From: Sorangium cellulosum
Lineage (GTDB): Bacteria > Myxococcota_A > Polyangia > Polyangiales > Polyangiaceae
Direction: 5' to 3'
DNA: 64,000 nt
NCBI GenBank assembly: GCA_020720045.1
Contig: DYPH01000002.1
Coordinates: forward strand, 35,191-99,190
Both the position numbers and the translations under genes were made by a program. Of the stretch, positions 1 through 64,000 are shown in pieces. Under the pieces are notes generated by a model. It worked only from the letters and a program-made list of their open reading frames with translations, ran no database searches and had not been told where the DNA came from. Numbering within the stretch: position 1 is the stretch's first letter; every line of letters begins with the position of its first letter.

Positions 1-176
1 CTCCGCCCGGCGAGCCGGATCGGCGAGTGTTGTTGTCTCCGCCCGGCGAGCCGGATCGGCGAGTGTTGTTGTCTCCGCCCGGCGACCCGGATCGGCGAGT
101 GTTGTTGTCTCCGCCCGGCGAGCCGGATCGGCGAGTGTTGTTGTCTCCGCCCGGCGAGCCGGATCGGAGAACGCGT
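1..176. repeat. Module-A tandem array, 36-bp unit (repeat locus 1)
   Basis: Four complete 36-bp units start at 1, 37, 73 and 109; a fifth starting at 145 runs into a variant end. Each unit contains CTCCGCCCGG, then CGAGCCGG, and a TGTTGTTGT-type spacer. The core CCGGC-GA-GCCGG is a perfect inverted repeat, and only the last unit closes the outer stem with CGGAGA followed by ACGCGT. The third unit has one substitution (GAC for GAG, near 95). The array runs off the left edge of the window, so its true length is unknown. Direct abutment of units without spacers argues against CRISPR. It belongs to the same family as the repeats near 6860, 10840, 43260 and 59340. Confidence 0.9.
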
Positions 177-410
177 CCGTCCACAGCGCGAGCGACTGCA
201 GCCCGCAGCCTCAAGGTGCCCGATTTCGCGCGCCGCTTCCAAAGTTGACATAATGCTTATTATGCGAAATCGAAGTCACTGAGCGGGAAGGGGCACATTG
301 TGAATTTCCAGGGAAAATAAGAATGGGCCCCCGGTCTAGAAGACCGAGAGCCCAGATTTGGCGGCTCAAAACCGGAGGTTTCCCTGCGTTTCCGAGCAAT
401 TCCGTCGATG
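177..410. other. Gene-free interval with two hairpins
   Basis: No convincing coding sequence is seen between the repeat array and the stop codon of the minus-strand beta-propeller gene. Two inverted repeats are visible: CATAAT-GCTT-ATTATG at about 250-265, unusually AT-rich for this genome, and CGGTCT-AGA-AGACCG at about 332-346, flanked by GGGC and GCCC. Neither has a convincing T-run, so they are not called as terminators, although one could end the minus-strand transcript. The short ORFs here look like by-products of high GC. Confidence 0.5.
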
Positions 411-1727
411 CTACCGAAGGACGCCCGAATACGGGTCGCTGCGGCGGGCCGGCGCAAGCGGCGACGCGATGCCGATCCCGTAGAGGACCCCCCCATTCGA
501 GAGGGCCCAAAGCCGATCGGCGAACGCCGTGGGCGCCTGTGTGAAGCCGGTCCCCGGGTCGATGCCGTCGATAGCGCGCCCGTCGACCGGTGAGAGCAAG
601 AACAGCCCATACCGCGCCGTGCCAACGGCGACCGCGCCCGATACAGCCACCGGCGCTGTGATGCCGCCCGCCGGGAGCGTATTCCGCCAGAGCACCTTTC
701 CGGTGGCGACGTCGAAGGCCCAAAGGCCGGTCGTTCCGCTCGCCGCCAAGACCATCTTTCGTTCCGGAACCGCCGGTTCTTCCTTCTTTTTCGACGGCGC
801 GTGGAAAGGCTCCTCGAAGCGACCAAGCTGGCTCACCCCAAGTGCACGCTCATTCGTCCAGACGCGCGAGCCGGTGCGCGCATCGAGGGCTACAACGCCG
901 GCTGCGACGTTTGCGACGACGACAAGACCGCGTTCACCGTTCCGGAAAACGAGCGGAGTCGTGTCGCTGTCGAGGTACTTCGGCGCGTCACCGGCATTGT
1001 CGGCTTCTGCGGCGAGGTCGATCGGCGACCACTTTTCCGCGCCCGTAGCGACGTCGTAGGCGGTGACCGTCCCGTCTGAATACGCCATGTATGCGAGGTC
1101 TTCGAAGACGGCAGTCCCCGCGTGGCCGGAGATCTCCATCCCGCTCGCCGACGGGCGGTGCGCTTGCCATTTGGGCTTCCCGGTACGTCGGTCGATGGCA
1201 AAAAGGTAATCGGCACTATTTGTGAAGAGGAGCGTCTCGCCCACCCGAACCGGCCGTCGCGCGACGTCCGACTTCGTGTCGTAGCGGAAGACGAGTCCCC
1301 CATCCTGGGCGCGCACTGCGTAGAGTGCGCCATCCGAGGAGCCGAAGTAGACATAATCCAGTTCGGCGTCGTAGTAGGGCTCCGCCTCGACCGCGCCGAG
1401 GGTTTCGAAGCGCCAAAGTGTACTCCCGTCGGTCGCCCGCAATGCATAGAGGCCGTGGTCGGAACTTCCGACGAAAATTCGAGCCCTTGCGAGATCGAAT
1501 TCCGGGCGCCCTCGCTCGATCCCGCCATCCGGATCGACAAACTTCGCGCTCGTAATCGGCTGCCGAAACAGGACGTTCATCACGCCGCTCGGGCGCGTCG
1601 CCCAAGTCGGACGCTCCGGGTTCACCTTGTCGTTCGCCCGCTCGTTGGAGAGCTCGAAGACGCCACATCCGGCCGTCGAAGCAAGGATGGCAGCGGCGGA
1701 AACCAGCCGAAAAAGCATTGATTTCAT
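411..1727 (-). CDS. BamB-like PQQ-type beta-propeller lipoprotein
   Basis: Predicted 438-aa lipoprotein. The start chosen is ATG at 1727, which begins a typical signal (MKSMLFRLVSAAAILASTAGC) with lipobox STAG-C at Cys21; an upstream TTG at 1769 would overlap the preceding stop but lacks a signal-like N-terminus. Seven blade-like segments recur with PQQ-repeat signatures such as GSSDHGLYALRATDGSTLW, YFGSSDGALYAVRAQDGG and FAIDRRTGKPKW. By family this should be BamB, a periplasm-facing outer-membrane lipoprotein that supports BAM-mediated beta-barrel assembly. It lies just downstream of a YfgM-like gene on the same strand, the same order as yfgM-bamB in enterobacteria, which strengthens the call. 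A generic PQQ-repeat protein remains possible. Confidence 0.8.
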   Translation of the reverse strand: MKSMLFRLVSAAAILASTAGCGVFELSNERANDKVNPERPTWATRPSGVMNVLFRQPITSAKFVDPDGGIERGRPEFDLARARIFVGSSDHGLYALRATDGSTLWRFETLGAVEAEPYYDAELDYVYFGSSDGALYAVRAQDGGLVFRYDTKSDVARRPVRVGETLLFTNSADYLFAIDRRTGKPKWQAHRPSASGMEISGHAGTAVFEDLAYMAYSDGTVTAYDVATGAEKWSPIDLAAEADNAGDAPKYLDSDTTPLVFRNGERGLVVVANVAAGVVALDARTGSRVWTNERALGVSQLGRFEEPFHAPSKKKEEPAVPERKMVLAASGTTGLWAFDVATGKVLWRNTLPAGGITAPVAVSGAVAVGTARYGLFLLSPVDGRAIDGIDPGTGFTQAPTAFADRLWALSNGGVLYGIGIASPLAPARRSDPYSGVLR

Positions 1728-1765
1728 AGGGTTATTCCGCGCGTGATTCCCAGCAAACGAACGGC

Positions 1766-3052
1766 TCAATGCCCTTCGCCCTTCTTCTCCTCGGCCGCCT
1801 TCTGCATCGCGCGCTGGATTTGATCCTGCATCGCCTTCATTTTCGCTTCGCTGAGGCCGCTCCCGAGATCGATGCCGCCCTTGTCGGGGATAGCTTTCGG
1901 GTCGATCGCCTTGAGGCGGTCGTCGACGTTCGTTCCGAGGAACGCAAACATCGTATTCTCGCCGGTGACCTGCGTCGTTTCGCGAATCTTGAGATAAAGC
2001 GCCTTTGCGGCCTCTTTGTCCCCCTTCGCCTCGGAAAGGCGGGCCTGATGATAGAGCCCAAGTTCGCGTGCGCCCTTCGCACTCAATCCCTCAAGTTCCT
2101 TGTACGCTGCGAGTGCCTTGTCGGGTGCTCCAAGTAATTCCTGGGCAAATCCGATGCCTTCGATGGCGCGCACCTTGAGGCGGTTGTCGTCTTTGGCGGC
2201 CACGGAACCACGCACGTCCTCGTAAGCGGCAAGGGCCCCTTTCCCGTCTTTGGTGTCGAGAAGGAGTGCCGCTTCGCCGAGGCGACCGAGCGTTGCCGCG
2301 GCCGTGCCTGGAAACTGCGATTGAACGTCGCGATATTTGGCAAGAGCGGCGTCGCGGCGTTCGACGGTCGTCTTAAAGACCGGGCGCGGATCGACGCCAA
2401 GTTCGTCTTCCGATTCCTTCGCCGGATCTCCGATCCGACCGCGCTCGGCGGTGACCGCATCCCCAAGAATCGCGGACGCCGCTTGGTTGCTTTTTTCGGT
2501 CCGTGCGCGCAGGCCAAAGTAGCCAATTCCGGCGAGTGCGGCCGCCGCGAAGATGCCGAAGACCACGTTCTGGTTCTTCTTGATCCAGTCATTGATGAGG
2601 GCGCCTTCGACCTCACGCGGCGCAAGTTTCACGCGCGCGATCGCTTCGTCCTCTTCCTCTTCATCGCGCTCGGCATCGCGGGCAGCCTGCTCCTTCGCGA
2701 GCTTCTTCTTCTTCGGCTTCGTGCCGATTTTCTGAAGCTTTTTCGTTGCCGCCCCCTCAAGGCCGCCCTTCTTGCGCTCCTCAAGCTTGGCCTCTTCGGC
2801 GCGCGCAATCTTCTCGATTTCGTCGTCCTCACCGAGCGCTGCCACGCGCGCGAGGATCGCATCCGGGGACGTCAAATCCTTTGCCGGCTTCTCATCGACC
2901 TTCGCCCCTGCACGCGTGCTGGCCGGCGGCGCCTTGTCTTCCGAGGGGTCCGTTGCCGCCGACGTTTCCGTCGCCCCCGACTCGTTCGCTTCCGTCGTGG
3001 CTTCAGCGGCGGTTTCCGGGGTCGTGGTGGGCTTCTTGTCGTCGTCGGACAC
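1766..3052 (-). CDS. YfgM-like membrane-anchored TPR protein
   Basis: About 428 aa. The GTG at 3052 is chosen because GGAG lies 8 bases upstream; the open frame continues further up without a better site. Residues 1-155 are highly charged and low in complexity (Thr/Ala/Glu, then Lys/Glu runs such as KPKKKK). One membrane segment (about 162-181, VVFGIFAAAALAGIGYFGL) is followed by a C-terminal TPR-like region with repeated ALAAYEDV and ALAAYKEL helices. E. coli YfgM is a single-pass inner-membrane protein with periplasmic TPRs, linked to the Sec translocon and encoded beside bamB; the topology and the downstream BamB-like gene agree. The long charged cytoplasmic N-terminus is an addition relative to E. 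coli YfgM. Confidence 0.65.
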   Translation of the reverse strand: MSDDDKKPTTTPETAAEATTEANESGATETSAATDPSEDKAPPASTRAGAKVDEKPAKDLTSPDAILARVAALGEDDEIEKIARAEEAKLEERKKGGLEGAATKKLQKIGTKPKKKKLAKEQAARDAERDEEEEDEAIARVKLAPREVEGALINDWIKKNQNVVFGIFAAAALAGIGYFGLRARTEKSNQAASAILGDAVTAERGRIGDPAKESEDELGVDPRPVFKTTVERRDAALAKYRDVQSQFPGTAAATLGRLGEAALLLDTKDGKGALAAYEDVRGSVAAKDDNRLKVRAIEGIGFAQELLGAPDKALAAYKELEGLSAKGARELGLYHQARLSEAKGDKEAAKALYLKIRETTQVTGENTMFAFLGTNVDDRLKAIDPKAIPDKGGIDLGSGLSEAKMKAMQDQIQRAMQKAAEEKKGEGH

Positions 3053-3292
3053 TGGGAATTCTCCGGGATTCGCAATCGACAATTCCAGCAAATGCTGCTC
3101 AATCGTCAATCGTTAGCAAAGGGGACACGGCGCGGGCGATCTTTGGGGACCACCCTGCCCCATCCGTGCGCGCCCTGCCCGAACCGCAGATGCGCTTCTT
3201 GGGGGCGAGCACCTTTGAGGGCGCAAGCGTTCGCGGAGCTACTCGAAATTGTCGCCAGTGACCAGCGGGAAGCCAGCGGTTCCACGGGAATT

Positions 3293-6226
3293 TTAGGGGG
3301 ACACGCCGACTTCGTCTTCCGGTCCTGCGTCCCAGGGAATCGGCGGAGGTGGCGCGAGTTCGACGGTTGGCGCGACGACCCACACGCGCCCCTTCCCGCC
3401 TGTAGTTACAAGGCCTTGTGCCCCCTCCGGAACCGTTCCGCGCCGCAGGGAATCGCCGACTCGGGCGTCGGACAGAGGGATCGGCGTTCCATGAACGCTG
3501 ACTGCGTCGGCGTCGGTCAGAACGGTGCGTCCGGCGACGGCGTTTTGCGGCGCTGCGAGAAGCCCCGCCGCGTCGGCCAGCGCGAGCGCTTGGAACAGTG
3601 GTTCGGGAAGCCCAGAAAAACGCAAGAGAATCGGCTGTGCATCCTTCGCACCACCGACGGCGAGAAGCGCCCGAAGGAGGGGCGCCCGGAGTTCCACGTG
3701 CCGCTCCTCGGCCGCCCGTTGGGCGAGCGGTTCACGGGCACGGGCGTCGCCAGCCGCTTCAAGCGCCTGAGCCACGTCGCCGCGAATGCGCACATCACCC
3801 AAGAGGGCAATGAGGGCGGGAACTGCTTGTTTCGATTTGAGTTTTGCGCTTGCGCGGACCGCGTCGCGAAGCCTCTTGAAGCTTAATCCGCGAACCGCCG
3901 GCTCGGCGAGCGCCGCCGCGAGCGTCTCCTCGCCCCGCTTGTCGCCCGTCTCGGCGAGTGCGAGCGCGGCGAGAAAGCGCGTGCGGGCATCCCCTTTCTG
4001 AAGCGCTTCGTCGAGGCGTGAAAGGTGCTCCCCTCCCGATCGAAGAGTTGCTGCCGCGGCCAGGTAGCTCACACCGAGATCTTCGTCGCGCTCGGCGGCC
4101 AGTCGGAGCGCGTCCTTGGCATCGGGAGCCGCCAAATCAAATAGACAATCGGCCGCGTGAAGACGAACGTCTCGCTTCGCATCCTCGAGCAGGGCGGCGG
4201 CATCGGTCGCCGCATCGGCATCGCCGGCCACGCAGCGTCGAAGCGCCTCTGGGAGCCCGGCGCCGCGCTCGCCTTCCAAGGCTCCATGCCCCTTCTGAAT
4301 GGCAGCAGATAGCGCTCGAAGCCCCCGCAACTCGGCGGCACGCGTTGCCTCTGCGACGCGGTTCTTTCGTTCCTCCGGGTCGTCGGAGAGGTCGTAGAGA
4401 GCGCAGGCTCCGCCTTCTTTTTTGCAAAGAAGTCGAAGATTTCCGCGCGCGACCATCGCGTCGTCTTCTGTCTCTGCGAAGGCCCAGGTCGGCTCCGCCG
4501 ACTTTCCGATGAGCAGGGGACCTAGGTCGCGCCCACGAAGGCGAGACGGTCGCGGGACTCCAAGCGCCGAAAGCACCGTAGGCAGGAGATCGATCGTTTG
4601 AACCGGTTCGGAAACAACGCGTGCGGCCACCTTCGGAGCGACGATGATCAACGGGACACGGACCTGCTCCTCGTAGACTGAAGTCCCGTGGTAGCGGCCG
4701 CCATGGTCGCCAAATTCCTCGCCATGATCCGCGGTGACAATCACGACCGCGTTGGGGCGAGCCGCACGCACTTTGGCGACGGCTGCACCCACCAAAGCAT
4801 CAGCTTCCGCGATCTCGCTGTCGTAGGCGTCGACGTCGGTCGGCCGGGCGTGGTCGCCGAAGCGGTGCTCCGCGTGCATTTCGTAGGGCTCGTGGGGCTC
4901 AAACGCATGGAGCCACAGAAACAACGGATGATCCTTTGGCGCCTTCGCCAAATAACTGTCGAGTTGTTTTTCGCGAAGTTCGCGCCCAGCAAACTCTACT
5001 TTTGCGTACTCGAAACCGAGTCGCCGCTCTTGAAAGTTGGTAAATTTGGGGCCATCGATGAAGAAGACCGCCGGCGGGTAGAAGGCCGCCGTCCGGTAGT
5101 CGTAGCGCCGCAACAAATCGGCAAATGTCTCGGAATCACTTCCTAAATCGAGGGCGAGGAGCGGGCGAAGATACTTGCCCGTCATCATCGAGGTCACCGA
5201 GTACGAGGTATGAGGGGTCGGGCAGTAGGCGCGCTCGAAGCGAACACCTTCACGCGCGAGGGCATCGATATTCGGCGAGGTCTTGCGCGCGTATCCGTAG
5301 GCGCCAAGATGATCGGCTCGTAGCGCGTCGATACTGATGAGGACGATATCGACGCCGGTAAAATCGAGGGACCGATTCGAAGAACCAACGGAAGCGGTGA
5401 CCGTTTCCGTGCCGTTCGCGACCTCTGCGTCGGCGGGGGCCATTCTGCCTGCGATGGCGACCCATTTCCCGCCAAGAGGGCTCTGCTCGGCAAAGACGAC
5501 GCGAACGTTGTCGTAACCGGCAAGCTTCTTTGCCAAAAACGGCGCGAGAATGCACGAAATCAGGCCGATCGATGCGATCACTCGCGCGACAAACGGCCGA
5601 CGTACTGCGGGAAAAAGTCCGGCCGCGAGGAGGAGTGCCCCCGCGCCGAGGAACCCGTGAAATGCCGGGTACAGACGTGGAAGGAGGAAGCGGTCGGCCA
5701 GTACGAGGGCGACGATCGCAGCGGTCAGTGCGGCAATCCGTTGGCGCGGTCGTCCTTGAAAGTAGCGGACGGTCGGGCCCGCAACGAGGAGTTTCATGCC
5801 GCCGGCGGCGAGCGCGAACAAACCCACGAAGGCGACACGCACGGGAACATTTTCAAAGTGCCGGCCGAAGGAGATGCCGTAGGCAAACACCCCCCCGAGA
5901 ATTCCCGCAACGAGGCCGACGCGACCTCGACCGCCGAGAAAATTCCTCGGTTGGGCCCCACGACCACCGCGAAGGGGGTCGAGAAGAAATGGGGCGCCGA
6001 TGCCGACCGCGCCGGCGACGATGAAGCCGACGGCCGCGCCGATCGAGGCGACGTAGCCGAGCGCAGCGCCGAGCTCAAAAGCGCCGACAAAAAAATCGCG
6101 CCGAAGGCAAAGCACGAGAAATACTTCGCAATACACAAGCGCAACAATCCCGAGCCACGCGCCGGTGACTCGGGAAAGTAGGTTGGGTTCGTCGCTGGCG
6201 CGGGGCGCGGACGACTCTGCGGTCAC
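3293..6226 (-). CDS. Membrane sulfatase-fold (LtaS/arylsulfatase clan) protein with HEAT-like repeats
   Basis: 977 aa. About six or seven hydrophobic segments occupy residues 22-235. The alkaline-phosphatase/sulfatase domain follows: DIVLISIDALRADHLGAYGY with metal-ligand Asp300, and TADHGEEFGDHGG with Asp500/His501. At the position where sulfatases carry the Cys or Ser that becomes formylglycine (C/S-x-P-S-R), this protein reads THR-SER-TYR-SER-VAL (Thr340), so it lacks the sulfatase signature and resembles the Thr-nucleophile transferases (LtaS, phosphoethanolamine transferases). The last 330 residues are Ala/Leu/Asp-rich helical repeats like HEAT repeats. The GTG start overlaps the greA stop (GTGA), implying coupled translation. 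Substrate unknown; a membrane-glycan modifying enzyme is the best guess. Confidence 0.75.
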   Translation of the reverse strand: MTAESSAPRASDEPNLLSRVTGAWLGIVALVYCEVFLVLCLRRDFFVGAFELGAALGYVASIGAAVGFIVAGAVGIGAPFLLDPLRGGRGAQPRNFLGGRGRVGLVAGILGGVFAYGISFGRHFENVPVRVAFVGLFALAAGGMKLLVAGPTVRYFQGRPRQRIAALTAAIVALVLADRFLLPRLYPAFHGFLGAGALLLAAGLFPAVRRPFVARVIASIGLISCILAPFLAKKLAGYDNVRVVFAEQSPLGGKWVAIAGRMAPADAEVANGTETVTASVGSSNRSLDFTGVDIVLISIDALRADHLGAYGYARKTSPNIDALAREGVRFERAYCPTPHTSYSVTSMMTGKYLRPLLALDLGSDSETFADLLRRYDYRTAAFYPPAVFFIDGPKFTNFQERRLGFEYAKVEFAGRELREKQLDSYLAKAPKDHPLFLWLHAFEPHEPYEMHAEHRFGDHARPTDVDAYDSEIAEADALVGAAVAKVRAARPNAVVIVTADHGEEFGDHGGRYHGTSVYEEQVRVPLIIVAPKVAARVVSEPVQTIDLLPTVLSALGVPRPSRLRGRDLGPLLIGKSAEPTWAFAETEDDAMVARGNLRLLCKKEGGACALYDLSDDPEERKNRVAEATRAAELRGLRALSAAIQKGHGALEGERGAGLPEALRRCVAGDADAATDAAALLEDAKRDVRLHAADCLFDLAAPDAKDALRLAAERDEDLGVSYLAAAATLRSGGEHLSRLDEALQKGDARTRFLAALALAETGDKRGEETLAAALAEPAVRGLSFKRLRDAVRASAKLKSKQAVPALIALLGDVRIRGDVAQALEAAGDARAREPLAQRAAEERHVELRAPLLRALLAVGGAKDAQPILLRFSGLPEPLFQALALADAAGLLAAPQNAVAGRTVLTDADAVSVHGTPIPLSDARVGDSLRRGTVPEGAQGLVTTGGKGRVWVVAPTVELAPPPPIPWDAGPEDEVGVSP

Positions 6227-6693
6227 TTGAATTCGATGGCAAGAATCTCGAAGATGCGCTCACCACCGGGGGTGCGTGTCTTCACTTCGTCGCCGACTTC
6301 TTTTCCGATGAGCGAGCGTGCCATCGGGCTCGTCACGCTGATAAATCCGCGTGCGACGTCGGTTTCGTCGGCGCCGACGAGCTTGTAAATGACGGTCTTT
6401 TCGTGTTCGTCCTGAAGCGTGACCGTCGCCCCAAAAGCGACTTTGTCGCCGGCGAGCGTCTTCGGATCAATGACTTCCGCGCGCGCGAGCTTGTCCTCGA
6501 TGACGCGCATCATCTCCTCGATCTGCCCCTGTCGCTCTTTTGCCGCGTGATATTCGGCATTCTCCTTGAGATCGCCTAGCTCGCGGGCGTGTGCAATTTG
6601 CTCGACGATGCGGGGACGCTCAGCGCGATATTTCGCCAGCTCCTCCTTCAACCGCGTGAGACCTTCCGGGGTGATCGGATTCTTCTCGACCAT
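6223..6693 (-). CDS. greA: Transcription elongation factor GreA
   Basis: 156 aa, the normal GreA length. The N-terminal coiled coil carries the hallmark ELGDLKENAEYHAAKERQ (about 39-56), and the C-terminal FKBP-like domain ends PGGERIFEILAIEF. GreA inserts its coiled coil into the secondary channel of RNA polymerase and stimulates cleavage of backtracked transcripts. The stop codon is shared with the GTG start of the downstream sulfatase-fold gene in a GTGA overlap, so the two are co-transcribed. The start ATG at 6693 faces the plus-strand ORF at 6787 across a 93-bp divergent gap. Confidence 0.97.
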   Translation of the reverse strand: MVEKNPITPEGLTRLKEELAKYRAERPRIVEQIAHARELGDLKENAEYHAAKERQGQIEEMMRVIEDKLARAEVIDPKTLAGDKVAFGATVTLQDEHEKTVIYKLVGADETDVARGFISVTSPMARSLIGKEVGDEVKTRTPGGERIFEILAIEFK

Positions 6694-6786
6694 AGACCGC
6701 GGCTATAGCAAACCCGCGCCAGCAACCGCATGAATTCGCGACGGTTGCTGCCCGGCCCCGCGCGCGTCGCAAAAGGTCTTGTTTTT

Positions 6787-7233
6787 ATGAAGATTATTGC
6801 AACTTTCCCCGCTTCGGGCTTCCGGCTTTCCTTGGAGCGCAGCCTCACGAGCGACGCGTTTGTCTCCGCCCGGCGAGACGCCGGACCGGAGAACGCGTCC
6901 GTCCGCGAAGCGGGAGACGGCGCGGAGTTCTTGCCAAACGTTTCCGTCCGCGAAGCGGGAGACGGCGCGGAGTTCTTGCCAAACGCGTCCGTCCGCGAAG
7001 CGGGAGACGGCGCGGAGCTGGCCGCATATTCCTACCGGGGAGATCTCCACTTCGCCGATCGCGTGGAGCCTGCAGCCTGCACCGTCTTTGCCGACGGAAG
7101 CGTTCGCGTCGACGTGGCGCCTTCAGAACTTCATGAAAAAGTTCGGCTACTCGTCCGCGCTGCCATCAAAGGGCCGCTCCGGGAAGGGCTCGCACCCCCT
7201 CGTCGCATTCAACGTTGGCGCGATGGCGCGTAA
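6787..7233 (+). CDS. Small protein of unknown function carrying in-frame A/B repeats
   Basis: 148 aa from the ATG at 6787 (AAAGG about 9 bases upstream). Residues 1-24 (MKIIATFPASGFRLSLERSL...) precede a 50-odd-residue stretch encoded entirely by palindromic module A and two and a half 45-bp B units, read as GDGAEFLPN / ASVREA repeats. Residues from about 78 on (YRGDLHFADRVEP, CTVFADGSVRVDVAPSEL, HEKVRLLVRAAIKGPL, RRIQRW) look like genuine conserved protein. The stop is 6 bases before the bamD start, so it is probably in the bamD operon. The repeats keep the frame open, as Rickettsia palindromic elements do. Alternative: the true protein starts after the repeats, for example at a GTG near 7063. 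I do not recognise the family. Confidence 0.55.
   Translation: MKIIATFPASGFRLSLERSLTSDAFVSARRDAGPENASVREAGDGAEFLPNVSVREAGDGAEFLPNASVREAGDGAELAAYSYRGDLHFADRVEPAACTVFADGSVRVDVAPSELHEKVRLLVRAAIKGPLREGLAPPRRIQRWRDGA
6854..7017 (+). repeat. Module A plus 2.7 module-B units (repeat locus 2)
   Basis: Module A spans 6854-6898: ACGCGT, TTG bulge, TCTCCG, CC, CCGGCG-AGA-CGCCGG, AC, CGGAGA, ACGCGT, a nested hairpin nearly palindromic along its length. Relative to the standard CCGGC-GA-GCCGG core it has a 3-bp expansion that extends the stem by one pair. Three B units follow: 6895-6939 (45 bp), 6940-6984 (45 bp, junction mutated to GTTTCC) and 6985-7017 (truncated at 33 bp). Each B unit holds the hairpin CCGT-CCGC-GAA-GCGG-GAG-ACGG. 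All lengths are multiples of three and the ORF stays open throughout. Confidence 0.9.
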
Positions 7234-7239
7234 CTCGGT

Positions 7240-8154
7240 ATGACCGCGCCGATGCGTCGCCCCTCCCCTGCCCTACGCGTGTTCGCGTTTGCCTTGATCG
7301 GCGCGTTTGCAACCGTCGCCTGCGAGCCGCCGCCGGCGAAAACGGCCACGAACTATACGGATGACGCAAAGAAAGCCTACGACGAAGGCGTCGAAAAGCT
7401 TGATTCGCATGACTACTTGGAAGCCCAACTTCTTCTGCGAGAAGTTGCCCGGAAATTTCCCTACACGAAGTGGGGGCGCCTCGCCGAACTGCGAAGCGCA
7501 GACGCCGACTTTGCCCAAGAGAAATACACGGAAGCGACCCGCGGCTATCGCAAATTTATTCACGATCACCGCTCCGACGATGACGAGATCGCCTACGCGC
7601 GAGCGAAGATTGCGGAAGCCCAGTACCGGGAAATTGGCGACTCCTTCCTCGCGCCGACGACGGATGAGCGCGACCAGTCGGCGATTCAGGATGCCTACAA
7701 GGAGTTGAGATCCTACCTGGCCGACTATCCGGCGGCGAAGGAGTCAAAGCATGTCCAGGAACTCCTGGCGGACGTCCTCAATCGACTCGTTCGCCATGAG
7801 CTATCCGTCGCGCGATTCTACTTCAGTCGCGGAAACTACGAAGCAGCCGTCGGTCGAATCCAGTACGCCCTTCGTAATTTTTCTCGGACGCGCGTCGAGG
7901 CGAAGAAGGGGCCGAAGGGGGAAGGCATCGAGGTTGATTCCGGTCGTGAGCCGGAAGCCCTCTTCCTCCTGGCCGAAACGTACATGAAAATGCAGCGTTG
8001 GGAGGATGCGACCGGCGCCCTGCAGATTCTCGTCGCCCAGTATCCGCTCTCTGAGCTTCGCACGCAGGCGAAGAGCTACCTCGTCTTCTTGGCGACGAAG
8101 AACCCCCAAAAAACAGCGACTTCCGCGTCTGTCCCTGTTTCGAAGGGCCCGTAG
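7240..8154 (+). CDS. bamD: BamD-like outer-membrane assembly lipoprotein
   Basis: 304 aa. The N-terminal signal peptide ends at a lipobox-like ATVA-C (Cys28, slightly off consensus at -3). The mature part begins with the BamD pattern ARKAYDEG/LDSHDYLEAQLLLREVARKFPYTKWG, followed by TPR units (YTEATRGYRKFIHDH, YKELRSYLADYPAAKESKHV, YFSRGNYEAAVGRIQYAL, RWEDATGALQILVAQYPLSE). BamD is the essential TPR lipoprotein of the BAM complex that docks BamA. It follows the repeat-bearing ORF by 6 bp and is followed by the response regulator after a single base. A putative BamB is encoded 5.5 kb away on the other strand. Confidence 0.85.
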   Translation: MTAPMRRPSPALRVFAFALIGAFATVACEPPPAKTATNYTDDAKKAYDEGVEKLDSHDYLEAQLLLREVARKFPYTKWGRLAELRSADADFAQEKYTEATRGYRKFIHDHRSDDDEIAYARAKIAEAQYREIGDSFLAPTTDERDQSAIQDAYKELRSYLADYPAAKESKHVQELLADVLNRLVRHELSVARFYFSRGNYEAAVGRIQYALRNFSRTRVEAKKGPKGEGIEVDSGREPEALFLLAETYMKMQRWEDATGALQILVAQYPLSELRTQAKSYLVFLATKNPQKTATSASVPVSKGP

Positions 8155-8155
8155 A

Positions 8156-9640
8156 ATGGCCGAGGTCGCCCCCGGAACTGGCGGTCGCCCCAACGGTCGC
8201 AGCGACCCGTGGGAGACCATCCTCGTTGTCGACGACGAGAAGAACATCCGTCGTACGCTCCAACTCGTCCTCGAAGGCGAAGGCTACAAAGTCGTTTCCG
8301 CGGAGACCGCAGAAGCGGGTCTTTCGCTCCTCGCCGAGCCCCAATCGCCGATCGCCCTCGCGATCTTCGACGTGAAACTGCCGCGAATGAGCGGGCTGGA
8401 CGCCCTTGATCGTATCCGGAAGGACGATGGACTGCGTCACCTCCCGGTGGTGGTGATGAGCGGTCACGCGACCGTTTCTGATGCCGTTCAGGCGATTCGA
8501 AACGGCGCGGAGGATTTCGTCGAGAAGCCCCTCCTCCGCGAGCGAATTCTCGTTTGTGTGCGAAACGTGCTTGACGCAAATCGCGCGAAGATCGCGCTCG
8601 AAGAGGCGACGACTGAGCAGCTCGCCCGCTACGAGATGATCGGGCGCAGCGCTGTGATGCAGCGGGTTTTTTACGAGATAGAGCGCGTCGCGCCGACGAA
8701 GGCGAGCGTCCTCGTGACCGGGGAGAGCGGTACCGGCAAGGAGCTCATCTCACGCGCTATCCATCGACTTTCGCCGCGTGCCAACGCCCCCTTCATTCGG
8801 GTGAACTGCGCAGCGATTCCCCGGGAGCTCATCGAAAGCGAACTTTTTGGGCACGAGCGCGGCGCGTTCACCGGCGCGCAGGTGAAGAAGCGCGGCTACT
8901 TCGAACAAGCCCACGGCGGTACGCTTTTCCTGGACGAAATTGGCGACATGGATCTCGTCGCCCAGGCGAAGGTTTTGCGTGCACTCCAATCCGGTGAAAT
9001 CTCACGGGTCGGCAGCGAACACATCATGAACGTGGACGTTCGCATTCTTGCGGCGACCAACAAGGATCTGGCGCGGGAAGTAGAGGCGGGTCGTTTTCGG
9101 GAGGACCTCTTCTTCCGGCTCGCCGTCTTTCCCTTGCGTAGTCCGGCCCTCCGCGAACGGACCGAGGACATCCCTCCCCTCGCAGACGCCTTCTTTGCCC
9201 GTTTTGTGGCGGAGAACGGAATGGCGATGAAGCCGATCGATGGCGCTGTCTACGAGGCACTCGCGAAGCGCTCGTGGCCAGGCAACGTTCGTGAACTGAA
9301 AAATGTCGTCGAACGGATGGCGATTCTCTCGCAGGACCGCGTGACTATCGCCGATCTCCCGGAGGATCCGCACGCGAGTCCCTTCGATGAAGATGCCGAT
9401 ACCGGCGGCGACGGCGACCCGGTGCCCGCGTGGGAACCTTCGACGACGCAAACGGTACCCACCGATTTGTCTCAGTTTGTTCCGCTCCGTGAACACCGGG
9501 AGCGCGCGGAACGCGCCTACCTTCTCGAAACGCTCCGCGCCGCGAACTGGAACATCTCACGCGCCTCCGTCGTGCTTGGTGTGGAGCGAACAAACCTTCA
9601 TAAGAAGATTCGCTCCCACGGCATCAAACGCGGCGAGTAG
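8156..9640 (+). CDS. NtrC-family sigma-54-dependent response regulator
   Basis: 494 aa. Receiver domain at residues 20-135 with acidic pocket Asp26/Asp27 and phospho-acceptor Asp72 ([10 protein letters not shown]). The AAA+ sigma-54 interaction domain has Walker A GESGTGKE (189-196), the GAFTGA loop (236-241), Walker B-type [12 protein letters not shown] and the [10 protein letters not shown] sensor. A Fis-type helix-turn-helix closes the protein ([21 protein letters not shown]). It is an enhancer-binding activator that remodels sigma-54 holoenzyme after phosphorylation. The ATG at 8156 is one base after the bamD stop; an upstream in-frame start at 8006 would lie inside bamD in another frame and is rejected. 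No cognate histidine kinase is in the window, so its signal is unknown. Confidence 0.93.
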
Positions 9641-9646
9641 CCCCAT

Positions 9647-10000
9647 TCATTCGGGGAGCTTCTTGAGCGCAAACGTCAAAACGACGGGTGCCGACGCCGC
9701 GGGCGCAGGTTCGGGCGCTTTCGCGCCGATTACCCGATCGTCGGGGAAGTGCCCCTCCGCCTGAACGGTAACGTGGTGGACGCCGGTGGGGACGGCGAGG
9801 CCGCGCGCCTTCACGACGTCGAGGGGGCCTACGAGGATGTCATCGACGAATACCGAAGCGTTTTCAGGGGTTCCGGCGAAACGAAGGGATACGATTCGCG
9901 GCGCAGGCGCCGCCGGCGGACGGCACGCAGCGGTCATCCCCGCAGACACGAAGGCGAGCGCGAGCGGAATCACACGGTTCCAGGGCGTGGGGCGAAGCAT
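9647..10000 (-). CDS. PEGA-like small lipoprotein
   Basis: 117 aa from ATG 10000, chosen because it starts a basic n-region and hydrophobic core ([20 protein letters not shown]) ending in lipobox MTAA-C; the frame is open to 10078 but without a signal. The mature part, with [14 protein letters not shown] and [21 protein letters not shown], resembles a PEGA domain, a short surface-associated beta module common in Myxococcota. Convergent with the response regulator (6-bp gap) and divergent from dut (49-bp gap). No partner or substrate can be inferred. Confidence 0.65.
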
Positions 10001-10049
10001 CGGCGGCGAGCGATACTCGGGAACGGCGCTGCGTGCTACCGGGACCGCT

Positions 10050-10541
10050 ATGTCGGCAGACCCTACGCGGCCCAGCACCCATGAGGCGCTTCAAACGCTC
10101 GAAATTCCACTCGTCGTCCTCGCCCACGGCCTTGGGCTTCCCCTCCCCGCCGCGGCGACGGTCGCTTCGGCCGGACTCGACCTGCGCGCCGCCGTCGAGG
10201 CTCCCGTCACGCTGATGCCTGGGGGACGTGCGCTCGTTCCGACGGGGGTTTCGATCGCAATTCCAGATGGTTACGAGGGTCAGGTGCGCCCACGCTCTGG
10301 CCTCGCGGCGAAGCACGGGGTCACCGTCTTGAATGCGCCCGGCACGATCGACGCCGATTTTCGCGGGGAAGTTCGAGTTCTCTTGGTGAATCACGGCGAC
10401 GAACCGTTCACCATCGAGCGCGGTGAGCGAATTGCGCAACTCGTAATATCTCGATTTTACAGGGTTTCATGGTCCGTTGCGGCCACCTTGGAGCACACGG
10501 AACGGGGCGCTGGCGGGTACGGCTCAACCGGCAGGCGGTGA
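10050..10541 (+). CDS. dut: Deoxyuridine 5'-triphosphate nucleotidohydrolase (dUTPase)
   Basis: 163 aa, typical trimeric dUTPase size. Conserved motifs appear in order: AGLDLRAA (motif 1), [11 protein letters not shown] (motif 2), [15 protein letters not shown] (motif 3, catalytic Asp in GTIDADF), [10 protein letters not shown] (motif 4) and the Gly-rich C-terminal arm [11 protein letters not shown] (motif 5). It hydrolyses dUTP to dUMP and pyrophosphate, supplying the dTMP precursor and limiting uracil in DNA. The ATG at 10050 is preferred over the open frame to 9786, which is antisense to the PEGA-like gene. It shares a short divergent promoter region with that gene. Confidence 0.95.
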
Positions 10542-10611
10542 GCGGTAACTGCTTGACGAGTACATGTTTTCTGGCGTAAGGCCCCAACTCCCACACGGAA
10601 GGATTTTCAGT

Positions 10612-10752
10612 ATGTCGAACCGCGCCCTCTGGAGTATGAAGAAGAAGCACGAATGGCTCGCGACCCCGCGTAAGGCGAAGCGCATCAAGCGCGCGGCCCG
10701 CGTCCGCTGCGGCCTCCAGGACGCGATGGACCGCAAGGCCGCCAAGGCCTGA
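10612..10752 (+). CDS. 46-aa basic protein of unknown function
   Basis: Encodes 46 residues rich in Lys/Arg (KKKHEW, RKAKRIKRAARVR, DRKAAKA). GGAAGG lies about 8 bases upstream of the ATG and an intrinsic terminator follows about 55 bases after the stop, so this looks like a complete monocistronic unit or the end of the dut operon. A possible promoter starts with TTGACG at 10552. The composition suggests nucleic-acid or ribosome association, but I recognise no known ribosomal protein. Confidence rests on the ribosome binding site, terminator and compact gene spacing. Confidence 0.7.
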   Translation: MSNRALWSMKKKHEWLATPRKAKRIKRAARVRCGLQDAMDRKAAKA

Positions 10753-10802
10753 GACCGTTCCGGAGGTTGCCTAGGCGCCGAGCCGGACTCCTCCGAAATC
10801 CA

Positions 10803-10836
10803 CGAAAACCCTGCCCTTACGGGCGGGGTTTTTGCG
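10803..10836 (+). terminator. Intrinsic terminator of the 46-aa gene
   Basis: AAAACCCTGCCC-TTAC-GGGCGGGGTTTTT forms an 8-bp GC stem (one T-G pair) with a TTAC loop and a T5 run. It sits directly before repeat locus 3. Confidence 0.85.
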
Positions 10837-10890
10837 TTTGTCTCCGCCCGTGCATGGGGGGTCGCAGAAACGCCGGATCGGAGAACGCGT
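10835..10890. repeat. Single module A with enlarged loop (repeat locus 3)
   Basis: The ends match the family: GCGTTTGTCTCCGCCC at the left and GGATCGGAGAACGCGTC at the right, with TCTCCG at 10841-10846 pairing CGGAGA at 10879-10884. The CCGGC-GA-GCCGG core is replaced by about 25 bases of unrelated sequence, so the outer stem is kept while the inner stem is lost. It sits between the terminator of the 46-aa gene and the stop codon (TAG) of the minus-strand membrane protein, which falls at the element's right boundary. Confidence 0.8.
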
Positions 10891-11619
10891 CTACGCGCGA
10901 CTTCCAGCGGCCATCGACCAACGCCACCGAAGGAGCAAATGCCCGACGAGCCCGAGGCCGAACACGGCGCTTGGAAGAGCCGGCATCCACGGGGCGACGA
11001 CGCCCGCGGCGACCGCTTGAAATGCGAGCATCGTCAGGACTGCGACAGCACCCGCGAGTCCTGGCGTTCGTGCGCGCCGACTCGTGCCCGCCCACGCGAA
11101 AAGTACGGAAGCGAGTGCCACGGTGAACACCGTCATCGCGAGGCTGCCGTGATCGCCGGCCGGTGGAGCTTCGTGACGAGGCGCCCGCGCGAGCTGCCCC
11201 TCGGAAGTGACTAAAATTCCGTGGGTTTCGTCGATCCAGTCCCCCGCGCGGTAGGCAAACGCAGGCGGCGGAATCGGTTTTGGGTAAAAGGCGCCTTGCG
11301 CGGTACCTCGTGCGACGAACGTCGCCGTCGCGAGACCGAAGGCAGCAGCGCCGATCGCGGCCGGTCGCCGTACCGCAGTCGGGCTCACGCCGAGGGCGCG
11401 GAGGGCGTCTTCATCGCCGCGGGATCGGACGCGCCGCTGAGTCAGCCAGGCGGCCCCCGCCGCCAGGAGCGGAGCCAAGGGAGCGACGCGGCCAAAACGC
11501 TCCATCCAGGGAACGCCCCCTTCGTCGGTGGCGGCACCGACGGCAAACGCGAGCGCACCGAGGACGAGCGCCGTCGTGCTGGCGCGAAACGCAATTTTTC
11601 GCGACCACGGCGTCACCAC
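10891..11619 (-). CDS. Multi-pass membrane protein, possibly LptF/LptG-related
   Basis: 242 aa with roughly five to six hydrophobic helices (about 14-31, 45-60, 88-104, 160-178, 186-212, 217-232). Between helices 2 and 3 the segment RGDEDALRALGVSPTAVRRP resembles the cytoplasmic coupling helix of LptF/LptG permeases, which contact LptB in LPS export. A polar, presumably periplasmic stretch (GAFYPKPIPPPAFAYRAGDWIDETHG) follows. It is much shorter than a normal LptF/G (about 350-390 aa), so it would be reduced or diverged. The assignment is inference from one motif and topology. It precedes no other gene on its strand; the tRNA lies just upstream. Confidence 0.5.
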   Translation of the reverse strand: MVTPWSRKIAFRASTTALVLGALAFAVGAATDEGGVPWMERFGRVAPLAPLLAAGAAWLTQRRVRSRGDEDALRALGVSPTAVRRPAAIGAAAFGLATATFVARGTAQGAFYPKPIPPPAFAYRAGDWIDETHGILVTSEGQLARAPRHEAPPAGDHGSLAMTVFTVALASVLFAWAGTSRRARTPGLAGAVAVLTMLAFQAVAAGVVAPWMPALPSAVFGLGLVGHLLLRWRWSMAAGSRA

Positions 11620-11659
11620 GGAGCGCTCTCCCCGAAACGGCGGCGTACAAACGACGAAA

Positions 11660-11679
11660 GCGCCGAGAGAACTCGGCGC
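11660..11679 (-). terminator. Hairpin downstream of tRNA-Gly
   Basis: GCGCCGAG-AGAA-CTCGGCGC is a perfect 8-bp stem with a 4-base loop. Read on the minus strand it lies 17 bases after the tRNA 3' end and is followed by TTTCGTCGTTTG, a weak T-rich tail. Likely transcription terminator or processing signal for the tRNA. Confidence 0.65.
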
Positions 11680-11695
11680 CTATACGTGGACTCGG

Positions 11696-11768
11696 AGCGG
11701 GGCACGGGATTCGAACCCGCGACATCAAGCTTGGGAAGCTTGCACTCTACCAACTGAGTTAGCCCCGC
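11696..11768 (-). tRNA. tRNA-Gly (anticodon CCC)
   Basis: Cloverleaf on the minus strand: acceptor GCGGGGC (from 11768) pairs with GCCCCGC; the D-arm contains CTCAGTTGGTAGAG; the anticodon stem CAAGC/GCTTG encloses loop TTCCCAA, giving anticodon CCC for GGG codons; the T-arm is GCGGG-TTCGAAT-CCCGT. Discriminator base is U. CCA is not encoded (the next bases are CCG), so it must be added enzymatically. Confidence 0.95.
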
Positions 11769-12373
11769 GAGTGACGTTTCTCTTAGCCGGGCCTGTTGGG
11801 GGCGTCAACGAAAAAGCGGCAAAAAAATCCCGGAAAGGGGCGAGGATACGAGCAGGGCGCTTTGCCGCAAAGCTAAGCAGTTGCATCGGTTTCGCCACTT
11901 CCGGGCACCGGACGCGCCGACCGTGAGAGGCTCACGGCTCGCTCGGGTCAGGCGTCCCGCACCTGCAGAAGCATGGTGAGGGGGGCTTGGTTCCTGGGCA
12001 TCGTTCGGTACCTCCTCCGGCGGTGGCCGGCACCCGGTGGGTTCGTCCGTAGTGGAGAGCGTGTTCGCTGGTTCCTCACCGCCATCGGCGATGTCTGACA
12101 GGCGAGCAACGGGATCCCCGTGTGCTGGCGAACGGAGCGGGTGTTTCGGTGACGGGACCGGAAAAACCGGTCGCTGTTTGGCGGCGTCCGCCCTACGTGC
12201 TCGTGGGGCGAGAAATCGGGCCCGAGGGCCGAAACGCGGCGTTAGCTACGACGGTAGCGCGTCTTTCCAGGTTCGGCGAACGGCCCACCGTCGAATTCGT
12301 TGCTGGTCGAAAAGAGCGAAGGGGCCGGTCGGCCCGCCTTGACCCCCTTGGACTGACGTGGTCCGAGAGGCCC
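11769..12373. other. Long gene-poor interval with RNA-like structure
   Basis: About 600 bases without a convincing conventional gene. Visible structures: CCGTGAG-AGG-CTCACGG (11921-11937), GACCGG-AAAAA-CCGGTC near 12155-12172, and a long-range GGTGAGG / CCTCACC pair (about 11974-11980 with 12075-12081). A 17-codon minus-strand ORF with a strong ribosome binding site lies inside. I looked for RNase P, tmRNA and SRP RNA landmarks on both strands and saw none. The plus-strand frame is open through most of it, upstream of the SprT-like gene, but the translation has no family features. Confidence 0.4.
11948..12001 (-). CDS. Candidate 17-aa leader peptide or microprotein
   Basis: ATG at 12001 is preceded 9 bases upstream by an uninterrupted GGAGGAGG (12011-12018), the strongest Shine-Dalgarno match I noticed in an intergenic region here. 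The reading frame is MPRNQAPLTMLLQVRDA then TGA. A 7-bp hairpin (11921-11937) follows the stop, and part of the frame (CCTCACC) can pair with GGTGAGG about 100 bases upstream. The next gene on this strand is tRNA-Gly at 11768. It may be a leader peptide, a short protein or chance. Not recognised. Confidence 0.35.
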   Translation of the reverse strand: MPRNQAPLTMLLQVRDA

Positions 12374-13438
12374 GTGCCGACGCCGATCGAAGCAGCCCTC
12401 GAAGCCGCGCTCCTTCGGGAACTCCACGCCGAGTGGGGTCTCGAGAACTACAAAAGCTTTAAAAAGCGGATGCTTCCGCCGCAGATCGTGCTGATAGATC
12501 ATGCGTCCTTCCTCGGACGGTGGGTCCGTACAACGCGAGTTTTGGAGATCGCACGGAAGCTTGTTCGCGACCGTTCGTGGGGGGTCGTGAAAGAGGTCCT
12601 TCGGCACGAAATGGCCCACCAGTTCGTCGATGAAATTCTGGGAATTCACGACGAAACTGCCCACGGCCCCACCTTCCGCCGCGTATGCGCCGAACTCGGC
12701 ATCGACGACGCAGCGCGCGGGATGCCCGAAGCGGTTGACCAAGAAGAAGAGCGAATTACCGAAAAAATTCGAAAACTTTTGGCATTGGCGGAGAGCCCGG
12801 AGCCGAACGAAGCGGCAGCCGCCCTTGCAGCGGCACAACGGCTGATGGCGAAGTACAACATCGACCTCGACGCGCGCCGTGCCGAGAAAGGGTATACAGT
12901 ACGCTTTTTAGGGGAAGCGACCGGTCGCGTGCGTGAGCCGGCGCGAATTCTCGCAGGGATCCTCGCCCAGCACTTCTTCGTCGAGGCGATCTGGATCTCT
13001 GTCTACCGGCCGGGCGCGGGCAAGCGTGGGACATTACTCGAGATTTCGGGAACTGCGGCCAACGTTTCCCTCGCCGAATATGTGCACGGTTACGTCCTGC
13101 ACGCCGGGGAACGCCTCTGGCTCGCACACAAGCGTACCTTCGGAATTCGCGGTGATCGCGAGCGAATCGGCTTCCTTTCGGGGGTGATGAGCGGTTTCGC
13201 GGAGAAGCTCCGCAGCGAGGCTAAGTCCCAGCGGGGCGAGGGGCTTGTCCACGTGAAAGACGCCGGACTTGATGCCTATTTTCGGCGGCGCCATCCGCAG
13301 GTTCGTAGCGTCCGCTACGGGGGTGAAGCCCGCGGTTCCAGCTTCCTCAATGGGCGCGAGGAAGGGAGAAAGCTTCAGGTCGCGCCGGCCCTGAGCAACG
13401 GCGCGGTCGGTCCGAAGCTGCTCCCGGGGCGGCGGTGA
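12374..13438 (+). CDS. SprT-like zinc metalloprotease domain fused to DUF2786
   Basis: About 354 aa from GTG 12374 (GAGAGG just upstream); the frame is open to a GTG at 12122, but that extension has no family features, so the start is uncertain. The N-terminal part has a zincin motif HEMAHQFVDEILGIHDETAHG (HExxH plus a downstream His), as in SprT/SprT-like proteins. A DUF2786 module follows (ITEKIRKLLALAES, NEAAAALAAAQRLMAKYNID). The C-terminal 200 residues contain a conserved-looking region ending in KDAGLDAYFRRRHPQVRSV and GSSFLNGREEG. SprT/Spartan proteins act on DNA-protein crosslinks, so a repair role is plausible, and the next gene (translationally coupled by GTGA) is an O6-alkylguanine-DNA methyltransferase. 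Confidence 0.8.
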   Translation: MPTPIEAALEAALLRELHAEWGLENYKSFKKRMLPPQIVLIDHASFLGRWVRTTRVLEIARKLVRDRSWGVVKEVLRHEMAHQFVDEILGIHDETAHGPTFRRVCAELGIDDAARGMPEAVDQEEERITEKIRKLLALAESPEPNEAAAALAAAQRLMAKYNIDLDARRAEKGYTVRFLGEATGRVREPARILAGILAQHFFVEAIWISVYRPGAGKRGTLLEISGTAANVSLAEYVHGYVLHAGERLWLAHKRTFGIRGDRERIGFLSGVMSGFAEKLRSEAKSQRGEGLVHVKDAGLDAYFRRRHPQVRSVRYGGEARGSSFLNGREEGRKLQVAPALSNGAVGPKLLPGRR

Positions 13439-13923
13439 ATTCCATGCCTGTGCATCATACACCTACCATCCTCGGAGACTTCGGAATTTCCTGGAGTTCA
13501 GAACACCTTCTCGCCACGTTTCTCCCAGGCGACGCTCGGATAATTGAAGAGACGCGGCGGGTAGATGCGCCTTCGTGGGTGCTTCGCCTTGCCGACGACG
13601 TTGTGCGTCACCTAGCGGGAGATCTTCAGGATTTTTCAGCCCTTGCGCAGCCGTTCGTGGAGCTTTCACCCTTTCGCCAACGTGTTGCTCGAGCGCTCCA
13701 AGCCATTCCGGCGGGAACGACCTCTACCTACGGGGAAGTCGCCGCTTCCTTAGGAAGTCCCGGTGCTTCCCGTGCGGTCGGGCAGGCTGTCGCCCGCAAT
13801 CCCTACCCGCTCGTCGTGCCCTGTCATCGCGTCCTCGCGGCCGGGGGACGAGTGGGCGGCTTCTCGGCGCCGGGCGGGCCTTCAACAAAATTAGTACTTT
13901 TGGCCATCGAGATGGCCTGTTGA
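13435..13923 (+). CDS. ogt: Methylated-DNA--protein-cysteine methyltransferase
   Basis: 162 aa from GTG 13435, overlapping the upstream stop (GTGA); ATG 13444 is an alternative three codons in. The active-site motif VVPCHRVL is present, with the helix-turn-helix-like ATSTYGEVAASLGSPGASRAVG region and the Asn-hinge equivalent QAVARNPYP. The enzyme transfers the alkyl group from O6-alkylguanine to its own Cys in a suicide reaction. Coupling to an SprT-like protein suggests a small DNA-damage operon, which is inference. Confidence 0.93.
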   Translation: MNSMPVHHTPTILGDFGISWSSEHLLATFLPGDARIIEETRRVDAPSWVLRLADDVVRHLAGDLQDFSALAQPFVELSPFRQRVARALQAIPAGTTSTYGEVAASLGSPGASRAVGQAVARNPYPLVVPCHRVLAAGGRVGGFSAPGGPSTKLVLLAIEMAC

Positions 13924-14041
13924 TGATCGCGAGCGGATCACGAGAATAATCGGAGATCCACTCGAGCGCCCATTGGCGTCTCATCCTCCGGTTTCGCGAT
14001 TTGCTGCTTGCTGGGAAGCGCGAGCGGCGTAACCTGAACGA

Positions 14042-15208
14042 ATGCGCCTTGCTCTACGTCCCCTCGCGCTTTGCTCACTCGCGATTCTCGCGGCAGCGAA
14101 CGCCGCCGCCGCCTTGGCTGCCTGTAGCGACTCGTCGACGACCTGCCCGGAAACGACCTCCGCCGCCGTCGTCGCGAACGACATTTACGGTCAGAGTCTC
14201 CCCGCCGATACCCTCGCTTTGACGTTTGACGATGGGCCCGGCCCCCGCACCGAGGAATTGGCCGACTATCTCACGGCAAAAGGAATCCGAGCGACCTTCT
14301 TCATGGTCGGCAAGAACGCGGTTAACTACCCGGCTCTACTCGCTAAGTTGAAGGCGAATGGCCATCTGGTCGCGAACCACAGCCAGAACCACAACAACCT
14401 TACGACCGTAGTGAATGGAGCGAACGGCGCCGCAAATGTCGTCAGCGAACTTTCCCTGAATGACGATATTTTGGCGGCAAGCGTCGACCAGAATCACTTT
14501 TTGTTCCGCGCCCCCTTCTTTGCGTACAACGCAAACGTGTACGCGGCGATTCACGCGTCGCCGATGGATAAATATGTCGGTCCAGTCCGCGCAGACATTG
14601 GAACCTTCACAAGCTATCCAAACGGTGCCAGCCCGAATCCCGAGGTTCCCGCAAACGCGCTTACGGCAGCCGATTGGGACTGTTGGCAAACGGGGCAGCG
14701 TGCCGGAGACAAGACGACGTGGACGACGCAACAGTGTGCAAACATTTACCTCAAAGAGATTCGCTCCCAGCGCCGCGGCATCATTCTGATGCACGACATC
14801 TGGGACGGAACGATCGCGCCGAGCTCGGCCCAGTCAAACACCATTGATCTCGTAAAGGCGATCGTCCCCGTTCTTCAGGCAGAGAACTTTCAGTTCGTTC
14901 GTGCGGACGAAGTTCCTGATATTGCAGCTTATTTTCCGAAGCCTCCCGTGGATGCGGGCGTAGATGCCGCGAGAGATGCTGGTCCCGATGCCTCCGACGC
15001 CGGACCGGATGCTGCCCGAGATGCTGCAGTGGATGCAGCCACCGACGCGGCCAGTGACGCCACTGTTTCTGACGCCGGTCCCTCCGATGCTGCCGCTGAC
15101 GCCACCACGACGACCGATGCATCGCCGCCGTCCGACGGGGGTACCTTCGTTCCGGATGCGGGCGAATCGAACCCTCCGCCCAAACCGGCCGATGCAGGCT
15201 GCAAGTAG
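14042..15208 (+). CDS. Polysaccharide deacetylase (NodB family) lipoprotein
   Basis: 388 aa. Signal peptide ends in ALAA-C, consistent with lipoprotein processing at about Cys28. The NodB homology domain starts at ALTFDDGPGPRTEELADYL (catalytic Asp pair), then IRATFFMVGKNA and HLVANHSQNHNNL, where the metal-binding HSxxH reads H-S-Q-N-H. Later motifs include LFRAPFF and IILMHDIWDG. Residues about 305-385 are an Asp/Ala low-complexity tail (repeats of DAARDAG/DAATDA), typical of surface proteins in Myxococcota. Likely deacetylates an extracellular or cell-wall N-acetylated glycan. Ends at a bidirectional terminator shared with the convergent gene. Confidence 0.88.
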   Translation: MRLALRPLALCSLAILAAANAAAALAACSDSSTTCPETTSAAVVANDIYGQSLPADTLALTFDDGPGPRTEELADYLTAKGIRATFFMVGKNAVNYPALLAKLKANGHLVANHSQNHNNLTTVVNGANGAANVVSELSLNDDILAASVDQNHFLFRAPFFAYNANVYAAIHASPMDKYVGPVRADIGTFTSYPNGASPNPEVPANALTAADWDCWQTGQRAGDKTTWTTQQCANIYLKEIRSQRRGIILMHDIWDGTIAPSSAQSNTIDLVKAIVPVLQAENFQFVRADEVPDIAAYFPKPPVDAGVDAARDAGPDASDAGPDAARDAAVDAATDAASDATVSDAGPSDAAADATTTTDASPPSDGGTFVPDAGESNPPPKPADAGCK

Positions 15209-15223
15209 GCTTTTCCTCACGCG

Positions 15224-15274
15224 GCGCAAAAGAAGAGAGCCCCGAGATTGTCTCTCGGGGCTCTTCTTTTGCGC
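15224..15274. terminator. Bidirectional intrinsic terminator
   Basis: GCGCAAAAGAAGAG(A)GCCCCGAGA pairs with TCTCGGGGCTCTTCTTTTGCGC around a TTGTC loop: a stem of about 22 bp with one bulged A. A- and T-rich arms on both sides let it work for both convergent genes. Confidence 0.92.
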
Positions 15275-15288
15275 GCTAGGCGCCGCAA

Positions 15289-15834
15289 TCACTTCTTCAG
15301 GTTTGCCATCAGCTGATCGCTGATGCTGGCCGGATCGATGTTACCGAACCAGATCCGCCAGACCCCTTTCATGAAGTCTTCGCCGGCGATCGTTGCGCTT
15401 CCGCCGCCCTGAACCCAGATGGTCGTCGTCTTCGCGCCCGAGTTGTAGGAAATCGTCCAGGCGCTTCCTTCCTTGAGCTCGCTCGTGAAGGCACCGAGCA
15501 TCTGATTGATTTTTCCGGCATCCGAGTAGTTGTTCTTCGCGAAGGATTCGCGCAGGGCGTTGACGATCTTCTCGTGGTCGACATCGCGAAGCATGCGAAC
15601 GGTGAACTTCTTGTCGCAGTCGGCGTCGATGACCCCTTGGTGGGTGAGCGTCGGGACGCACTTCATGTCGTGACGGATCGCGTAGACATTCACATTGACG
15701 AATACGACCTTCTTCACGCGGGTGGCATCGCCGGTGTGGTACCACCCGTCTTTGCCGGGCTCGAGCGCGAAGGCGCTGGTGGCGAGCGTGGAGAGGGCGA
15801 GAACGAGCGCGGCGGCGCGAATCTTGAGGCTCAT
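15289..15834 (-). CDS. Secreted chalcone-isomerase-like protein
   Basis: 181 aa from ATG 15834, where a clean signal peptide begins (MSLKIRAAALVLALSTLATSAFA); the upstream open frame to 16080 is not signal-like. The mature domain shows GWYHTGDATRVKKVVFVNVNVY, KKFTVRMLRDVDHEKIVNALRESF, and ATIAGEDFMKGVWRIWFG, the layout of bacterial chalcone-isomerase-like (fatty-acid-binding fold) proteins. Such proteins bind or process small lipophilic ligands; enzymatic activity is unproven in most bacteria. Exported to the periplasm. Monocistronic between mltG and the shared terminator. Confidence 0.75.
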   Translation of the reverse strand: MSLKIRAAALVLALSTLATSAFALEPGKDGWYHTGDATRVKKVVFVNVNVYAIRHDMKCVPTLTHQGVIDADCDKKFTVRMLRDVDHEKIVNALRESFAKNNYSDAGKINQMLGAFTSELKEGSAWTISYNSGAKTTTIWVQGGGSATIAGEDFMKGVWRIWFGNIDPASISDQLMANLKK

Positions 15835-16076
15835 CTGGGGGGACCTTTCGGAGAGAGGGGCACCGGCGACGACCAATTGGCGTCGACCAGCGGCGAACAA
15901 CTTTGGCGTAGGCGCGGCCACCAAAGGGGGGACGCGCACAGCAGCGGCTCCCTTCGACGGAGACGACGGCTCCGTCATACAAAGGAGTCGGCACTGTAGC
16001 GCAACTTTTCTCGGGGAAAAAACCGTAGCTTTGTGACGCGTTGCGCAAGCGAACAATGAATGCGCCGCGTTGATGA

Positions 16077-17249
16077 TCAATCGGGATGCACGGCTGCGTT
16101 GTGGGCGTCCAAGCTCTCGGAAAACGTGTGCCGACCTCCCCCTTTTGCAACGAAATAGAGGAACTTCGTCTCGCGGGGGCTCAGCACCGCCTCGATCGAT
16201 GGAAGGCCCGGGTTCGCGATCGGCCCCGGTGGTAGCCCTTCGTGGGTGTACGTCGAATAGCGATTCGCGCGGTCGTGGTTCATTGGCGCAGTGATTTTAC
16301 CGCTGAAGGCGCCGCATGCCGTCGGATTGCCTGCGAATTCGGGATTGACCTCCTTCGCAATCGCGCAGCCATAGCCAGCCGTCGGGTCCGATTGTAGGAC
16401 GCGCCGCGGAAACGCCGGATCGCGCAGGCGGTTTTCGAACACGCTTGCAACGAGAGGCCGCTCCTCGTCGACGGCCGCTTCCTTTTCGACCACGCTCGCG
16501 AGAGTGACGATGTCGCGTCGCGAAAACCTGAGCGTTTGCGATAGCCGGGCGAGGTCGGCACCGTGGGCCGCTTCCAGCTTTTTCCAACGCTTTTCGAACT
16601 CACCGACGAGACGCTCAACGACGACCTCCGGAGCCTCGTCTTCGCCAAATTCGTAGGTGGCCGGGAAGAGGAATCCTTCCGCCGAGGCAGATGGCTCTGG
16701 CGTGAGCGGAGCGAGCTGAAGTCGTTTGAGGAGCGCCCCGTCGCCGGTCGCTGCAACAAACGCTGCACGCGTGCATATTCCCTTCTCTTCGAGGCGCCGG
16801 CCAATGTCAAAACGCGTAAACCCCTCCGGAACCGTCACTTTTTGCCGGTCGCCCCCCCCAGAGCGCGTCAGCCGGTCGGCGATCTCTCCGAGGGTCAGAT
16901 CGTCGCGGAGGAGGTGCTCGCCGGCGACAGGGACGACGGAACGCACCCTCTCGTAAAGGCGAAATCGGGCTGCATCTTGGATGACGCCGGTTGTCTCCAA
17001 GAGGAGCGCGAGGCCGTCCGCGCTCTCGTTCGCGGGGACCACCACCGTGATTCGCTTCCCGGTGCCGGTCGCTTTGGCGCGCTGGCGGGGCAGTGCGACG
17101 TAGGCCCCCATCGCGCCGGCCACCGCAAGGAGGGCAACGGCGGCGCCCACAAGCACGAAGATATTCGGCTTTTCAGCCCCTTTTCGCCGTGAAACCCGCG
17201 GTCGTTTCGCGTCGACCGGAGCCGGCTTCGCTTTTTTCGGTCCGCTCAC
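16077..17249 (-). CDS. mltG: Endolytic murein transglycosylase MltG
   Basis: 390 aa. One transmembrane helix near residues 30-50 (FVLVGAAVALLAVAGAMGAYVAL) follows a basic N-terminus. The YceG domain carries VTVPEGFTRFDIGRRLEEKG, GFLFPATYEF, the catalytic-Glu segment LASVVEKEAAVDEERP and the terminal NRYSTYTHEGLPPGPIANPG. MltG cleaves nascent glycan strands and sets their length. The GTG start overlaps the ruvX stop (GTGA), a common yceG-ruvX neighbourhood. Confidence 0.95.
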   Translation of the reverse strand: MSGPKKAKPAPVDAKRPRVSRRKGAEKPNIFVLVGAAVALLAVAGAMGAYVALPRQRAKATGTGKRITVVVPANESADGLALLLETTGVIQDAARFRLYERVRSVVPVAGEHLLRDDLTLGEIADRLTRSGGGDRQKVTVPEGFTRFDIGRRLEEKGICTRAAFVAATGDGALLKRLQLAPLTPEPSASAEGFLFPATYEFGEDEAPEVVVERLVGEFEKRWKKLEAAHGADLARLSQTLRFSRRDIVTLASVVEKEAAVDEERPLVASVFENRLRDPAFPRRVLQSDPTAGYGCAIAKEVNPEFAGNPTACGAFSGKITAPMNHDRANRYSTYTHEGLPPGPIANPGLPSIEAVLSPRETKFLYFVAKGGGRHTFSESLDAHNAAVHPD

Positions 17250-17680
17250 CGGGCCGCCTTCCCGGTCGGCCGTCGATCGATCCAGCTTTGCAAGATGGCG
17301 ACTGCGGCCGCTTCATCAATTTTTGCTTTGGATTTCTTAGCGTTTACACCACTTGCCGCCAGCGAAGCCTGCGCCTGGACGGTGGTCAAGCGCTCGTCCC
17401 AAAGCTCGATTGGGAGCGCGGTTGCATCGGCAAGTTCCTGAGCGAATACGCGAACTTTTCGCGCTGCGTCCCCTTCCCCGCCCCGCATGTCGAGCGGGAG
17501 ACCGACGACGATGCAGGAAACCGACTCATCCTTGCAAAATGCACGCAAGTCGGCGAGGAGCTTCGGACGCGGCTTTGCCTGCAATTTTCCACGCGGAAAA
17601 GCGATTTTGCTGTCGTCGTCGGCGAGGGCCATGCCGACGCGTGCCTCCCCATAGTCGAGTCCAAGAAAGGTCTTACCCAC
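17246..17680 (-). CDS. ruvX: Putative pre-16S rRNA nuclease (YqgF/RuvX)
   Basis: 144 aa. RNase H-like fold signature at the N-terminus (FLGLDYGEARVGMALADD), then IVVGLPLDMRGGEG, and the C-terminal ELWDERLTTVQAQ and KIDEAAAVAILQSWID acidic motifs. YqgF processes 16S rRNA ends. Starts with GTG at 17680, divergent from hisS across 134 bp, and is translationally coupled to mltG downstream. Confidence 0.95.
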   Translation of the reverse strand: MGKTFLGLDYGEARVGMALADDDSKIAFPRGKLQAKPRPKLLADLRAFCKDESVSCIVVGLPLDMRGGEGDAARKVRVFAQELADATALPIELWDERLTTVQAQASLAASGVNAKKSKAKIDEAAAVAILQSWIDRRPTGKAAR

Positions 17681-17814
17681 CGCTGCCGCTTACCGCGGGA
17701 AGTCTCCCGGTGTCGAGGCTGGGCATGCGCCCGATCTTCCGGTGCGTTTTCGTGAAGCAAAGCGGAAGCAATGGGGGGGACGGCGGACCGAAACTGCGCT
17801 AGACGCCCGTCGCC

Positions 17815-19107
17815 ATGACCACGCTTCGCTCCGTGAAGGGGATGAAGGACTACCTCCCGAAGGAAGTCCCGGCCTACCGCCGCATTGAGGAGGCGTTCGC
17901 CCGCGTGATGCAGCGCTCCGGCTTCCGCGAGATGCGCACCCCGATCGTCGAACCAACGGCGCTCTTCGTCCGCGCGATCGGTGAAGTAACCGATGTTGTT
18001 GAAAAAGAGATGTACTCTTTTCAGCATCACGACGAAGCGCTGACGCTCCGCCCCGAAGGCACGGCCGGCGTCGTGCGTGCCTATCTTCAGAACAACCTTG
18101 GGAACGACGAACCGGTCACCAAGGTGTTCTACCAAGGGGCGATGTTCCGTGCAGAGCGCACGCAACGGGGGCGCTACCGCCAGTTCCATCAGCTCGGCGC
18201 GGAAGTATTTGGCGATCCCTCCCCCGCCGCCGACGCAGACCTTCTCGCGACCCTCGTTGTGTTTCTTCGAGAAATTGGGGTTTCGTCGCCGGAGGTGATC
18301 CTCGGGAGTATCGGTGGCAAAGCGACGCGCGCTGCGTTCCGAGAATCGCTGGTCGACTTCCTCACGCCGAAGCTCGAAACGATGAGCGAAGAGTCGAAGC
18401 GTCGCATCCTCACGAATCCGCTCCGAATTCTCGACTCGAAGCACCCGGGGGACCGTGCCGCTTGCGAAGGGGCACCTTCGATCTTGGACGTTCTCGACGC
18501 CGACGATCAGACCCACTTCGATGCGCTCCGTCGCTATTTGGATGCGCTGGCGGTCCCCTACCGGGTCGATCGTGGGCTCGTTCGCGGCCTTGACTATTAC
18601 TCAAGAACGCTCTTTGAAATCAAAGGGGCGACCGAGAAGCTTGGCGCCGGCGATACCCTCCTCGGCGGTGGCCGCTACGACGGACTCGTGGAAGAACTAG
18701 GTGGTCGCGCAACCCCCGCCATCGGCTTCGCCGCCGGGCTGGAACGTCTTGTAATTGCAACGGAAGAGAACGTTGCTCCGCCGCGCATCGACGTCTTCGT
18801 CGCGTCGCTCGGCGAGGGGGCCGTCGCGCGGGCGCTTGCCCTTTCGAACGAACTCCGCAGTCACGGAATTTCCGTCGAATGTGACGGGCGTGGCGCCTCG
18901 ATCAAAGCCCAATTGCGACGGGCGAACGCGGTAGATGCCCGCTTTGCCATCGTCCTCGGCGACCGCGAAGTCAGCGACGGCGTCGCCGAGCTGAAGGACC
19001 TCGCGGCACGAACCGCGGCCCCCTTCCCGCTCGCCGAGATGGCCGCCGCAGCAAAAGCGGGGCTCCTCCGCCCGCCGGCCGATGCCGACCAGGCGGTGTC
19101 TTCGTGA
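17815..19107 (+). CDS. hisS: Histidyl-tRNA synthetase
   Basis: 430 aa, class II synthetase. Motif 1 lies around GMKDYLPKEVPAYRRIE/EMRTPIVEPTALF, motif 2 is FYQGAMFRAERTQRGRYRQFHQ, the His-binding RGLDYYSRTLFEI is present, and motif 3 is AIGFAAGLERL. The C-terminal anticodon-binding domain covers about 325-420. It charges tRNA-His. The stop overlaps the GTG start of the FKBP-fusion gene (GTGA), so the pair is translationally coupled, an unusual association. Confidence 0.96.
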   Translation: MTTLRSVKGMKDYLPKEVPAYRRIEEAFARVMQRSGFREMRTPIVEPTALFVRAIGEVTDVVEKEMYSFQHHDEALTLRPEGTAGVVRAYLQNNLGNDEPVTKVFYQGAMFRAERTQRGRYRQFHQLGAEVFGDPSPAADADLLATLVVFLREIGVSSPEVILGSIGGKATRAAFRESLVDFLTPKLETMSEESKRRILTNPLRILDSKHPGDRAACEGAPSILDVLDADDQTHFDALRRYLDALAVPYRVDRGLVRGLDYYSRTLFEIKGATEKLGAGDTLLGGGRYDGLVEELGGRATPAIGFAAGLERLVIATEENVAPPRIDVFVASLGEGAVARALALSNELRSHGISVECDGRGASIKAQLRRANAVDARFAIVLGDREVSDGVAELKDLAARTAAPFPLAEMAAAAKAGLLRPPADADQAVSS

Positions 19108-21212
19108 GGAACTTCCGCCTTTTTCCTTCGCTTGTTGTCGCCTTTTCGGCGCTTGCGGTTGCCTACCCGGCAGTCGCTCTTGCGGGGGACCCGGTACCGC
19201 CGCCGGCGGCCCCTGCAGCCACCGAGCCGGCAACTGCCAAGCCATCGACGGACGACCCGCAAGCGATCCACACCGCATCAGGGCTCGTCTACCGGGACGT
19301 CGTCGTCGGCACGGGCGCCGTCGCCACGAAGGGGGCCACCGTCCGTGTACATTACACGGGACGCCTCGACAACGGCTCGGTGTTCGATACCTCTCTTCGC
19401 CGTGAACCGCTTGAATTTCCTCTTGGAAAGGGTCAAGTAATCAAGGGGTGGGAAGAGGGAGTTGCCGGCATGAAAGTCGGCGGTGTTCGCACCCTCGTGA
19501 TCCCTTCGAAGCTCGGCTACGGCTCTTCGGGATCGGGTCCGATTCCGCCGAACGCGACCCTCCACTTTGATGTCGAACTCGTCTCCGTCGATGGTGACGA
19601 AAACGGCCGGGCTCCAAAGGTGCAGTTGAAAGCGCCCGATGAGTCGGAAGCGGCAAAGCCGAAAGAAGTCGAGGCGAAGCCGGCCGCAGATCCCCTTCTT
19701 TTGCCGACCGACGTCGCCGCAACAATTGGCAGTGACGACGACGGCAAACTTCCCGGCGCCACCGGCCAACTCACGCAGAAGTTCGGGGCTGGCTTCGAAG
19801 AGGCTCGCGGCGACTATCGGCTTCGCACGCTCCCGCCTTTGTGGATTGAGCACACGCGTGGTGTAGGCACTGCTCACGAGGATACGCAAGGGCTCTACGG
19901 GCTCCTCTACTACCGACGCCGTGCGGAGAAGAAGGCGACAGACGCTGTTTTTCCTCTCTTTTTTCGGTCTCGGGAAGACGACAGCTCGCTGGTCGTTGCC
20001 GGTCCGTTGGTGCATCGCGAAACGAAGGATGCCCACGACAACTGGCTGGCACCGCTCTATTTTGAGGGGGCCAGGAAGGACGGTGGCTATTTTCACGCGC
20101 CGCTGCTCCTCACGACGTCGCATTGGAACAAAGAGAGTGCCTTCACGCTCGTTGGTCCCTACTTTCGCGACCGAAACGGAACCGACATCGACTGGGGGAT
20201 CGCCCCGTTCGTCTTTCACGGAGACAATGGCGATACTTTCGGCGGCCGAAAGAGCTACACGGTCGTCCCACCGGCCCTGTACTACCACACGGAAAACGAG
20301 GCCGAAGAGCACCGTTTGACGGTCGTCGGACCGGTCATCTCTGAAGAGACCAAAGATCGGAAGATCTTCGATGTAGCGCCATTCTTCTTTGATATTCGCG
20401 GGAAGAAAAAGGACGAGCACTACACCACGGTGTTTCCGCTCTTTCATTATGGCCACAGTGAGGACACGACGACGATCGTCGCCCCCGGCGTGTTCCATCG
20501 AAAGAGCCCGACGGCCACGACAACGATTACGCCTTTCTTCTCCTTCGGAACGGCGCAACGCGGAGCGATTCATTACACGGCAGCTGGTCCCATCCTACCG
20601 CTGTTTTTCCGCTATCGAGACGACGACCTCGACTACACGTCGACGGCCCTCTTCCCCTTCTTTTTCCATTCGTCGAGCCCGCGCCACGACGCCCTCTGGA
20701 CCCCACTATTTTTCCGCCAAAACGACTACGGCGAGAAGAAGTCCTATTGGGCATTTCCGACGATCACCGGCTCGACGGACAAGACCGGGTGGAGCTTTAA
20801 CATTCATCCGCTCGTGTACACGGGGCGGAACGAAAAGAGCACGCACGCCGTCATCACGCCGCTTTTCTGGGACTTCAACTCACCAGAGTCGCGGACGACC
20901 ATCGGCTTCCCTCTCTATTGGCGTTTCGCCGACAAAGTTGAAGGGACGACGACGCAAGTCGCTGCAAATACCGTTTACCACGCGAAGCGCGTAAAAGGTG
21001 GAATTGACTGGCAATTTCACGTACTTCCGATCTTCTCCTACGGCGAAGATCCGGACGGCTATTTCTGGAATGTGGCCTTCGGCCTTGCCGGGTATTCGCG
21101 TCACGGCGAGTACGGAACCGCTCGCGCCCTCTGGATTCCGATCCCGGTTCATCGTCCTGCGGCGTCCGCACCAGCAGCGGTCGGTGGCTTCGAACCTGGC
21201 GCCCACTTCTGA
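19104..21212 (+). CDS. FKBP-type PPIase fused to a long PLFF-type beta-repeat domain
   Basis: 702 aa. Sec signal peptide (about 1-28), Pro/Ala linker, then an FKBP domain at about 57-163 with VHYTGRLDNGSVFDTS, GQVIKGWEEGVAGMKVGG and IPSKLGYGSSGSGPIPPNA. After a charged linker, residues about 235-690 hold roughly 15 short aromatic repeats with a shared core: VFPLFFRSRED, LAPLYFEG, IAPFVFHG, VAPFFFDI, VFPLFHYG, ITPFFSFG, ILPLFFRYRD, LFPFFFHSS, WTPLFFRQ, ITPLFWDF, GFPLYWRF, VLPIFSYG. This looks like an extended beta structure, periplasmic or outer-membrane associated. I know no such fusion. The GTG start is coupled to hisS. Confidence 0.8.
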   Translation: MRNFRLFPSLVVAFSALAVAYPAVALAGDPVPPPAAPAATEPATAKPSTDDPQAIHTASGLVYRDVVVGTGAVATKGATVRVHYTGRLDNGSVFDTSLRREPLEFPLGKGQVIKGWEEGVAGMKVGGVRTLVIPSKLGYGSSGSGPIPPNATLHFDVELVSVDGDENGRAPKVQLKAPDESEAAKPKEVEAKPAADPLLLPTDVAATIGSDDDGKLPGATGQLTQKFGAGFEEARGDYRLRTLPPLWIEHTRGVGTAHEDTQGLYGLLYYRRRAEKKATDAVFPLFFRSREDDSSLVVAGPLVHRETKDAHDNWLAPLYFEGARKDGGYFHAPLLLTTSHWNKESAFTLVGPYFRDRNGTDIDWGIAPFVFHGDNGDTFGGRKSYTVVPPALYYHTENEAEEHRLTVVGPVISEETKDRKIFDVAPFFFDIRGKKKDEHYTTVFPLFHYGHSEDTTTIVAPGVFHRKSPTATTTITPFFSFGTAQRGAIHYTAAGPILPLFFRYRDDDLDYTSTALFPFFFHSSSPRHDALWTPLFFRQNDYGEKKSYWAFPTITGSTDKTGWSFNIHPLVYTGRNEKSTHAVITPLFWDFNSPESRTTIGFPLYWRFADKVEGTTTQVAANTVYHAKRVKGGIDWQFHVLPIFSYGEDPDGYFWNVAFGLAGYSRHGEYGTARALWIPIPVHRPAASAPAAVGGFEPGAHF

Positions 21213-21269
21213 GCACCTGGGGCATTTTGCCCCATTGACTCCGATGGTTGTGCCAGGTAACGCGCGCGC

Positions 21270-22049
21270 ATGAAACGCCTCCATGCGCTTGCTGGGCTCG
21301 CTCTCTTTGCGGCCGCTTGCGCGCCCGTGAGTAACCTCACGTCGGCCGGGTATGTCAATCCAACCATTCCGTACGCCGTGCACTACGCCGACCCGACATC
21401 GGCGCGGGAATTTATTGCTGGCGAATGGACGGTCATTTCCCATTCGAACGCGGGAGTTCCACGCGACGAGCAGGCGGTTTTCCACTTTGACGTCAATGGC
21501 GATGGGAAGGAGGACGCGACGCGCGAGCTCCCTCGCTACGACTTGCGTCTTCTTCACGCCGACGGCTCGCGAGTTTCCGTTCGGCGCTTTGTGTTCGGGC
21601 GCCCGCAAGCGACGGAACTGCATGCGTGGATTCGTGAGTTAGCGCGCTCGATATCCGGGACTATCTGGTTTGACGACGGTGCGCGGAGGTGGACATCACG
21701 CCTAACTGAGGAAAGAGATCTGGTCGTCGCGGGGCAACGAGCCGTTCAAGCTCGCGTAGAAATCGCGGATGCCGATCGTCTCGCTCTTTCTCCTGGGGCG
21801 ATCGATCGTCGACTCCTCGTTGTCGTCGTCGAAACGCCTTTTGAAGTGACCGTCGACTCCGGGACTAGCGAGCAGCGGTATCCGGTACGTCTCCTGGCGA
21901 CATACGACGCGCCAGCGGAGGGCTTTGACGTCCATCTGCCCGAATTTGATAAGTTTCTTGGGGCGATTGATCTCGATGGTTCGCGAGGTGTTCTCCGGAG
22001 GGCGGCACCTCCCGCAGCGACCCCGCCCGCAACCCCAGCGTCTCACTGA
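21270..22049 (+). CDS. Lipoprotein of unknown function
   Basis: 259 aa. The signal MKRLHALAGLALFAAAC gives lipobox AAA-C at Cys17. The mature part opens with a beta-rich stretch including GEWTVISHSNAGVPRDEQAVFHFDVNGDGKEDATRELPRYDLRLL; the GDGKED segment resembles a calcium-loop or FG-GAP-like turn. A second half (RWTSRLTEERDLVVAGQRAVQARVEI, VVVVETPFEVTV) is also strand-like. The Ala/Pro tail suggests a flexible surface end. Not recognised. It converges on the cysteine desulfurase with a 3-bp gap. Confidence 0.75.
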   Translation: MKRLHALAGLALFAAACAPVSNLTSAGYVNPTIPYAVHYADPTSAREFIAGEWTVISHSNAGVPRDEQAVFHFDVNGDGKEDATRELPRYDLRLLHADGSRVSVRRFVFGRPQATELHAWIRELARSISGTIWFDDGARRWTSRLTEERDLVVAGQRAVQARVEIADADRLALSPGAIDRRLLVVVVETPFEVTVDSGTSEQRYPVRLLATYDAPAEGFDVHLPEFDKFLGAIDLDGSRGVLRRAAPPAATPPATPASH

Positions 22050-22052
22050 ACC

Positions 22053-23180
22053 TCAAACTCTAGAAACGACCCTTTCAAAGGCGGAAATTGCGAAGTCGAT
22101 TTCCGCCTCGGTCGTCTCTTCGCCGAGGGAAAAGCGGACGGCGCCGCGGGCTTGCTCCTCGCCGACAATCGCTGCAATCACCGGCGAAAGCGACACGGTT
22201 CCCGCGCTGCATGCGCTACCGCCGCTCACGGAAACCCCCTCGAGGTCGAGGGCGGCTACGAGTTCGGGGCTTGCCCAGCGGGGGACCAGCACGGAAGAAA
22301 CGTGTGGCGCCCGAAACGATGTTTCTCCAACAATGACGAGTCCTTGAGCGACTCTGCGAAGCCCCGCTTCCAAGTGATCGCGGAGTACGGAAAGGCGCGC
22401 GTAGCGGCTCGGGCCGTCGAGCGCGCGCGTTCCGGCGGCCGAAAATCCGGCGGCGAGCATTCCATCTTGGGTGCCTGGCCGAAGCCCACGCTCTTGCGCC
22501 CCCCCCTCGAGGACGCGTGAAATCGGCGCTCCGGGGCGCGTGACCAGCGCGCCAATCCCCTTCGGCCCACGGATCTTGTGGGCGGCGACGGCGCGATAGT
22601 CGGCTTCCAGCCACAAATCGGGGAGGCGCCCCACGGCTTGGACGGTGTCACAAAGCACCCGGCAATTCGCCTCGCGTGCGATCTCAAGCACTCGTTCGAG
22701 CGGTTGAAGAATGCCCGTCTCATGATTGATAGCTTGCACACAAATGCCACAAATTGTCTGTTCTTTCGAAAACTTATAAAGCGCCTCCGTCGAAACAGTT
22801 CCGGACGAATCAATAGGAAGGAGCTCCAGATTCAATGCATGAAGTGCCGCCACCCGCCGCGCGCTCGCCAGCACAGAAGGATGCTCAAGCACGCTCGTCA
22901 CGAGCGTAGCCCCCGGCTTCGCAGCCGCTGCGAGCGAGGCCAGCGCGAGATTGTTCGCCTCCGTGCCGCTACCCGTAAGGATGACGTCCCGCGGATCGGC
23001 GCCAAGGAGCTGGGCGACCGCTTTGCGTGCATCTTCCACATAACGCCGCGCCGCACGCCCATCGGCGTGAAGGCTCGCCGGATTCCCCCACCCGTCGGCG
23101 GCCGCCGCAGCCATCGCCGCGAGAACTTCGGGATGCGGAGGGGTTGTCGCGTTCCAGTCGAGGTAGGCGCGCTTGATCAC
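22053..23180 (-). CDS. Cysteine desulfurase (NifS/IscS family)
   Basis: About 375 aa from GTG 23180 (AAGGAA about 7 bases upstream); the frame is open to 23216. Fold-type I PLP enzyme: [16 protein letters not shown] at the start, [12 protein letters not shown], the PLP-lysine motif [14 protein letters not shown], and the catalytic-cysteine loop [15 protein letters not shown]. It removes sulfur from cysteine as an enzyme persulfide for Fe-S cluster or thio-cofactor synthesis. The short active loop and lack of nearby iscU or sufU leave IscS, NifS and SufS-like roles open. Confidence 0.92.
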
Positions 23181-23260
23181 GGTCGCTTCCTTGCGCGTTT
23201 CGCCGCGTTTCGACAAGATTCGATTCCGGTTTCTCCGGTGTCGAGCTAGTACGGCCGCCC

Positions 23261-23779
23261 ATGAAGCGTGCGTTCTTCACCGTTCTCCTCCCCTCCTTGG
23301 CCTTCGCGTCGGTCGCTTGCTCGAAGCTGACGACGCCGCCCGCCCCCGACGACATCACCATCGCCACCGCAGACCCGGCGGCCGCAAAGCCGGCGGCAAC
23401 CCCGGCCGCGACACCGGCACCGGCACCGACTCCTGCGGCCCCTGCCGCACCGGAGCCGAAGTTTGAGGCGAAGGACGTGGTTGTCGGCAAAGGGGCCGAG
23501 GCGACGGACGGCAAGACGGTTCGCGTGCACTATACAGGTACCCTCCTGAATGGCACCAAGTTCGACAGCTCCTTGGATCGGAAGGAACCCTTCGAATTCA
23601 AGCTTGGCGCCGGCATGGTCATCAAAGGGTGGGACCAAGGCGTCAAGGGGATGAAGGTTGGCGGCAAGCGCAAGCTTACGATCCCGTCGCCGCTCGGCTA
23701 CGGCGCCCGCGGCGCCGGTGAGAAAATCCCGCCGAACAGCACGCTTCTCTTTGACGTCGAACTCCTCGAAGTCAAATGA
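23261..23779 (+). CDS. FKBP-type peptidyl-prolyl isomerase lipoprotein
   Basis: 172 aa. Signal [20 protein letters not shown] with a lipobox-type SVA-C at Cys20, then an Ala/Pro-rich linker (about 25-68), then an FKBP domain ([70 protein letters not shown]). Predicted periplasmic proline isomerase or chaperone anchored to a membrane. Its stop overlaps the ATG of a second FKBP lipoprotein (ATGA). It is divergent from the cysteine desulfurase across 80 bp. Confidence 0.9.
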
Positions 23780-24279
23780 AGATCTGGGCTGGGTCCTTCG
23801 CCTCGATCCTGTTTAGCTTTGTGGTCGGTGGATGCGGCTCTCCCCCGGTCCAACCGGCCACAACGCCGGAGCCAGTTGCAGTCTCCGTCGCGTCAGCACC
23901 GAGCGCCGCGAAGGACCTCCCTTCGCTCACAACGTCGGGACTGCGCATGCAAGATGGCGTGTCTCTTGAGGATCTTCGTGTCGGTGACGGCGAGGAACTC
24001 CACGCCGGACAGCAGCTTTCGGTCCACTACGTTGGCACGCTGACCGACGGGACGACGTTTGATTCCTCACGCGATCGCAAGGAACCGTTCCAGTTTGACA
24101 TTGGGCGCGGGATGGTGATTGCCGGGTGGGAAAAAGGCCTACTCGGCATGCGCGTTGGCGGAATTCGTGCCCTCACAATTCCGCCAGATCTCGCCTACGG
24201 TAAGCGCGGAGCGGGGGCCAAAATTCCTCCCGACTCGACGCTTCATTTTGAAGTGGAACTCCTGAAGATCCGCCACTGA
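23776..24279 (+). CDS. Second FKBP-type peptidyl-prolyl isomerase lipoprotein
   Basis: 167 aa. Lipoprotein signal ends VVGG-C (Cys20). The FKBP domain contains [60 protein letters not shown] and [10 protein letters not shown]. It overlaps the preceding FKBP gene by 4 bases (ATGA), so the two are a tandem, translationally coupled pair, probably by duplication and divergence. Followed 42 bp later by lnt. Confidence 0.9.
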
Positions 24280-24321
24280 ACCGTCGGCGCGACGACGCCG
24301 CAACGACCGGAGCTGCTCGCG

Positions 24322-25983
24322 ATGCAAGCGGAAGACGAAGGAAAGCTGACCGAGGGCGAGTTGGCGGTCGAGGAGCTCGCGCCAGAAGAAAAGGTGCGTC
24401 GCGGCGCGGGAATGCCCGCCGCGGCCGTCGAAAAGCCGTCCGGCCCGAAGCCGCTTCCGGGCCCCCAAGCAGCAGGACTTGCTACACTTTCGGGCATTCT
24501 TTACTGGCTCGCGTTTGCCGGGATGGATATCTGGCCGCTCGCCTTCGTCGCCTTTGTCCCCCTATGGTTTGCGTTGCGCGGCCAGGCGCCGAAGCGCGCC
24601 ACCTGGCTCGGGCTCCTCGCCGGGACGACCATGAACGTAGCCGGCTTCTTCTGGCTCGTCGAAATGTTGAAGACCTTCAGCGGTTTTCCGACGGCGCTCT
24701 GCCTCGTCTTCGTGGTCATCATTTGCAGCTACCAGGGGGGGCGGATGGCGCTCTTTGGGTGGCTTCACGCCCGCGCGACCGAGCGAGGGTGGCCGGCGAA
24801 GCTCGTTTTCCTCGGCGCTTTTGTGGCGAGCGAACTCGTCTATCCCCTGCTCTTCCCTTGGTTTTACGCCGCAACGGTCCATCAGGTTCCGTTGCTGACG
24901 CAGACCGCCGATCTCGGCGGGCCGATTCTCGTCGGCCTCGTATTGTGCGCGCCGAACTTGGCTCTCATCGACATTGTCGAGAGCAGACTCGATCGGCGCC
25001 CCCTTGATCGCCGTTTGATCGCCGCATGCGGCGCAGCGTTTGGGATCGCGCTCGTGTACGGGCAAATCGCTCTGATGCGCCTCGAAACCCGCATCGCCGG
25101 GGCCGAGAAGCTCCATGTCGGGCTCGTCCAAGGGAACCTCGGGCTCATGCAAAAGCGCGAAGATCCGGCAGAGGGTCTTCGTCGTCACAAGCGATTGACG
25201 ACGGAACTCCGCGACAAGGGGGTCGAGCTGGTCGTCTGGAGTGAGTCGTCGGTGACGTTCCCGGTCCCTGATGAGTTCGCCTTTCGCTTCATGAAGGAGC
25301 GCGTCACGAAGAACCTCGGTGTCTCTACGATCTTCGGCGGCGTTATCTATCGCAAAGACTCCGACCGGGAGCGATGGTTCAACACTGCGCTCTCCGCGAC
25401 GAAAGAAGGCGATGTAACTTCCCGTTACGACAAGCAATTTCTTCTTGCTTTCGGCGAGTACCTCCCCTTCGGCGATACGTTCCCAAAGCTCTACCAAATG
25501 TCGCCCAACAGTGGCCGCTTCTCCAAAGGGACGAAGATGGACCCGCTGCTCGTGACGACCGGCGGGCGGACGCACAACGTGGCCGCCCTCATCTGTTACG
25601 AAGATATTGCCCCGGCATTTACGAACGACGTCGTGAGCGCCACCAAGCCTGAATTGATCGTCAATTTGACGAATGACGCATGGTTTGGAGATACCGCCGA
25701 GCCCTGGGAACACCTGGCCCTTTCCACCTTCCGCGCCATCGAGCATCGTCGCTACTTCGTGCGAAGCACAAACAGCGGTGTTTCCGCCATCGTCGACCCA
25801 GCGGGACGCATTCTCACCCACACGAATACTTTCGTCTCCGAGTCGAAAGACGCGGAAGTTCGTTGGCTTTCGGGCAGCACCGTCTTCGAATACGTTGGCG
25901 ACAAAGTCTGGTGGCTTGTCAGCCTTGCGATGGTCGTCGTCGCCTTCAAGCGCCGCCCATCGATGTCCGGGGCTGCGACGTAG
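24322..25983 (+). CDS. lnt: Apolipoprotein N-acyltransferase
   Basis: 553 aa. N-terminal charged extension of about 45 residues, then about six to seven transmembrane helices (about 52-245), then a nitrilase-like catalytic domain. Active-site residues appear as the Glu in VVWSESSVTFP, the Lys in YDKQFLLAFGEYLPFG and the Cys in ALICYEDIAP. C-terminal membrane helix near 530. Lnt adds the third acyl chain to apolipoproteins in the inner membrane, needed for Lol-type export. GGAGC precedes the ATG. The N-terminal extension (EDEGKLTEGELAVEELAPEE) is longer than in E. coli Lnt. Confidence 0.95.
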   Translation: MQAEDEGKLTEGELAVEELAPEEKVRRGAGMPAAAVEKPSGPKPLPGPQAAGLATLSGILYWLAFAGMDIWPLAFVAFVPLWFALRGQAPKRATWLGLLAGTTMNVAGFFWLVEMLKTFSGFPTALCLVFVVIICSYQGGRMALFGWLHARATERGWPAKLVFLGAFVASELVYPLLFPWFYAATVHQVPLLTQTADLGGPILVGLVLCAPNLALIDIVESRLDRRPLDRRLIAACGAAFGIALVYGQIALMRLETRIAGAEKLHVGLVQGNLGLMQKREDPAEGLRRHKRLTTELRDKGVELVVWSESSVTFPVPDEFAFRFMKERVTKNLGVSTIFGGVIYRKDSDRERWFNTALSATKEGDVTSRYDKQFLLAFGEYLPFGDTFPKLYQMSPNSGRFSKGTKMDPLLVTTGGRTHNVAALICYEDIAPAFTNDVVSATKPELIVNLTNDAWFGDTAEPWEHLALSTFRAIEHRRYFVRSTNSGVSAIVDPAGRILTHTNTFVSESKDAEVRWLSGSTVFEYVGDKVWWLVSLAMVVVAFKRRPSMSGAAT

Positions 25984-26009
25984 GCTCGGCGCCACGAGAG
26001 GGGGCCAAA

Positions 26010-26050
26010 AACAAGAAGCCCGGCCTCCACACGGGGCCGGGCTTCTTCGT
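26010..26050. terminator. Bidirectional terminator between lnt and Cys-rich lipoprotein gene
   Basis: AAGAAGCCCGGCC (26013-26025) pairs perfectly with GGCCGGGCTTCTT (26035-26047) around a 9-base loop; A- and T-rich ends on both sides. Confidence 0.9.
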
Positions 26051-26064
26051 TTGGTTCCGGAAGA

Positions 26065-26553
26065 TCAGTTGCAGGAAGGGCCGCAGGTCGTCGTCGCGCA
26101 GTCGATGAAACTTTGCCAGAGGAACTTGCTGTTGTTCGCCGTGTTCCCGTAGGCGCTATCGAAGGCCGCGTCTGCATCGGCCTTGCATGCGTTGAGCTTA
26201 CCGGTGTCGTTCGGATTGCTCTTCGCGCATTCGAGAAGCAATTCGCCGTAAATAGCGCATTGGGTACTGCCGTTTTGGCTCTGGTCCTTGAGGTCGTTCG
26301 CGCATGCTTCAATTGGCGAACAGCACTGAGCCTTCGTGCAAGTATTGCAGCTGGCGCCGATGGCACCTGCGCCGATTTCCGCCGAGCAGACGCGCCCTGC
26401 GTCTGCCGTCGAAGCGTCGGAGCCGCTGTCGGTCGCGATTGACGCATCGTCGGCGCCGCTCCCGTCGTCGACGACGATTTCGCAGCCGGCGAGGCCAGCG
26501 AGTGCGAGGCCAGTCGCGAGAGCGATAGGCGCGAAAATATGAGCTGCCTTCAT
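26065..26553 (-). CDS. Cys-rich lipoprotein of unknown function
   Basis: 162 aa from ATG 26553 (GGAG about 10 bases upstream). Signal MKAAHIFAPIALATGLALAG with lipobox LAG-C. An Asp/Ser/Ala linker (DDGSGADDASIATDSGSDAS) leads to a domain with about 11 cysteines (CSAEIGAG, CNTCTKAQCCSPIEACANDL, CAIYGELLLECAKS, CKAD, CATTTCGPSC), presumably disulfide-bonded outside the cytoplasm. Such small Cys-rich lipoproteins are common in Myxococcota and have no assigned function. Confidence 0.8.
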   Translation of the reverse strand: MKAAHIFAPIALATGLALAGLAGCEIVVDDGSGADDASIATDSGSDASTADAGRVCSAEIGAGAIGASCNTCTKAQCCSPIEACANDLKDQSQNGSTQCAIYGELLLECAKSNPNDTGKLNACKADADAAFDSAYGNTANNSKFLWQSFIDCATTTCGPSCN

Positions 26554-26655
26554 GGGGTTAAGTCTCCTCGAAAAAGATGGCGGAGGATGATTCCCTCCGA
26601 CGGGACCCGGAAGGTAGCAGACGGCACCGGAATCGACGATATTCAGCAACGACCA

Positions 26656-27165
26656 CTATTGGTTATCGATCGCGTCGCCGGCAACCGGGTGGCCGAGAGC
26701 TCGGAGGGTTGCGCGGCGGCCCGCTTCAAAGGCGGCCTGGGCCATCGCGGAAGCCTCTCCGAGCGTCGCCGCACGAGCGTTCGATGCGGTTGGCACGGGA
26801 ACAACAACGGTAACCGGCGCAGGCTCCTCCGGGAGGCCCCCCTCGCCTAGCCATTTCGCGGAGACGGTCGCGAACACTTCCGTCGACTGCGCGCGGGGAA
26901 ACCCGCCGACGGCGGCGACCGCGCCCACCCCGTAGGATGAGCGTACGATCGCGACCTCGACGGTCCCGCAGCGGGCCCCCTCCTCGCGGATGGCGAGGCG
27001 AGCGCCCTCGAGGGCCGCAGCCACCGATTCGGGACCGCCTCCGTCGGCCACGACGGAGGTAGGCGCGCAGGTGGGGCGTTCAGGAGCGGCGTGCAACGGG
27101 GCGAAGCCGCACCCCGCGATGTGGCCCGCGACAAAGAGTGCTGCGGACGCGCTGCCGATCCTCAA
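26656..27165 (-). CDS. LptE-like LPS-assembly lipoprotein
   Basis: 169 aa. TTG start overlaps the leuS stop (TTGA). The signal ends IAG-C and the mature protein begins CGFAPLHAAP, close to the CGF/CGY-x-L start of LptE. A central VEVAIVRSSYGVGAVAAVGGFPRAQSTEVFATVSAKW segment could be the LptE beta sheet, and an Ala-rich C-terminal helix follows. In enterobacteria lptE lies directly downstream of leuS, and the same order holds here. LptE plugs the LptD barrel that inserts LPS into the outer membrane. Sequence similarity is weak; the call leans on synteny and the lipobox. Confidence 0.65.
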   Translation of the reverse strand: MRIGSASAALFVAGHIAGCGFAPLHAAPERPTCAPTSVVADGGGPESVAAALEGARLAIREEGARCGTVEVAIVRSSYGVGAVAAVGGFPRAQSTEVFATVSAKWLGEGGLPEEPAPVTVVVPVPTASNARAATLGEASAMAQAAFEAGRRATLRALGHPVAGDAIDNQ

Positions 27166-29858
27166 GCGACGATGAAGTTCAGAATACGGCCGGGGACATA
27201 GACAACCTTCTTGGGCGTCTTCCCAACCATGAACTCCGTAACCTTCGGCTCGGCGAGGGCTTTTTCTTTGGCGGTTTCTTCGCTTGCGTCGCGGGCAAGT
27301 CTTACCGTCGCGCGGACTTTACCGTTCACTTGAACAGCAATTTCTACTTCGGCATCGACAAGGAGCAACGGATCGTGGGACGGCCACGACGACAGTGCAA
27401 TCGAACTCTTATGGCCAAGACGCTCCCAGATCTCCTCCGCAAGGTGCGGGGCGAAGGGGGACAGAATCTGCGCGAAGGACTCGATAGACGCCTTCGGGAC
27501 TGCCGGAAGCGCGCCGAGGTGCTTAACGAGAATCATCATTGCGCTGATCGCCGTATTGAAGCGCATCGCTTCGATGTCCTGGCCGACCTTCGCAATCGTC
27601 TTGTGAAGGAGCCGCTTGGTCTCGTCGTCGAGCTCGCCGCCGATCGTTCCCGTGCCGACGACAAAGACACGGTCAAGGAAACGGCGCACGCCCTCTACGC
27701 CATTCGTCTGCCAGGGCTTCACCGCTTCGAGGGGCCCCATGAACATTTCGTAGCCGCGGAGCGCATCGGCGCCGTACTTCTTGATGATGTCGTCGGGATT
27801 GATGACGTTCCCGCGCGATTTGCTCATCTTTTGGGACTGGCTCAAGACCCGAATTTCCGGGTTGCTCTTGAGTACAAAGCCCTGCCCCTTCTTTTCGAGA
27901 TTCTCGATGTCGAACTTGACGACGGTAAGGAGCGCTTTCTCGGGATCGCCCTGCTTAACGTAGGTGTCCGACTGTTCGGCATTCTCGACGACGAGGTCCG
28001 AAGAGACGAAATTTCCTTGGGAATCCTTGAAACCAAGGTGCTCCATCTCGCCGAGAATCATCCCCTGATGAACGAGCTTGATGAAGGGCTCTCGATGCTT
28101 GACGACGCCGATGTCGAAGAGAGCCTTGTGCCAGAAGCGGGCATAGAGGAGGTGGAGAACGGCGTGTTCCGAGCCACCGACATAGAGGTCGACCGGCATC
28201 CAGGAATCGTAGGCCTCCTGGGAGAAGATCTCGGTTTCGTTCTTCGGATCGATGAACCGGAGGTAGTACCAGCACGAGCCAGCCCACTGGGGCATGGTGT
28301 TCGTCTCGCGGGCGAACCACTTGCCGTCTTTCTGGAAGAATCTCCAGTCCTTCGCGCGTGCGAGCGGGCCAGCCGGGTCGTCGCCTGGCTTGAAGTCGTC
28401 GAGCTCGGGGAGCTTCAGCGGCAGTTCGCTCTCGTCGACAGCGATCGGCTGGTCGAAACGAACTTCGAAGACCGCCCCATCGGCGCGCGGGTCGACGCCG
28501 GGGGCCGCGTCCACGGGGAAGTAGACGGGAATCGGCTCACCCCAATAGCGCTGGCGGGAGAAGACCCAATCGCGAAGACGATAAGTAATTCGGGCCTTTC
28601 CGGCGCTGTTGGCCTCCAGGTAGCCGACAATGGCCTTCTTCACGTCGGCGGTCGCGACGCCGTCGGCGATTGCGACGTGGGTGCGGAGGCGGAAAGCGAC
28701 GCCGTTGTCGGTGAAGGCGGCGGCCGCGACGTCGATCGCGGAACCGTCCACGGGGGCGACGACTTGCGTGATCGGGAGGCTGTATTTCCGCGCGAACGCG
28801 TGGTCGCGGTCGTCGTGGGCGGGCACGCCCATCACCGCCCCGGTTCCGTAGGTTCCGATCACATAGTCGGCGACCCAGACCGGAACCTTGTCCCCATTGA
28901 TGGGATTGATGGCGAACGATCCGGTCGGAACCCCTGATTTTTCCTTGGAAGCATCGGTACGGTCCCGGTCCGACTTATTTCGTGTAACTTGCACATACGC
29001 GTCGACGGCCGACTTTTGAGCGGCGGTCGTGAGCGCGTCGAGCAGCGGGTGCTCGGGAGCGACGACCACGTAGGAGACGCCCGGCAGCGTGTCGACTCGC
29101 GTCGTAAACACCGTGATTTTCGACGAAGAATCGCCGTCCACTGCGAAGGTCGCTTCCGCCCCTTCGCTTCGGCCGATCCAGTGGCGCTGCTTTTCACGGG
29201 TCTCCGGCCAATCGAGGCTGGCGTCGAGCTCACTATCGAGGCGGTCGGCGTAGGATGTGATGCGGAGCATCCACTGGCGAAGCGGAACGCGCTTGACCGG
29301 GTAGCCGCCGCGCTCACTCTTCCCATCAATCACTTCTTCATTGGCGAGAACGGTTCCGAGTTCCGCACACCAATTGACCGGGATCTCGTCTTGGAAGGCG
29401 AGCCCCTTCTTGAAAAGCTGGAGGAAAATCCATTGGGTCCACTTGACGTAACCGGCGTCCGTCGTGTCGACTTCGCGGTCCCAGTCGTAGGAAAACCCAA
29501 GTGCTTTGAGCTGACGCCGGAACGTATCAATGTTCTTCAGCGTCGTTACGCGCGGGTGCGTCCCCGTCTGGATGGCGTATTGTTCCGCCGGGAGGCCGAA
29601 GGCGTCCCAGCCCATCGGGTGGAGGACGTCGTAGCCATTCATCCGGCGGAAACGCGCCATGATGTCGGTCGCGGTATATCCTTCCGGGTGGCCGACGTGG
29701 AGGCCGGCCCCGGAAGGATACGGGAACATGTCGAGGATGTAGGCCTTGGGGTGGCCGGGACGGCGAACCGCTGCAAATGTGCGATTTTCCTCCCAATATT
29801 TCTGCCACTTGGCTTCGATGGTCGCCGGCTCGTAACGCTCGATCTCGCGCTCAGACAT
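27162..29858 (-). CDS. leuS: Leucyl-tRNA synthetase
   Basis: About 898 aa, class I synthetase. ATG 29858 is chosen; an in-frame GTG at 29876 is possible. HIGH-type motif PYPSGAGLHVGHPEGYTATD; editing domain with TTRVDTLPGVSYVVVAPEHPL and GTGAVMGVPAHDDRD; DYVIG; tRNA-binding RDWVFSRQRYWGEPIPV; and KMSKSRGNVINPDDII (KMSKS). C-terminal anticodon-binding region ends VNGKVRATVRLARD and GKTPKKVVYVPGRILNFIV. Charges tRNA-Leu. Translationally coupled to the LptE-like gene. Confidence 0.97.
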   Translation of the reverse strand: MSEREIERYEPATIEAKWQKYWEENRTFAAVRRPGHPKAYILDMFPYPSGAGLHVGHPEGYTATDIMARFRRMNGYDVLHPMGWDAFGLPAEQYAIQTGTHPRVTTLKNIDTFRRQLKALGFSYDWDREVDTTDAGYVKWTQWIFLQLFKKGLAFQDEIPVNWCAELGTVLANEEVIDGKSERGGYPVKRVPLRQWMLRITSYADRLDSELDASLDWPETREKQRHWIGRSEGAEATFAVDGDSSSKITVFTTRVDTLPGVSYVVVAPEHPLLDALTTAAQKSAVDAYVQVTRNKSDRDRTDASKEKSGVPTGSFAINPINGDKVPVWVADYVIGTYGTGAVMGVPAHDDRDHAFARKYSLPITQVVAPVDGSAIDVAAAAFTDNGVAFRLRTHVAIADGVATADVKKAIVGYLEANSAGKARITYRLRDWVFSRQRYWGEPIPVYFPVDAAPGVDPRADGAVFEVRFDQPIAVDESELPLKLPELDDFKPGDDPAGPLARAKDWRFFQKDGKWFARETNTMPQWAGSCWYYLRFIDPKNETEIFSQEAYDSWMPVDLYVGGSEHAVLHLLYARFWHKALFDIGVVKHREPFIKLVHQGMILGEMEHLGFKDSQGNFVSSDLVVENAEQSDTYVKQGDPEKALLTVVKFDIENLEKKGQGFVLKSNPEIRVLSQSQKMSKSRGNVINPDDIIKKYGADALRGYEMFMGPLEAVKPWQTNGVEGVRRFLDRVFVVGTGTIGGELDDETKRLLHKTIAKVGQDIEAMRFNTAISAMMILVKHLGALPAVPKASIESFAQILSPFAPHLAEEIWERLGHKSSIALSSWPSHDPLLLVDAEVEIAVQVNGKVRATVRLARDASEETAKEKALAEPKVTEFMVGKTPKKVVYVPGRILNFIVA

Positions 29859-29891
29859 ACCGAGCGCGGCTACCACATCCCGAGCCCCCCT

Positions 29892-31307
29892 TCACTTCCG
29901 TTTGCGCACGACCGGCGCGCCGAACAGTGAGGTCTGGCCGTCGAGGGCATCCGCGACGCGGCGCGCGGCGCGGTCGGGAGACGCACAGGCCTTCCGAAGG
30001 AGGCGTTCCTTCCGTTTTTGTTCCGCTTCTGTCCCCTCGCCGGTCCCGGCGCTCACCATCGGGAGCGCCTGGGATGCGTCCCGGCGGTGGTGCTCGTAGA
30101 GCTTGGCGAGTTCGAGCCGTAGCGCATCCCCCGCGTCGCCGTTCCGCGCCTCCGCGTCGAGGTTGGCGAGAAGCGTTTCGAAGTCGAGCAGCGCAACATC
30201 CCGAAGATGCATCGTTTTTGCGAGCTCGGCGCGCGCACGGCGAACGGCTGACGACTCGGCTTCGTGGAGCGCATCTTCCGTCAGCGCATAGGCGTCTCTG
30301 ATGCGCCCCGCCCGTTTGAGCGTGCGAGCAATGCCGGCAAAATCGTCGCCGGAAAGACGCGCTTCGCCCGGCTCGGAGCTTCTCGCGGGGGACCACGGGG
30401 CTCCGTAAATGCCAACAAGAGCGGCCATCGTTGCCACGTCCAGGCGATTGTGTTCGACGACGGCGCCCATCGTTTCATTGTCGCCACTCCTGAGCCAATG
30501 AAGGTAGGCGGCAGCGACCTCCGATCCGGGAATATCGCCGACGCGCTCGAGGCCGAGCAACCATTGTTCGATGCCGGTAAGTTTGAGAGAACGCTTCGCT
30601 GCCCCCTTTGGCGCGTGCACACGGCGTGCAACATGCACCAAATCGAGGTGGGGCGGTTCCTTTGGAAGTTCCACACGATTCATGGTGAAGCGTGTGCGAA
30701 GGAGCGGGAGGTCGAAGCTTTTTCCGTTGAAGGTTACAAGCATGGTCGCTTGCGAGATCCTTCGTGCGATCTCCTCAAGAATCGGGCGCTCCTCCCCCAA
30801 TTTCTTGAGGAGGAACTGCTCCACAATGAGACGAAACGTCCCATCAGCTTCGTCCCTTTCCCAGACGGCGACACCGACCAGAAAGGCGACCGTCCCCGTA
30901 CCGCCGGAGAGTCCCGTCGTCTCCGTGTCGAGGTAGAGGGCGCCCGCCGGATCGCAGGAGGCAATCGCAGGATCGAGGGCGAGTAATGCAAGCAGATCGG
31001 CGTGCGCCATCGCTCCCGGTGCAATGGGGGCGATGCCGACGCGGTCGCTGCTGGTGCCACGTACCGTGCGTCGATGAAGAGGGCCCGCGTCGGTTTCCAG
31101 CCGTTCAAAGGGGAGATCGTCCTGCGCGCATGCCGCGGGAGGCGTCGTCGCGTCGCTGGAAGTTCCTAAAATCGCGTCCATTTTTGCGCGAAGCGCGTCG
31201 AGGAGCTCGCCGCTACCTTCAGCTGAGGTCTCGGCGGCGGCTGAAGTCGCCGTCGGCGCCACCGCCGCTGGCATTTTGATGCGGCCCAGCTTTTTCGTGA
31301 AGCTCAT
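29892..31307 (-). CDS. YprB-like RNase H-fold exonuclease with TPR-like C-terminus
   Basis: 471 aa from ATG 31307, overlapping the upstream stop (ATGA). The 3'-5' exonuclease-like core shows LYLDTETTGLSGGTGTVAFL (DxE motif), LLVTFNGKSFDLPLLRTRF and VVEHNRLDVATMAALVG, the Exo I/II/III pattern of the YprB/RNase H2-like superfamily. Residues from about 310 are helical and repeat-like (DDFAGIARTLKRAGRIRDAYAL, RARAELAKTMHLRDVALLDF). A nucleic-acid-degrading or processing role is likely; substrate unknown. Confidence 0.8.
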   Translation of the reverse strand: MSFTKKLGRIKMPAAVAPTATSAAAETSAEGSGELLDALRAKMDAILGTSSDATTPPAACAQDDLPFERLETDAGPLHRRTVRGTSSDRVGIAPIAPGAMAHADLLALLALDPAIASCDPAGALYLDTETTGLSGGTGTVAFLVGVAVWERDEADGTFRLIVEQFLLKKLGEERPILEEIARRISQATMLVTFNGKSFDLPLLRTRFTMNRVELPKEPPHLDLVHVARRVHAPKGAAKRSLKLTGIEQWLLGLERVGDIPGSEVAAAYLHWLRSGDNETMGAVVEHNRLDVATMAALVGIYGAPWSPARSSEPGEARLSGDDFAGIARTLKRAGRIRDAYALTEDALHEAESSAVRRARAELAKTMHLRDVALLDFETLLANLDAEARNGDAGDALRLELAKLYEHHRRDASQALPMVSAGTGEGTEAEQKRKERLLRKACASPDRAARRVADALDGQTSLFGAPVVRKRK

Positions 31308-32674
31308 CGTGCCGTTTCCCGGCGCGGACAAAGGGTCGCGCGGGCGGCGCGGGTGCGCGGCGAATCGTCGATCACGGTGCCATCCTCACCAAGACCGAAA
31401 CGCGTCAGAAAGGGCGTCACCGAGAGCTCAGCGGTCGCGCGCTTACCCTGGGCCCCCTGTGCAAATGTTTCGTAGACTCGTCGCAGGTCGGTCCCCGCGT
31501 AACTGCTCCACCGTTCGAGAAGCTGCGGCGTCGCGTCGAGCTCCGTCGCATCGTGGCCGTGCGTGTGATCGGCGGCAAGGACCTCCCGAAAATTCGAGAT
31601 CTTCCCCATTTGACGGACCTCCTCGTCGAGACGCGCCACAAGCGCGGCTCCCCCCCAGTAGAGGGAGCCGATGTCGCCCCAGCCGCGAGGATCATTCTGC
31701 GGTTCCCGGCGGAGGGCATCGGCGCCACGACGGAGTCCTCCCGCGAGATGCCTGTAGAGTACAGTCTCCTCGAGGTCGCCAGAAGCGCAGCGAATTTGAG
31801 GTTCATAGAAGGTCGCCACCCCCTCCATCAGCGCGCGGCCATCGGCGGGGAGCGAGGGCATCCCCAAATGGACGAGCTCGTGGGGGAGCACCCAATCGTC
31901 CCCGGAGGGCTCGCCATCGTCGCGGAGATAGAGGGCGATACTCGCGCCGGCGAGCGAGTGAACCTCACCAAAAAGTACAGCATCACCGCCACTCCGTCGT
32001 CTGGTCGTCCAGGCAAACAAATCGAGTTTCTCCGTCCCTGCGGTTCCGACCAAGGAGCCCTCAAAAAAGCGTGAAACCCCATCGATGGCGTGCGCTGCCC
32101 ACGCCATCTTTGCCGGAGTGAGACGCCCAGGTGGGGCGTGAAGCGTTACATTCTTCGACGGCCTATCGAGGAGGCGCTCCTCTTGGGGACCAAAGAAGCA
32201 GAACCCAGTCTCAAACCCTTTTTCTACCGGGAAGGGCCGTGTCGGAAGCGCGCAACGAAGAGGCGTTTCGGGAGCAACGGTGACGGTGACCGGCGTTCCG
32301 ACGGGCGCGCGAGGGAACGCAAGGAGGTGCCCAAAGGGGAGCAGAACCGTTCGATCTTCTTGCGGAATTTCGCGAGCGATGACCGCGCGCGGAGCGACCG
32401 TGTAACGGAGGCGGCAGCGGTTTGCACAGCCTCGTGGCGGCGGTTCCGTGGTCAGTGTTGCGAGCTCCGGGAAGACGTCATCGACGCCGACGAGTTCCCC
32501 CTCTACGGTCACTGTATCGCCAGAACCTGGCAAAATAGTGAACGAAATAGAAGGTTTTGGCGATGGCTGGCCCGCAGGTGCACCGCAGCTCGCAAGGGCG
32601 ACCGCTAACCCACCACCGACGAACTGCTTGAACGACCGCACGGCGACCGAGCCTAGCGCGTTGTCGCGCGCCAC
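31304..32674 (-). CDS. Lipoprotein with gluzincin-like HExxH motif
   Basis: 456 aa from GTG 32674; GTG 32641 (starting VRSFKQFVGGGLAVALASC) is an alternative giving a more compact signal. Lipobox ALAS-C. The N-terminal half is beta-rich with cysteines (RGCANRCRLRYTV). The C-terminal half holds WVLPHELVHLGMP, followed about 15 residues later by GRALMEGVATFYEPQ: HExxH plus a downstream Glu, the layout of gluzincin peptidases such as M1 or M61. Likely a secreted, membrane-anchored metallopeptidase; family not certain. Coupled to the YprB-like gene. Confidence 0.65.
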   Translation of the reverse strand: MARDNALGSVAVRSFKQFVGGGLAVALASCGAPAGQPSPKPSISFTILPGSGDTVTVEGELVGVDDVFPELATLTTEPPPRGCANRCRLRYTVAPRAVIAREIPQEDRTVLLPFGHLLAFPRAPVGTPVTVTVAPETPLRCALPTRPFPVEKGFETGFCFFGPQEERLLDRPSKNVTLHAPPGRLTPAKMAWAAHAIDGVSRFFEGSLVGTAGTEKLDLFAWTTRRRSGGDAVLFGEVHSLAGASIALYLRDDGEPSGDDWVLPHELVHLGMPSLPADGRALMEGVATFYEPQIRCASGDLEETVLYRHLAGGLRRGADALRREPQNDPRGWGDIGSLYWGGAALVARLDEEVRQMGKISNFREVLAADHTHGHDATELDATPQLLERWSSYAGTDLRRVYETFAQGAQGKRATAELSVTPFLTRFGLGEDGTVIDDSPRTRAARATLCPRRETAR

Positions 32675-32682
32675 GGCGGGGC

Positions 32683-33171
32683 CTACTCGAGAGTCGCTCC
32701 GGTGGCCTTTCCCGTCCGAGCCTGCTCAAACATGTCCTTCTGGCGGAGGGCGAGTTCGGCGGGGAGTTCGTCTTCCGAAAATGCTCGAATTTCCAGAATT
32801 TCGAGCGAGTTGATCGGCCCCTTCGAGGGCGGGGCGACGTCACAGCGAACGACAATCGTCACGGCGTGAAACCGTGGATCGCGGTCCGGGTCTGAGTAGA
32901 CCCCACAAACGATCGGCTCAGAATGTTCAACGATTCCAGCCTCTTCTTCGAGTTCCCGGGAGAGGGCCGTCTGAAGCGTCTCCCCCCATTCGAGCGTTCC
33001 GCCGGGGAGGCCCCACGTGCCGGTATCGCCGCGCCGAATGAGGACCCACTTGCCGTCGGGCGTTCGCGCTGCGCACGCCACGCCAACGACCGGCCTTCGA
33101 AGGATGTGGCGCCCCGCCTCTTTCAGCAGGAAGAGCACATCTTTGGGGAGGTACGTGAAGAGCCCGGCCAT
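32683..33171 (-). CDS. Nudix hydrolase
   Basis: 162 aa from ATG 33171 (an ATG at 33183 is also in frame). A complete Nudix box is present, GGTLEWGETLQTALSRELEE-EAGI, matching G-x5-E-x7-R-E-U-x-E-E-x-G-U. The N-terminus (LPKDVLFLLKEAGRHILRRPVVGVACA) places the first strand normally. It hydrolyses a nucleoside diphosphate-X substrate that cannot be named from sequence. The open frame continues far upstream to 34614 but that part is antisense to the FAH gene. Confidence 0.92.
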   Translation of the reverse strand: MAGLFTYLPKDVLFLLKEAGRHILRRPVVGVACAARTPDGKWVLIRRGDTGTWGLPGGTLEWGETLQTALSRELEEEAGIVEHSEPIVCGVYSDPDRDPRFHAVTIVVRCDVAPPSKGPINSLEILEIRAFSEDELPAELALRQKDMFEQARTGKATGATLE

Positions 33172-33240
33172 GGGAGGGCGCATACGACGACCGGGCGCTC
33201 GTCGTGGAAAAATTCGTCGGACCCGTGGTAAGCGCGCCCC

Positions 33241-34248
33241 ATGAAGCTCGTCAGCTACGGCACCTCCGCGCGCGACGCCAAAGGCGGAATCTACGTCGAT
33301 GGTCAAATCCTTGAACTTCGGAGCGGGTTTGCGGCTCTTGCCGCCGACCGCGGCGAGCCCCATGCCAGCGAAGAGATCGAGGCCCGCTACGGCGTCGGCG
33401 TTCTCGGCTTCGTCCAGCACGCCACCGATGCCCGCGCCGCTGCCGACGAGCTTGAGGCGCGCTTCAAAGCCGGAAAGTACCTCGGCGCAGCGACGGTCGT
33501 TGCAGCCTCGGACGTTCAACTTCTTTCGCCGATCCCGCGGCCTACGAGCATGCGCGACGGCTATGCCTTCCGCCAACACGTCGAGACGGCCCGCCGTAAC
33601 CGCGGTCTTGAGATGATCCCGGAATTCGATCAATTCCCGGTCTTCTATTTCACCAATCATCAGGCGGTCATCGGGGGCGGCGAACTTGCCGTCCGCCCGG
33701 CGACGGCGGAGCGCCTCGATTTTGAGCTCGAGGCGGCGATCGTTGTCGGCAAGGAAACCCGCGATCTCACGGCACAAAATGCCGATGAAGCGATCTTCGG
33801 GCTGACGATCATGAACGACTGGAGCGCGCGGGCCCTCCAAATGGAGGAAATGAAGCTCTCCCTGGGGCCGGCGAAAGGGAAAGACTTCGCGACGGGACTC
33901 GGCCCCTGGCTCGTTACGTTGGACGAATTGACGGCCCACGCGACGAAGACGGAAAACGGTTTGGTCTTCAATCTCGGAATGCGCTGCTGGGTGAACGGTA
34001 TCCAGCTTTCGACCGGCAACGTAAGCCAAATGAATTGGACGTTTGCTCAGATTCTTGAGCGCGTCTCCTACGGCGTGACCGTCTATCCTGGCGACGTCAT
34101 CGGATCGGGGACCGTCGGGACCGGCTGCTTGCTGGAACTCAATGGCTCGAAGATCACCAACAACCAGTGGCTCGTCCACGGCGACCGCGTCGCGATGGAA
34201 ATCGACGGCCTCGGACGCCTCGAAAACACGATCCGCGTTATCGCGTGA
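33241..34248 (+). CDS. Fumarylacetoacetate hydrolase family protein
   Basis: 335 aa. FAH-fold features: metal-binding Glu pair in RLDFELEAAIVVG, Asp in LTIMNDWSARALQ, Lys/Asp in GPAKGKDFATGLGPWLVT, and C-terminal VYPGDVIGSGTVGTGCLLEL. These enzymes hydrolyse or decarboxylate beta-diketo acids in aromatic catabolism; the PIPRPTSMRDGYAFRQHVETA insertion matches the longer FAH group that includes true fumarylacetoacetases-like enzymes. Its 3' end overlaps the convergent hydrolase gene by 11 bases. Confidence 0.9.
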   Translation: MKLVSYGTSARDAKGGIYVDGQILELRSGFAALAADRGEPHASEEIEARYGVGVLGFVQHATDARAAADELEARFKAGKYLGAATVVAASDVQLLSPIPRPTSMRDGYAFRQHVETARRNRGLEMIPEFDQFPVFYFTNHQAVIGGGELAVRPATAERLDFELEAAIVVGKETRDLTAQNADEAIFGLTIMNDWSARALQMEEMKLSLGPAKGKDFATGLGPWLVTLDELTAHATKTENGLVFNLGMRCWVNGIQLSTGNVSQMNWTFAQILERVSYGVTVYPGDVIGSGTVGTGCLLELNGSKITNNQWLVHGDRVAMEIDGLGRLENTIRVIA

Positions 34249-35268
34249 TTGCCAGTTCCGCGAGCAGTTCTTTAAAGTATTCAACCACTCGCGCGACACC
34301 GTAGGACGCAATCCAGCCGTCCTCGCGGAAGCTGCCGACCCATCCCAAGTGGCCGCCGTGGGCGGTTCGTACCTGGCGGACGTGGGTCGGCAGCGTCGCG
34401 TAGGCGGCGCGAACCGTCGACCCGGGAACCATCGGATCATCGTCGGCGTGGACGACGATCGCCGGCACACGGATCTCCGCCAACCGATGCATGGCGCTCG
34501 CTGCGTCGTGATAGGCAGAAACGCTGGAAAATCCGTGCATTGGCACGATGACTTTTGCGTCGTAGGCGGAAATGCTCGACGCTGCATGCACGTCTTTGGG
34601 TGTATAATGCACACGCCCTGGGAACGCCCGGTAGAGATCGATCGCGGACGCCTTCAGGCCGCGCAAGACGTGGTGGTGATAGGGAAAATTCCGGGGCGCT
34701 TGGACCGCGCCGCTGCGGCGAGGTCGACGGGCGCTCCAAGCGCTGCGACGCCTGCGAGCGCCCGCGGAGCACGACCACCCCACTCGCCGGCGCGCTTCAG
34801 TGTGACGTTGCCGCCGCCGGAAAATCCGCATAAAAAAAGAGGCCCTAGGCGCGGGTCGGCGGCGAGAAAATGGAGAATGACGTCCAGGTCTTCGCCGAGC
34901 CCCACGTGGTACAAGGATGCACAGTGCACGTGCGTCCCTCCGGCGCCGCGGAGGTTCACGCGCACGACGTGAAAGCCAGCCTCCAGGAAGGCGACGGCGG
35001 CCCGTAGGATGTAGCGCGACGTTGCTCCGCCACCCACGCCGTGCACCAGCACGACCGTTCCGCGGCTGGCCGGTGCGAGATGGAGCGTCGCCCCGAGGGT
35101 TCCGACGCTCGGTCCATCGGAGGGAATGGCGATGCGAAGCCCTTCCGTGGGGAAGGCCGCGAGGCGCTTTTCGCCGCCAAAGAAGGGCACCGCGGCGACG
35201 AACGTCTGCAAATGACCATTCTTAAATAGCGGAAAAGATGGGCTAAAATTGCTTAACGGACTTTCCAT
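34238..35268 (-). pseudogene. YheT-like alpha/beta hydrolase, frameshifted
   Basis: Two halves of one protein lie in different frames. The N-terminal half (from ATG 35268, MESPLSNFSPSF) has FKNGHLQTFVAAVPFF, VVLVHGVGGGATSRYILRAA and the nucleophile elbow LCGFSGGGNVTLK. The C-terminal half has RGLKASAIDLYRAFPG, YDAKVIVPMHGFSSVSAYHDAAS, VVHADDDPMVP (catalytic Asp) and TAHGGHLGW (catalytic His). Adding one C to the C4 run (plus-strand G4, 34693-34696) restores LAAAARSKRPRNFPYHHHVLRGL and an intact reading frame of about 340 aa. So this is either a recent single-base deletion, a phase-variable tract or an assembly error. Divergent from glgP by 46 bp. Confidence 0.85.
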
Positions 35269-35314
35269 GCTCGTCATTTCCCCGCGCGCATCAAATTTTC
35301 GTATCGTGCCGCGC

Positions 35315-37876
35315 ATGCCGACGCTCCGACGCTACCACGTCGTCCCGAACCTCCCCGCCGTCCTCGAGCCCCTTCGCGAGCTCGCCTACAACCTCTGGTG
35401 GTCTTGGAACCCAGAGGCCCACGAACTTTTCGTGCGCATCGACCCGGATCTTTGGGAGGAAGTTCACGGGAATCCCGTCGAACTCCTCGCACGCGTGCCC
35501 CAGAAGCGCCTCGAAGAACTTGCTATTGACGACGCCTTCACGAGCCACCTCGAAGACGCCATCGGGAAGCTCCGGGCGTACATGAATGGGAAGGGGTGGT
35601 TTGAGCGTAAGTTCCCGGATTTGGCAAACAAATCGGTTGCCTATTTCTCCATGGAGTACGGCCTTCACGAGTCGCTCCCGATCTACTCCGGCGGCCTCGG
35701 CGTCCTCGCCGGCGACCACCTCAAGACGGCGAGCGACCTCGGACTCCCGCTCTACGCGATCGGTCTCGCCTACGCGGAAGGCTACTTCCGCCAGGCGCTT
35801 TCCGCCGACGGGTGGCAGGAAGAGCGCTACCCGCTCAACGACTGGAATCGCTTGCCGGTTCAGCCCGTATTCGGCGCCGACGGGGAACGACTGCTGATCA
35901 AGGTCCGCTACCCGCACGGCGACGTTGTTGCGCAGCTCTGGAAGGTTCAAGTTGGTAGAATTCCTCTTTATTTGCTCGACGCAAACCTCGAGGTAAACCG
36001 GCCCGACGACCGTTCGATCACCGGCCCCCTTTACGGCGGCGACAAGGAATTCCGCGTCCGCCAAGAGGTCATGCTCGGCATTGGTGGCATTCATGCACTC
36101 GCTGGCGTCGGACACTCGCCGACCGTGTGCCACATGAACGAAGGTCACTCGGCCTTCCTCGCCCTCGAGCGCATCCGCCGGGCGATGACCGAGCACGGCG
36201 TGTCGTTCTCGGTCGGTCAGCTCGCCTGCGCCGCTGGCAACGTCTTCACGACGCACACGCCTGTTCCGGCCGGCAACGACGTCTTCGAACGCAACGTCGT
36301 CCGTCGCTACCTGGAGCCCCACCGCGCCGCCCTCGGCCTCTCGGAAGAAGACCTCCTCCGCCTCGGTCGAGTCGACCCGAACGACGCGACGGCCGGGTTC
36401 TCGATGCCGATCCTCGCCATCAAAAATGCGGCACATTTCAATGGAGTAAGCGCGCTCCACGGTGATGTGAGCAAGGAAATGTATCGGGATCTTTGGCCGG
36501 AATTCCCGGTTCACGAAGTTCCGGCGGAGTCGGTTACGAACGGCGTCCACGTGCCGACGTGGGTCTCCGACGATATGAGTGCACTCTACAATCGTTACCT
36601 CGGCCCGCGCTGGCGGGAGCAGAGCGACGATGTGAAGCTCTGGGAGCGCACGAACGACATTCCGGATGCCGAGCTTTGGGCGGCCCACACCCATCGTCGT
36701 CACCGGCTGATCGCATTGTGCCGCAAGCGTCTCCGCCAAGCGGGCGAGCGTCGTGGCGCAAGTCGTGGCGACCTTGAGGCCTTTGATGAGGTCCTCGATC
36801 CGAATACTCTCACGATTGGTTTCGCGCGTCGCTTCGCGACCTATAAGCGAGCGGCCCTTCTTTTCAGCGACTTGGAGCGCGTAAAGAAGCTCCTCGGCGA
36901 CAGCAAGCGCCCCGTTCAATTGGTGTTTGCTGGAAAAGCCCACCCGCAGGACAAAGGCGGCAAGGAGCTCATTCGCACCATCGTGAAGGCGAGCCGCGAG
37001 GCTGGCCTCCAGGGGCGAGTCGTGTTCGTCGAGGACTACGACATGCGCATTGCCCGCGCGCTTGTGTCCGGCGTCGACGTCTGGCTCAACACGCCGCGGC
37101 GCCCGATGGAAGCGTCGGGAACGAGCGGCATGAAAGCGGCGGCGAACGGCGCACTCAACGTGAGCGTCCTCGACGGCTGGTGGGCGGAGGCGTGGGACAC
37201 CTTCGGTTGGCCGGTCGGTTGGGCGATTGGCACCGGCGAAAACAGCGCCGACGACGACGGCGACCGTCGCGAAGCGGAGGCGCTTTACCACTTGCTTGAG
37301 AGCGAAATCGTTCCGCTTTTCTACGATCGTTCCGAAAATCACCAGCTCCCGCGCGGGTGGGTTCGCAAGATGAAGAGTGCGATCCAGCACCTCTCGCCGG
37401 CCTTCAACACCGCCCGCATGGTGCGCGAATACACGGAGCGTTTCTACGTTCCGTCGCTGCGCAAGGCGACGGCGATGGTCGACAACGACTTCGCGGCGGC
37501 GAAGGAATTTGCCGGCTGGCATGCACGCGTCGAGGGTGGCTGGGGCCAGGTCCGCGTGACCGACGTGAAGGTCGGTGCAAAGACCGAACTCCCCTACGGA
37601 CAGACGCTCCCGATCGAGGCGACGATCGCGCTCGGACCTTTGCAAGCGACGGATATCGCTGTCGAAGTCTACTTTGGTCCCACCGACGGCAGCCTCGGCG
37701 TCGTCCGCGGAGAGAGCTTGCGGCTCGCCTTCGTGGGCGCGGAAGGGGCGGTGGCGAAGTTCGCCGGCGCCATCCCGACGAAAGAGAGCGGAAGCCATGC
37801 GTTCGGCGTTCGGGTCGTCCCGACGAACGCCCTCTTCGCGCAACCCCGCGAAATGCCTCTGGTTCGCTGGGGTTGA
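35315..37876 (+). CDS. glgP: Alpha-glucan phosphorylase (GlgP type 2)
   Basis: 853 aa from ATG 35315 (the open frame starts at 35249 in the divergent promoter region). Begins with the DUF3417-type module (VLEPLRELAYNLWWSWNPEAHELF), typical of the alpha-glucan phosphorylase subfamily. Then VAYFSMEYGLHESLPIYSGGLGVLAGDHLK, TTHTPVPAGND, NGVHVPTWVS, RRFATYKRAALLF and the PLP-lysine motif RRPMEASGTSGMKAAANG. It releases glucose-1-phosphate from glycogen or maltodextrin. The stop overlaps the next ATG (TGATG), so it is co-transcribed with the PHP phosphatase. Confidence 0.95.
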   Translation: MPTLRRYHVVPNLPAVLEPLRELAYNLWWSWNPEAHELFVRIDPDLWEEVHGNPVELLARVPQKRLEELAIDDAFTSHLEDAIGKLRAYMNGKGWFERKFPDLANKSVAYFSMEYGLHESLPIYSGGLGVLAGDHLKTASDLGLPLYAIGLAYAEGYFRQALSADGWQEERYPLNDWNRLPVQPVFGADGERLLIKVRYPHGDVVAQLWKVQVGRIPLYLLDANLEVNRPDDRSITGPLYGGDKEFRVRQEVMLGIGGIHALAGVGHSPTVCHMNEGHSAFLALERIRRAMTEHGVSFSVGQLACAAGNVFTTHTPVPAGNDVFERNVVRRYLEPHRAALGLSEEDLLRLGRVDPNDATAGFSMPILAIKNAAHFNGVSALHGDVSKEMYRDLWPEFPVHEVPAESVTNGVHVPTWVSDDMSALYNRYLGPRWREQSDDVKLWERTNDIPDAELWAAHTHRRHRLIALCRKRLRQAGERRGASRGDLEAFDEVLDPNTLTIGFARRFATYKRAALLFSDLERVKKLLGDSKRPVQLVFAGKAHPQDKGGKELIRTIVKASREAGLQGRVVFVEDYDMRIARALVSGVDVWLNTPRRPMEASGTSGMKAAANGALNVSVLDGWWAEAWDTFGWPVGWAIGTGENSADDDGDRREAEALYHLLESEIVPLFYDRSENHQLPRGWVRKMKSAIQHLSPAFNTARMVREYTERFYVPSLRKATAMVDNDFAAAKEFAGWHARVEGGWGQVRVTDVKVGAKTELPYGQTLPIEATIALGPLQATDIAVEVYFGPTDGSLGVVRGESLRLAFVGAEGAVAKFAGAIPTKESGSHAFGVRVVPTNALFAQPREMPLVRWG

Positions 37877-38634
37877 TGATGGCGGGCGTGCTCGGAAGCG
37901 GCCTCATCGATCTTCACGCCCATTGGGTGCCGGGGATCGACGATGGCGCGCGGAGCGTCGACGAGGGGGTAGCGATGCTGCGTGCCATGAAGGCGCTCGG
38001 CTTCGCCCTCTCGACGGCGACGCCACACATGCGGCCGGGCATGTTCGAAAACGACAAGGCGCGCATCGAAGCCGCCTACGCCGCCGTGGTCACGGCGCTC
38101 CCCAGCGACGTCCCGGCGACCCAGCTCGCCAGCGAGCACTTTTTTGACGATACCGTCTATGGGAGGCTCATCGCGGGGGAGGCGGTCCCCTACCCGCGCC
38201 CCGCCGATGCTCCGGCAAACCCTCGCGCCAAACGCTCAATTTTGGTTGAGTTTTCGACGCAGGGGTTCCCCGTTCGCCTCGATCATCGGCTCGTCGATTT
38301 GGGGCGGAAGGGGTTACGGATGACCGTCGCCCACCCCGAGCGCTACCGTCCGGTGTGGGAGAACGACAGCGTCCTCGACCCACTCCTCGACAACGGCGCC
38401 TACCTCCTACTGGACGTGTGCGCCCTTGTCGGGAAGTACGGCGCTGCCGCGGAAAAGGCCGCCCGCAAGCTTCTTGAGGACGAAGCCTACGAGGCGGCCT
38501 GCACCGACGCCCACCGCCCCGCCGACCTCGACGAATGTGCCAAGGCTTTCGATGCCTTGGTCGCAGCCGTCGGTGCCGAGGAGGCTCGCAGGCTCTTCGT
38601 CGACGGGCCCCGCCGTATTCTTCTCGCCGGCTAA
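37876..38634 (+). CDS. CpsB/YwqE-type PHP phosphatase
   Basis: 252 aa. ATG at 37876 shares bases with the glgP stop. PHP-domain metal ligands: LIDLHAHWVPGIDDGARSVDEG (HxH), TATPHMRPG, ILVEFSTQGF, VAHPERYRP and CTDAHRP. This order matches the manganese-dependent tyrosine-protein phosphatases CpsB/YwqE, which regulate capsule or exopolysaccharide export kinases. The nearby nucleotide-sugar dehydrogenase and flippase-like gene fit an extracellular polysaccharide role. Coupling to glgP is unexpected for CpsB. Confidence 0.82.
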   Translation: MMAGVLGSGLIDLHAHWVPGIDDGARSVDEGVAMLRAMKALGFALSTATPHMRPGMFENDKARIEAAYAAVVTALPSDVPATQLASEHFFDDTVYGRLIAGEAVPYPRPADAPANPRAKRSILVEFSTQGFPVRLDHRLVDLGRKGLRMTVAHPERYRPVWENDSVLDPLLDNGAYLLLDVCALVGKYGAAAEKAARKLLEDEAYEAACTDAHRPADLDECAKAFDALVAAVGAEEARRLFVDGPRRILLAG

Positions 38635-38802
38635 ATTCGGAGAAGTTCTCCCCCTTCGTCCGTCGCTTCGAATGTAATCTCCGCCGCCCGAAACAAAGCC
38701 TTCCGGGCGGCCGCCGCAACGACTCCATGACGGGGTTCGAGGCGGTGCTTCGGGTCTTCGCTTTCCCCGGACCGTTTGAGGTCCGCAGCCAGAGGTCATT
38801 CC

Positions 38803-40080
38803 GTGGAACGAGTCAGCGTCATCGGTCTCGGGTACGTCGGTCTCCCCGTTGCGCTCGCATTTGCGCGCAAATTTCCCGGCACGGTCGGTTTCGACATTCA
38901 CCAGGAGAAAGTCGCCGAGCTGAAGCGCGGCTACGATCGAAATCACGAGATTTCGGAGGGCGAACTCAAGGCGACCCCGATTGCCATTACGGCAACGATC
39001 GAAGACATGAAGGGGTCGACGTTCTTCGTCGTTGCGGTACCAACGCCGGTCGACGAGAACAACGTTCCCGATTTGACTCCCGTCGTAAAAGCCTCCGAAA
39101 CGGTCGCCAAGGTCCTGACGAAGGGCGCGGTTGTTGTTTACGAATCGACGGTCTATCCGGGCGTAACGGAAGACGTTTGCGGTCCGATTCTCGAAAAGTT
39201 GAGCGGTCTTAAGCGCGGCGTTGACTTCTTCCTCGGCTACTCGCCGGAGCGCATCAATCCCGGCGACAAGGAACATACCCTCGAAAAGATCACGAAGGTT
39301 GTTTCCGGCGAAGACGCGGCAACCCTTGAGCGCGTTGCGGCAGCCTACGGGGCCATCGTCGATGCGGGCGTCCACAAGGCGGAGAGCATCAAGGTCGCCG
39401 AAGCGGCAAAGGTCATCGAGAATACCCAGCGCGACATCAACATCGCTTTGATGAATGAGCTCGCGCTGATCTTCGACCGGATGGGCATCCGCACCGCCGA
39501 CGTGCTTCGCGCGGCTCGCACGAAGTGGAACTTCCTTCCGTTCCGCCCGGGCCTCGTCGGCGGCCACTGCATCGGCGTTGACCCTTACTACTTGACGATG
39601 AAGGCCCAGGAGCTCGGCTACCAGCCCGAGGTGATTCTTGCCGGTCGACGGATCAACAACAACGTCGCTTCGTTCCTCGCGCAGCGGCTCGTTAAGTTGC
39701 TTGTGAATGCCGACCGCCCCGTCAAGAACGCGAAAGTTGGCGTCCTTGGCCTCACGTTCAAAGAAGACTGCAACGACCTTCGAAACAGCAAGGTGCCCGA
39801 TATCATTAAGGAACTTAAGGATTTTGGCATCGACGCAGTCATCCACGATCCGCTCGCGAATGGTCCAGAGGCCGTTCATGAATACGGGTTTGAGCTCGCG
39901 TCGCTTGAACAATTCAAGGAGCTCGATGCCGTTATTTTCGCGGTGAGCCACAAGAACTACCTCGATATGGGCGTCGAGAAGCTGACCGGCATGATCCGCG
40001 ACGGCGGAATTTTCATGGACGTGAAAAGCGCGTTCTCGCCGGCCATCGAAACCCGCGGGATTCGCTACTGGTCGCTTTAA
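38803..40080 (+). CDS. Nucleotide-sugar (UDP-N-acetylhexosamine) 6-dehydrogenase
   Basis: 425 aa from GTG 38803 (AGAGG 8 bases upstream). Rossmann start VSVIGLGYVGLPVALAFA; substrate region VPTPVDENNVPDLTPV; YESTVYPGVTED; catalytic Cys in GGHCIGVDPYYL; and the C-terminal UDP-sugar domain VLGLTFKEDCNDLRNSKV. The TPVDENNVPDLTP pattern is that of TviB/WbpO-type UDP-N-acetyl-D-galactosamine/glucosamine dehydrogenases, making an aminohexuronate for surface polysaccharide. Own terminator follows. Confidence 0.9.
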   Translation: MERVSVIGLGYVGLPVALAFARKFPGTVGFDIHQEKVAELKRGYDRNHEISEGELKATPIAITATIEDMKGSTFFVVAVPTPVDENNVPDLTPVVKASETVAKVLTKGAVVVYESTVYPGVTEDVCGPILEKLSGLKRGVDFFLGYSPERINPGDKEHTLEKITKVVSGEDAATLERVAAAYGAIVDAGVHKAESIKVAEAAKVIENTQRDINIALMNELALIFDRMGIRTADVLRAARTKWNFLPFRPGLVGGHCIGVDPYYLTMKAQELGYQPEVILAGRRINNNVASFLAQRLVKLLVNADRPVKNAKVGVLGLTFKEDCNDLRNSKVPDIIKELKDFGIDAVIHDPLANGPEAVHEYGFELASLEQFKELDAVIFAVSHKNYLDMGVEKLTGMIRDGGIFMDVKSAFSPAIETRGIRYWSL

Positions 40081-40100
40081 CGGTTCCGCAACTAGCGTCT

Positions 40101-40142
40101 CCAAAAGCGGGTCGGTCCTTCGGGGTCGGCCCGCTTTTGCGT
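40101..40142 (+). terminator. Intrinsic terminator of the nucleotide-sugar dehydrogenase gene
   Basis: AAAAGCGGG (40103-40111) pairs CCCGCTTTT (40130-40138); the interior CGGTCC-TTCG-GGGTCG adds six pairs capped by a TTCG tetraloop. T4 run at the 3' arm. Confidence 0.9.
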
Positions 40143-40182
40143 GCCTGTCTAGCGACGCCTCGCGCCGTGCAAAAAGCGTGGT

Positions 40183-41367
40183 ATGACGCCGCCCGTGGAA
40201 GAGCCTCTTGAAATGCCGCATGCCCAAACGACCTCGCACGGCGCCGACTCGATGGCGCCGCTTGCAGGGGCGCAGCCCGGTTTTTTCCGTCGTAATGCCC
40301 CGAAATTCGTCGCTTCGGCGGTGATGACCGCGTGCATGCTCTGGGCGCTCAAGAAGCAAGATATGTCGCTTGTGCCGCCGGCAAGCGCCTTCGCGAAAGT
40401 CCCCCATTGGTGGACGGTGCCTGTCTACGTCCTGTTCCTCGCGGTGATGAGCCTCTTCCGCGCGTCGCGCTGGCGCTTTTTGCTGCGCTCTTCGGCGGAG
40501 ATCCCCTACCGGCGCATCATCACGGTCTCCTGGATTAGCTTCGCGGCAATCCTAGTTCTTCCGTTTCGGCTCGGCGAGTTCATTCGTCCGATGATGATTC
40601 GAGACAAAGGGAAGATCTCGGCCACCGCCGCCCTCGGGACCGTCGTTGCGGAGCGAATTATCGACGGATTGGTACTCTCGGCCATCTTGGGACTTTCTCT
40701 TTTCCTGATTCCGACGATTTCACCGCTCCCCGAGCACGTCGTCGGCCTCCCCTCGGTGCCGACGTCGCTCGTTCGTCGCAGCGCCATGGGGATGTTCGCC
40801 CTGTTCACGGGCGCCTTCGGCACGATCGCCGTCTTCTATTTCGCCCGCAACTTCGCCCGCCGCGCGACGCTCGCGGTCTTCGGAATCGTCTCCCAGAAGC
40901 TCGCGCAGAAGCTCGCCGATACTGCCTCCAAACTCGCGGATGGACTGCACTTTCTTGGGCGCGTTCGCGATGCCGGCCCGTTCCTCCTCGAAACGGGCCT
41001 CTACTGGCTCGTCAATGCCTGCGGGATGTGGGTCCTCGCCTGGGGCTGTGGCATCGTCCACGAAGGCGGCGGCGCCATCACCCTCGGTGAGTGCTTCGCC
41101 CTCATGGGGATGCTCGGCGCTGCGATTCTGATCCCCGGGCCGCCCGGAATGCTTGGCGTGTTTCAGGTTGGCATCTTTTGCGGAATGACCTTGTACTTCC
41201 CCGAAGACATCGTGAAGTCGAACGGCGCCGTCTTCACCTTCTTGCTCTACGTCATCCAGTTCGCGTGGACGATTCTCGCAGCGCTAGGTGGCCTCTTTGA
41301 TCGCGAAGCGATGGCCTCCCTCAAAAGGTCCGAAGATTCCGTCCCGGCGACCGTCGAAGCGGCGTGA
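40183..41367 (+). CDS. Flippase-like (UPF0104 / LPG-synthase TM) membrane protein
   Basis: 394 aa with about eight hydrophobic helices. Typical family features: YRRIITVSWISFAAILVLPFRLGEFIRP (the conserved Pro-x-R-x-G-E-x-x-R-P motif), VAERIIDGLVLSAILGLSL and AAILIPGPPGMLGVFQVG. The family includes YbhN and the transmembrane part of MprF and is linked to lipid or polysaccharide-precursor translocation. It follows the nucleotide-sugar dehydrogenase and overlaps or abuts the next small gene. Confidence 0.82.
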   Translation: MTPPVEEPLEMPHAQTTSHGADSMAPLAGAQPGFFRRNAPKFVASAVMTACMLWALKKQDMSLVPPASAFAKVPHWWTVPVYVLFLAVMSLFRASRWRFLLRSSAEIPYRRIITVSWISFAAILVLPFRLGEFIRPMMIRDKGKISATAALGTVVAERIIDGLVLSAILGLSLFLIPTISPLPEHVVGLPSVPTSLVRRSAMGMFALFTGAFGTIAVFYFARNFARRATLAVFGIVSQKLAQKLADTASKLADGLHFLGRVRDAGPFLLETGLYWLVNACGMWVLAWGCGIVHEGGGAITLGECFALMGMLGAAILIPGPPGMLGVFQVGIFCGMTLYFPEDIVKSNGAVFTFLLYVIQFAWTILAALGGLFDREAMASLKRSEDSVPATVEAA

Positions 41368-41405
41368 ATTTGCCCCTCGACGCCGACCGCCCTACTCCTC
41401 CCACC

Positions 41406-41867
41406 ATGCACCCCTGGCTCCGCCGTACCGTTTTGGTTGTCACTCTCGCCGGCGCGGGGTTCACGGCGCTCGCGCTCTCGCCGGCGACCGAAGAGGTCGC
41501 GCTCGCAAAGAGTCGCTTCGATTCGTCCTACGGCTACGTGAACACGTGGAACGCTGCCCTTCGAATGATCCGTGTCGATCGCGGCTTCAAACTGACGGAA
41601 AAGGATGAGGCGGGCGGCTATCTGCTCTTCGAATACACCTCCTCGGAGAGTGGAAAGAAGGGGACCCCGGGATCGATTGAAATTCTCCGTGGAGCGAAGG
41701 ACGATTCGCCAGTGAAGGTCGTGATCAACCTGCCCCAAATGCCGAGCTACCACGAACAGGTCCTCGCCAATGACCTCCAGAAGAAGCTTCGCGCAGACTT
41801 CGGTGAGTCGGTACAAGCCCCGAAAAAAGTTATGAAAGACGCCGGTACCGACGCCGAGAGCCCCTAG
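41406..41867 (+). CDS. Small exported protein of unknown function
   Basis: 153 aa from ATG 41406, which begins a Sec signal (MHPWLRRTVLVVTLAGAGFTALALSPA). A GTG at 41364 overlaps the upstream stop (GTGA) and would add 14 mostly polar residues, so the start is uncertain. The mature domain (SYGYVNTWNAALRMIRVDRGF, AGGYLLFEYTSSE, PGSIEILRG, VKVVINLPQMPSYHEQVLANDLQKKLRADFG) looks like a compact alpha/beta fold. No family recognised. Ends at a very long terminator stem. Confidence 0.75.
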   Translation: MHPWLRRTVLVVTLAGAGFTALALSPATEEVALAKSRFDSSYGYVNTWNAALRMIRVDRGFKLTEKDEAGGYLLFEYTSSESGKKGTPGSIEILRGAKDDSPVKVVINLPQMPSYHEQVLANDLQKKLRADFGESVQAPKKVMKDAGTDAESP

Positions 41868-41880
41868 CTCCGACGCGCTC

Positions 41881-41934
41881 AAACAGAAAGAAGCCCCGAA
41901 GCATCGATCGACGCTTCGGGGCTTCTTTCTGTTT
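41881..41934. terminator. Bidirectional terminator with 22-bp perfect stem
   Basis: The left arm 41881-41902 (AAACAGAAAGAAGCCCCGAAGC) is exactly complementary to 41913-41934, with a 10-base loop. Serves the plus-strand exported-protein gene and the minus-strand FGE-like gene. Confidence 0.95.
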
Positions 41935-41948
41935 CGCGTTCTGGATGG

Positions 41949-42917
41949 TCAAATCGCCTTCGTCGACGGGATAGATGCAACTTTCAACGGATGTTTTACC
42001 TCCCCTTTGACGTCTGCGGCGACGTCCGAACAGCAACGAAAGCCGAGCTGGTAGAAGGAGAAGTTTTCGTAGTGGGCCACGGTCATCGGTCGACACCGCG
42101 TACGCACCGGGCCCCAATAGCCGCCCTTTGAGCCCGACTGGTAGGGCTTACCGCTCTCGTTGATGACCCATTCGTCGACGTTTCCCGTCATGTCGTGGAC
42201 GCCGTACGGGCTCACGCACGATTCCATCGAGCCCGACGGGACCCCCTGCCAGAGCCGATCGGCCTCCGCCTGCCGGGTGTGCGGATTTCCGAGGGCCGCT
42301 TCGTCGACGGCGGGATGCGGCTTGTCGATGTTGCAAGCCTCCGCATTGCGCGCGTAACCGTAGGGGTATGGGAGGCGCTCCTGCCCTTCGCAGGCGAGCG
42401 TCCATTCCGAGTCGCGGCAGAGGCGCTTCCCCTCCGCTTTGCAGGCGTCGCGCGCCTCATACCACGTGCCCAGCACCTTCGGTTTCTCCCCGAGTTTGTT
42501 CGGAAATTCGTAGGTATCGATACAGAAGTGCTTGTGAATCGTCTTCGACTGGCACTTCGACTCGGGGGCAAACTCGGCGCACCGGAGCTTCAGGTCCGGG
42601 TCTAGCCACCGGAGGCACTTCTGGTCGAGCCACGGGCAGTAGTCCCCTTCGACCTCGACCTGGTTCGCGCCGCACAGCCCCGTCGGCTTTGCAGTTACCG
42701 TTGGAGTCCCGACCGGCACACTCGCCTCAGCTGTGTCCCCCTGGGGTCGCCCAGGTTCGAGGAGACCCGCCTGGGCGAGCATCCCCTCCCCGTCGCCCCC
42801 GTTGGTCGCCATGTTTGGCACCCCCTCAACGGCTCGCGGAGCTTCGGCGGCGGTCGCCCCGAACATCGCGATTCCAAAGAACCCTACGGCGATGACACCT
42901 GAATATGTGCGCATCAT
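41949..42917 (-). CDS. Secreted formylglycine-generating-enzyme-like (SUMF1 fold) protein
   Basis: 322 aa from ATG 42917; GGAAGGGGG lies just upstream and a signal peptide follows (MMRTYSGVIAVGFFGIAMFGATAAEA). After a low-complexity linker, the FGE-sulfatase domain has CIDTYEFPN, WYEARDACKAEGKRLCRDSEWTLACEG, YGVHDMTGNVDEWV, GGYWGPVRTRCRP and QLGFRCCSDV. This is the C-type-lectin-like SUMF1 fold, which includes formylglycine-generating enzymes, EgtB-like enzymes and many non-catalytic secreted proteins. The extra N-terminal cysteines (CGANQVEVEGDYCPWLDQKCLRW) are typical of secreted Myxococcota versions. Catalysis is unproven. Confidence 0.82.
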   Translation of the reverse strand: MMRTYSGVIAVGFFGIAMFGATAAEAPRAVEGVPNMATNGGDGEGMLAQAGLLEPGRPQGDTAEASVPVGTPTVTAKPTGLCGANQVEVEGDYCPWLDQKCLRWLDPDLKLRCAEFAPESKCQSKTIHKHFCIDTYEFPNKLGEKPKVLGTWYEARDACKAEGKRLCRDSEWTLACEGQERLPYPYGYARNAEACNIDKPHPAVDEAALGNPHTRQAEADRLWQGVPSGSMESCVSPYGVHDMTGNVDEWVINESGKPYQSGSKGGYWGPVRTRCRPMTVAHYENFSFYQLGFRCCSDVAADVKGEVKHPLKVASIPSTKAI

Positions 42918-43251
42918 GGTCGCCCCCTTCCGCTCGGCGTTTCGAGCGGCGCGAACCCGCGAAAGCGGATTCGCGTCAGCGGTCGGGAGAGCGCCGCCGA
43001 ACCATCCAGCAAGGGTTGTACCGAACGTGAAAGATTCGGTCCGAAAGGGGCGCAGGGACATCGGATTTCTTGGCCGTCCAGGTGGCGCGCGTCGACAAAT
43101 CCGACGAGACGCACCCGATCGTGCGAAGGAAATCGTACGTAGGTAGATGTAGGTTAGACAACTTTTTGGTTGACATTCCTGGCGACGGGACGCGAGCGAG
43201 CCGCACCGCCGATCCGGGTGCTACGCAAAGAGTTGCTGCGAACCGACGGAC
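42918..43251. other. Gene-free upstream region with candidate promoter
   Basis: About 330 bases between the FGE-like gene and repeat locus 4, with no convincing ORF. On the minus strand TTGTCT (43161-43156) and TACGAT (43137-43132) are separated by 18 bases, a plausible sigma-70 promoter for the FGE-like gene with a leader of about 200 bases. A hairpin ACCGAA-CGTGAAAG-ATTCGGT lies at about 43019-43040 in that leader. Confidence 0.4.
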
Positions 43252-43470
43252 GCGGTTGTCTCCGCCCGGCGCGACGGATCGGAGAGCGCGTTTGGCAAGA
43301 ACTCCGCGCCGTCCCCCGCTTCGCGGACGGACGCGTTTGGCAAGAACTCCGCGCCGTCCCCGCTTCGCGGACGGACGCGTTTGGCAAGAACTCCGCGCCG
43401 TCCCCCGCTTCGCGGACGGACGCGTTTGGCAAGAACTCCGCGCCGTCCCCCGCTTCGCGGACGGCGCGTC
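43252..43470 (-). repeat. Module A plus four reversed module-B units (repeat locus 4)
   Basis: Module A lies at 43252-43291 with TCTCCG (43261-43266) and CGGAGA (43282-43287); its inner core is degenerate. Four B units follow in reverse complement: 43292-43336 (45 bp), 43337-43380 (44 bp, one C lost from a C5 run), 43381-43425 (45 bp) and 43426-43470 (last few bases diverged). The 44-bp unit breaks the mod-3 rhythm, consistent with a non-coding location. On the minus strand the B units come directly after the stop codon of the Cys-rich gene. Confidence 0.92.
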
Positions 43471-44070
43471 TCAGTCGGCGCAGAGGAGCTTTGCGGCGGC
43501 GAGGCTCGTGAGTTCGGCAGCGTCGTCGCCGAGTGCGGGAAAGGCGCAACGACGGCCGCAGCGCGCGACGGTCCGCCGACGGGCACAGTCAATGACCACC
43601 GGGGCGACGTTCGGCCCTGCATCGGTTCCCCCTTCGCAGACAAAGCTCTCGCCATCGTCGCAGGCGACCTCCTGCGCGTCGCCAAGGGGGACCGTTCGCG
43701 GCGGTCCCGCGCACAGCTGCTCGGAGTCGGCCCCCGATCCATCGCCGACGACCACAACGCGATCGGCGACGCATGCTCGCCCGTTTGGGCAATCCCCCAA
43801 CGACCGCCAGGGGCAATCACGATGGCTGTCCGGCGGTAAACGCTCAGAATCACTAATAAAACGTTCGCCGTCTTCGCAGCGGAGTAGGCCTCCGACGCAA
43901 TCGACACCCACGACCGTCCCCTGAAACGCGCCCCCGGCGTCGGTCAAGAGCGCAAAATCGCCGGAGATCCGCTTTGGCGAGCAGCCGCGCCCGTCACAGG
44001 CGAGCAAGACTGCTGCACACAAAAAGCGGCGAGCGCACCGAAAGAGTTCTCGATGCGCTCGCCGCTTCAC
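43471..44070 (-). CDS. Cys-rich exported protein of unknown function
   Basis: Up to 199 aa from GTG 44070; TTG near 44018 is an alternative because the first 17 codons coincide with the rpoD terminator hairpin. A basic, hydrophobic N-terminus (CARRFLCAAVLLAC) could be a lipoprotein signal with lipobox LLA-C. The mature part has about 12 cysteines in short spacings (VDCVGGLLRCEDGERF, DCPWRSLGDCPNGRAC, VACDDGESFVCEGG, IDCARRRTVARCGRRC), some of which resemble repeated EDGERF/DDGESF units. No family recognised. Repeat locus 4 starts at its stop codon. Confidence 0.6.
   Translation of the reverse strand: MKRRAHRELFRCARRFLCAAVLLACDGRGCSPKRISGDFALLTDAGGAFQGTVVGVDCVGGLLRCEDGERFISDSERLPPDSHRDCPWRSLGDCPNGRACVADRVVVVGDGSGADSEQLCAGPPRTVPLGDAQEVACDDGESFVCEGGTDAGPNVAPVVIDCARRRTVARCGRRCAFPALGDDAAELTSLAAAKLLCAD
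44021..44067 (-). terminator. rpoD terminator
   Basis: On the minus strand AGCGGCGAGCGCA (44066-44054) pairs perfectly with TGCGCTCGCCGCT (44037-44025), followed by TTTTT. It lies 27 bases after the rpoD stop and overlaps the 5' end of the next minus-strand ORF. Confidence 0.92.
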
Positions 44071-44092
44071 TTCACTGAAACCTTCGGCAAAA

Positions 44093-45853
<1,761 letters not shown>

Positions 45854-46118
45854 GTCGCCTTCGTACCTCTGAGCTTCGCAGCCGATCGTCCGTGTGCCGT
45901 GCGGATGTGCACGCCGCCCATCGCAAAATCACAGGGGGGATTTCGCGCCTCTGCGCGCCTTTCGCCGCCTGCCGCAGGAGCGGTCGAGAGGCGAAAGAAC
46001 CACGGAGCGACGGGCCCTTACCTCGATTCGCGACGCGGCGCCATTTCCTCGTGCAAAAAAACGAGGTCTGACGCGAAACCGACTCTGCCAGCCGGTATCA
46101 CACCCCGATTTTTCCCTG

Positions 46119-47999
46119 CTAGCCGCGCCCCTTCGCGTGGCGCTCTTGCACGCGGGCGCGCATTTCCTCAGCGATCGCCATCTCGCGGTCGAGATCGCCG
46201 CCGTCCATCCGTCGAGAGGTCGCCATCCCCTCCTGGCTCGTCAAGATGCCTCGAAGCGCATGCCCCTGCTCAAGGACCTCGGCGCGCGCGGCGGCGGAAT
46301 CGGCGTGCTCGGGCGCTGCCAGCCGCGCCGAGAGCCATCCGCGGAGTTCCATCGGGACTCCCGCAAGAAATTCAGGAACTTGAATCCCAAACCTGCCTTC
46401 GTGGTTTAACTTTAGGTTCTGCCTCAAGGATAGCAGCGTAAGTGCGCTGTTCCCCTCAAGAAGTCCCACGACCGGCTCCAGGGAGAGATCGTCGAGCAGT
46501 TCGGGCGCGTCGACAAAGGCGCCGACGATTTTTTGCCGATGGGCAGCGCCCGGGGCCCGCGTCGGAATCCGCGCGCGCTTTGGGTCTCCGGCCGCTTGGT
46601 CGGCGATTTGGCGGCGTTCTTCGGCAAGGGCCCGCTTCACCTTTTGCTCAAGCGTTGCGAGGGCATCGGGGCTCGTGCGCGCCAGATCGAGGCGAGCGGC
46701 GAGGTTGTCGGCGTAGGCCTTCGCCATGCTCCGAACGAGCGGATCGTCTTCCTCGGCGAGGAGCTTCACGACCCGATCGACGCGCTCCGCTTTCTCAAAG
46801 GCATTCAACGCGTTAAACGTTGCGTCGAGTTCCGTTTCGAGGAGGTATTCGAGCATCCCCTTCGCCCGGCGGAGCAGGTCGTCAAGGGAGGCCGCGCCCC
46901 GCGTGCGGACGAGTTCGTCCGGGTCTTGGCCGTCGGGGAGCGTTGCGACTTTCACGGAAAGCCCCGCCTGGCGCGCCGGATCTCGCGAGGCGCGCGCTGC
47001 CTTTTTTCCTGCAAAATCGCCGTCAAAGAGGAACGTTACGCTACCGGTAAACCGCTTTAGGAGCTTGGCCTGATCTTCCGTGAATGCGGTGCCGAGGGGG
47101 GCGACGACGTGATCGATGCCGCGCGCATGGAGGGAAACGACGTCGAAGTTCCCCTCGACGAGGACCGCCGACGCCGCGGCGCGAATTCCCGACCGCGCCT
47201 GAAAAATGCCAAAGAGCTGATTTCCCTTAGTATAAACGGGGCTCTCTGGCGAATTGATGTATTTTGCAGGCTTTTCCTTCGGCTCGTCGCCAGGCATCGG
47301 CGGGAGCGCGCGACCGCTGAACGCGACGACACGCCCCTGGAGATCGACGACAGCGAACATCAGCCGATGGCGGAAACGGTCGTAGTGCCCGGCGCCGGCG
47401 GAGCGTGGAACCAAGAGGCCGGTCGCTTCACCGGAGAGCGGCGAAATTCCCTGCTGGCGGAGGTAGTTGGCGAGGCCGTCCCAGCCGCTCGGCGCATAGC
47501 CGATCCGAAACGCGCGGAGCGCCTCGTCGGCGGTTGCGTCGCTCCCCGGCACCAAGCCGCGGCGTTCGAGCTCGTCGAGGGCGTAGGCGCGATCGGGATG
47601 TTCTCGAAGACATTGCTCAAAATAGACGGCGGCCGCTGCGTTGGCGCCGTGGAGGTCGTCGCGCAAGCGCTTCTGGCGGTCGACCTCGCCGCGATCCTGG
47701 GGGCGCTCCTCTTCGACGGGGATTCCGAAGCGCTCGGCGAGGCTGCGCACCGCTTCGGGGAACGTCGCCCCTTCGTGTTTCATCACGAAGTCAATGACGC
47801 TACCCGACTCTTTGCAACCGAAGCAGTGGAAGAATCCACGCTCCTGATTGACGTGAAAACTCGGGGACTTCTCTTTATGGAATGGACAAAGACCAACCCA
47901 TGAACGCCCTTTGTTCTTGAGCGACGGGACCGCCTCCCCGATGACGGTCACGATATTCGCGAGGTCGCGGACGCGGACGATGGTGTGGGGGGAGATCAC
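46119..47999 (-). CDS. dnaG: DNA primase
   Basis: 626 aa from GTG 47999; the frame is open to 48293 but the extra part is antisense to the divergent M15 gene. The zinc-binding CHC2 domain (CPFHKEKSPSFHVN, FFHCFGCKESGSV) is complete. The catalytic core has FRHRLMFAVVDLQGRVVAFSGRAL, YINSPESPVYTKGNQLFG, the TOPRIM Glu in VLVEGNFDVVSLHARG and VTFLFDGDFAGKKAA (acidic DGD). The C-terminal helicase-binding region is Ala/Leu-rich. It synthesises RNA primers for replication. Upstream of rpoD. Confidence 0.96.
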   Translation of the reverse strand: MISPHTIVRVRDLANIVTVIGEAVPSLKNKGRSWVGLCPFHKEKSPSFHVNQERGFFHCFGCKESGSVIDFVMKHEGATFPEAVRSLAERFGIPVEEERPQDRGEVDRQKRLRDDLHGANAAAAVYFEQCLREHPDRAYALDELERRGLVPGSDATADEALRAFRIGYAPSGWDGLANYLRQQGISPLSGEATGLLVPRSAGAGHYDRFRHRLMFAVVDLQGRVVAFSGRALPPMPGDEPKEKPAKYINSPESPVYTKGNQLFGIFQARSGIRAAASAVLVEGNFDVVSLHARGIDHVVAPLGTAFTEDQAKLLKRFTGSVTFLFDGDFAGKKAARASRDPARQAGLSVKVATLPDGQDPDELVRTRGAASLDDLLRRAKGMLEYLLETELDATFNALNAFEKAERVDRVVKLLAEEDDPLVRSMAKAYADNLAARLDLARTSPDALATLEQKVKRALAEERRQIADQAAGDPKRARIPTRAPGAAHRQKIVGAFVDAPELLDDLSLEPVVGLLEGNSALTLLSLRQNLKLNHEGRFGIQVPEFLAGVPMELRGWLSARLAAPEHADSAAARAEVLEQGHALRGILTSQEGMATSRRMDGGDLDREMAIAEEMRARVQERHAKGRG

Positions 48000-48088
48000 G
48001 GCGCGGTTTGGGGGCGCGAAGCGGCGGCGGCAGGCGATGCCGAGGATTCCCAGCGGACTTCGCAGCGCCGGAAGGGTATCATCCCGCG

Positions 48089-49219
48089 ATGGCTTTTGGG
48101 GTCTCCAAGACGGGCGGTAACGGACTTCGACGCGAGCTGCCGGGGGCAAGACCGCTCTTCCGGTCGCAGGGACTGGCCGGTTTGGCCCTCGCAGCGGCAT
48201 TTCTCGCTGCGGCGTGCGCCTATGAAGATCCGGCAGCATCTTCCTCGGAAAATGAGGGGGAAGACGATGGGATCGGCACCATCTCTCAGGCATTGACGGC
48301 GGCCGATCCGCTTTCGGCGGCGGTCACGCAGGCCTGTTCTACGGCGGTCGCGCGACCGCTCGGGGAGCAGCTGGTCGCGGAAGTTCAGTGCCTTCGACCG
48401 GGGACGTTTGCACGCATTGACTCGGTGCCAAACGTCACCCTCGGTTCGGCGGTCTTCCCCTTCTTGCAGCCGGGGGCGGCGGCGGCACTTAAGAAGGTCG
48501 CGACTGCACGGCGGACGCCTCTTGCGGTGAACAGCGCCCTCCGGACGCTCCCGCAACAGTTCCTGCTTTATCAGTGGTACCTCAAAGGGAGATGCGGCAT
48601 TTCGCTCGCCGCAAAACCGGGGCGGAGCAATCACGAATCTGCGCTCGCCGTCGACGTGGAAGATTCGGCAGGGTGGCGCAGCGCGTTTGCCGGAAATAGT
48701 TGGCGCTGGCTCGGCTCATCAGACCCCGTTCATTACGACTACACGGCGGCCGGCGTCGACATCCGCAGCCTGTCGGTCCTCGCCTTTCAGCACCTCTGGA
48801 ACATCAATCATCCGGAAGATCGGCTCACGGAAGACGGTGCCTACGGCGCGGAAACCGAGAAAAGACTCGCAAAAACGCCCCTTGGCGGCTTTCCAAAGGG
48901 GGCCGACTGTACCGCCGACGCCGGCGCACGCGACGGAGGGGCCGACGGGGGCGCGAAGGCCGATGCGGCCGATCCCTTTAATCCGCCGCCGATCGGGCCG
49001 GATGGGCTGGAAGCCGAGCCCGATGCCGCGGAACCCGTTGAAGAAACAGCCGATTGTTCATGTCGCGTCGGGTCGGTCGCCGGGCCGGCGGGGCTCGGAC
49101 TCCCCCTCGCCCTCGCGGGGGCCCTTGTGCTCGTCGGGAGACGTCGCGCGGCTCGCAAACGCCTCCGCGGCAACTGCCCCGAGGACGCCGACAAAATAGC
49201 GAAGAAGATCGGCGACTGA
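48089..49219 (+). CDS. M15 (VanY-like) peptidase lipoprotein with MYXO-CTERM sorting signal
   Basis: 376 aa from ATG 48089 (GGAAGGG upstream). A hydrophobic N-terminus ends LAAA-C (Cys43), a weak lipobox. The M15 core has VNSALRTLPQQFLLYQW, GRSNHESALAVDVED (His/Asp metal ligands) and SSDPVHYDY (second His); a peptidoglycan-binding-like module follows (LSVLAFQHLWNINHP, LTEDGAYGAETEKRL). The tail is low-complexity Asp/Ala, then CSCRVGSVAGPAGLGL, a hydrophobic helix and RRRAARKR: the MYXO-CTERM layout. Predicted D,D-carboxypeptidase-like peptidoglycan enzyme or homologue, exported to the surface. It overlaps the convergent DUF2809 gene by 162 bp. Confidence 0.82.
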   Translation: MAFGVSKTGGNGLRRELPGARPLFRSQGLAGLALAAAFLAAACAYEDPAASSSENEGEDDGIGTISQALTAADPLSAAVTQACSTAVARPLGEQLVAEVQCLRPGTFARIDSVPNVTLGSAVFPFLQPGAAAALKKVATARRTPLAVNSALRTLPQQFLLYQWYLKGRCGISLAAKPGRSNHESALAVDVEDSAGWRSAFAGNSWRWLGSSDPVHYDYTAAGVDIRSLSVLAFQHLWNINHPEDRLTEDGAYGAETEKRLAKTPLGGFPKGADCTADAGARDGGADGGAKADAADPFNPPPIGPDGLEAEPDAAEPVEETADCSCRVGSVAGPAGLGLPLALAGALVLVGRRRAARKRLRGNCPEDADKIAKKIGD

Positions 49220-49534
49220 AAAGCCGCGGCCGAGGACGAGGGCGGCAAACGGCAAGTGGCGGACCCAGGAAAGGAACGAGCCAGGCTCCGCGCGGACCGC
49301 CTGGAGGAACTCAATCGCGAAACAGAATACGAGCACCTCGAAGGCGTGAAGCGGCCGAGATTGCTTCGGAAAGAGGGCTCGAAGGAGCACCCAGACAAGC
49401 ACCGCGTAGAGGGCGTCACCGACGTTCTCGCGCACAAATGCGGGGGCGAACGAGGCGCGTGAGAGGAACCCGAGGGCGACAACGACCGGCGCGACGAGGA
49501 GCGGTCGCGAAATCTTAGTCAAGCCCTTGATCAT
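49058..49534 (-). CDS. DUF2809-like small membrane protein
   Basis: 158 aa. About four hydrophobic helices: RPLLVAPVVVALGFLSR, LYAVLVWVLLRALFP, FEVLVFCFAIEFLQ and LVLGRGFSVADLLRYFVGVLGAVAAEAF. The FVRENVGDALYAVLVWVL and GRGFSVADLLRYFVG patterns match the DUF2809 family, whose function is unknown. Its hydrophilic C-terminal 35 residues are antisense to the coding region of the MYXO-CTERM tail. A divergent 27-bp gap separates it from the DUF3047 gene. Confidence 0.72.
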   Translation of the reverse strand: MIKGLTKISRPLLVAPVVVALGFLSRASFAPAFVRENVGDALYAVLVWVLLRALFPKQSRPLHAFEVLVFCFAIEFLQAVRAEPGSFLSWVRHLPFAALVLGRGFSVADLLRYFVGVLGAVAAEAFASRATSPDEHKGPREGEGESEPRRPGDRPDAT

Positions 49535-49561
49535 TTCGTCGCCCCGAGTAGACCGTTCTCC

Positions 49562-50252
49562 ATGCGACGCCCCGTTTTAGCGGCACTGGGCCTGACCGCG
49601 GTTGCGGTTTTGGTGAACGGTCCAAATGCGCGCGCCGACAGCGCCCCCTCGGTGGTGTGGGAGGAGTCTTTCGGCGGCGGTTTCTCCGTCGGAACCACTT
49701 GGAAAGACCCCGCAAAACATGACCTTGCAGCCCTTCGCCAGGTCTTTTCGGTGGGTGGACAAGCGCTGCATGCGCGCCACGACGGCGCCGCGAACGACGC
49801 TCCCCCCGCGCTGCATCTCGGCCATCCGTTCGTGCTTTCGGGGACGGAAACCCCGAACCAGGCGCTCGCCGATGCGTGTATCTTGCAGTGGAAGTGGCGC
49901 GTAACCCAACACCCCACCGTCACGAACGACCCGTGGAAAGACGTCGCCGCCAGCGTGTACGTCGTCTTCCGTACGCCGTCGCTCTTCCGAAGCGGCGAGG
50001 GCTTCAAATTCGGCTGGTTGGCGAAGGCGGGGCCGGCCGGGACGACCCAGCACGGAATCCAGCAAGTCGAACTCCGCCACGATGGGGCGCTCGCGGCAGG
50101 CGCGCCGATGATCGCCGAACGCGTCGATCTGTGTGCGCTCTACAAGAGTGCGTATGGCGACCCTAAAGGCTCGAAATTGCTCTATATCGGCGTCGTAACC
50201 GACGGCGACAACACGAAGTCGCTCGCGTCGGCCGACTACGGGGCGTTTCAAC

Positions 50253-50266
<14 letters not shown>
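49562..50266 (+). CDS. DUF3047-like exported protein
   Basis: 234 aa. Sec signal (MRRPVLAALGLTAVAVLVNGPNARA), then a lectin-like domain: LQWKWRVTQHP and DVAASVYVVFRT resemble the W-x-W-x-V and VYVVF signatures of DUF3047, with a conserved ending LLYIGVVTDGDNTKSLASADYGAFQL. DUF3047 proteins are secreted and often found near surface-polysaccharide genes, but have no established activity. The 3' end overlaps maf by 14 bases, convergently. Confidence 0.75.
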
Positions 50267-52583
<2,317 letters not shown>

Positions 52584-52619
52584 GTGCAAGGCGCATGCAT
52601 CCGGCCACCGATGACGGGG

Positions 52620-52648
52620 GGCGCGGGTGGGTGCGCCTCTTTTTTTTC
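52620..52648 (+). terminator. Hairpin with T8 run between atpD and atpC
   Basis: GGCGC (52620-52624) pairs with GCGCC (52633-52637) over a GGGTGGGT loop; TC and eight T follow (52640-52647). A short but good intrinsic-terminator shape, 36 bases after atpD, which may reduce read-through into atpC. Confidence 0.75.
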
Positions 52649-52700
52649 GGGCCGCACCGCGGAAACCTAAGCGAACATTCGCGAAAGAGACGGATCGTAC

Positions 52701-53225
52701 ATGGACGGCAAGCTCCACCTCGAAATCGTGACGCCGAAAGGGCGCGCCCTCGTGGCGACCGCCGACGAAGTGACCGCCCCGAGCGTCAAGGGGGAATTTG
52801 GTGTGCTCCCGGGCCACCTCCCCCTCCTCGCCGCCTTGCAGACCGGCATTGTCACCTACCGCGTCGGTTCGGACACGAAGAAGTGCGCCGTCGCCCGCGG
52901 CTTTGTCGAAGCGGGCTCCGACAAGGTCATGCTCCTGACCGACGACTACGTCGACAAAGATGCTGTCGAGCCGGTCGAGGTCCGCAAGGATCTGATGGAG
53001 TGTGAGCAGCGCCTCGATGCACTTCAGGCCAAGGTGGACGGCGGCGTCGAGGAACAGGGGGAAGTTCGGGTACTTGCCGAGAAGATTCTGTGGCTTGCGA
53101 CCCAGCTCGAACTTTACGGCGAGCCGCCGATCGCGACGCTCCGTCTTGTGGACGAAGCCAAGGAAGTCCTCGCGAAGGATGAGCCGATCGTCGCCGCGGA
53201 AGAGACGAAGGAAGCCGACGCGTGA
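52701..53225 (+). CDS. atpC: F1F0 ATP synthase subunit epsilon
   Basis: 174 aa, longer than the usual 130-140. N-terminal beta-sandwich: LHLEIVTPKGRALVATADEV, GEFGVLPGHLPLLAALQTGIVTYRV and RGFVEAGSDKVMLLTDDYV. The C-terminal extension (helical, then VLAKDEPIVAAEETKEADA) is acidic and replaces the standard two-helix hairpin. The subunit couples and regulates the rotary motor. The stop overlaps the GTG of the parvulin gene (GTGA). Confidence 0.93.
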   Translation: MDGKLHLEIVTPKGRALVATADEVTAPSVKGEFGVLPGHLPLLAALQTGIVTYRVGSDTKKCAVARGFVEAGSDKVMLLTDDYVDKDAVEPVEVRKDLMECEQRLDALQAKVDGGVEEQGEVRVLAEKILWLATQLELYGEPPIATLRLVDEAKEVLAKDEPIVAAEETKEADA

Positions 53226-53776
53226 ATCGCTTCCTCTTTTGGGGCGCCGCTTCGGCCGCGCTCCTCGTTTCCGTTGCGGCGACCGTTCAGGGGCTCGACA
53301 GCTACAAGGTCGTCACGCCGCTCGCGTCCGCGTCGGCGAGCGCCTCGGCGGCCCCTTCGGCGACCGCCCCGGCATCGGCGTCCCCGCTCGACCTCGCCAT
53401 CGCGTCGGCCGCAGCGACCCCTTCGGCGGCACCGGTCCCGGAAGTCGCGCCGGTACCGGCGGGGAATTCGGTCAACCTGGGGATCATCATGGTGACCTAC
53501 CAGGGGGCCCAGAACGGCGTCGTCGGCGGTGCACCGCGCACGCGCAGCAAGGACGACGCGCTCGCCCTCGCAAAGAAGCTCGCCGAAGACGCGAAGACCA
53601 ACTTCGGCGCCGCGGTGAGCCGAGGCGATTCGGGCAGCGACGCAAACTTGGGCCGCTTTCCGAAGGGGACCCTCGAGGCGAACGTGGAGGCGGTCGTCTT
53701 CGCGCTTCCGCCGGGCGGCATCAGCGAACCGATCGATACGCCCCGCGGCTACTGGGTCGCCAAGCGCCTCGAGTAA
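53222..53776 (+). CDS. Parvulin-type peptidyl-prolyl isomerase
   Basis: 184 aa. GTG start coupled to atpC. An N-terminal hydrophobic segment (FLFWGAASAALLVSVAATVQ) acts as signal or anchor, followed by a Ser/Ala-rich linker (about 33-80). The C-terminal rotamase domain has GIIMVTYQGAQNGVVGG, ALALAKKLAEDAKT, ANLGRFPKGTLEANVEAVVFAL and GGISEPIDTPRGYWVAKRLE, the PpiC layout. Predicted periplasmic folding catalyst. The fourth PPIase in the window. Confidence 0.88.
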   Translation: MNRFLFWGAASAALLVSVAATVQGLDSYKVVTPLASASASASAAPSATAPASASPLDLAIASAAATPSAAPVPEVAPVPAGNSVNLGIIMVTYQGAQNGVVGGAPRTRSKDDALALAKKLAEDAKTNFGAAVSRGDSGSDANLGRFPKGTLEANVEAVVFALPPGGISEPIDTPRGYWVAKRLE

Positions 53777-53801
53777 CGAGCCGACTCCACGAATCGCTAG
53801 G

Positions 53802-53840
53802 AGAAGAAGTGCGCCAGACCGGCACGCTTCTTTTTCGTTT
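53802..53840 (+). terminator. Intrinsic terminator of the atpDC-parvulin unit
   Basis: AAGAAG-TGC at 53804-53812 pairs with GCA-(CG)-CTTCTT near 53822-53831 with a 2-base bulge, followed by a T-rich run TTTTTCGTTTTG. Confidence 0.7.
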
Positions 53841-53892
53841 TGTTCGGTGGTGGCCGTAAGTTCGGCCCGTCGACGCCGATGGGAACTCATCT

Positions 53893-54495
53893 ATGAAGCA
53901 TGCAGCTCTCGGTTTGCTCCTCTCCACGGCTCTCGTCGGCGCCTGTGCCCAAACGCCGGCCCCGCCTCCGACTGCGCCGGCCGGCCCCGGAATCCAAGAG
54001 GGTGCCCTGCCCGTCGACCCGGCCCACCAGGATCACAGCGTCGCCTCTCCCGCCGTCGGCGAGGCCCCCCCGGTCGCGAAGAAGTCCCGCTTTGACAACA
54101 CGCAAGCCGTAGCCGCTGCGTCCTGCAAGGGCTACGGCCGTCCGTTCTCGGCAGCCCACGGGGCCCGTCCGTTCGCGACCGCCAGCAAATTCGCTGGCGG
54201 AGGCGTCGCGAGAGACGGCGGGCCCACTTCCACAGGGGCCCCCGCCTTCAAGCGCACAGGTGACACCTGGATTTCTCAGGAAATTCGAGGGGGTGGCGGC
54301 TGCCCGAAGCGCGCGACGTTCACGCTCGCCTACACGCCGAAAACGGAAGCGGGAAAGACGGTGCTCGTCGCTCACGTCTGCGAGGACGTCGAGGCCGACC
54401 CCTGTGAAATGGCCTGGACCGGTACGATCTCCTTCGATCTCAGCAAGGAACTCGCGGCAAACCACGCGACCGACGTGACGTTCGTCGACCCGTGA
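53893..54495 (+). CDS. Lipoprotein of unknown function
   Basis: 200 aa. Signal MKHAALGLLLSTALVGAC with lipobox VGA-C. A Pro/Ala linker leads to a domain with paired cysteines (SCKGYGRPF, GGGCPKRATFTLAY, HVCEDVEADPCEMAWTG) and a strand-rich end (ISFDLSKELA). Not recognised. Followed by two GAGTC-based hairpins. Confidence 0.75.
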   Translation: MKHAALGLLLSTALVGACAQTPAPPPTAPAGPGIQEGALPVDPAHQDHSVASPAVGEAPPVAKKSRFDNTQAVAAASCKGYGRPFSAAHGARPFATASKFAGGGVARDGGPTSTGAPAFKRTGDTWISQEIRGGGGCPKRATFTLAYTPKTEAGKTVLVAHVCEDVEADPCEMAWTGTISFDLSKELAANHATDVTFVDP

Positions 54496-54497
54496 GA

Positions 54498-54520
54498 GGA
54501 AGAGTCTCTAGGACTCTTTG
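54498..54520 (+). terminator. Short hairpin 3' of the lipoprotein gene
   Basis: AAGAGTC (54500-54506), loop TCTAG, GACTCTT (54512-54518), immediately after the stop. No long T-run, so it may be a processing or stability element rather than a terminator on its own. Confidence 0.5.
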
Positions 54521-54568
54521 AAAAGGTCTCGGGACCTCAATTCAAGAGAGACGGCTCCCGAGCGATTC

Positions 54569-54620
54569 TGAAAAGAGTCTCAAAAACGTTTACAAAACAT
54601 ACTTGAGACTCTTTTTCTTT
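54569..54620. terminator. Bidirectional terminator with AGAGTC core
   Basis: AAAAGAGTCTCAA (54571-54583) pairs with TTGAGACTCTTTT (54603-54615), loop of about 19 bases containing GTTTACA; T5 and CTTT follow. It ends the plus-strand lipoprotein gene and, on the other strand, the regulator gene. Confidence 0.85.
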
Positions 54621-54645
54621 CATAACCCATGAAACTAACAACCCA

Positions 54646-56211
54646 TTACGTTCGTGATGGGGCCGGCGCGTAGAGGGACAGGCCCCGGTAGTTCTCGTCG
54701 ACGCGCAGCGGCACTTTGAGGGACGGCAGGGCGCGCTGCTCGCAATCCATGCGCTCACACAGCCGACACGTCACGCCGACCGGCGTCACGAGCGCCGGGT
54801 TGTCGAGATCGATACCGTCCGAGTAGACCATCGCCCGCGCAAACTCGACTTTGCAGCCGAGGCCGATCGCCTGCATCGGCTGCTGGGAGTGATAGCCGCC
54901 CGAGTCCTTTTGAATCGTGCGTGCAATGCAGAAGAACGTGTCTCCATCGGCCATTCGTGAGAGCGCTACGCGGACCATATTTGGCGTTTGAAAAGCGCTG
55001 AATACGTTCCACCGTGGACAGGCACCCGAGTAGCGCGCAAAACGGATTCCGCTGCCGGAAAAGCGCTTTGAAATATTCCCTGCGACGTCGATGCGCAACA
55101 TGTGAAAGGCTACCCCTTCCCGCCCCGGTCGGCGGAGGGTTGTCAGGCGATGGCAAACTTGCTCAAAGCCGACGCGAAAGCGGCGCCCGAGGACTTCGAC
55201 GTCATATCGCTCGTCTTTTGCGGCCTTTAGGAAGGTCTCGTAGGGCATCAGCACGGCGCCAGCAAAGTAGTTGGCGAGGGCTACGCGCGCGAGCTTGCGG
55301 CTTTCCTCGGTGGTGAGGCCCGGCTCGTCGACGATGCGATCGAGGATCTTTGCGCAGGTAATCAGTGCAATTTGTGCCGAAAGCTGAAAGAGCCGTGAAC
55401 GCGTCGCAAGTAGCTCAGACAGTGTAAGAATCTTGCGCTCGTCGTCGTAGCGGCGAAGGGTTCCTCGTTCTTGCCCCCAACGAGCAATCTGCACGGAGAT
55501 TCCGTGCTCGGTTTCGAGGAAGCGCGTGAGACCGTGGTAGATATCCAGGTGGGTGATCTTGGCCTTCTTCCAGAGCGCCTCCGCCGCCTCCTCGAGCTCG
55601 GGCACGTAGTTCATCTTGCGCTGGAGGAAGTCGCTCACCTCCTCGCTCGGGAGCCCCGCCGCACGTGAGTTCCCGTGGTCGTCGCCAGACGCGACCCGCG
55701 ACGAGAGCTCGTCGACCGCCTCTTGGGCGCCGTGAAAGGCCCGGTAGAGGCGTAGGACTTCGTGGGCGATCGTCGGCTGAACGGTTGCGAATTCACGAAC
55801 TTCTGCGCTCGTCATCGTCGCATCTTCGAACAGGGGATCGGCAAACGCCTCGAGGAGTTCGCCGACAAGTCGCGCGTCCTCGTCGCTTCCGAAACTCGCA
55901 AGATCAACGTCCAGCACCTGGGCGAGCTTGATGAGGAGCGCCGAAGGCAGCGGCCGCTTATTGTTCTCGATGAGATTTAGGTAACTCGTGGAAATTCCTA
56001 ATGCATCGGCAAGATCTGCTTGGCTAAGCTCCGCCCGGCGCCGGAGCCCACGGATTTTTGCACCGAACCGGGGAACTTCCTTCGGCGTGCGCCCGCGCGG
56101 GGCCGCCGCCGTCGCCCCATCAGGACGCTTGAATTCGGGCGCGGTCGCGGCGAGCGTGGCCGCCGCTCGTCGACCGGGAAGATTCCGCTGGATCGGAGGG
56201 TTCGTTGACAT
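54646..56211 (-). CDS. RamB/ScfR-like XRE-family regulator of the glyoxylate shunt
   Basis: 521 aa. A disordered basic N-terminus, then an XRE helix-turn-helix (about 47-105: KIRGLRRRAELSQADLADAL, STSYLNLIENNKRPLPS). The middle holds the ImmA/IrrE-like segment (RKLARVALANYFAGAVLMPYETF), and the C-terminal domain has VGVTCRLCERMDCEQRALP with conserved cysteines, the layout of short-chain acyl-responsive ScfR and RamB regulators. In actinobacteria RamB controls aceA/aceB; here the gene is divergent from aceB with 143 bp between starts. Regulation of aceBA is an inference. Ligand unknown. Confidence 0.85.
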   Translation of the reverse strand: MSTNPPIQRNLPGRRAAATLAATAPEFKRPDGATAAAPRGRTPKEVPRFGAKIRGLRRRAELSQADLADALGISTSYLNLIENNKRPLPSALLIKLAQVLDVDLASFGSDEDARLVGELLEAFADPLFEDATMTSAEVREFATVQPTIAHEVLRLYRAFHGAQEAVDELSSRVASGDDHGNSRAAGLPSEEVSDFLQRKMNYVPELEEAAEALWKKAKITHLDIYHGLTRFLETEHGISVQIARWGQERGTLRRYDDERKILTLSELLATRSRLFQLSAQIALITCAKILDRIVDEPGLTTEESRKLARVALANYFAGAVLMPYETFLKAAKDERYDVEVLGRRFRVGFEQVCHRLTTLRRPGREGVAFHMLRIDVAGNISKRFSGSGIRFARYSGACPRWNVFSAFQTPNMVRVALSRMADGDTFFCIARTIQKDSGGYHSQQPMQAIGLGCKVEFARAMVYSDGIDLDNPALVTPVGVTCRLCERMDCEQRALPSLKVPLRVDENYRGLSLYAPAPSRT

Positions 56212-56354
56212 AATTTACATGTTTACACGACCACTATGACAAGCGCAAACATAGGTTTCTTCCTCATAACGCACCGCTTCTTGACCGCTTCGACAACATC
56301 CATCATTGTCACTCCACCTCGTCGCGGCTCTTGCGCCGCCGAAGGAAACTCCCG
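56200..56354. promoter_or_regulatory. Divergent control region of the regulator and aceB
   Basis: TTTACATGTTTACA (56214-56227) is a direct repeat of TTTACA just upstream of the regulator ATG (56211). GTTTACA occurs again at 54588-54594. On the minus strand TTGTCA (near 56240) and TAAATTAT are positioned like a promoter very close to the start codon, suggesting a short or absent leader. A GCGCAAACAT element at 56240-56250 resembles the reported AAAGTTTGCAAA-like RamB sites only loosely. A good GAAGGAA ribosome binding site precedes aceB. Confidence 0.5.
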
Positions 56355-57959
56355 ATGACCCTCGCTCTCCCCACCGGCGTCTCTGTCCTTGGTCCGCTCA
56401 AGCCGGGCTACGAAGCGATTTTGACGGAAGGCGCCCTCGCCTTCGTCGCGGCCCTGGAACGCCGTTTTGGCTCGCGCATCGATGAGCGCCTCGCGGCGCG
56501 CGTGGAGCGTCAGGCGCGTCTTGCCGCTGGCGAAACCTACCGGTTCCTTCCGGAGACCCAGGACGTCCGTGACGGCGCGTGGACGTGTGCCGCCGTCCCT
56601 GCCGACATCCAAGATCGCCGCGTCGAGATCACCGGCCCCGTCGACCGGAAGATGATCATCAACGCCCTGAATTCCGGGGCGAACGTCTTCATGGCCGACT
56701 TCGAAGACGCAACGGCGCCGACGTTCGCCAATCAGGTCGAGGGGCAGATTAACCTCCTCGACGCGAACCTGGGCACGGTCTCCCTCGAACAAAATGGGAA
56801 GAAGTATGCGCTGAGCGAGAAGCCGGCAATCCTCTTTGTCCGTCCTCGAGGCCTCCATCTCCCCGAGCGCCACGTCACCGTTGACGGAAAGACCGTTCAC
56901 GGAAACCTGTTTGATTTTGGTCTCTATTTCTATCACAACGCGAAGGTTCGCTCGGAACGGAAGGCGCTCGGCGAGGGGGTCTATCTCTACCTCCCCAAGC
57001 TCGAGAGCCACCTTGAGGCACGAATCTGGAACGATATCTTCCTTTTTGCGGAAGAGACGTTGGGCCTCCCGGTGGGTACGGTGAAGGCGACGGTGCTCAT
57101 CGAGACGCTGCCGGCCGCCTTCGAAATGAACGAAATTCTTCACGAGCTGAAAGATCACTCGGCGGGTCTCAACTGCGGCCGCTGGGACTACATCTTCAGC
57201 TTCATCAAGAAGCATGCGTCGGACAAGAACGCGATTCTCCCCGACCGCGGCACGATCACCATGGATCGAGGCTTCCTGCGGGCGTACTCGCAGCTCCTGA
57301 TTCAAACGTGCCACAAGCGCGAAGTGCATGCGATGGGCGGAATGGCCGCGTTCATCCCGGTGAAGGGGAATGAAGCTGAGAACGACGCTGCGTTCGCCAA
57401 AGTCAAAGCCGACAAAGAGCGAGAAGCCAACGACGGCCACGACGGAACTTGGGTCGCCCATCCCGGTCTCGTGGCGACGGCAAAGGCGGTTTTTGACGCC
57501 AAAATGCCCGGCAAAAATCAACTCGCGAACAAACGCCTCGATGTCGCGGTCACCGCCGCCGACCTCCTCGCCATCCCCGATGGTCCGCGTACCGAGCCGG
57601 CCCTCCGGCACAACATCAAAGTCGGCATCCAGTACATCGAAGCGTGGCTCCGCGGCAACGGTTGCGTCCCCCTCTACAACTTGATGGAAGACGCCGCGAC
57701 CGCGGAAATTTCGCGGGCGCAGGTCTGGCAATGGCTCACCTACGGCGTCGCCCTCGACGACGGCGAAAAGCTCACCGGTCAGCGTTTCCTGACGATGATC
57801 GGTGACACCATGGAGGAGGTCCGCCGGGAGCTCGGCGACGACCGCTTTGCCGCCGGACGCTTTCCGGAAGCGCGAGATCTCTTCGAGAAGCTCAGCACCG
57901 CTTCCACCTTTGAAGAATTCCTAACGGTCCCCGCCTACGCGAAGATCGTGACATTGTAG
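56355..57959 (+). CDS. aceB: Malate synthase A
   Basis: 534 aa from ATG 56355 (GAAGGAA upstream). Malate synthase features: EDATAPTFANQVEGQINL, RPRGLHLPERHVTVDG, ATVLIETLPAAFEMNEIL, LNCGRWDYIFSFIKK, AMGGMAAFIPVK and HDGTWVAHPGLVATAK. Condenses glyoxylate and acetyl-CoA to malate in the glyoxylate bypass. Upstream of aceA with a 93-bp gap. Confidence 0.97.
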   Translation: MTLALPTGVSVLGPLKPGYEAILTEGALAFVAALERRFGSRIDERLAARVERQARLAAGETYRFLPETQDVRDGAWTCAAVPADIQDRRVEITGPVDRKMIINALNSGANVFMADFEDATAPTFANQVEGQINLLDANLGTVSLEQNGKKYALSEKPAILFVRPRGLHLPERHVTVDGKTVHGNLFDFGLYFYHNAKVRSERKALGEGVYLYLPKLESHLEARIWNDIFLFAEETLGLPVGTVKATVLIETLPAAFEMNEILHELKDHSAGLNCGRWDYIFSFIKKHASDKNAILPDRGTITMDRGFLRAYSQLLIQTCHKREVHAMGGMAAFIPVKGNEAENDAAFAKVKADKEREANDGHDGTWVAHPGLVATAKAVFDAKMPGKNQLANKRLDVAVTAADLLAIPDGPRTEPALRHNIKVGIQYIEAWLRGNGCVPLYNLMEDAATAEISRAQVWQWLTYGVALDDGEKLTGQRFLTMIGDTMEEVRRELGDDRFAAGRFPEARDLFEKLSTASTFEEFLTVPAYAKIVTL

Positions 57960-57997
57960 TAACCCGAACGACGAGCAGAAGGTGCACTGTTTTCGCT

Positions 57998-58016
57998 GCA
58001 ATTCGTGACGAATTCA
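57998..58016. promoter_or_regulatory. Perfect palindrome upstream of aceA
   Basis: AATTCGT-G-ACGAATT (58000-58014) is an exact inverted repeat, 39 bases before the aceA ATG and AT-rich against the background. It could be an operator for an aceA-specific promoter or a short RNA hairpin between the two genes. Confidence 0.5.
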
Positions 58017-58052
58017 GTGTGCCTCTTGCAAAGTGACGACAGGAGAATTCCC

Positions 58053-59324
58053 ATGAGCAATACCAACAACGCCGTCAACAACGCCGATTGGCTCGCCCAG
58101 CGCTTCGCCGGCATCACCCGCACCTACTCGAAGGCGGATGTCGAGCGGCTCCGCGGCTCCTATGCGGTGGCGCACACGATCGCCGACCTCGGCGCACGTC
58201 GTCTCTGGGAACTCATGAATTCGCGGGATTACGTCCACGCGCTCGGCGCCCTCACCGGCAACATGGCGGTCCAGCAGGTCCGCGCGGGGCTCGAGGCGAT
58301 CTACCTCTCGGGCTGGCAAGTCGCCGCCGATGCGAATCTCTCCGGCGAAATGTACCCGGATCAGTCCCTCTATCCGGCCAACAGCGTCCCGTCGGTCGTG
58401 AAGAAGATCAACGCCGCGCTCCTCCGCGCCGACCAGATTGAAGCGGCCGAAGGCAAGGTCACCCGCAACTGGCTCGCGCCGATCATGGCCGACGCAGAAG
58501 CGGGCTTCGGCGGCCCCCTCAACGCCTACGAGCTGATGAAGGGGATGATTGAAGCGGGCGCCGCTGGCGTCCACTTCGAAGACCAGCTCGCTTCGGAGAA
58601 GAAGTGCGGCCACATGGGCGGCAAGGTTCTCATCCCGACGGGCCAGTTTATTCGCACGCTTACCGCCGCTCGTCTCGCCGCCGACGTCGCCGACGTGCCG
58701 ACCGTTCTCGTCGCCCGCACCGACGCCGACAGCGCGAAGCTCCTCACGAGCGACATCGACGAGCGCGATGCGCCGTTCATCCTCCCCGGCGAGCGCACCG
58801 CCGAGGGCTTCTTCCGCATCAAGGCCGGCACGGAAACGGCGATTGCCCGCGGCCTCGCCTACGCCCCGTTTGCCGATGTGATCTGGTGCGAAACCTCCAC
58901 GCCGGACCTCGCTCAGGCGAAGCAGTTCGCCGAGGGGATCCACAAGCAGTTCCCCGGCAAGCTCCTCGCCTACAACTGCTCGCCTTCCTTCAACTGGAAG
59001 AAGAACCTCGACGACGCCACCATCGCGAAATTCCAGCGGGAACTCGGGGCGATGGGCTACAAGTTCCAGTTCGTCACCCTCGCCGGCTTCCACTCCCTCA
59101 ATTACGGGATGTTCGAGCTCGCGCGGAAGTACAAGACCGACGGAATGGCCGCCTACTCCATCCTCCAGCAGGCCGAATTCGCCTCGGAGAAGGACGGCTA
59201 CACGGCGACGCGCCACCAGCGCGAAGTCGGCACCGGCTACTTCGATTCGGTGGCCCAGGTCATCAGCGGCGGCACCTCAGCGACGCTCGCCCTCAAGGAA
59301 TCGACGGAAGAACACCAGTTCTGA
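58053..59324 (+). CDS. aceA: Isocitrate lyase
   Basis: 423 aa from ATG 58053 (AGGAGAA 8 bases upstream). Signature KKCGHMGGK with catalytic Cys, metal-site [34 protein letters not shown], and [14 protein letters not shown]. Cleaves isocitrate to glyoxylate and succinate. Together with aceB it forms the glyoxylate shunt allowing growth on acetate or fatty acids. Repeat locus 5 starts at its stop codon, before the terminator. Confidence 0.97.
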
Positions 59325-59328
59325 TCGT

Positions 59329-59430
59329 CGCCACCGCGTCCGTCCGCAAAGCGGGAGACGGCGCGGAGTTCGATGCCACCGCGTCCGTCCGCAAAGCGGG
59401 AGACGGCGCGGAGTTCGATGCCACCGCGTC
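59329..59430 (+). repeat. Two module-B units (repeat locus 5)
   Basis: Two B units of 45 bp at 59336-59380 and 59381-59425, preceded by a partial end (GCCACC) and followed by a 5-base start of a third. The hairpin loop reads AAA instead of GAA (CCGC-AAA-GCGG) while the stem is unchanged, and the inter-hairpin part is GTTCGATGCCACC instead of GTTCTTGCCAAAC. No module A. The array lies between the aceA stop and its terminator, in the sense orientation. Confidence 0.92.
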
Positions 59431-59441
59431 GTACGAAAGAC

Positions 59442-59484
59442 GAAAGCGAGGTCCCTCCACCGGGGACCTCGCTTCTTTCTTTTG
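59442..59484 (+). terminator. aceA terminator
   Basis: AAGCGAGGTCCC (59444-59455) pairs exactly with GGGACCTCGCTT (59463-59474) around TCCACCG; the T-rich run TCTTTCTTTT follows. Confidence 0.93.
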
Positions 59485-59490
59485 CAGTCT

Positions 59491-60003
59491 TCAATGCCGG
59501 TAGGGGACGCCGACAATGGCCTCGATGTGGGAGGCGAGGTTGTCGAGACTGCGCTCGTAGCCGTAAAAAAGAGCAGTCTTGGGCGGTTCCCGGAGCAGCG
59601 AAAACGGAAAGCGGTATGGCACGGCGAAGAGCGCTGCGAGGTGGTTTCTTGGTTTGAAAACGTCGGCGTCGGTCTTGTGTTCGCTCGTCAAAATGAGCCG
59701 AGTTCCGCCAGCAACGGACTCCAAGCGGACCCGATCCAAAGCCACGTGACCGCGGGAAAGCCGCGCTTCGATCGCCAGGAGTTCTTCGGCGCGACAGGCG
59801 GTCACTGTGGCGTAAACGCGCGTTCCGTCACGGAAGGAAAAGTCGATGCCGGTTTCGGTGGCAATTGGGGCCCCACGGTCGGTGGTCGCCTCCTCCAACT
59901 CCTCAATCCAGCGGGAGAATTCGGCTACGGTAGTCAGGAACGACCAGACCACCGCCCGGGGCGCGCGGAGTGTCCGTTCGAGGTCGATGTGGAGGGTAGC
60001 CAT
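59491..60003 (-). CDS. SRPBCC-type (START-like) protein
   Basis: 170 aa. Begins LHIDLERTLRAPRAVVWSFLTTVAEFSRWIEEL, the polyketide-cyclase/SRPBCC N-terminus in which an amphipathic strand and helix open a hydrophobic ligand pocket; GTRVYATVTACRAEELLAIEARL and GGTRLILTSEHKTD continue the sheet and the C-terminal helix is NLASHIEAIVG. Ligand or activity cannot be assigned. Convergent with aceA. Confidence 0.82.
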   Translation of the reverse strand: MATLHIDLERTLRAPRAVVWSFLTTVAEFSRWIEELEEATTDRGAPIATETGIDFSFRDGTRVYATVTACRAEELLAIEARLSRGHVALDRVRLESVAGGTRLILTSEHKTDADVFKPRNHLAALFAVPYRFPFSLLREPPKTALFYGYERSLDNLASHIEAIVGVPYRH

Positions 60004-60038
60004 CGGGACTCTTCGTTCCTCGAAACAAGTGCTTTTAA

Positions 60039-60638
60039 ATGCCGCGAACTGAAAGTACTTTCCCGCGACTCATGGCAGACATCAAGAAGAAGGCCGGCCA
60101 CACCATGCGGATCTTCGGAAGCGACATGCCGGTCGTTGGGGAGGACGAGAAGACGATGGTCGACGCGCGCCCGCGCCTCACCGACCTCGTTTCGCAAGAG
60201 GCCCCGGCGAAGCCGTCGGAGGGCGTCGGCCTTGAAGTGATCCTCGTGCAGGATCGCGTCGCCACGCGCGCCGCGGAGCGGACGACCTGGCGGGCGTTTG
60301 AAGTCTGGACGCGAAATCGCATTTACGGCCTCGATGCCGCCCTCGTTTGTTTCGAAGTGATTGAACGAAACACCGGCATCAAAGAGACCAAAAATCACTT
60401 GCTCGGTTTCCGGTTGGGCGGCGGACGGCACCGCGAAGGCGGCGCGGCGCGGTTCTCGTTCCCCTTCCCCGTCGTCGGGATGGACGCGATGTTCACCGAT
60501 GGGAAGAAACATGCGTATACCTCCCGCGTCGAGCGCCTCGTCGCCCGCGTCCGCGAGCTCCGTACGCGCCTCGAAGACGAGATGCCGGCCTGGGAAGACA
60601 TCACGATGAGCTCCCGCCACGGCCTTCCGAACAAGTGA
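60039..60638 (+). CDS. Conserved-looking protein of unknown function
   Basis: 199 aa from ATG 60039; ATG 60072 is an equally possible start and neither has a good ribosome binding site. Soluble, charged, with a central WRAFEVWTRNRIYGLDAALVCFEVIERNTG and FRLGGGRHREGGAARFSFPFPVVGMDAMF. Nothing suggests membrane or secretion. The stop overlaps the thioredoxin-like gene (GTGA), so they are one operon. I do not recognise it. Confidence 0.7.
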   Translation: MPRTESTFPRLMADIKKKAGHTMRIFGSDMPVVGEDEKTMVDARPRLTDLVSQEAPAKPSEGVGLEVILVQDRVATRAAERTTWRAFEVWTRNRIYGLDAALVCFEVIERNTGIKETKNHLLGFRLGGGRHREGGAARFSFPFPVVGMDAMFTDGKKHAYTSRVERLVARVRELRTRLEDEMPAWEDITMSSRHGLPNK

Positions 60639-61189
60639 CGGTGCTCCGCGTGAATCGCCAAATTTCTTTAGGACTCATGGCCGTCGCACTCGCCGCGGCC
60701 GGTTGCAGTCGCGTTTCGGAGAGCTTCGAGGGCCGCCCGTCCGAGGCGGTTCCTGAACCGGCGCCGACGCGGGCCGCCTTGCAGGCCCCAGCGCCCAAAA
60801 ACAAGGTCGTTTGGAAGACGCTCGCCGCGTCCAACGGGGACGTCACGAAGGCGATCGCCGAAGAGACGGCTGTTGCAAAGGCCCAGGGGCGCTCCGTCCT
60901 CGTGTACGTCGGTGCGACCTGGTGCGAGCCCTGCCAGCACTTTCACCACGCCATCGAGGCGGGGAAGTTCGATGCAGTCTTTGGCGACGTCACCTTCCTC
61001 GCCTTTGACATTGACGAGTCCCGAAGCGCACTTTTCGCCGCCGATTATCGCTCAACCTACATCCCGCTCTTTGCCGTTCCCGACGCAAATGGCCGCGCGA
61101 CTCACCGTCGTTCGGAAGGCGGAATCAAAGGCGAAGGGGCCGCCGACGACCTCGCGCAAAAGTTGAAGACGTTGCTCGGCAAGTCGTGA
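60635..61189 (+). CDS. Thioredoxin-like lipoprotein
   Basis: 184 aa. GTG start coupled to the upstream gene; GTG 60641 is close by. Lipoprotein signal ends LAAAG-C. The thioredoxin-fold part has SVLVYVGATWCEPCQHFHHAIEAGKF with CEPC (CxxC) redox motif, VTFLAFDIDESRSALFAADYRSTYIPLFAVPDANG and a cis-Pro-like YIPLFAV. Probable periplasmic disulfide reductase or cofactor assembly factor; many Cys-rich secreted proteins in this window are possible clients. Confidence 0.85.
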   Translation: MTVLRVNRQISLGLMAVALAAAGCSRVSESFEGRPSEAVPEPAPTRAALQAPAPKNKVVWKTLAASNGDVTKAIAEETAVAKAQGRSVLVYVGATWCEPCQHFHHAIEAGKFDAVFGDVTFLAFDIDESRSALFAADYRSTYIPLFAVPDANGRATHRRSEGGIKGEGAADDLAQKLKTLLGKS

Positions 61190-61218
61190 GGCCGCGGCAA
61201 GCGCGATCGTAGCGCGAG

Positions 61219-62742
61219 TCAGCGAAGCGAGAAAAATCTTCGAATTCGTTCTAGAATCTGCGCTTGCGTCTCTTTGACGGGGCGCACCGACTCCGGCGCT
61301 TCGCTCGCGAGCCGGTCGTAGGCGATCTGGCGTTCGGCGAGGATCTCCGAAAGACTCTCGGCGACCGAGGGGGTCTTATCGAGGATTTCTTGAAAGGCGT
61401 CTTGGCCAATGACGACGACCTCGCAGTCGGTCACTGCCCGGACGGTCGCCATGCGCGGCTCGCCGGTGATGGCGCCGCGCTCGCCGAAGACGGCCCCTTC
61501 TTTTAGGCGCGCGAGTTCGATTTGAGACGACCCGCTCGTCGCGGTGAGGACGACTTCGCCGCGCTCCACCACGTAGAGTTCCCGGGCGAACTCCCCCTGG
61601 CGCATGATGAGTTCGCCGGCGCCGTACATCCGCAGCTTGGCCGCCTGGGCGAGGCGGCGCTGGTCGTCGGCGGAGATGGCTGCAAAAAAGTCGATTCGTG
61701 CGAGCGCATGCGCGCGACGCTGGACGCGTGTGTCCTCCTCTTTCGCGCGAGAGGCTTCGGTGACTTCTTGAAGAAACACGGAGCGGCGCGTGGTCGGTAG
61801 ATCGATGCCAAAACGCCGAAATGCATACCAAATTCGGTCACGCACTTCGCCATCGACACGATCGCGGGCGTCAAAGCGGTCGCTGAAGAAGCGAACCCAA
61901 TACTCGACGCCGTTGTCGGGGACGAACTGGTTGGTGACGACCGATGGCGCCGGCTCCTTGGCGACCCCGAAGCTCCCTTCGATCGCGCCAAGAATCGCCG
62001 CGTGGACTTCGTGAGGGGGGACCTCGGCCGGCGCATAGACGTAGACGGAGCGGCGCGACGTTGACGAAGGCTTCGTAAAATTCCGAATCGGCGCCTTTGC
62101 CAGCGCGCCGTTTGGCACAATGACCTCGACCAGATCGAGAGTGAGAACCTTCGTCGCACGCCAATTGACTTCGAGGACCCTGCCGATATTCTTGGAATCC
62201 GCGTCGAACTGGATCCAGTCGCCGACGTCGAAGGGGCGCTGCAACTGAATCGCCAGCCCCGCAAAGAGATTCCCAAGTGTGTCCTGGAGGGAAAGACCGA
62301 TGACTGCGGTAAAAAGTGCCGACGTCGTGAGGAGGCTCCCCGGCGCAATGCCGACAGCGGGGAGCGCGAAGAGGAGGACACTCAGGTAGACGACAACCTG
62401 CGTAAGATCTCGAATGATCTTCGGAATGGGGCGCACAAGCCGCCGCCCAAAGACGACGTCGACAACGAGGAGCACGCCGCTCCGCCCGATCGATGCGAGG
62501 ATAAATAGAAGCGCAAGAAAGTGGGCCACACGCGTCGAATCAACATCGAGAATCGACGCTTTTGAAACGAGATAGACGACGCCATGCAGGGCGAGAAGGA
62601 TGACCGGCTGCCGGACGGACCTGCGGGCACGCGCAGGGAGCAGCAAACCGAGGATGACGATCAGGCCGACGGCGATCGCCAGACCAAGGGCCTCGGTATT
62701 TCCGAAGTCCCCTTTGAACGAATTTCGAAACTCGTGCGCCAT
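61219..62742 (-). CDS. MscS-type mechanosensitive channel with C-terminal cNMP-binding domain
   Basis: 507 aa. Membrane helices at about 18-36, 47-63, 72-96, 110-133 and the pore-lining segment near 140-165 (LFTAVIGLSLQDTLGNLFAG). MscS beta domain: QRPFDVGDWIQF, GRVLEVNWRATKVLTLDLVEVIVPNG. C-terminal cyclic-nucleotide-binding fold from about 365 (GEFARELYVVERGEVVLTAT, LARLKEGAVFGERGAITGEPRMATVRAVTDCEVVVI). The family includes MscK-like and MSL channels; fusion to a cNMP sensor resembles the bacterial cyclic-nucleotide-gated bCNG/MscS proteins. Probably responds to membrane tension, modulated by a nucleotide. Confidence 0.9.
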   Translation of the reverse strand: MAHEFRNSFKGDFGNTEALGLAIAVGLIVILGLLLPARARRSVRQPVILLALHGVVYLVSKASILDVDSTRVAHFLALLFILASIGRSGVLLVVDVVFGRRLVRPIPKIIRDLTQVVVYLSVLLFALPAVGIAPGSLLTTSALFTAVIGLSLQDTLGNLFAGLAIQLQRPFDVGDWIQFDADSKNIGRVLEVNWRATKVLTLDLVEVIVPNGALAKAPIRNFTKPSSTSRRSVYVYAPAEVPPHEVHAAILGAIEGSFGVAKEPAPSVVTNQFVPDNGVEYWVRFFSDRFDARDRVDGEVRDRIWYAFRRFGIDLPTTRRSVFLQEVTEASRAKEEDTRVQRRAHALARIDFFAAISADDQRRLAQAAKLRMYGAGELIMRQGEFARELYVVERGEVVLTATSGSSQIELARLKEGAVFGERGAITGEPRMATVRAVTDCEVVVIGQDAFQEILDKTPSVAESLSEILAERQIAYDRLASEAPESVRPVKETQAQILERIRRFFSLR

Positions 62743-62892
62743 GGCGTCCCCTCCCCACTTCGTGCGAAACAGGCCCGCACGCGCGCGAACCTATCACGCC
62801 CGAAGCGGCATCGTGTGCCGAAATTGCCCCTTTCCTCAGACCGGAAAAGCGCCCCTTGAAACGCGGGAAGAATTCGCGTTGATTCCCCCTCC

Positions 62893-63924
62893 GTGCCCAA
62901 CGCCTACATTTCCGGAACCGGTTCCTTCGTCCCCCCTAACGTCGTCACTAACGACGAACTCCGCGAAAAATATGGGATCGACACGACGAACGAGTGGATC
63001 GTCAAGCGCACCGGTATCGAGGCTCGGCGCTTCTCGGAGCGGGGAATCGCCACCAGTGATCTCGGCCTAGAAGCGGCAAAGAAGGCGATCGCAAACGCCA
63101 AGATTGAGCCGCATGATCTCGATTTGATCATCTTCGCGACGCTATCGCCCGATCATGCATTTCCCGGGTCCGGCGTCTATCTTCAGCAGAAACTGGGATT
63201 GTGCGACGGGCCCAACGCCAAGTTCGTCCCTGCCCTCGACGTCCGGAACCAGTGCTCCGGGTTCCTCTATTCGCTGGCGACGGCGACGTCGTTCGTGAAG
63301 TCCGGTGCCGCGAAACATGTGCTCGTCGTCGGCGCGGAAACGCACTCGGCAGCCCTCGATTTGACGACGCGCGGGCGCGGGATCGCCGCGCTCTTTGGCG
63401 ATGGGGCCGGGGCGGTCGTCGTCTCGGCGACCGAAGAAGATCGCGGTATTCGCAGCTTTAAGCTCGGCGCCGACGGCCGCCACGCCGACGCCCTGGCTCA
63501 GCGCGTTTGGGACATTAAGAAACGCCCGTTTATCGACGTCGATGAGAACGGAAATGGCCTCGTCCCCGCGAGCGATCTCTGGGCGAACATGGACGGTAAG
63601 CTCGTCTTCAAGAATGCCGTCGAGCGGATGACGACGGTCCTGATGGAGACGCTCCTCGCCCAAGGTTGGACGGGGAACGACATCGACCTGTTCTTGTTCC
63701 ACCAGGCAAACCTGCGGATCAATCAGTACATCGCCGACATGCTCGCCATCCCGCCGGAGAAGACGATTCACAATATCCAGCGGTACGGCAACACGACCGC
63801 GGCGACGATTCCGCTCCTTCTCGACGAAGCCAATCAGACCGGTCGCTTGACGCCGGGGACGAAGGTCGCCCTCGTCGCCTTCGGTTCCGGCTTCACCTGG
63901 GGCTCCTGCCTCCTGGAATGGTGA
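62893..63924 (+). CDS. Beta-ketoacyl-ACP synthase III (FabH-like)
   Basis: 343 aa from GTG 62893. Catalytic Cys in LDVRNQCSGFLYSLATA, His in LFLFHQANLRINQYIAD and Asn in NIQRYGNTTAATIPLLLD, the C-H-N triad of KAS III. Also GDGAGAVVVSA and AFGSGFTWGSCLLEW at the end. It starts fatty-acid synthesis from acetyl- or branched acyl-CoA, or makes a head-to-head hydrocarbon or signalling precursor. Longer by about 20 residues than E. coli FabH. Confidence 0.9.
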   Translation: MPNAYISGTGSFVPPNVVTNDELREKYGIDTTNEWIVKRTGIEARRFSERGIATSDLGLEAAKKAIANAKIEPHDLDLIIFATLSPDHAFPGSGVYLQQKLGLCDGPNAKFVPALDVRNQCSGFLYSLATATSFVKSGAAKHVLVVGAETHSAALDLTTRGRGIAALFGDGAGAVVVSATEEDRGIRSFKLGADGRHADALAQRVWDIKKRPFIDVDENGNGLVPASDLWANMDGKLVFKNAVERMTTVLMETLLAQGWTGNDIDLFLFHQANLRINQYIADMLAIPPEKTIHNIQRYGNTTAATIPLLLDEANQTGRLTPGTKVALVAFGSGFTWGSCLLEW

Positions 63925-63952
63925 GCACGCAGAGGTTCATGCTCTTGAGTAA

Positions 63953-64000
63953 TTACGCGAGGTAGCGTTGGAGGCGTCGCTGGGCGTCGCCGTCGAGATT
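63953..64000 (-). CDS. 3' end of a minus-strand gene (partial)
   Basis: Reading in from the right edge, the minus frame NLDGDAQRRLQRYLA then TAA (63955-63953) gives 15 residues. It is short, but composition and the convergent layout with fabH support the end of a real gene. Product unknown. Confidence 0.45.
   Translation of the reverse strand, partial: NLDGDAQRRLQRYLA

Follow-up and report, generated by a model that had tools for sequence, protein, structure and literature searches.

Two short palindromic modules, A and B, constitute a family of protein-coding palindromic elements that works like the Rickettsia palindromic elements, and the rule of its insertion is resolved here: what appears as the ends of the modules is a target-site duplication with a fixed length of 6 bp. 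Both are probably micro-MITEs, palindromic and non-autonomous insertion modules of a single Polyangiales genus, and are most simply understood as a selfish element.

The window, i.e. the whole stretch of 64,000 nucleotides that was analysed, contains five loci, all of which a sequence-only reading had placed correctly. They comprise the following features, with the supporting methods in brackets:

1 to 170, plus strand: tandem array of A in the 30-bp form, with a period of 36 and GTGTTG joints; the window begins inside the array (TRF, nhmmer)
171 to 176, no strand: right hexamer ACGCGT of this array, at the target-duplication position (sequence, 6-bp spacing rule)
6787 to 7233, plus strand: conserved small protein gene with an in-frame A followed by B, B and a partial B (homologues, alignment)
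6854 to 6859, no strand: left hexamer ACGCGT (sequence)
6860 to 6892, plus strand: A core of 33 bp, with the in-frame reading FVSARRDAGPEN (sequence, nhmmer)
6893 to 6898, no strand: hexamer ACGCGT joining A and B (gap of exactly 6)
6899 to 6937, minus strand: first B core, 39 bp (sequence, TRF, nhmmer)
6944 to 6982, minus strand: second B core, 39 bp (sequence, TRF, nhmmer)
6989 to 7017, minus strand: third B core, truncated (sequence, nhmmer)
10838 to 10884, plus strand: degenerate A with an enlarged loop, 47 bp (sequence, nhmmer)
43256 to 43285, plus strand: A core, 30-bp form (sequence, nhmmer)
43292 to 43464, plus strand: four tandem B cores with ACGCGT joints, the second core 1 bp short (TRF, nhmmer)
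59340 to 59378, minus strand: first B core, with CCGCGT hexamers on either side (sequence, nhmmer)
59385 to 59423, minus strand: second B core, with CCGCGT hexamers on either side (sequence, nhmmer)

The repeat periods determined by TRF were 36 on 1-167, with 98% matches, and 45 on 6892-7017, 43287-43469 and 59330-59430. The array at 43292-43464 abuts the stop codon of an open reading frame on the minus strand (43471-44070), and the B core at 59340-59378 lies directly past the isocitrate lyase stop codon. The stretch behind isocitrate lyase with its two B units is present in two contigs, at L178 (G000:C274) and at window position 59334, and reflects either duplication of the gene or a duplicate in the assembly. 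Positions 10835-10890 had been read as one A; an A is present there, but it is degenerate and its loop is long. Its length is not a multiple of three, and it is located outside recognised genes and 3' of a terminator-like hairpin. At window positions 16767/16812, ACGCGT recurs with a spacing of 45 bp by chance, as there is no element at this site.

The A core consists of TTG and TCTCCG...CGGAGA and comprises 33 or 30 bp, while the B core, TTG(N)...CCGTC...GACGG, comprises 39 bp. The terminal inverted repeats of A form 12 base pairs over 30 bp, with 96% of the cells paired. The A at 6854 had been considered unusual for a 3-bp insertion; the 30-bp form, with 40 of 59 single copies, is instead the usual one, and 12 copies have the rarer 27-bp form. 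Judged by eye, the reverse complement of A shares CTCCG...CGTCTC...GCGGA with B, and by this resemblance the two modules look related to one another. In 138 of 141 adjacent pairs the gap between the two cores is exactly 6 bp, regardless of module type and orientation. The spacer hexamer is mostly ACGCGT, with GTGTTG (window 1-176), CCGCGT (59334) and ACGCAT (L112) as further forms. The spacing rule therefore defines the module joints as duplicated targets and not as module ends, which is the role initially ascribed to ACGCGT; in the array at 1-176 this position is occupied by GTGTTG. Neighbouring A and B units have the same relative orientation in 11 cases and the opposite one in 11, as expected for a palindromic target hexamer, and the palindromic hexamer and this 11:11 ratio explain the A/B mosaic. 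Neighbours of the same type share their orientation in 116 cases and oppose each other in 3, which is expected if arrays grow by duplication. Loops vary and stems stay, as the sequence-only reading had observed, but covariation is slight and provides no strong case for structural selection. Among 60 copies of each module, only two double changes in 12 pairs were found for A and two cells in 8 pairs for B, because the copies are young and alike. Covariation was thus rejected as proof of structure, the changes being too few.

Genome-wide pattern counting revealed about 170 units of A and 234 of B in the own genome (G000, 6.34 Mb), and about 84 and 89, respectively, in that of the sister (G001, 5.2 Mb). 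A 30-bp A pattern with up to three mismatches gave 83 plus 88 matches, and a 25-bp B pattern with up to two mismatches gave 111 plus 123, versus 0 for each reversed-pattern control; TCTCCGCCCGG occurs 147 times in the own genome, versus 4 for its reversed control. Among 379 Myxococcota genomes scanned, A and B are confined to one genus: bar isolated single matches, the A pattern is absent from 182 other Polyangiales genomes and the B pattern from 377 other Myxococcota genomes. The isolated matches, one apiece in G079, G307 and G484, were taken as chance. Profile searches with nhmmer, which covered 454 kb of the own genome (the window and 100 stretches round repeat matches) and 228 kb of sister sequence, identified about 274 and about 63 units, respectively. 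The named sister loci are from JAAFHJ01, a Myxococcales MAG that is likely the same genome as G001. The flanks align between the two species at about 92% identity, and the mean column identity of aligned copies is 91-92% (60 A, 60 B). A and B match no RNA family in Rfam, which at gathering score gives a single match in the window, a tRNA. We found no account of such elements in myxobacteria in the literature, which is weak evidence because many journals lay outside the search. The search of the genome and its relatives thus uncovered many copies, also in the sister, and not merely the five of the window. These hundreds of copies, together with lineage-specific insertions and empty sister sites, bear out the proposal of an undescribed, dispersed and mobile palindromic family.

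The length of the target-site duplication is evident from 86 single A copies, in which left-right identity exceeds permutation with z=6.5 at length 6 and with z of at most 2.4 at lengths 4, 5, 7 and 8. B alone gives a weak signal (z=1.7), since ACGCGT, which is also the preferred target hexamer, makes up nearly all of its hexamers. When own loci were aligned to the sister (n=52), about two dozen sites had no element in the sister; these empty sites and the lineage-specific insertions therefore indicate recent mobility. In eight clean empty sites, the net length equals the core span plus 6 exactly. Across these eight sites, the left hexamer is identical to the target in 36 of 48 positions (shuffled 27.6, p=0.005), the right hexamer in 42 of 48 (shuffled 33.6, p=0.003), and the left and right hexamers agree with one another in 35 of 48 (shuffled 30.3, p=0.008). 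The cleanest case is L112, where the sister reads ...GGGGC-ACGCATC-AATGG and the own genome ...GGGC-ACGCATC-[38 bp]-ACGCATC-AATGG. A few empty sites deviate, with net lengths of 36, 38, 39 and 231 against the expected 39, 39, 36 and 234, and some hexamer copies are nearer to ACGCGT than to the target. At several sites the target is poorly matched by one hexamer of the pair, and for this reason conversion towards ACGCGT, or recombination between element hexamer and target hexamer, may have acted instead of pure duplication. The species also differ in the lengths of individual arrays, with four B units against one, five A against one and six B against three; absolute sizes are uncertain because some arrays contain N gaps. 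Where L157 is compared with L044, the sister has about 1.4 kb extra between stretches that adjoin in the own genome; this segment contains a B element and is probably a larger mobile segment.

Core plus hexamer amount to 36, 39 or 45 bp, which are multiples of three, and an insertion therefore leaves the reading frame unshifted. Genes were called by combining a hexamer coding model with Pfam/NCBIfam matches and relatives, as codon-only calling was too noisy. Among the 123 clusters with both flanks, 14 are in frame within a coding region according to the hexamer coding model, and the remaining clusters are mostly intergenic. Gene 3' ends make up 69 of the flanks and 5' ends 71, a count that rejects the suggested association with gene 3' ends. 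By homology, about ten copies are located in frame within conserved genes. UvrA contains the 13-residue VLRSGVSPGGDKR inside one TIGR00630 match, and the aspartyl-tRNA synthetase AspS contains VLRSGASPGGDQG in a loop of its N-terminal domain; the sister has neither insert. KdpD carries B, B and A in frame, with one B fewer in the sister. Further in-frame inserts are present in HsdM, a xanthine-dehydrogenase-like protein (XDH), glycerol-3-phosphate acyltransferase (GPAT), a PCMT-like protein, the C-terminal part of phosphomannose isomerase and an E2 linker, where the species differ by 24 bp. Within genes, A is read in at least four frames and B in at least three. In the few cases available, indels between the species measure 3, 24 and 45 in genic copies and 2, 2 and 8 in non-genic copies.

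The locus at 6854-7017 lies within the conserved gene 6787-7233 and not at a gene end. Without the insert, the encoded protein has about 90 amino acids. It has matches in 32 other Polyangiales genomes at E<=0.01 (33 of 145 genomes in all), and the best homologues run through the joint uninterrupted; in the alignment, the extra block is present in the own genome alone. The family is uncharacterised and has the C-terminal sequence ...EKVRLLVRxxxKxxxxEGxxPPRRIQRWR; a Pfam search with the protein gave nothing above cut-off. Two further loci concern reading frames. A 753-aa open frame (L175:1601-3859, minus strand) has taken up B at three separate places; one of these insertions has the opposite orientation and another is triple. 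At L105:1979-2015, beside an A insertion, a C-run of the own gene is one base shorter than that of the sister and the frame shifts, which is either recent damage or an assembly error.

Rickettsia palindromic elements are dispersed between genes and in frame within conserved genes (PMC10969869, PMC2229807), and their target duplication is listed as unknown (PMC2229807). A and B resemble RPE-1 and the shorter RPE-4/RPE-6 in being palindromic, dispersed, intergenic and in frame in conserved genes. They differ, meanwhile, in the phylum of the host, in sequence insofar as this could be assessed, and in size, the best-known RPEs having 105-150 bp and the A/B cores 30-39 bp. Two interlocking modules, a measured 6-bp duplication and tandem arrays further set them apart. 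UvrA and AspS are empty in the sister and the window gene is uninterrupted in relatives, as befits a protein-coding palindrome; the comparison with Rickettsia palindromic elements was thus well founded. The kinship with REP/BIME sequences, in contrast, is not upheld. REPs are hairpins of 20-40 bp with high copy numbers, and some are intragenic, including in uvrA (PMC3733652); A and B share the short hairpins, the high copy number and the occasional location in genes, uvrA among them. However, aligning 60 copies of each module revealed no unpaired GTAG tag at the hairpin end. The CGTC REPs are defined by an unpaired conserved CGTC tag, A/T pairs opening the stem and a CCA tail (PMC3733652), features that the B alignment does not display, as the core is flanked by bases that change with the target. 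The CGT beside B is part of the variable target hexamer, the B stem opens with CCGT and no A/T pair, and there is no CCA tail. A/B arrays are mainly head-to-tail, whereas REPs form head-to-head dimers. With MITEs such as RUP and NEMIS, A and B have in common the inverted-repeat ends, the target duplication and the non-autonomous nature, but the smallest described MITEs have 70-300 bp (PMC3733652). A and B are about half the size of these smallest MITEs, and in the examined loci a MITE-type parent IS was not found. Pneumococcal BOX elements are modular too, with a middle module whose copy number varies; unlike in BOX, each A or B module is itself the insertion unit, with duplicated-hexamer joints and in either orientation. 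Yeast mitochondrial GC clusters are likewise short GC-rich palindromes in genes with a target duplication, but they reside in an organelle with an AT-rich genome and use another target.

For such micro-MITEs, a trans-acting recombinase or transposase would join the hairpin core to a target hexamer opened by a cut with a stagger of 6 nt. Every insertion would yield a second ACGCGT and hence a fresh palindromic target, and these targets would seed mixed clusters in either orientation. Slippage or unequal exchange across the hexamer that neighbours share could later expand homogeneous tandem arrays, while selection would purge most genic insertions, and the survivors in tolerant loops and linkers would be retained as extra peptide. 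A length of 30-39 bp is very short for a transposon with two transposase-bound ends, which counts against this reading. Going further, a dedicated, undescribed recombinase might join the 30-39 bp hairpins to the palindromic hexamer, with the multiple-of-three length as an adaptation to the colonisation of coding sequence and A and B as a minimal peptide-inserting mobile element; we regard this extension as speculative and rather unlikely.

The enzyme could also come from a known class. No transposase is present in the window, as had been stated, but this is uninformative on the genome, in which at least 12 copies, full or partial, of a Y1/HUH transposase (PF01797, weak match) are present, with 14 in the sister. 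Its IS has an IS200/IS605-like layout of about 1.4 kb with a Y1 of 310-340 aa (L261-L280 and L225-L230, e.g. L228:1249-2654). The A and B modules could accordingly be REP-like substrates of this multicopy Y1 (HUH/IS200-like) enzyme, a RAYT-REP pair without GTAG that operates by single-strand hairpin chemistry. An A element follows the Y1 stop codon at 10-39 bp, in constant orientation, in 10 of the roughly 19 copies inspected; in 3 copies B elements do so, and the element often sits between the stop codon and the right part of the IS. The presence of A is scattered over the transposase tree, which favours this proposal and led us to reject a clade-specific gain of A in the Y1 family. The constant place and orientation, however, also fit one ancestral insertion followed by losses, and distant Y1 relatives have no conserved hairpin downstream. 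Moreover, A duplicates its target, and to our knowledge IS200/IS605-type transposition does not. The Y1 IS has ends of its own, a palindromic LE CCCCTGGCCCRGGCCAGG and an RE AAATCTAGCTGTCAGCTAGATTT, which are unlike A or B. We therefore consider the substrate proposal unlikely and the Y1 transposase a weak candidate for the mobiliser. A half-element search for an autonomous parent, in which A- or B-like halves flank a gene, found none in the examined loci.

Spread might instead require no transposase at all, if template switching or gene conversion at ACGCGT microhomology copied whole periods and the duplication were only apparent, i.e. shared microhomology. Targets that were often ACGCGT-like beforehand agree with this, as does a B at L126 with a target-type left hexamer (CCGGGT) and an element-type right hexamer (ACGCGT), and whole-period insertions and homogeneous arrays would be predicted. 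Yet the UvrA target ATTCCC is unlike ACGCGT and is nevertheless represented by the hexamers ATCCGC and ACTCCC, and the L105 target ACAAAT by ACAACT and ACAAGT; in addition, such copying should preserve one orientation, in contrast to the 11:11 ratio of A-B neighbours. This route appears improbable, to the same degree as the Y1 substrates. A role as host-functional RNA or terminator hairpins retained by selection at gene ends is far less probable still. The GC hairpins are strong and some adjoin stop codons or terminators (window 59334, 10838), but 3' and 5' gene ends are equally represented, copies are located within coding regions and positions turn over freely, with rapid changes of presence and absence between the sister species. 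Hardly any covariation and the lack of an Rfam match also speak against it.

Palindromic inserts that keep the reading frame have been known chiefly from Rickettsia, in which their mode of insertion is still open. The A/B micro-MITEs belong to another phylum and offer dozens of filled and empty sites in two species that are about 92% identical, together with a measured insertion rule and recent insertions in frame in essential enzymes, aspartyl-tRNA synthetase among them. It thus becomes possible to test directly how such elements insert and what a random insert of 12-15 residues costs a protein. For annotators, protein stretches resembling SNSAPSPASRTDAF, NASVREAGDGAEF or VLRSGASPGGDKR are a warning of mobile-element peptide.

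Follow-up and report, generated by a model that had tools for sequence, protein, structure and literature searches.

A probable in-frame insertion of a REP-like repeat in a small conserved gene upstream of bamD in a Myxococcales genome

The repeat block inside a small gene directly upstream of bamD very probably arose when a REP-like mobile mini-element, specific to the genus, inserted there in frame; a RAYT (REP-associated tyrosine transposase, HUH type) is its likely mobiliser. The window, by which we mean the whole stretch of 64,000 nucleotides analysed here (contig C302:35191-99190), belongs to a Myxococcales genome of 6.34 Mb in 357 contigs (G000), which we compared with relatives from the same family and, in particular, with its genus-mate and sister G001.

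The small gene upstream of bamD and its repeat block

The host gene (6787..7233, + strand) lies between greA (6223..6693, - strand; PF03449 and PF01272 ~1e-25), its divergent neighbour, and bamD (7240..8154, + strand; YfiO lipoprotein, PF13525 5e-26), which has orthologues in relatives and serves as synteny anchor. An ATG at 6730 is also possible as a mechanical start of the ORF; homologues favour the ATG at 6787. The earlier note had read this ORF as a plausible gene that stays open through the entire repeat block. The ORF reading confirms that it is open throughout, and the same protein is encoded in 11 relatives, in several of them beside bamD. Judged by the conservation of its N- and C-terminal parts, the ORF encodes a real conserved protein, 148 residues long here versus about 93-109 in most relatives. 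Profile searches gave no significant Pfam or NCBIfam match, and Foldseek gave no PDB match for its fold (best E 0.69).

The block opens with an A unit of 39 bp (6854..6892, +; ACGCGTTTGTCTCCGCCCGGCGAGACGCCGGACCGGAGA), which is hairpin-forming and encodes about AFVSARRDAGPEN. Three B units follow: the first of 45 bp (6893..6937, +), encoding about ASVREAGDGAEFLPN; the second also of 45 bp, with an ACGTTT start (6938..6982, +), encoding about VSVREAGDGAEFLPN; and the third (6983..7017, +), cut off after GGCGCGGAG (35 bp). While the A unit and the first B unit are identified by their copy numbers and spacing in the genome, detailed below, the last two were read from the sequence. The start-to-start spacings of 45 and 45 bp claimed earlier for the B units are correct.

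Using the 67 residues after the repeat as a query, we found homologues in relatives, among them G011 (E 7e-12), G043 (9e-9), G040 (1e-8) and G020 (4e-8). In G011 and G020 the homologue is directly upstream of bamD, while in G006 and, more weakly, in G004 it follows bamD on the same strand at a distance of a few hundred bases. Residues P8, G11, R13, G85, R124, R143, W144 and R145 are invariant in a 12-row alignment. A lack of counterparts for the N-terminal ~24 codons had been set beforehand as a refuting outcome. Counterparts were found, MKIIATFPASGFRLSLER aligning with MAIVGHHPETGVRLVLER, MGIIGQKPETGIRIDVER and others, and homologues do not start only after position 7017, since the relatives carry the N-terminal strand as well as the C-terminal core. 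From LER to the conserved Y83, there are 64 residues in the window protein versus about 8-11 in most relatives. The 54-56 extra residues, close to the addition of about 50 that had been proposed, correspond to 162-168 bp and fit 39+45+45 plus 33 to 39 bp. As for the in-frame gap expected exactly at 6854-7017, the alignment gap does fall at the repeat, but the exact boundaries do not hold: that interval is 164 bp long, not a multiple of three, and since the alignment implies 162-168 bp, the true boundaries must be off by at least one base.

When AlphaFold2 was run on the homologue alignment, the strand at residues 12-18 and residues 81-145 were modelled with pLDDT mostly above 90, and the repeat segment with pLDDT mostly below 58. 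The insert is predicted to form a disordered, floppy loop between strands 1 and 2. In the G020 homologue (L065:1498-1893, - strand), the same loop carries an unrelated extension of ~35 residues. We considered whether this could be a second mobile repeat and ruled it out because it is single-copy in that genome, which makes the site simply a length-tolerant loop. The G001 assembly has no bamD orthologue and thus offers no sister empty site for the focal insertion.

The repeat family and its copies in other genes

The repeat is a genus-specific mobile family. Allowing up to 3 mismatches, we found 248 copies of the B core and 82 of the A core in G000, as opposed to 0 matches for reversed-pattern controls at the same tolerance, so that the repeat is not a product of chance. 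In a scan of 108 family genomes, the family was restricted to G000 and G001, the latter with 96 B copies, while five other genomes had one 3-mismatch match each; both assemblies are fragmented, and tandem copy numbers may be collapsed in them. An exact B-core scan of GTDB genomes returned solely the sister MAG "Myxococcales bacterium bin76, WN_Myxococcales_3", and viral contigs contained no exact match to the repeat.

We sampled about 1.57 Mb of G000 and 0.80 Mb of G001. In the G000 sample, 273 units are grouped in 157 arrays, in which the usual step between neighbours is 39 bp for A-A (21 of 22 pairs) and 45 bp for B-B (71 of 74), every like-type pair being arranged head-to-tail. Most copies are bounded by ACGCG. 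As DNA, A forms a strong hairpin (z -5.6) and B a weak one (z -0.6/-1.6). Neither consensus unit contains a stop codon in any of the six frames and, with lengths of 39 and 45 bp, both keep any host frame when inserted as whole units.

The window holds further copies. One is an intergenic B array (43287..43464, -) of the same family, in which the 44-bp unit reported near 43337 is indeed present, with spacings of 44, 45 and 45 bp; another is a pair of B units (59335..59430, +) that sequence and gene-position analysis places just downstream of a gene end (59324). At positions 1-186, there is a tandem array of a 36-bp A variant (CTCCGCCCGGCGAGCCGGATCGGCGAGTGTTGTTGT) with a shortened inner stem, its period again a multiple of three. 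Elsewhere in the G000 stretches, two more dispersed palindromic families have a similar architecture (CGCGTCCGCCCGGAACCGCC..GGCGGTGAGGAAACGGCGCG and GGGGCCCGTCCGTTCGC..GAGAGACGGCGGGCCC), and some of their copies, too, distinguish the sister genomes within genes (e.g., L177:2688, 111 bp in G001). A CRISPR-like repeat (CGGTTCACCCCCGCGTGCGCGGGGACAG) that by eye resembles type I-E is present in the G000 stretches in about 188 copies. A CRISPR array was ruled out as an identity for the A/B block, because A and B adjoin without unique spacers and the CRISPR-like repeat of this genome differs in sequence.

We located 146 sampled arrays relative to genes called by a dicodon model (coding fraction 0.90). 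Sixty-four (about 44%) are inside called genes, 30 at gene ends and 52 intergenic, and at least 43 of the 146 are in frame within genes, with coding-like flanks on both sides. Arrays are thus strongly depleted in genes relative to a genome that is about 90% coding, yet far from excluded. Within arrays, the spacing is a multiple of three in 39 of 39 genic cases and 54 of 57 others, counts too small to compare. Genic arrays occur in both orientations and in several of the possible frames, though unevenly: among 18 genic B arrays, eight read in frame ASVREAGDGAEF, and the 25 genic A arrays all fall in four frames.

Inserts in known proteins provide independent proof of in-frame genic insertion. 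In DNA polymerase I, residues 641-670 (30 = 2 x 15) are extra between the adjacent Taq residues 530 and 531, which on sequence comparison reads plainly as a gain. Three units separate the GATase_2 and central domains of GltB, KdpD carries a B-B-A array just after its sensor domain, and a type I phosphomannose isomerase (PMI) has B-A-B after the catalytic domain.

Sister-genome differences, a candidate transposase and rival explanations

G001 and G000 are mostly 91-96% identical. Across 205 kb of aligned sequence, all 14 indels that span 15 bp or more and are rich in repeat 13-mers have a length divisible by three; seven are genic and seven intergenic. Since genic and intergenic indels behave alike, the cause is the unit length itself and not only selection in genes. 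Among the clean cases, an A unit (+39 bp) makes the difference at L186:1667, where the flanks are identical; at L213:9305 it is three B units (+135 bp) and at L197:17486 a single B (+45 bp). Inside genes, there are an extra A (+39 bp) at L179:17094 and two extra B units (+90 bp) at L203:13410. One exception by length, +49 bp (A) at L220:11127, is just outside a gene start. Twenty-four repeat loci could be aligned, two of them containing Ns, and six of the other 22 have the same length in both species, gain and loss being unpolarised between two genomes alone. Sites show one (A)CGCG or CTT motif when empty and two when filled, which would fit either a MITE-like target-site duplication or insertion beside a preferred motif; a comparison of left and right flanks did not separate duplication from truncated neighbouring units.

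As for the enzyme, a RAYT-like HUH transposase has about 12 matches in G000 and about 14 in G001, 64-100% identical. It matches NF047646 with E 2e-10 at 36-41 bits, below the cut-off of 80, and Y1_Tnp weakly. Seven of 11 RAYT copies have an A-like palindrome within 60 bp 3' of the stop, a feature of 7% of ordinary gene ends (Fisher p 3e-6). Since the copies are paralogues, and three of them have one A variant in common, the independent count is lower than 7/11. The remaining four of the 11 have no A on the 3' side, while the L324 copy carries an A/B hybrid, which is the sole RAYT association of B. Several RAYT copies (L182, L163, L286, L299, L323 and L324) have conserved outer ends, 5' CCCCCCTGGCCCAGGCCAGGCAAATTCG..GGGGCCACCCCC and 3' GAATTGAATAGCGCGGGACAGGCTCTCGAAAGGGGGTCTGTTTCCGCGCGTC, and because these are common to the copies, it seems that the RAYT gene is itself mobile as one piece. 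Our inference is that A is mobilised by RAYT, which would also act on B in trans.

In the scenario that we favour, a REP-like mini-element entered the small gene upstream of bamD at the place that encodes the loop joining strands 1 and 2. Single or tandem whole units preserve the host frame, as they consist of whole codons and are stop-free six ways. Copies would spread by insertion at sites with (A)CGCG or similar, the multicopy RAYT of the genus being the likely mobilising enzyme, and arrays would then lengthen or shorten head to tail by whole units. Inserts are probably tolerated by falling in loops and linkers, and many genic insertions were presumably removed by selection.

Two rival explanations do without a mobile element in the coding sequence. 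It could be argued that the repeat is untranslated, the true gene beginning downstream of 7017 and the open frame being accidental. An accidental open frame comes easily with units that are stop-free in six frames, a property found in 27-31% of same-length random G000 stretches. By itself, then, the openness of the frame across the repeat says little for coding, and it is the homologues that carry the case: they possess the N-terminal strand that in the window precedes the repeat, with P8, G11 and R13 invariant in the alignment, and the coding score is already positive for the 111 bp ahead of the repeat (L 7.3). This leaves the untranslated reading very improbable. The other possibility, a local tandem duplication by replication slippage within the gene, would account for the strict 45-bp head-to-tail spacing and for copy numbers that differ between the sister genomes. 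However, hundreds of unrelated loci carry the same units, in either orientation, and single units occupy clean empty sites such as L186:1667; slippage explains growth only after the arrival of the first unit, and we regard it as highly unlikely as the origin of the block.

Two others accept the in-frame repeat and differ on its role or its route. The non-uniform use of frames described above gives some support to the idea that selection maintains the peptide encoded by the repeat (SVREAGDGAEFLPN) as a functional module, as opposed to tolerated baggage, but several frames and both orientations are in use, AlphaFold2 predicts the peptide to be disordered and the hosts (Pol I, GltB and KdpD) are unrelated, all of which makes it improbable. 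A somewhat unlikely reading is that the repeat spread in frame without RAYT, either by ACGCG-microhomology gap repair or gene conversion, or through an unrelated transposase. Insertions adjoin 3-5 bp that also occur at the element end ((A)CGCG, CTT), B folds poorly into a hairpin and is nearly without a RAYT partner, and A may sit behind RAYT genes simply by co-inheritance. The 3' association of A-like palindromes with seven of 11 RAYT copies and the presence of about 12-14 such copies in the two repeat-carrying genomes argue against it. We retain insertion of a RAYT-linked, REP-like mini-element as the preferred explanation. A bolder version, which we put forward tentatively and consider rather doubtful, is that this is a RAYT-linked REP lineage specialised for genes, in which selection fixed unit lengths at multiples of three and kept the units stop-free six ways, making it a protein-building element still active between sister species. 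If true, such a gene-specialised lineage would make insertion and later copy-number change frame-neutral anywhere.

Relation to known palindromic elements

Rickettsia palindromic elements (RPE) are short palindromic repeats found in frame in many protein genes and also between genes. The analogy with them drawn in the earlier note holds in the sense of "works like", as other housekeeping genes of G000 carry the repeat in frame. Like RPE, the repeat is in frame in the focal gene, Pol I, GltB, KdpD and PMI, where host function is plausibly kept. Unlike RPE, it forms GC-rich head-to-tail arrays of 39/45-bp units, in a Myxococcales genus and with a linked RAYT; the two are likened by behaviour, not descent. 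The repeat thus appears RPE-like in behaviour, while its link to RAYT suggests an element of REP type. To our knowledge, most palindromic elements that lie in reading frames come from Rickettsia and a scatter of REP-rich genomes, and many lack an apparent mobilising enzyme or an empty site of recent date. In the present case, sisters that are 92-95% identical and differ by whole 39-/45-bp units, together with a multicopy RAYT, make REP-like movement directly testable. Since the hosts include core enzymes with solved homologues, it also becomes testable whether protein-coding palindromes change their hosts or merely burden them.

Intragenic REPs of the GTAG and CGTC families are high-copy palindromes of 20-40 bp, some of which lie in genes and encode 20-82 amino acids, and DNA polymerase I is among the proteins that carry them (Di Nocera et al. 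2013, PMC3733652). According to the same work, RPE-4 and RPE-6 are CGTC-type REPs, an association with transposases (RAYT, REPtrons) is described for GTAG REPs only, and REPs are mostly extragenic, with head-to-tail dimers absent or under-represented (PMC3733652). The repeat family described here resembles intragenic REPs in that it also inserts in frame in genes and is RAYT-linked, whereas its strictly head-to-tail arrangement, its fixed spacing of 39/45 bp and its large genic share (about 44% of sampled arrays) set it apart. A is a high-copy palindrome with a strong hairpin, as expected of a REP, while B has the copy number and a weak hairpin. There is no GTAG tag in the A or B consensus, and a CGTC near the B start (ACGCGTCCGTCC) is without the stem and CCA tail of the CGTC families (PMC3733652). 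Our literature search on REPs in Myxococcota found nothing relevant.

The likeness to a REPtron is that a RAYT-like HUH transposase has an A-like palindrome immediately 3' of the stop in most copies. The differences are that this RAYT is multicopy with its own conserved outer ends, that A is located between the ORF and the conserved 3' end and that some copies have no A.
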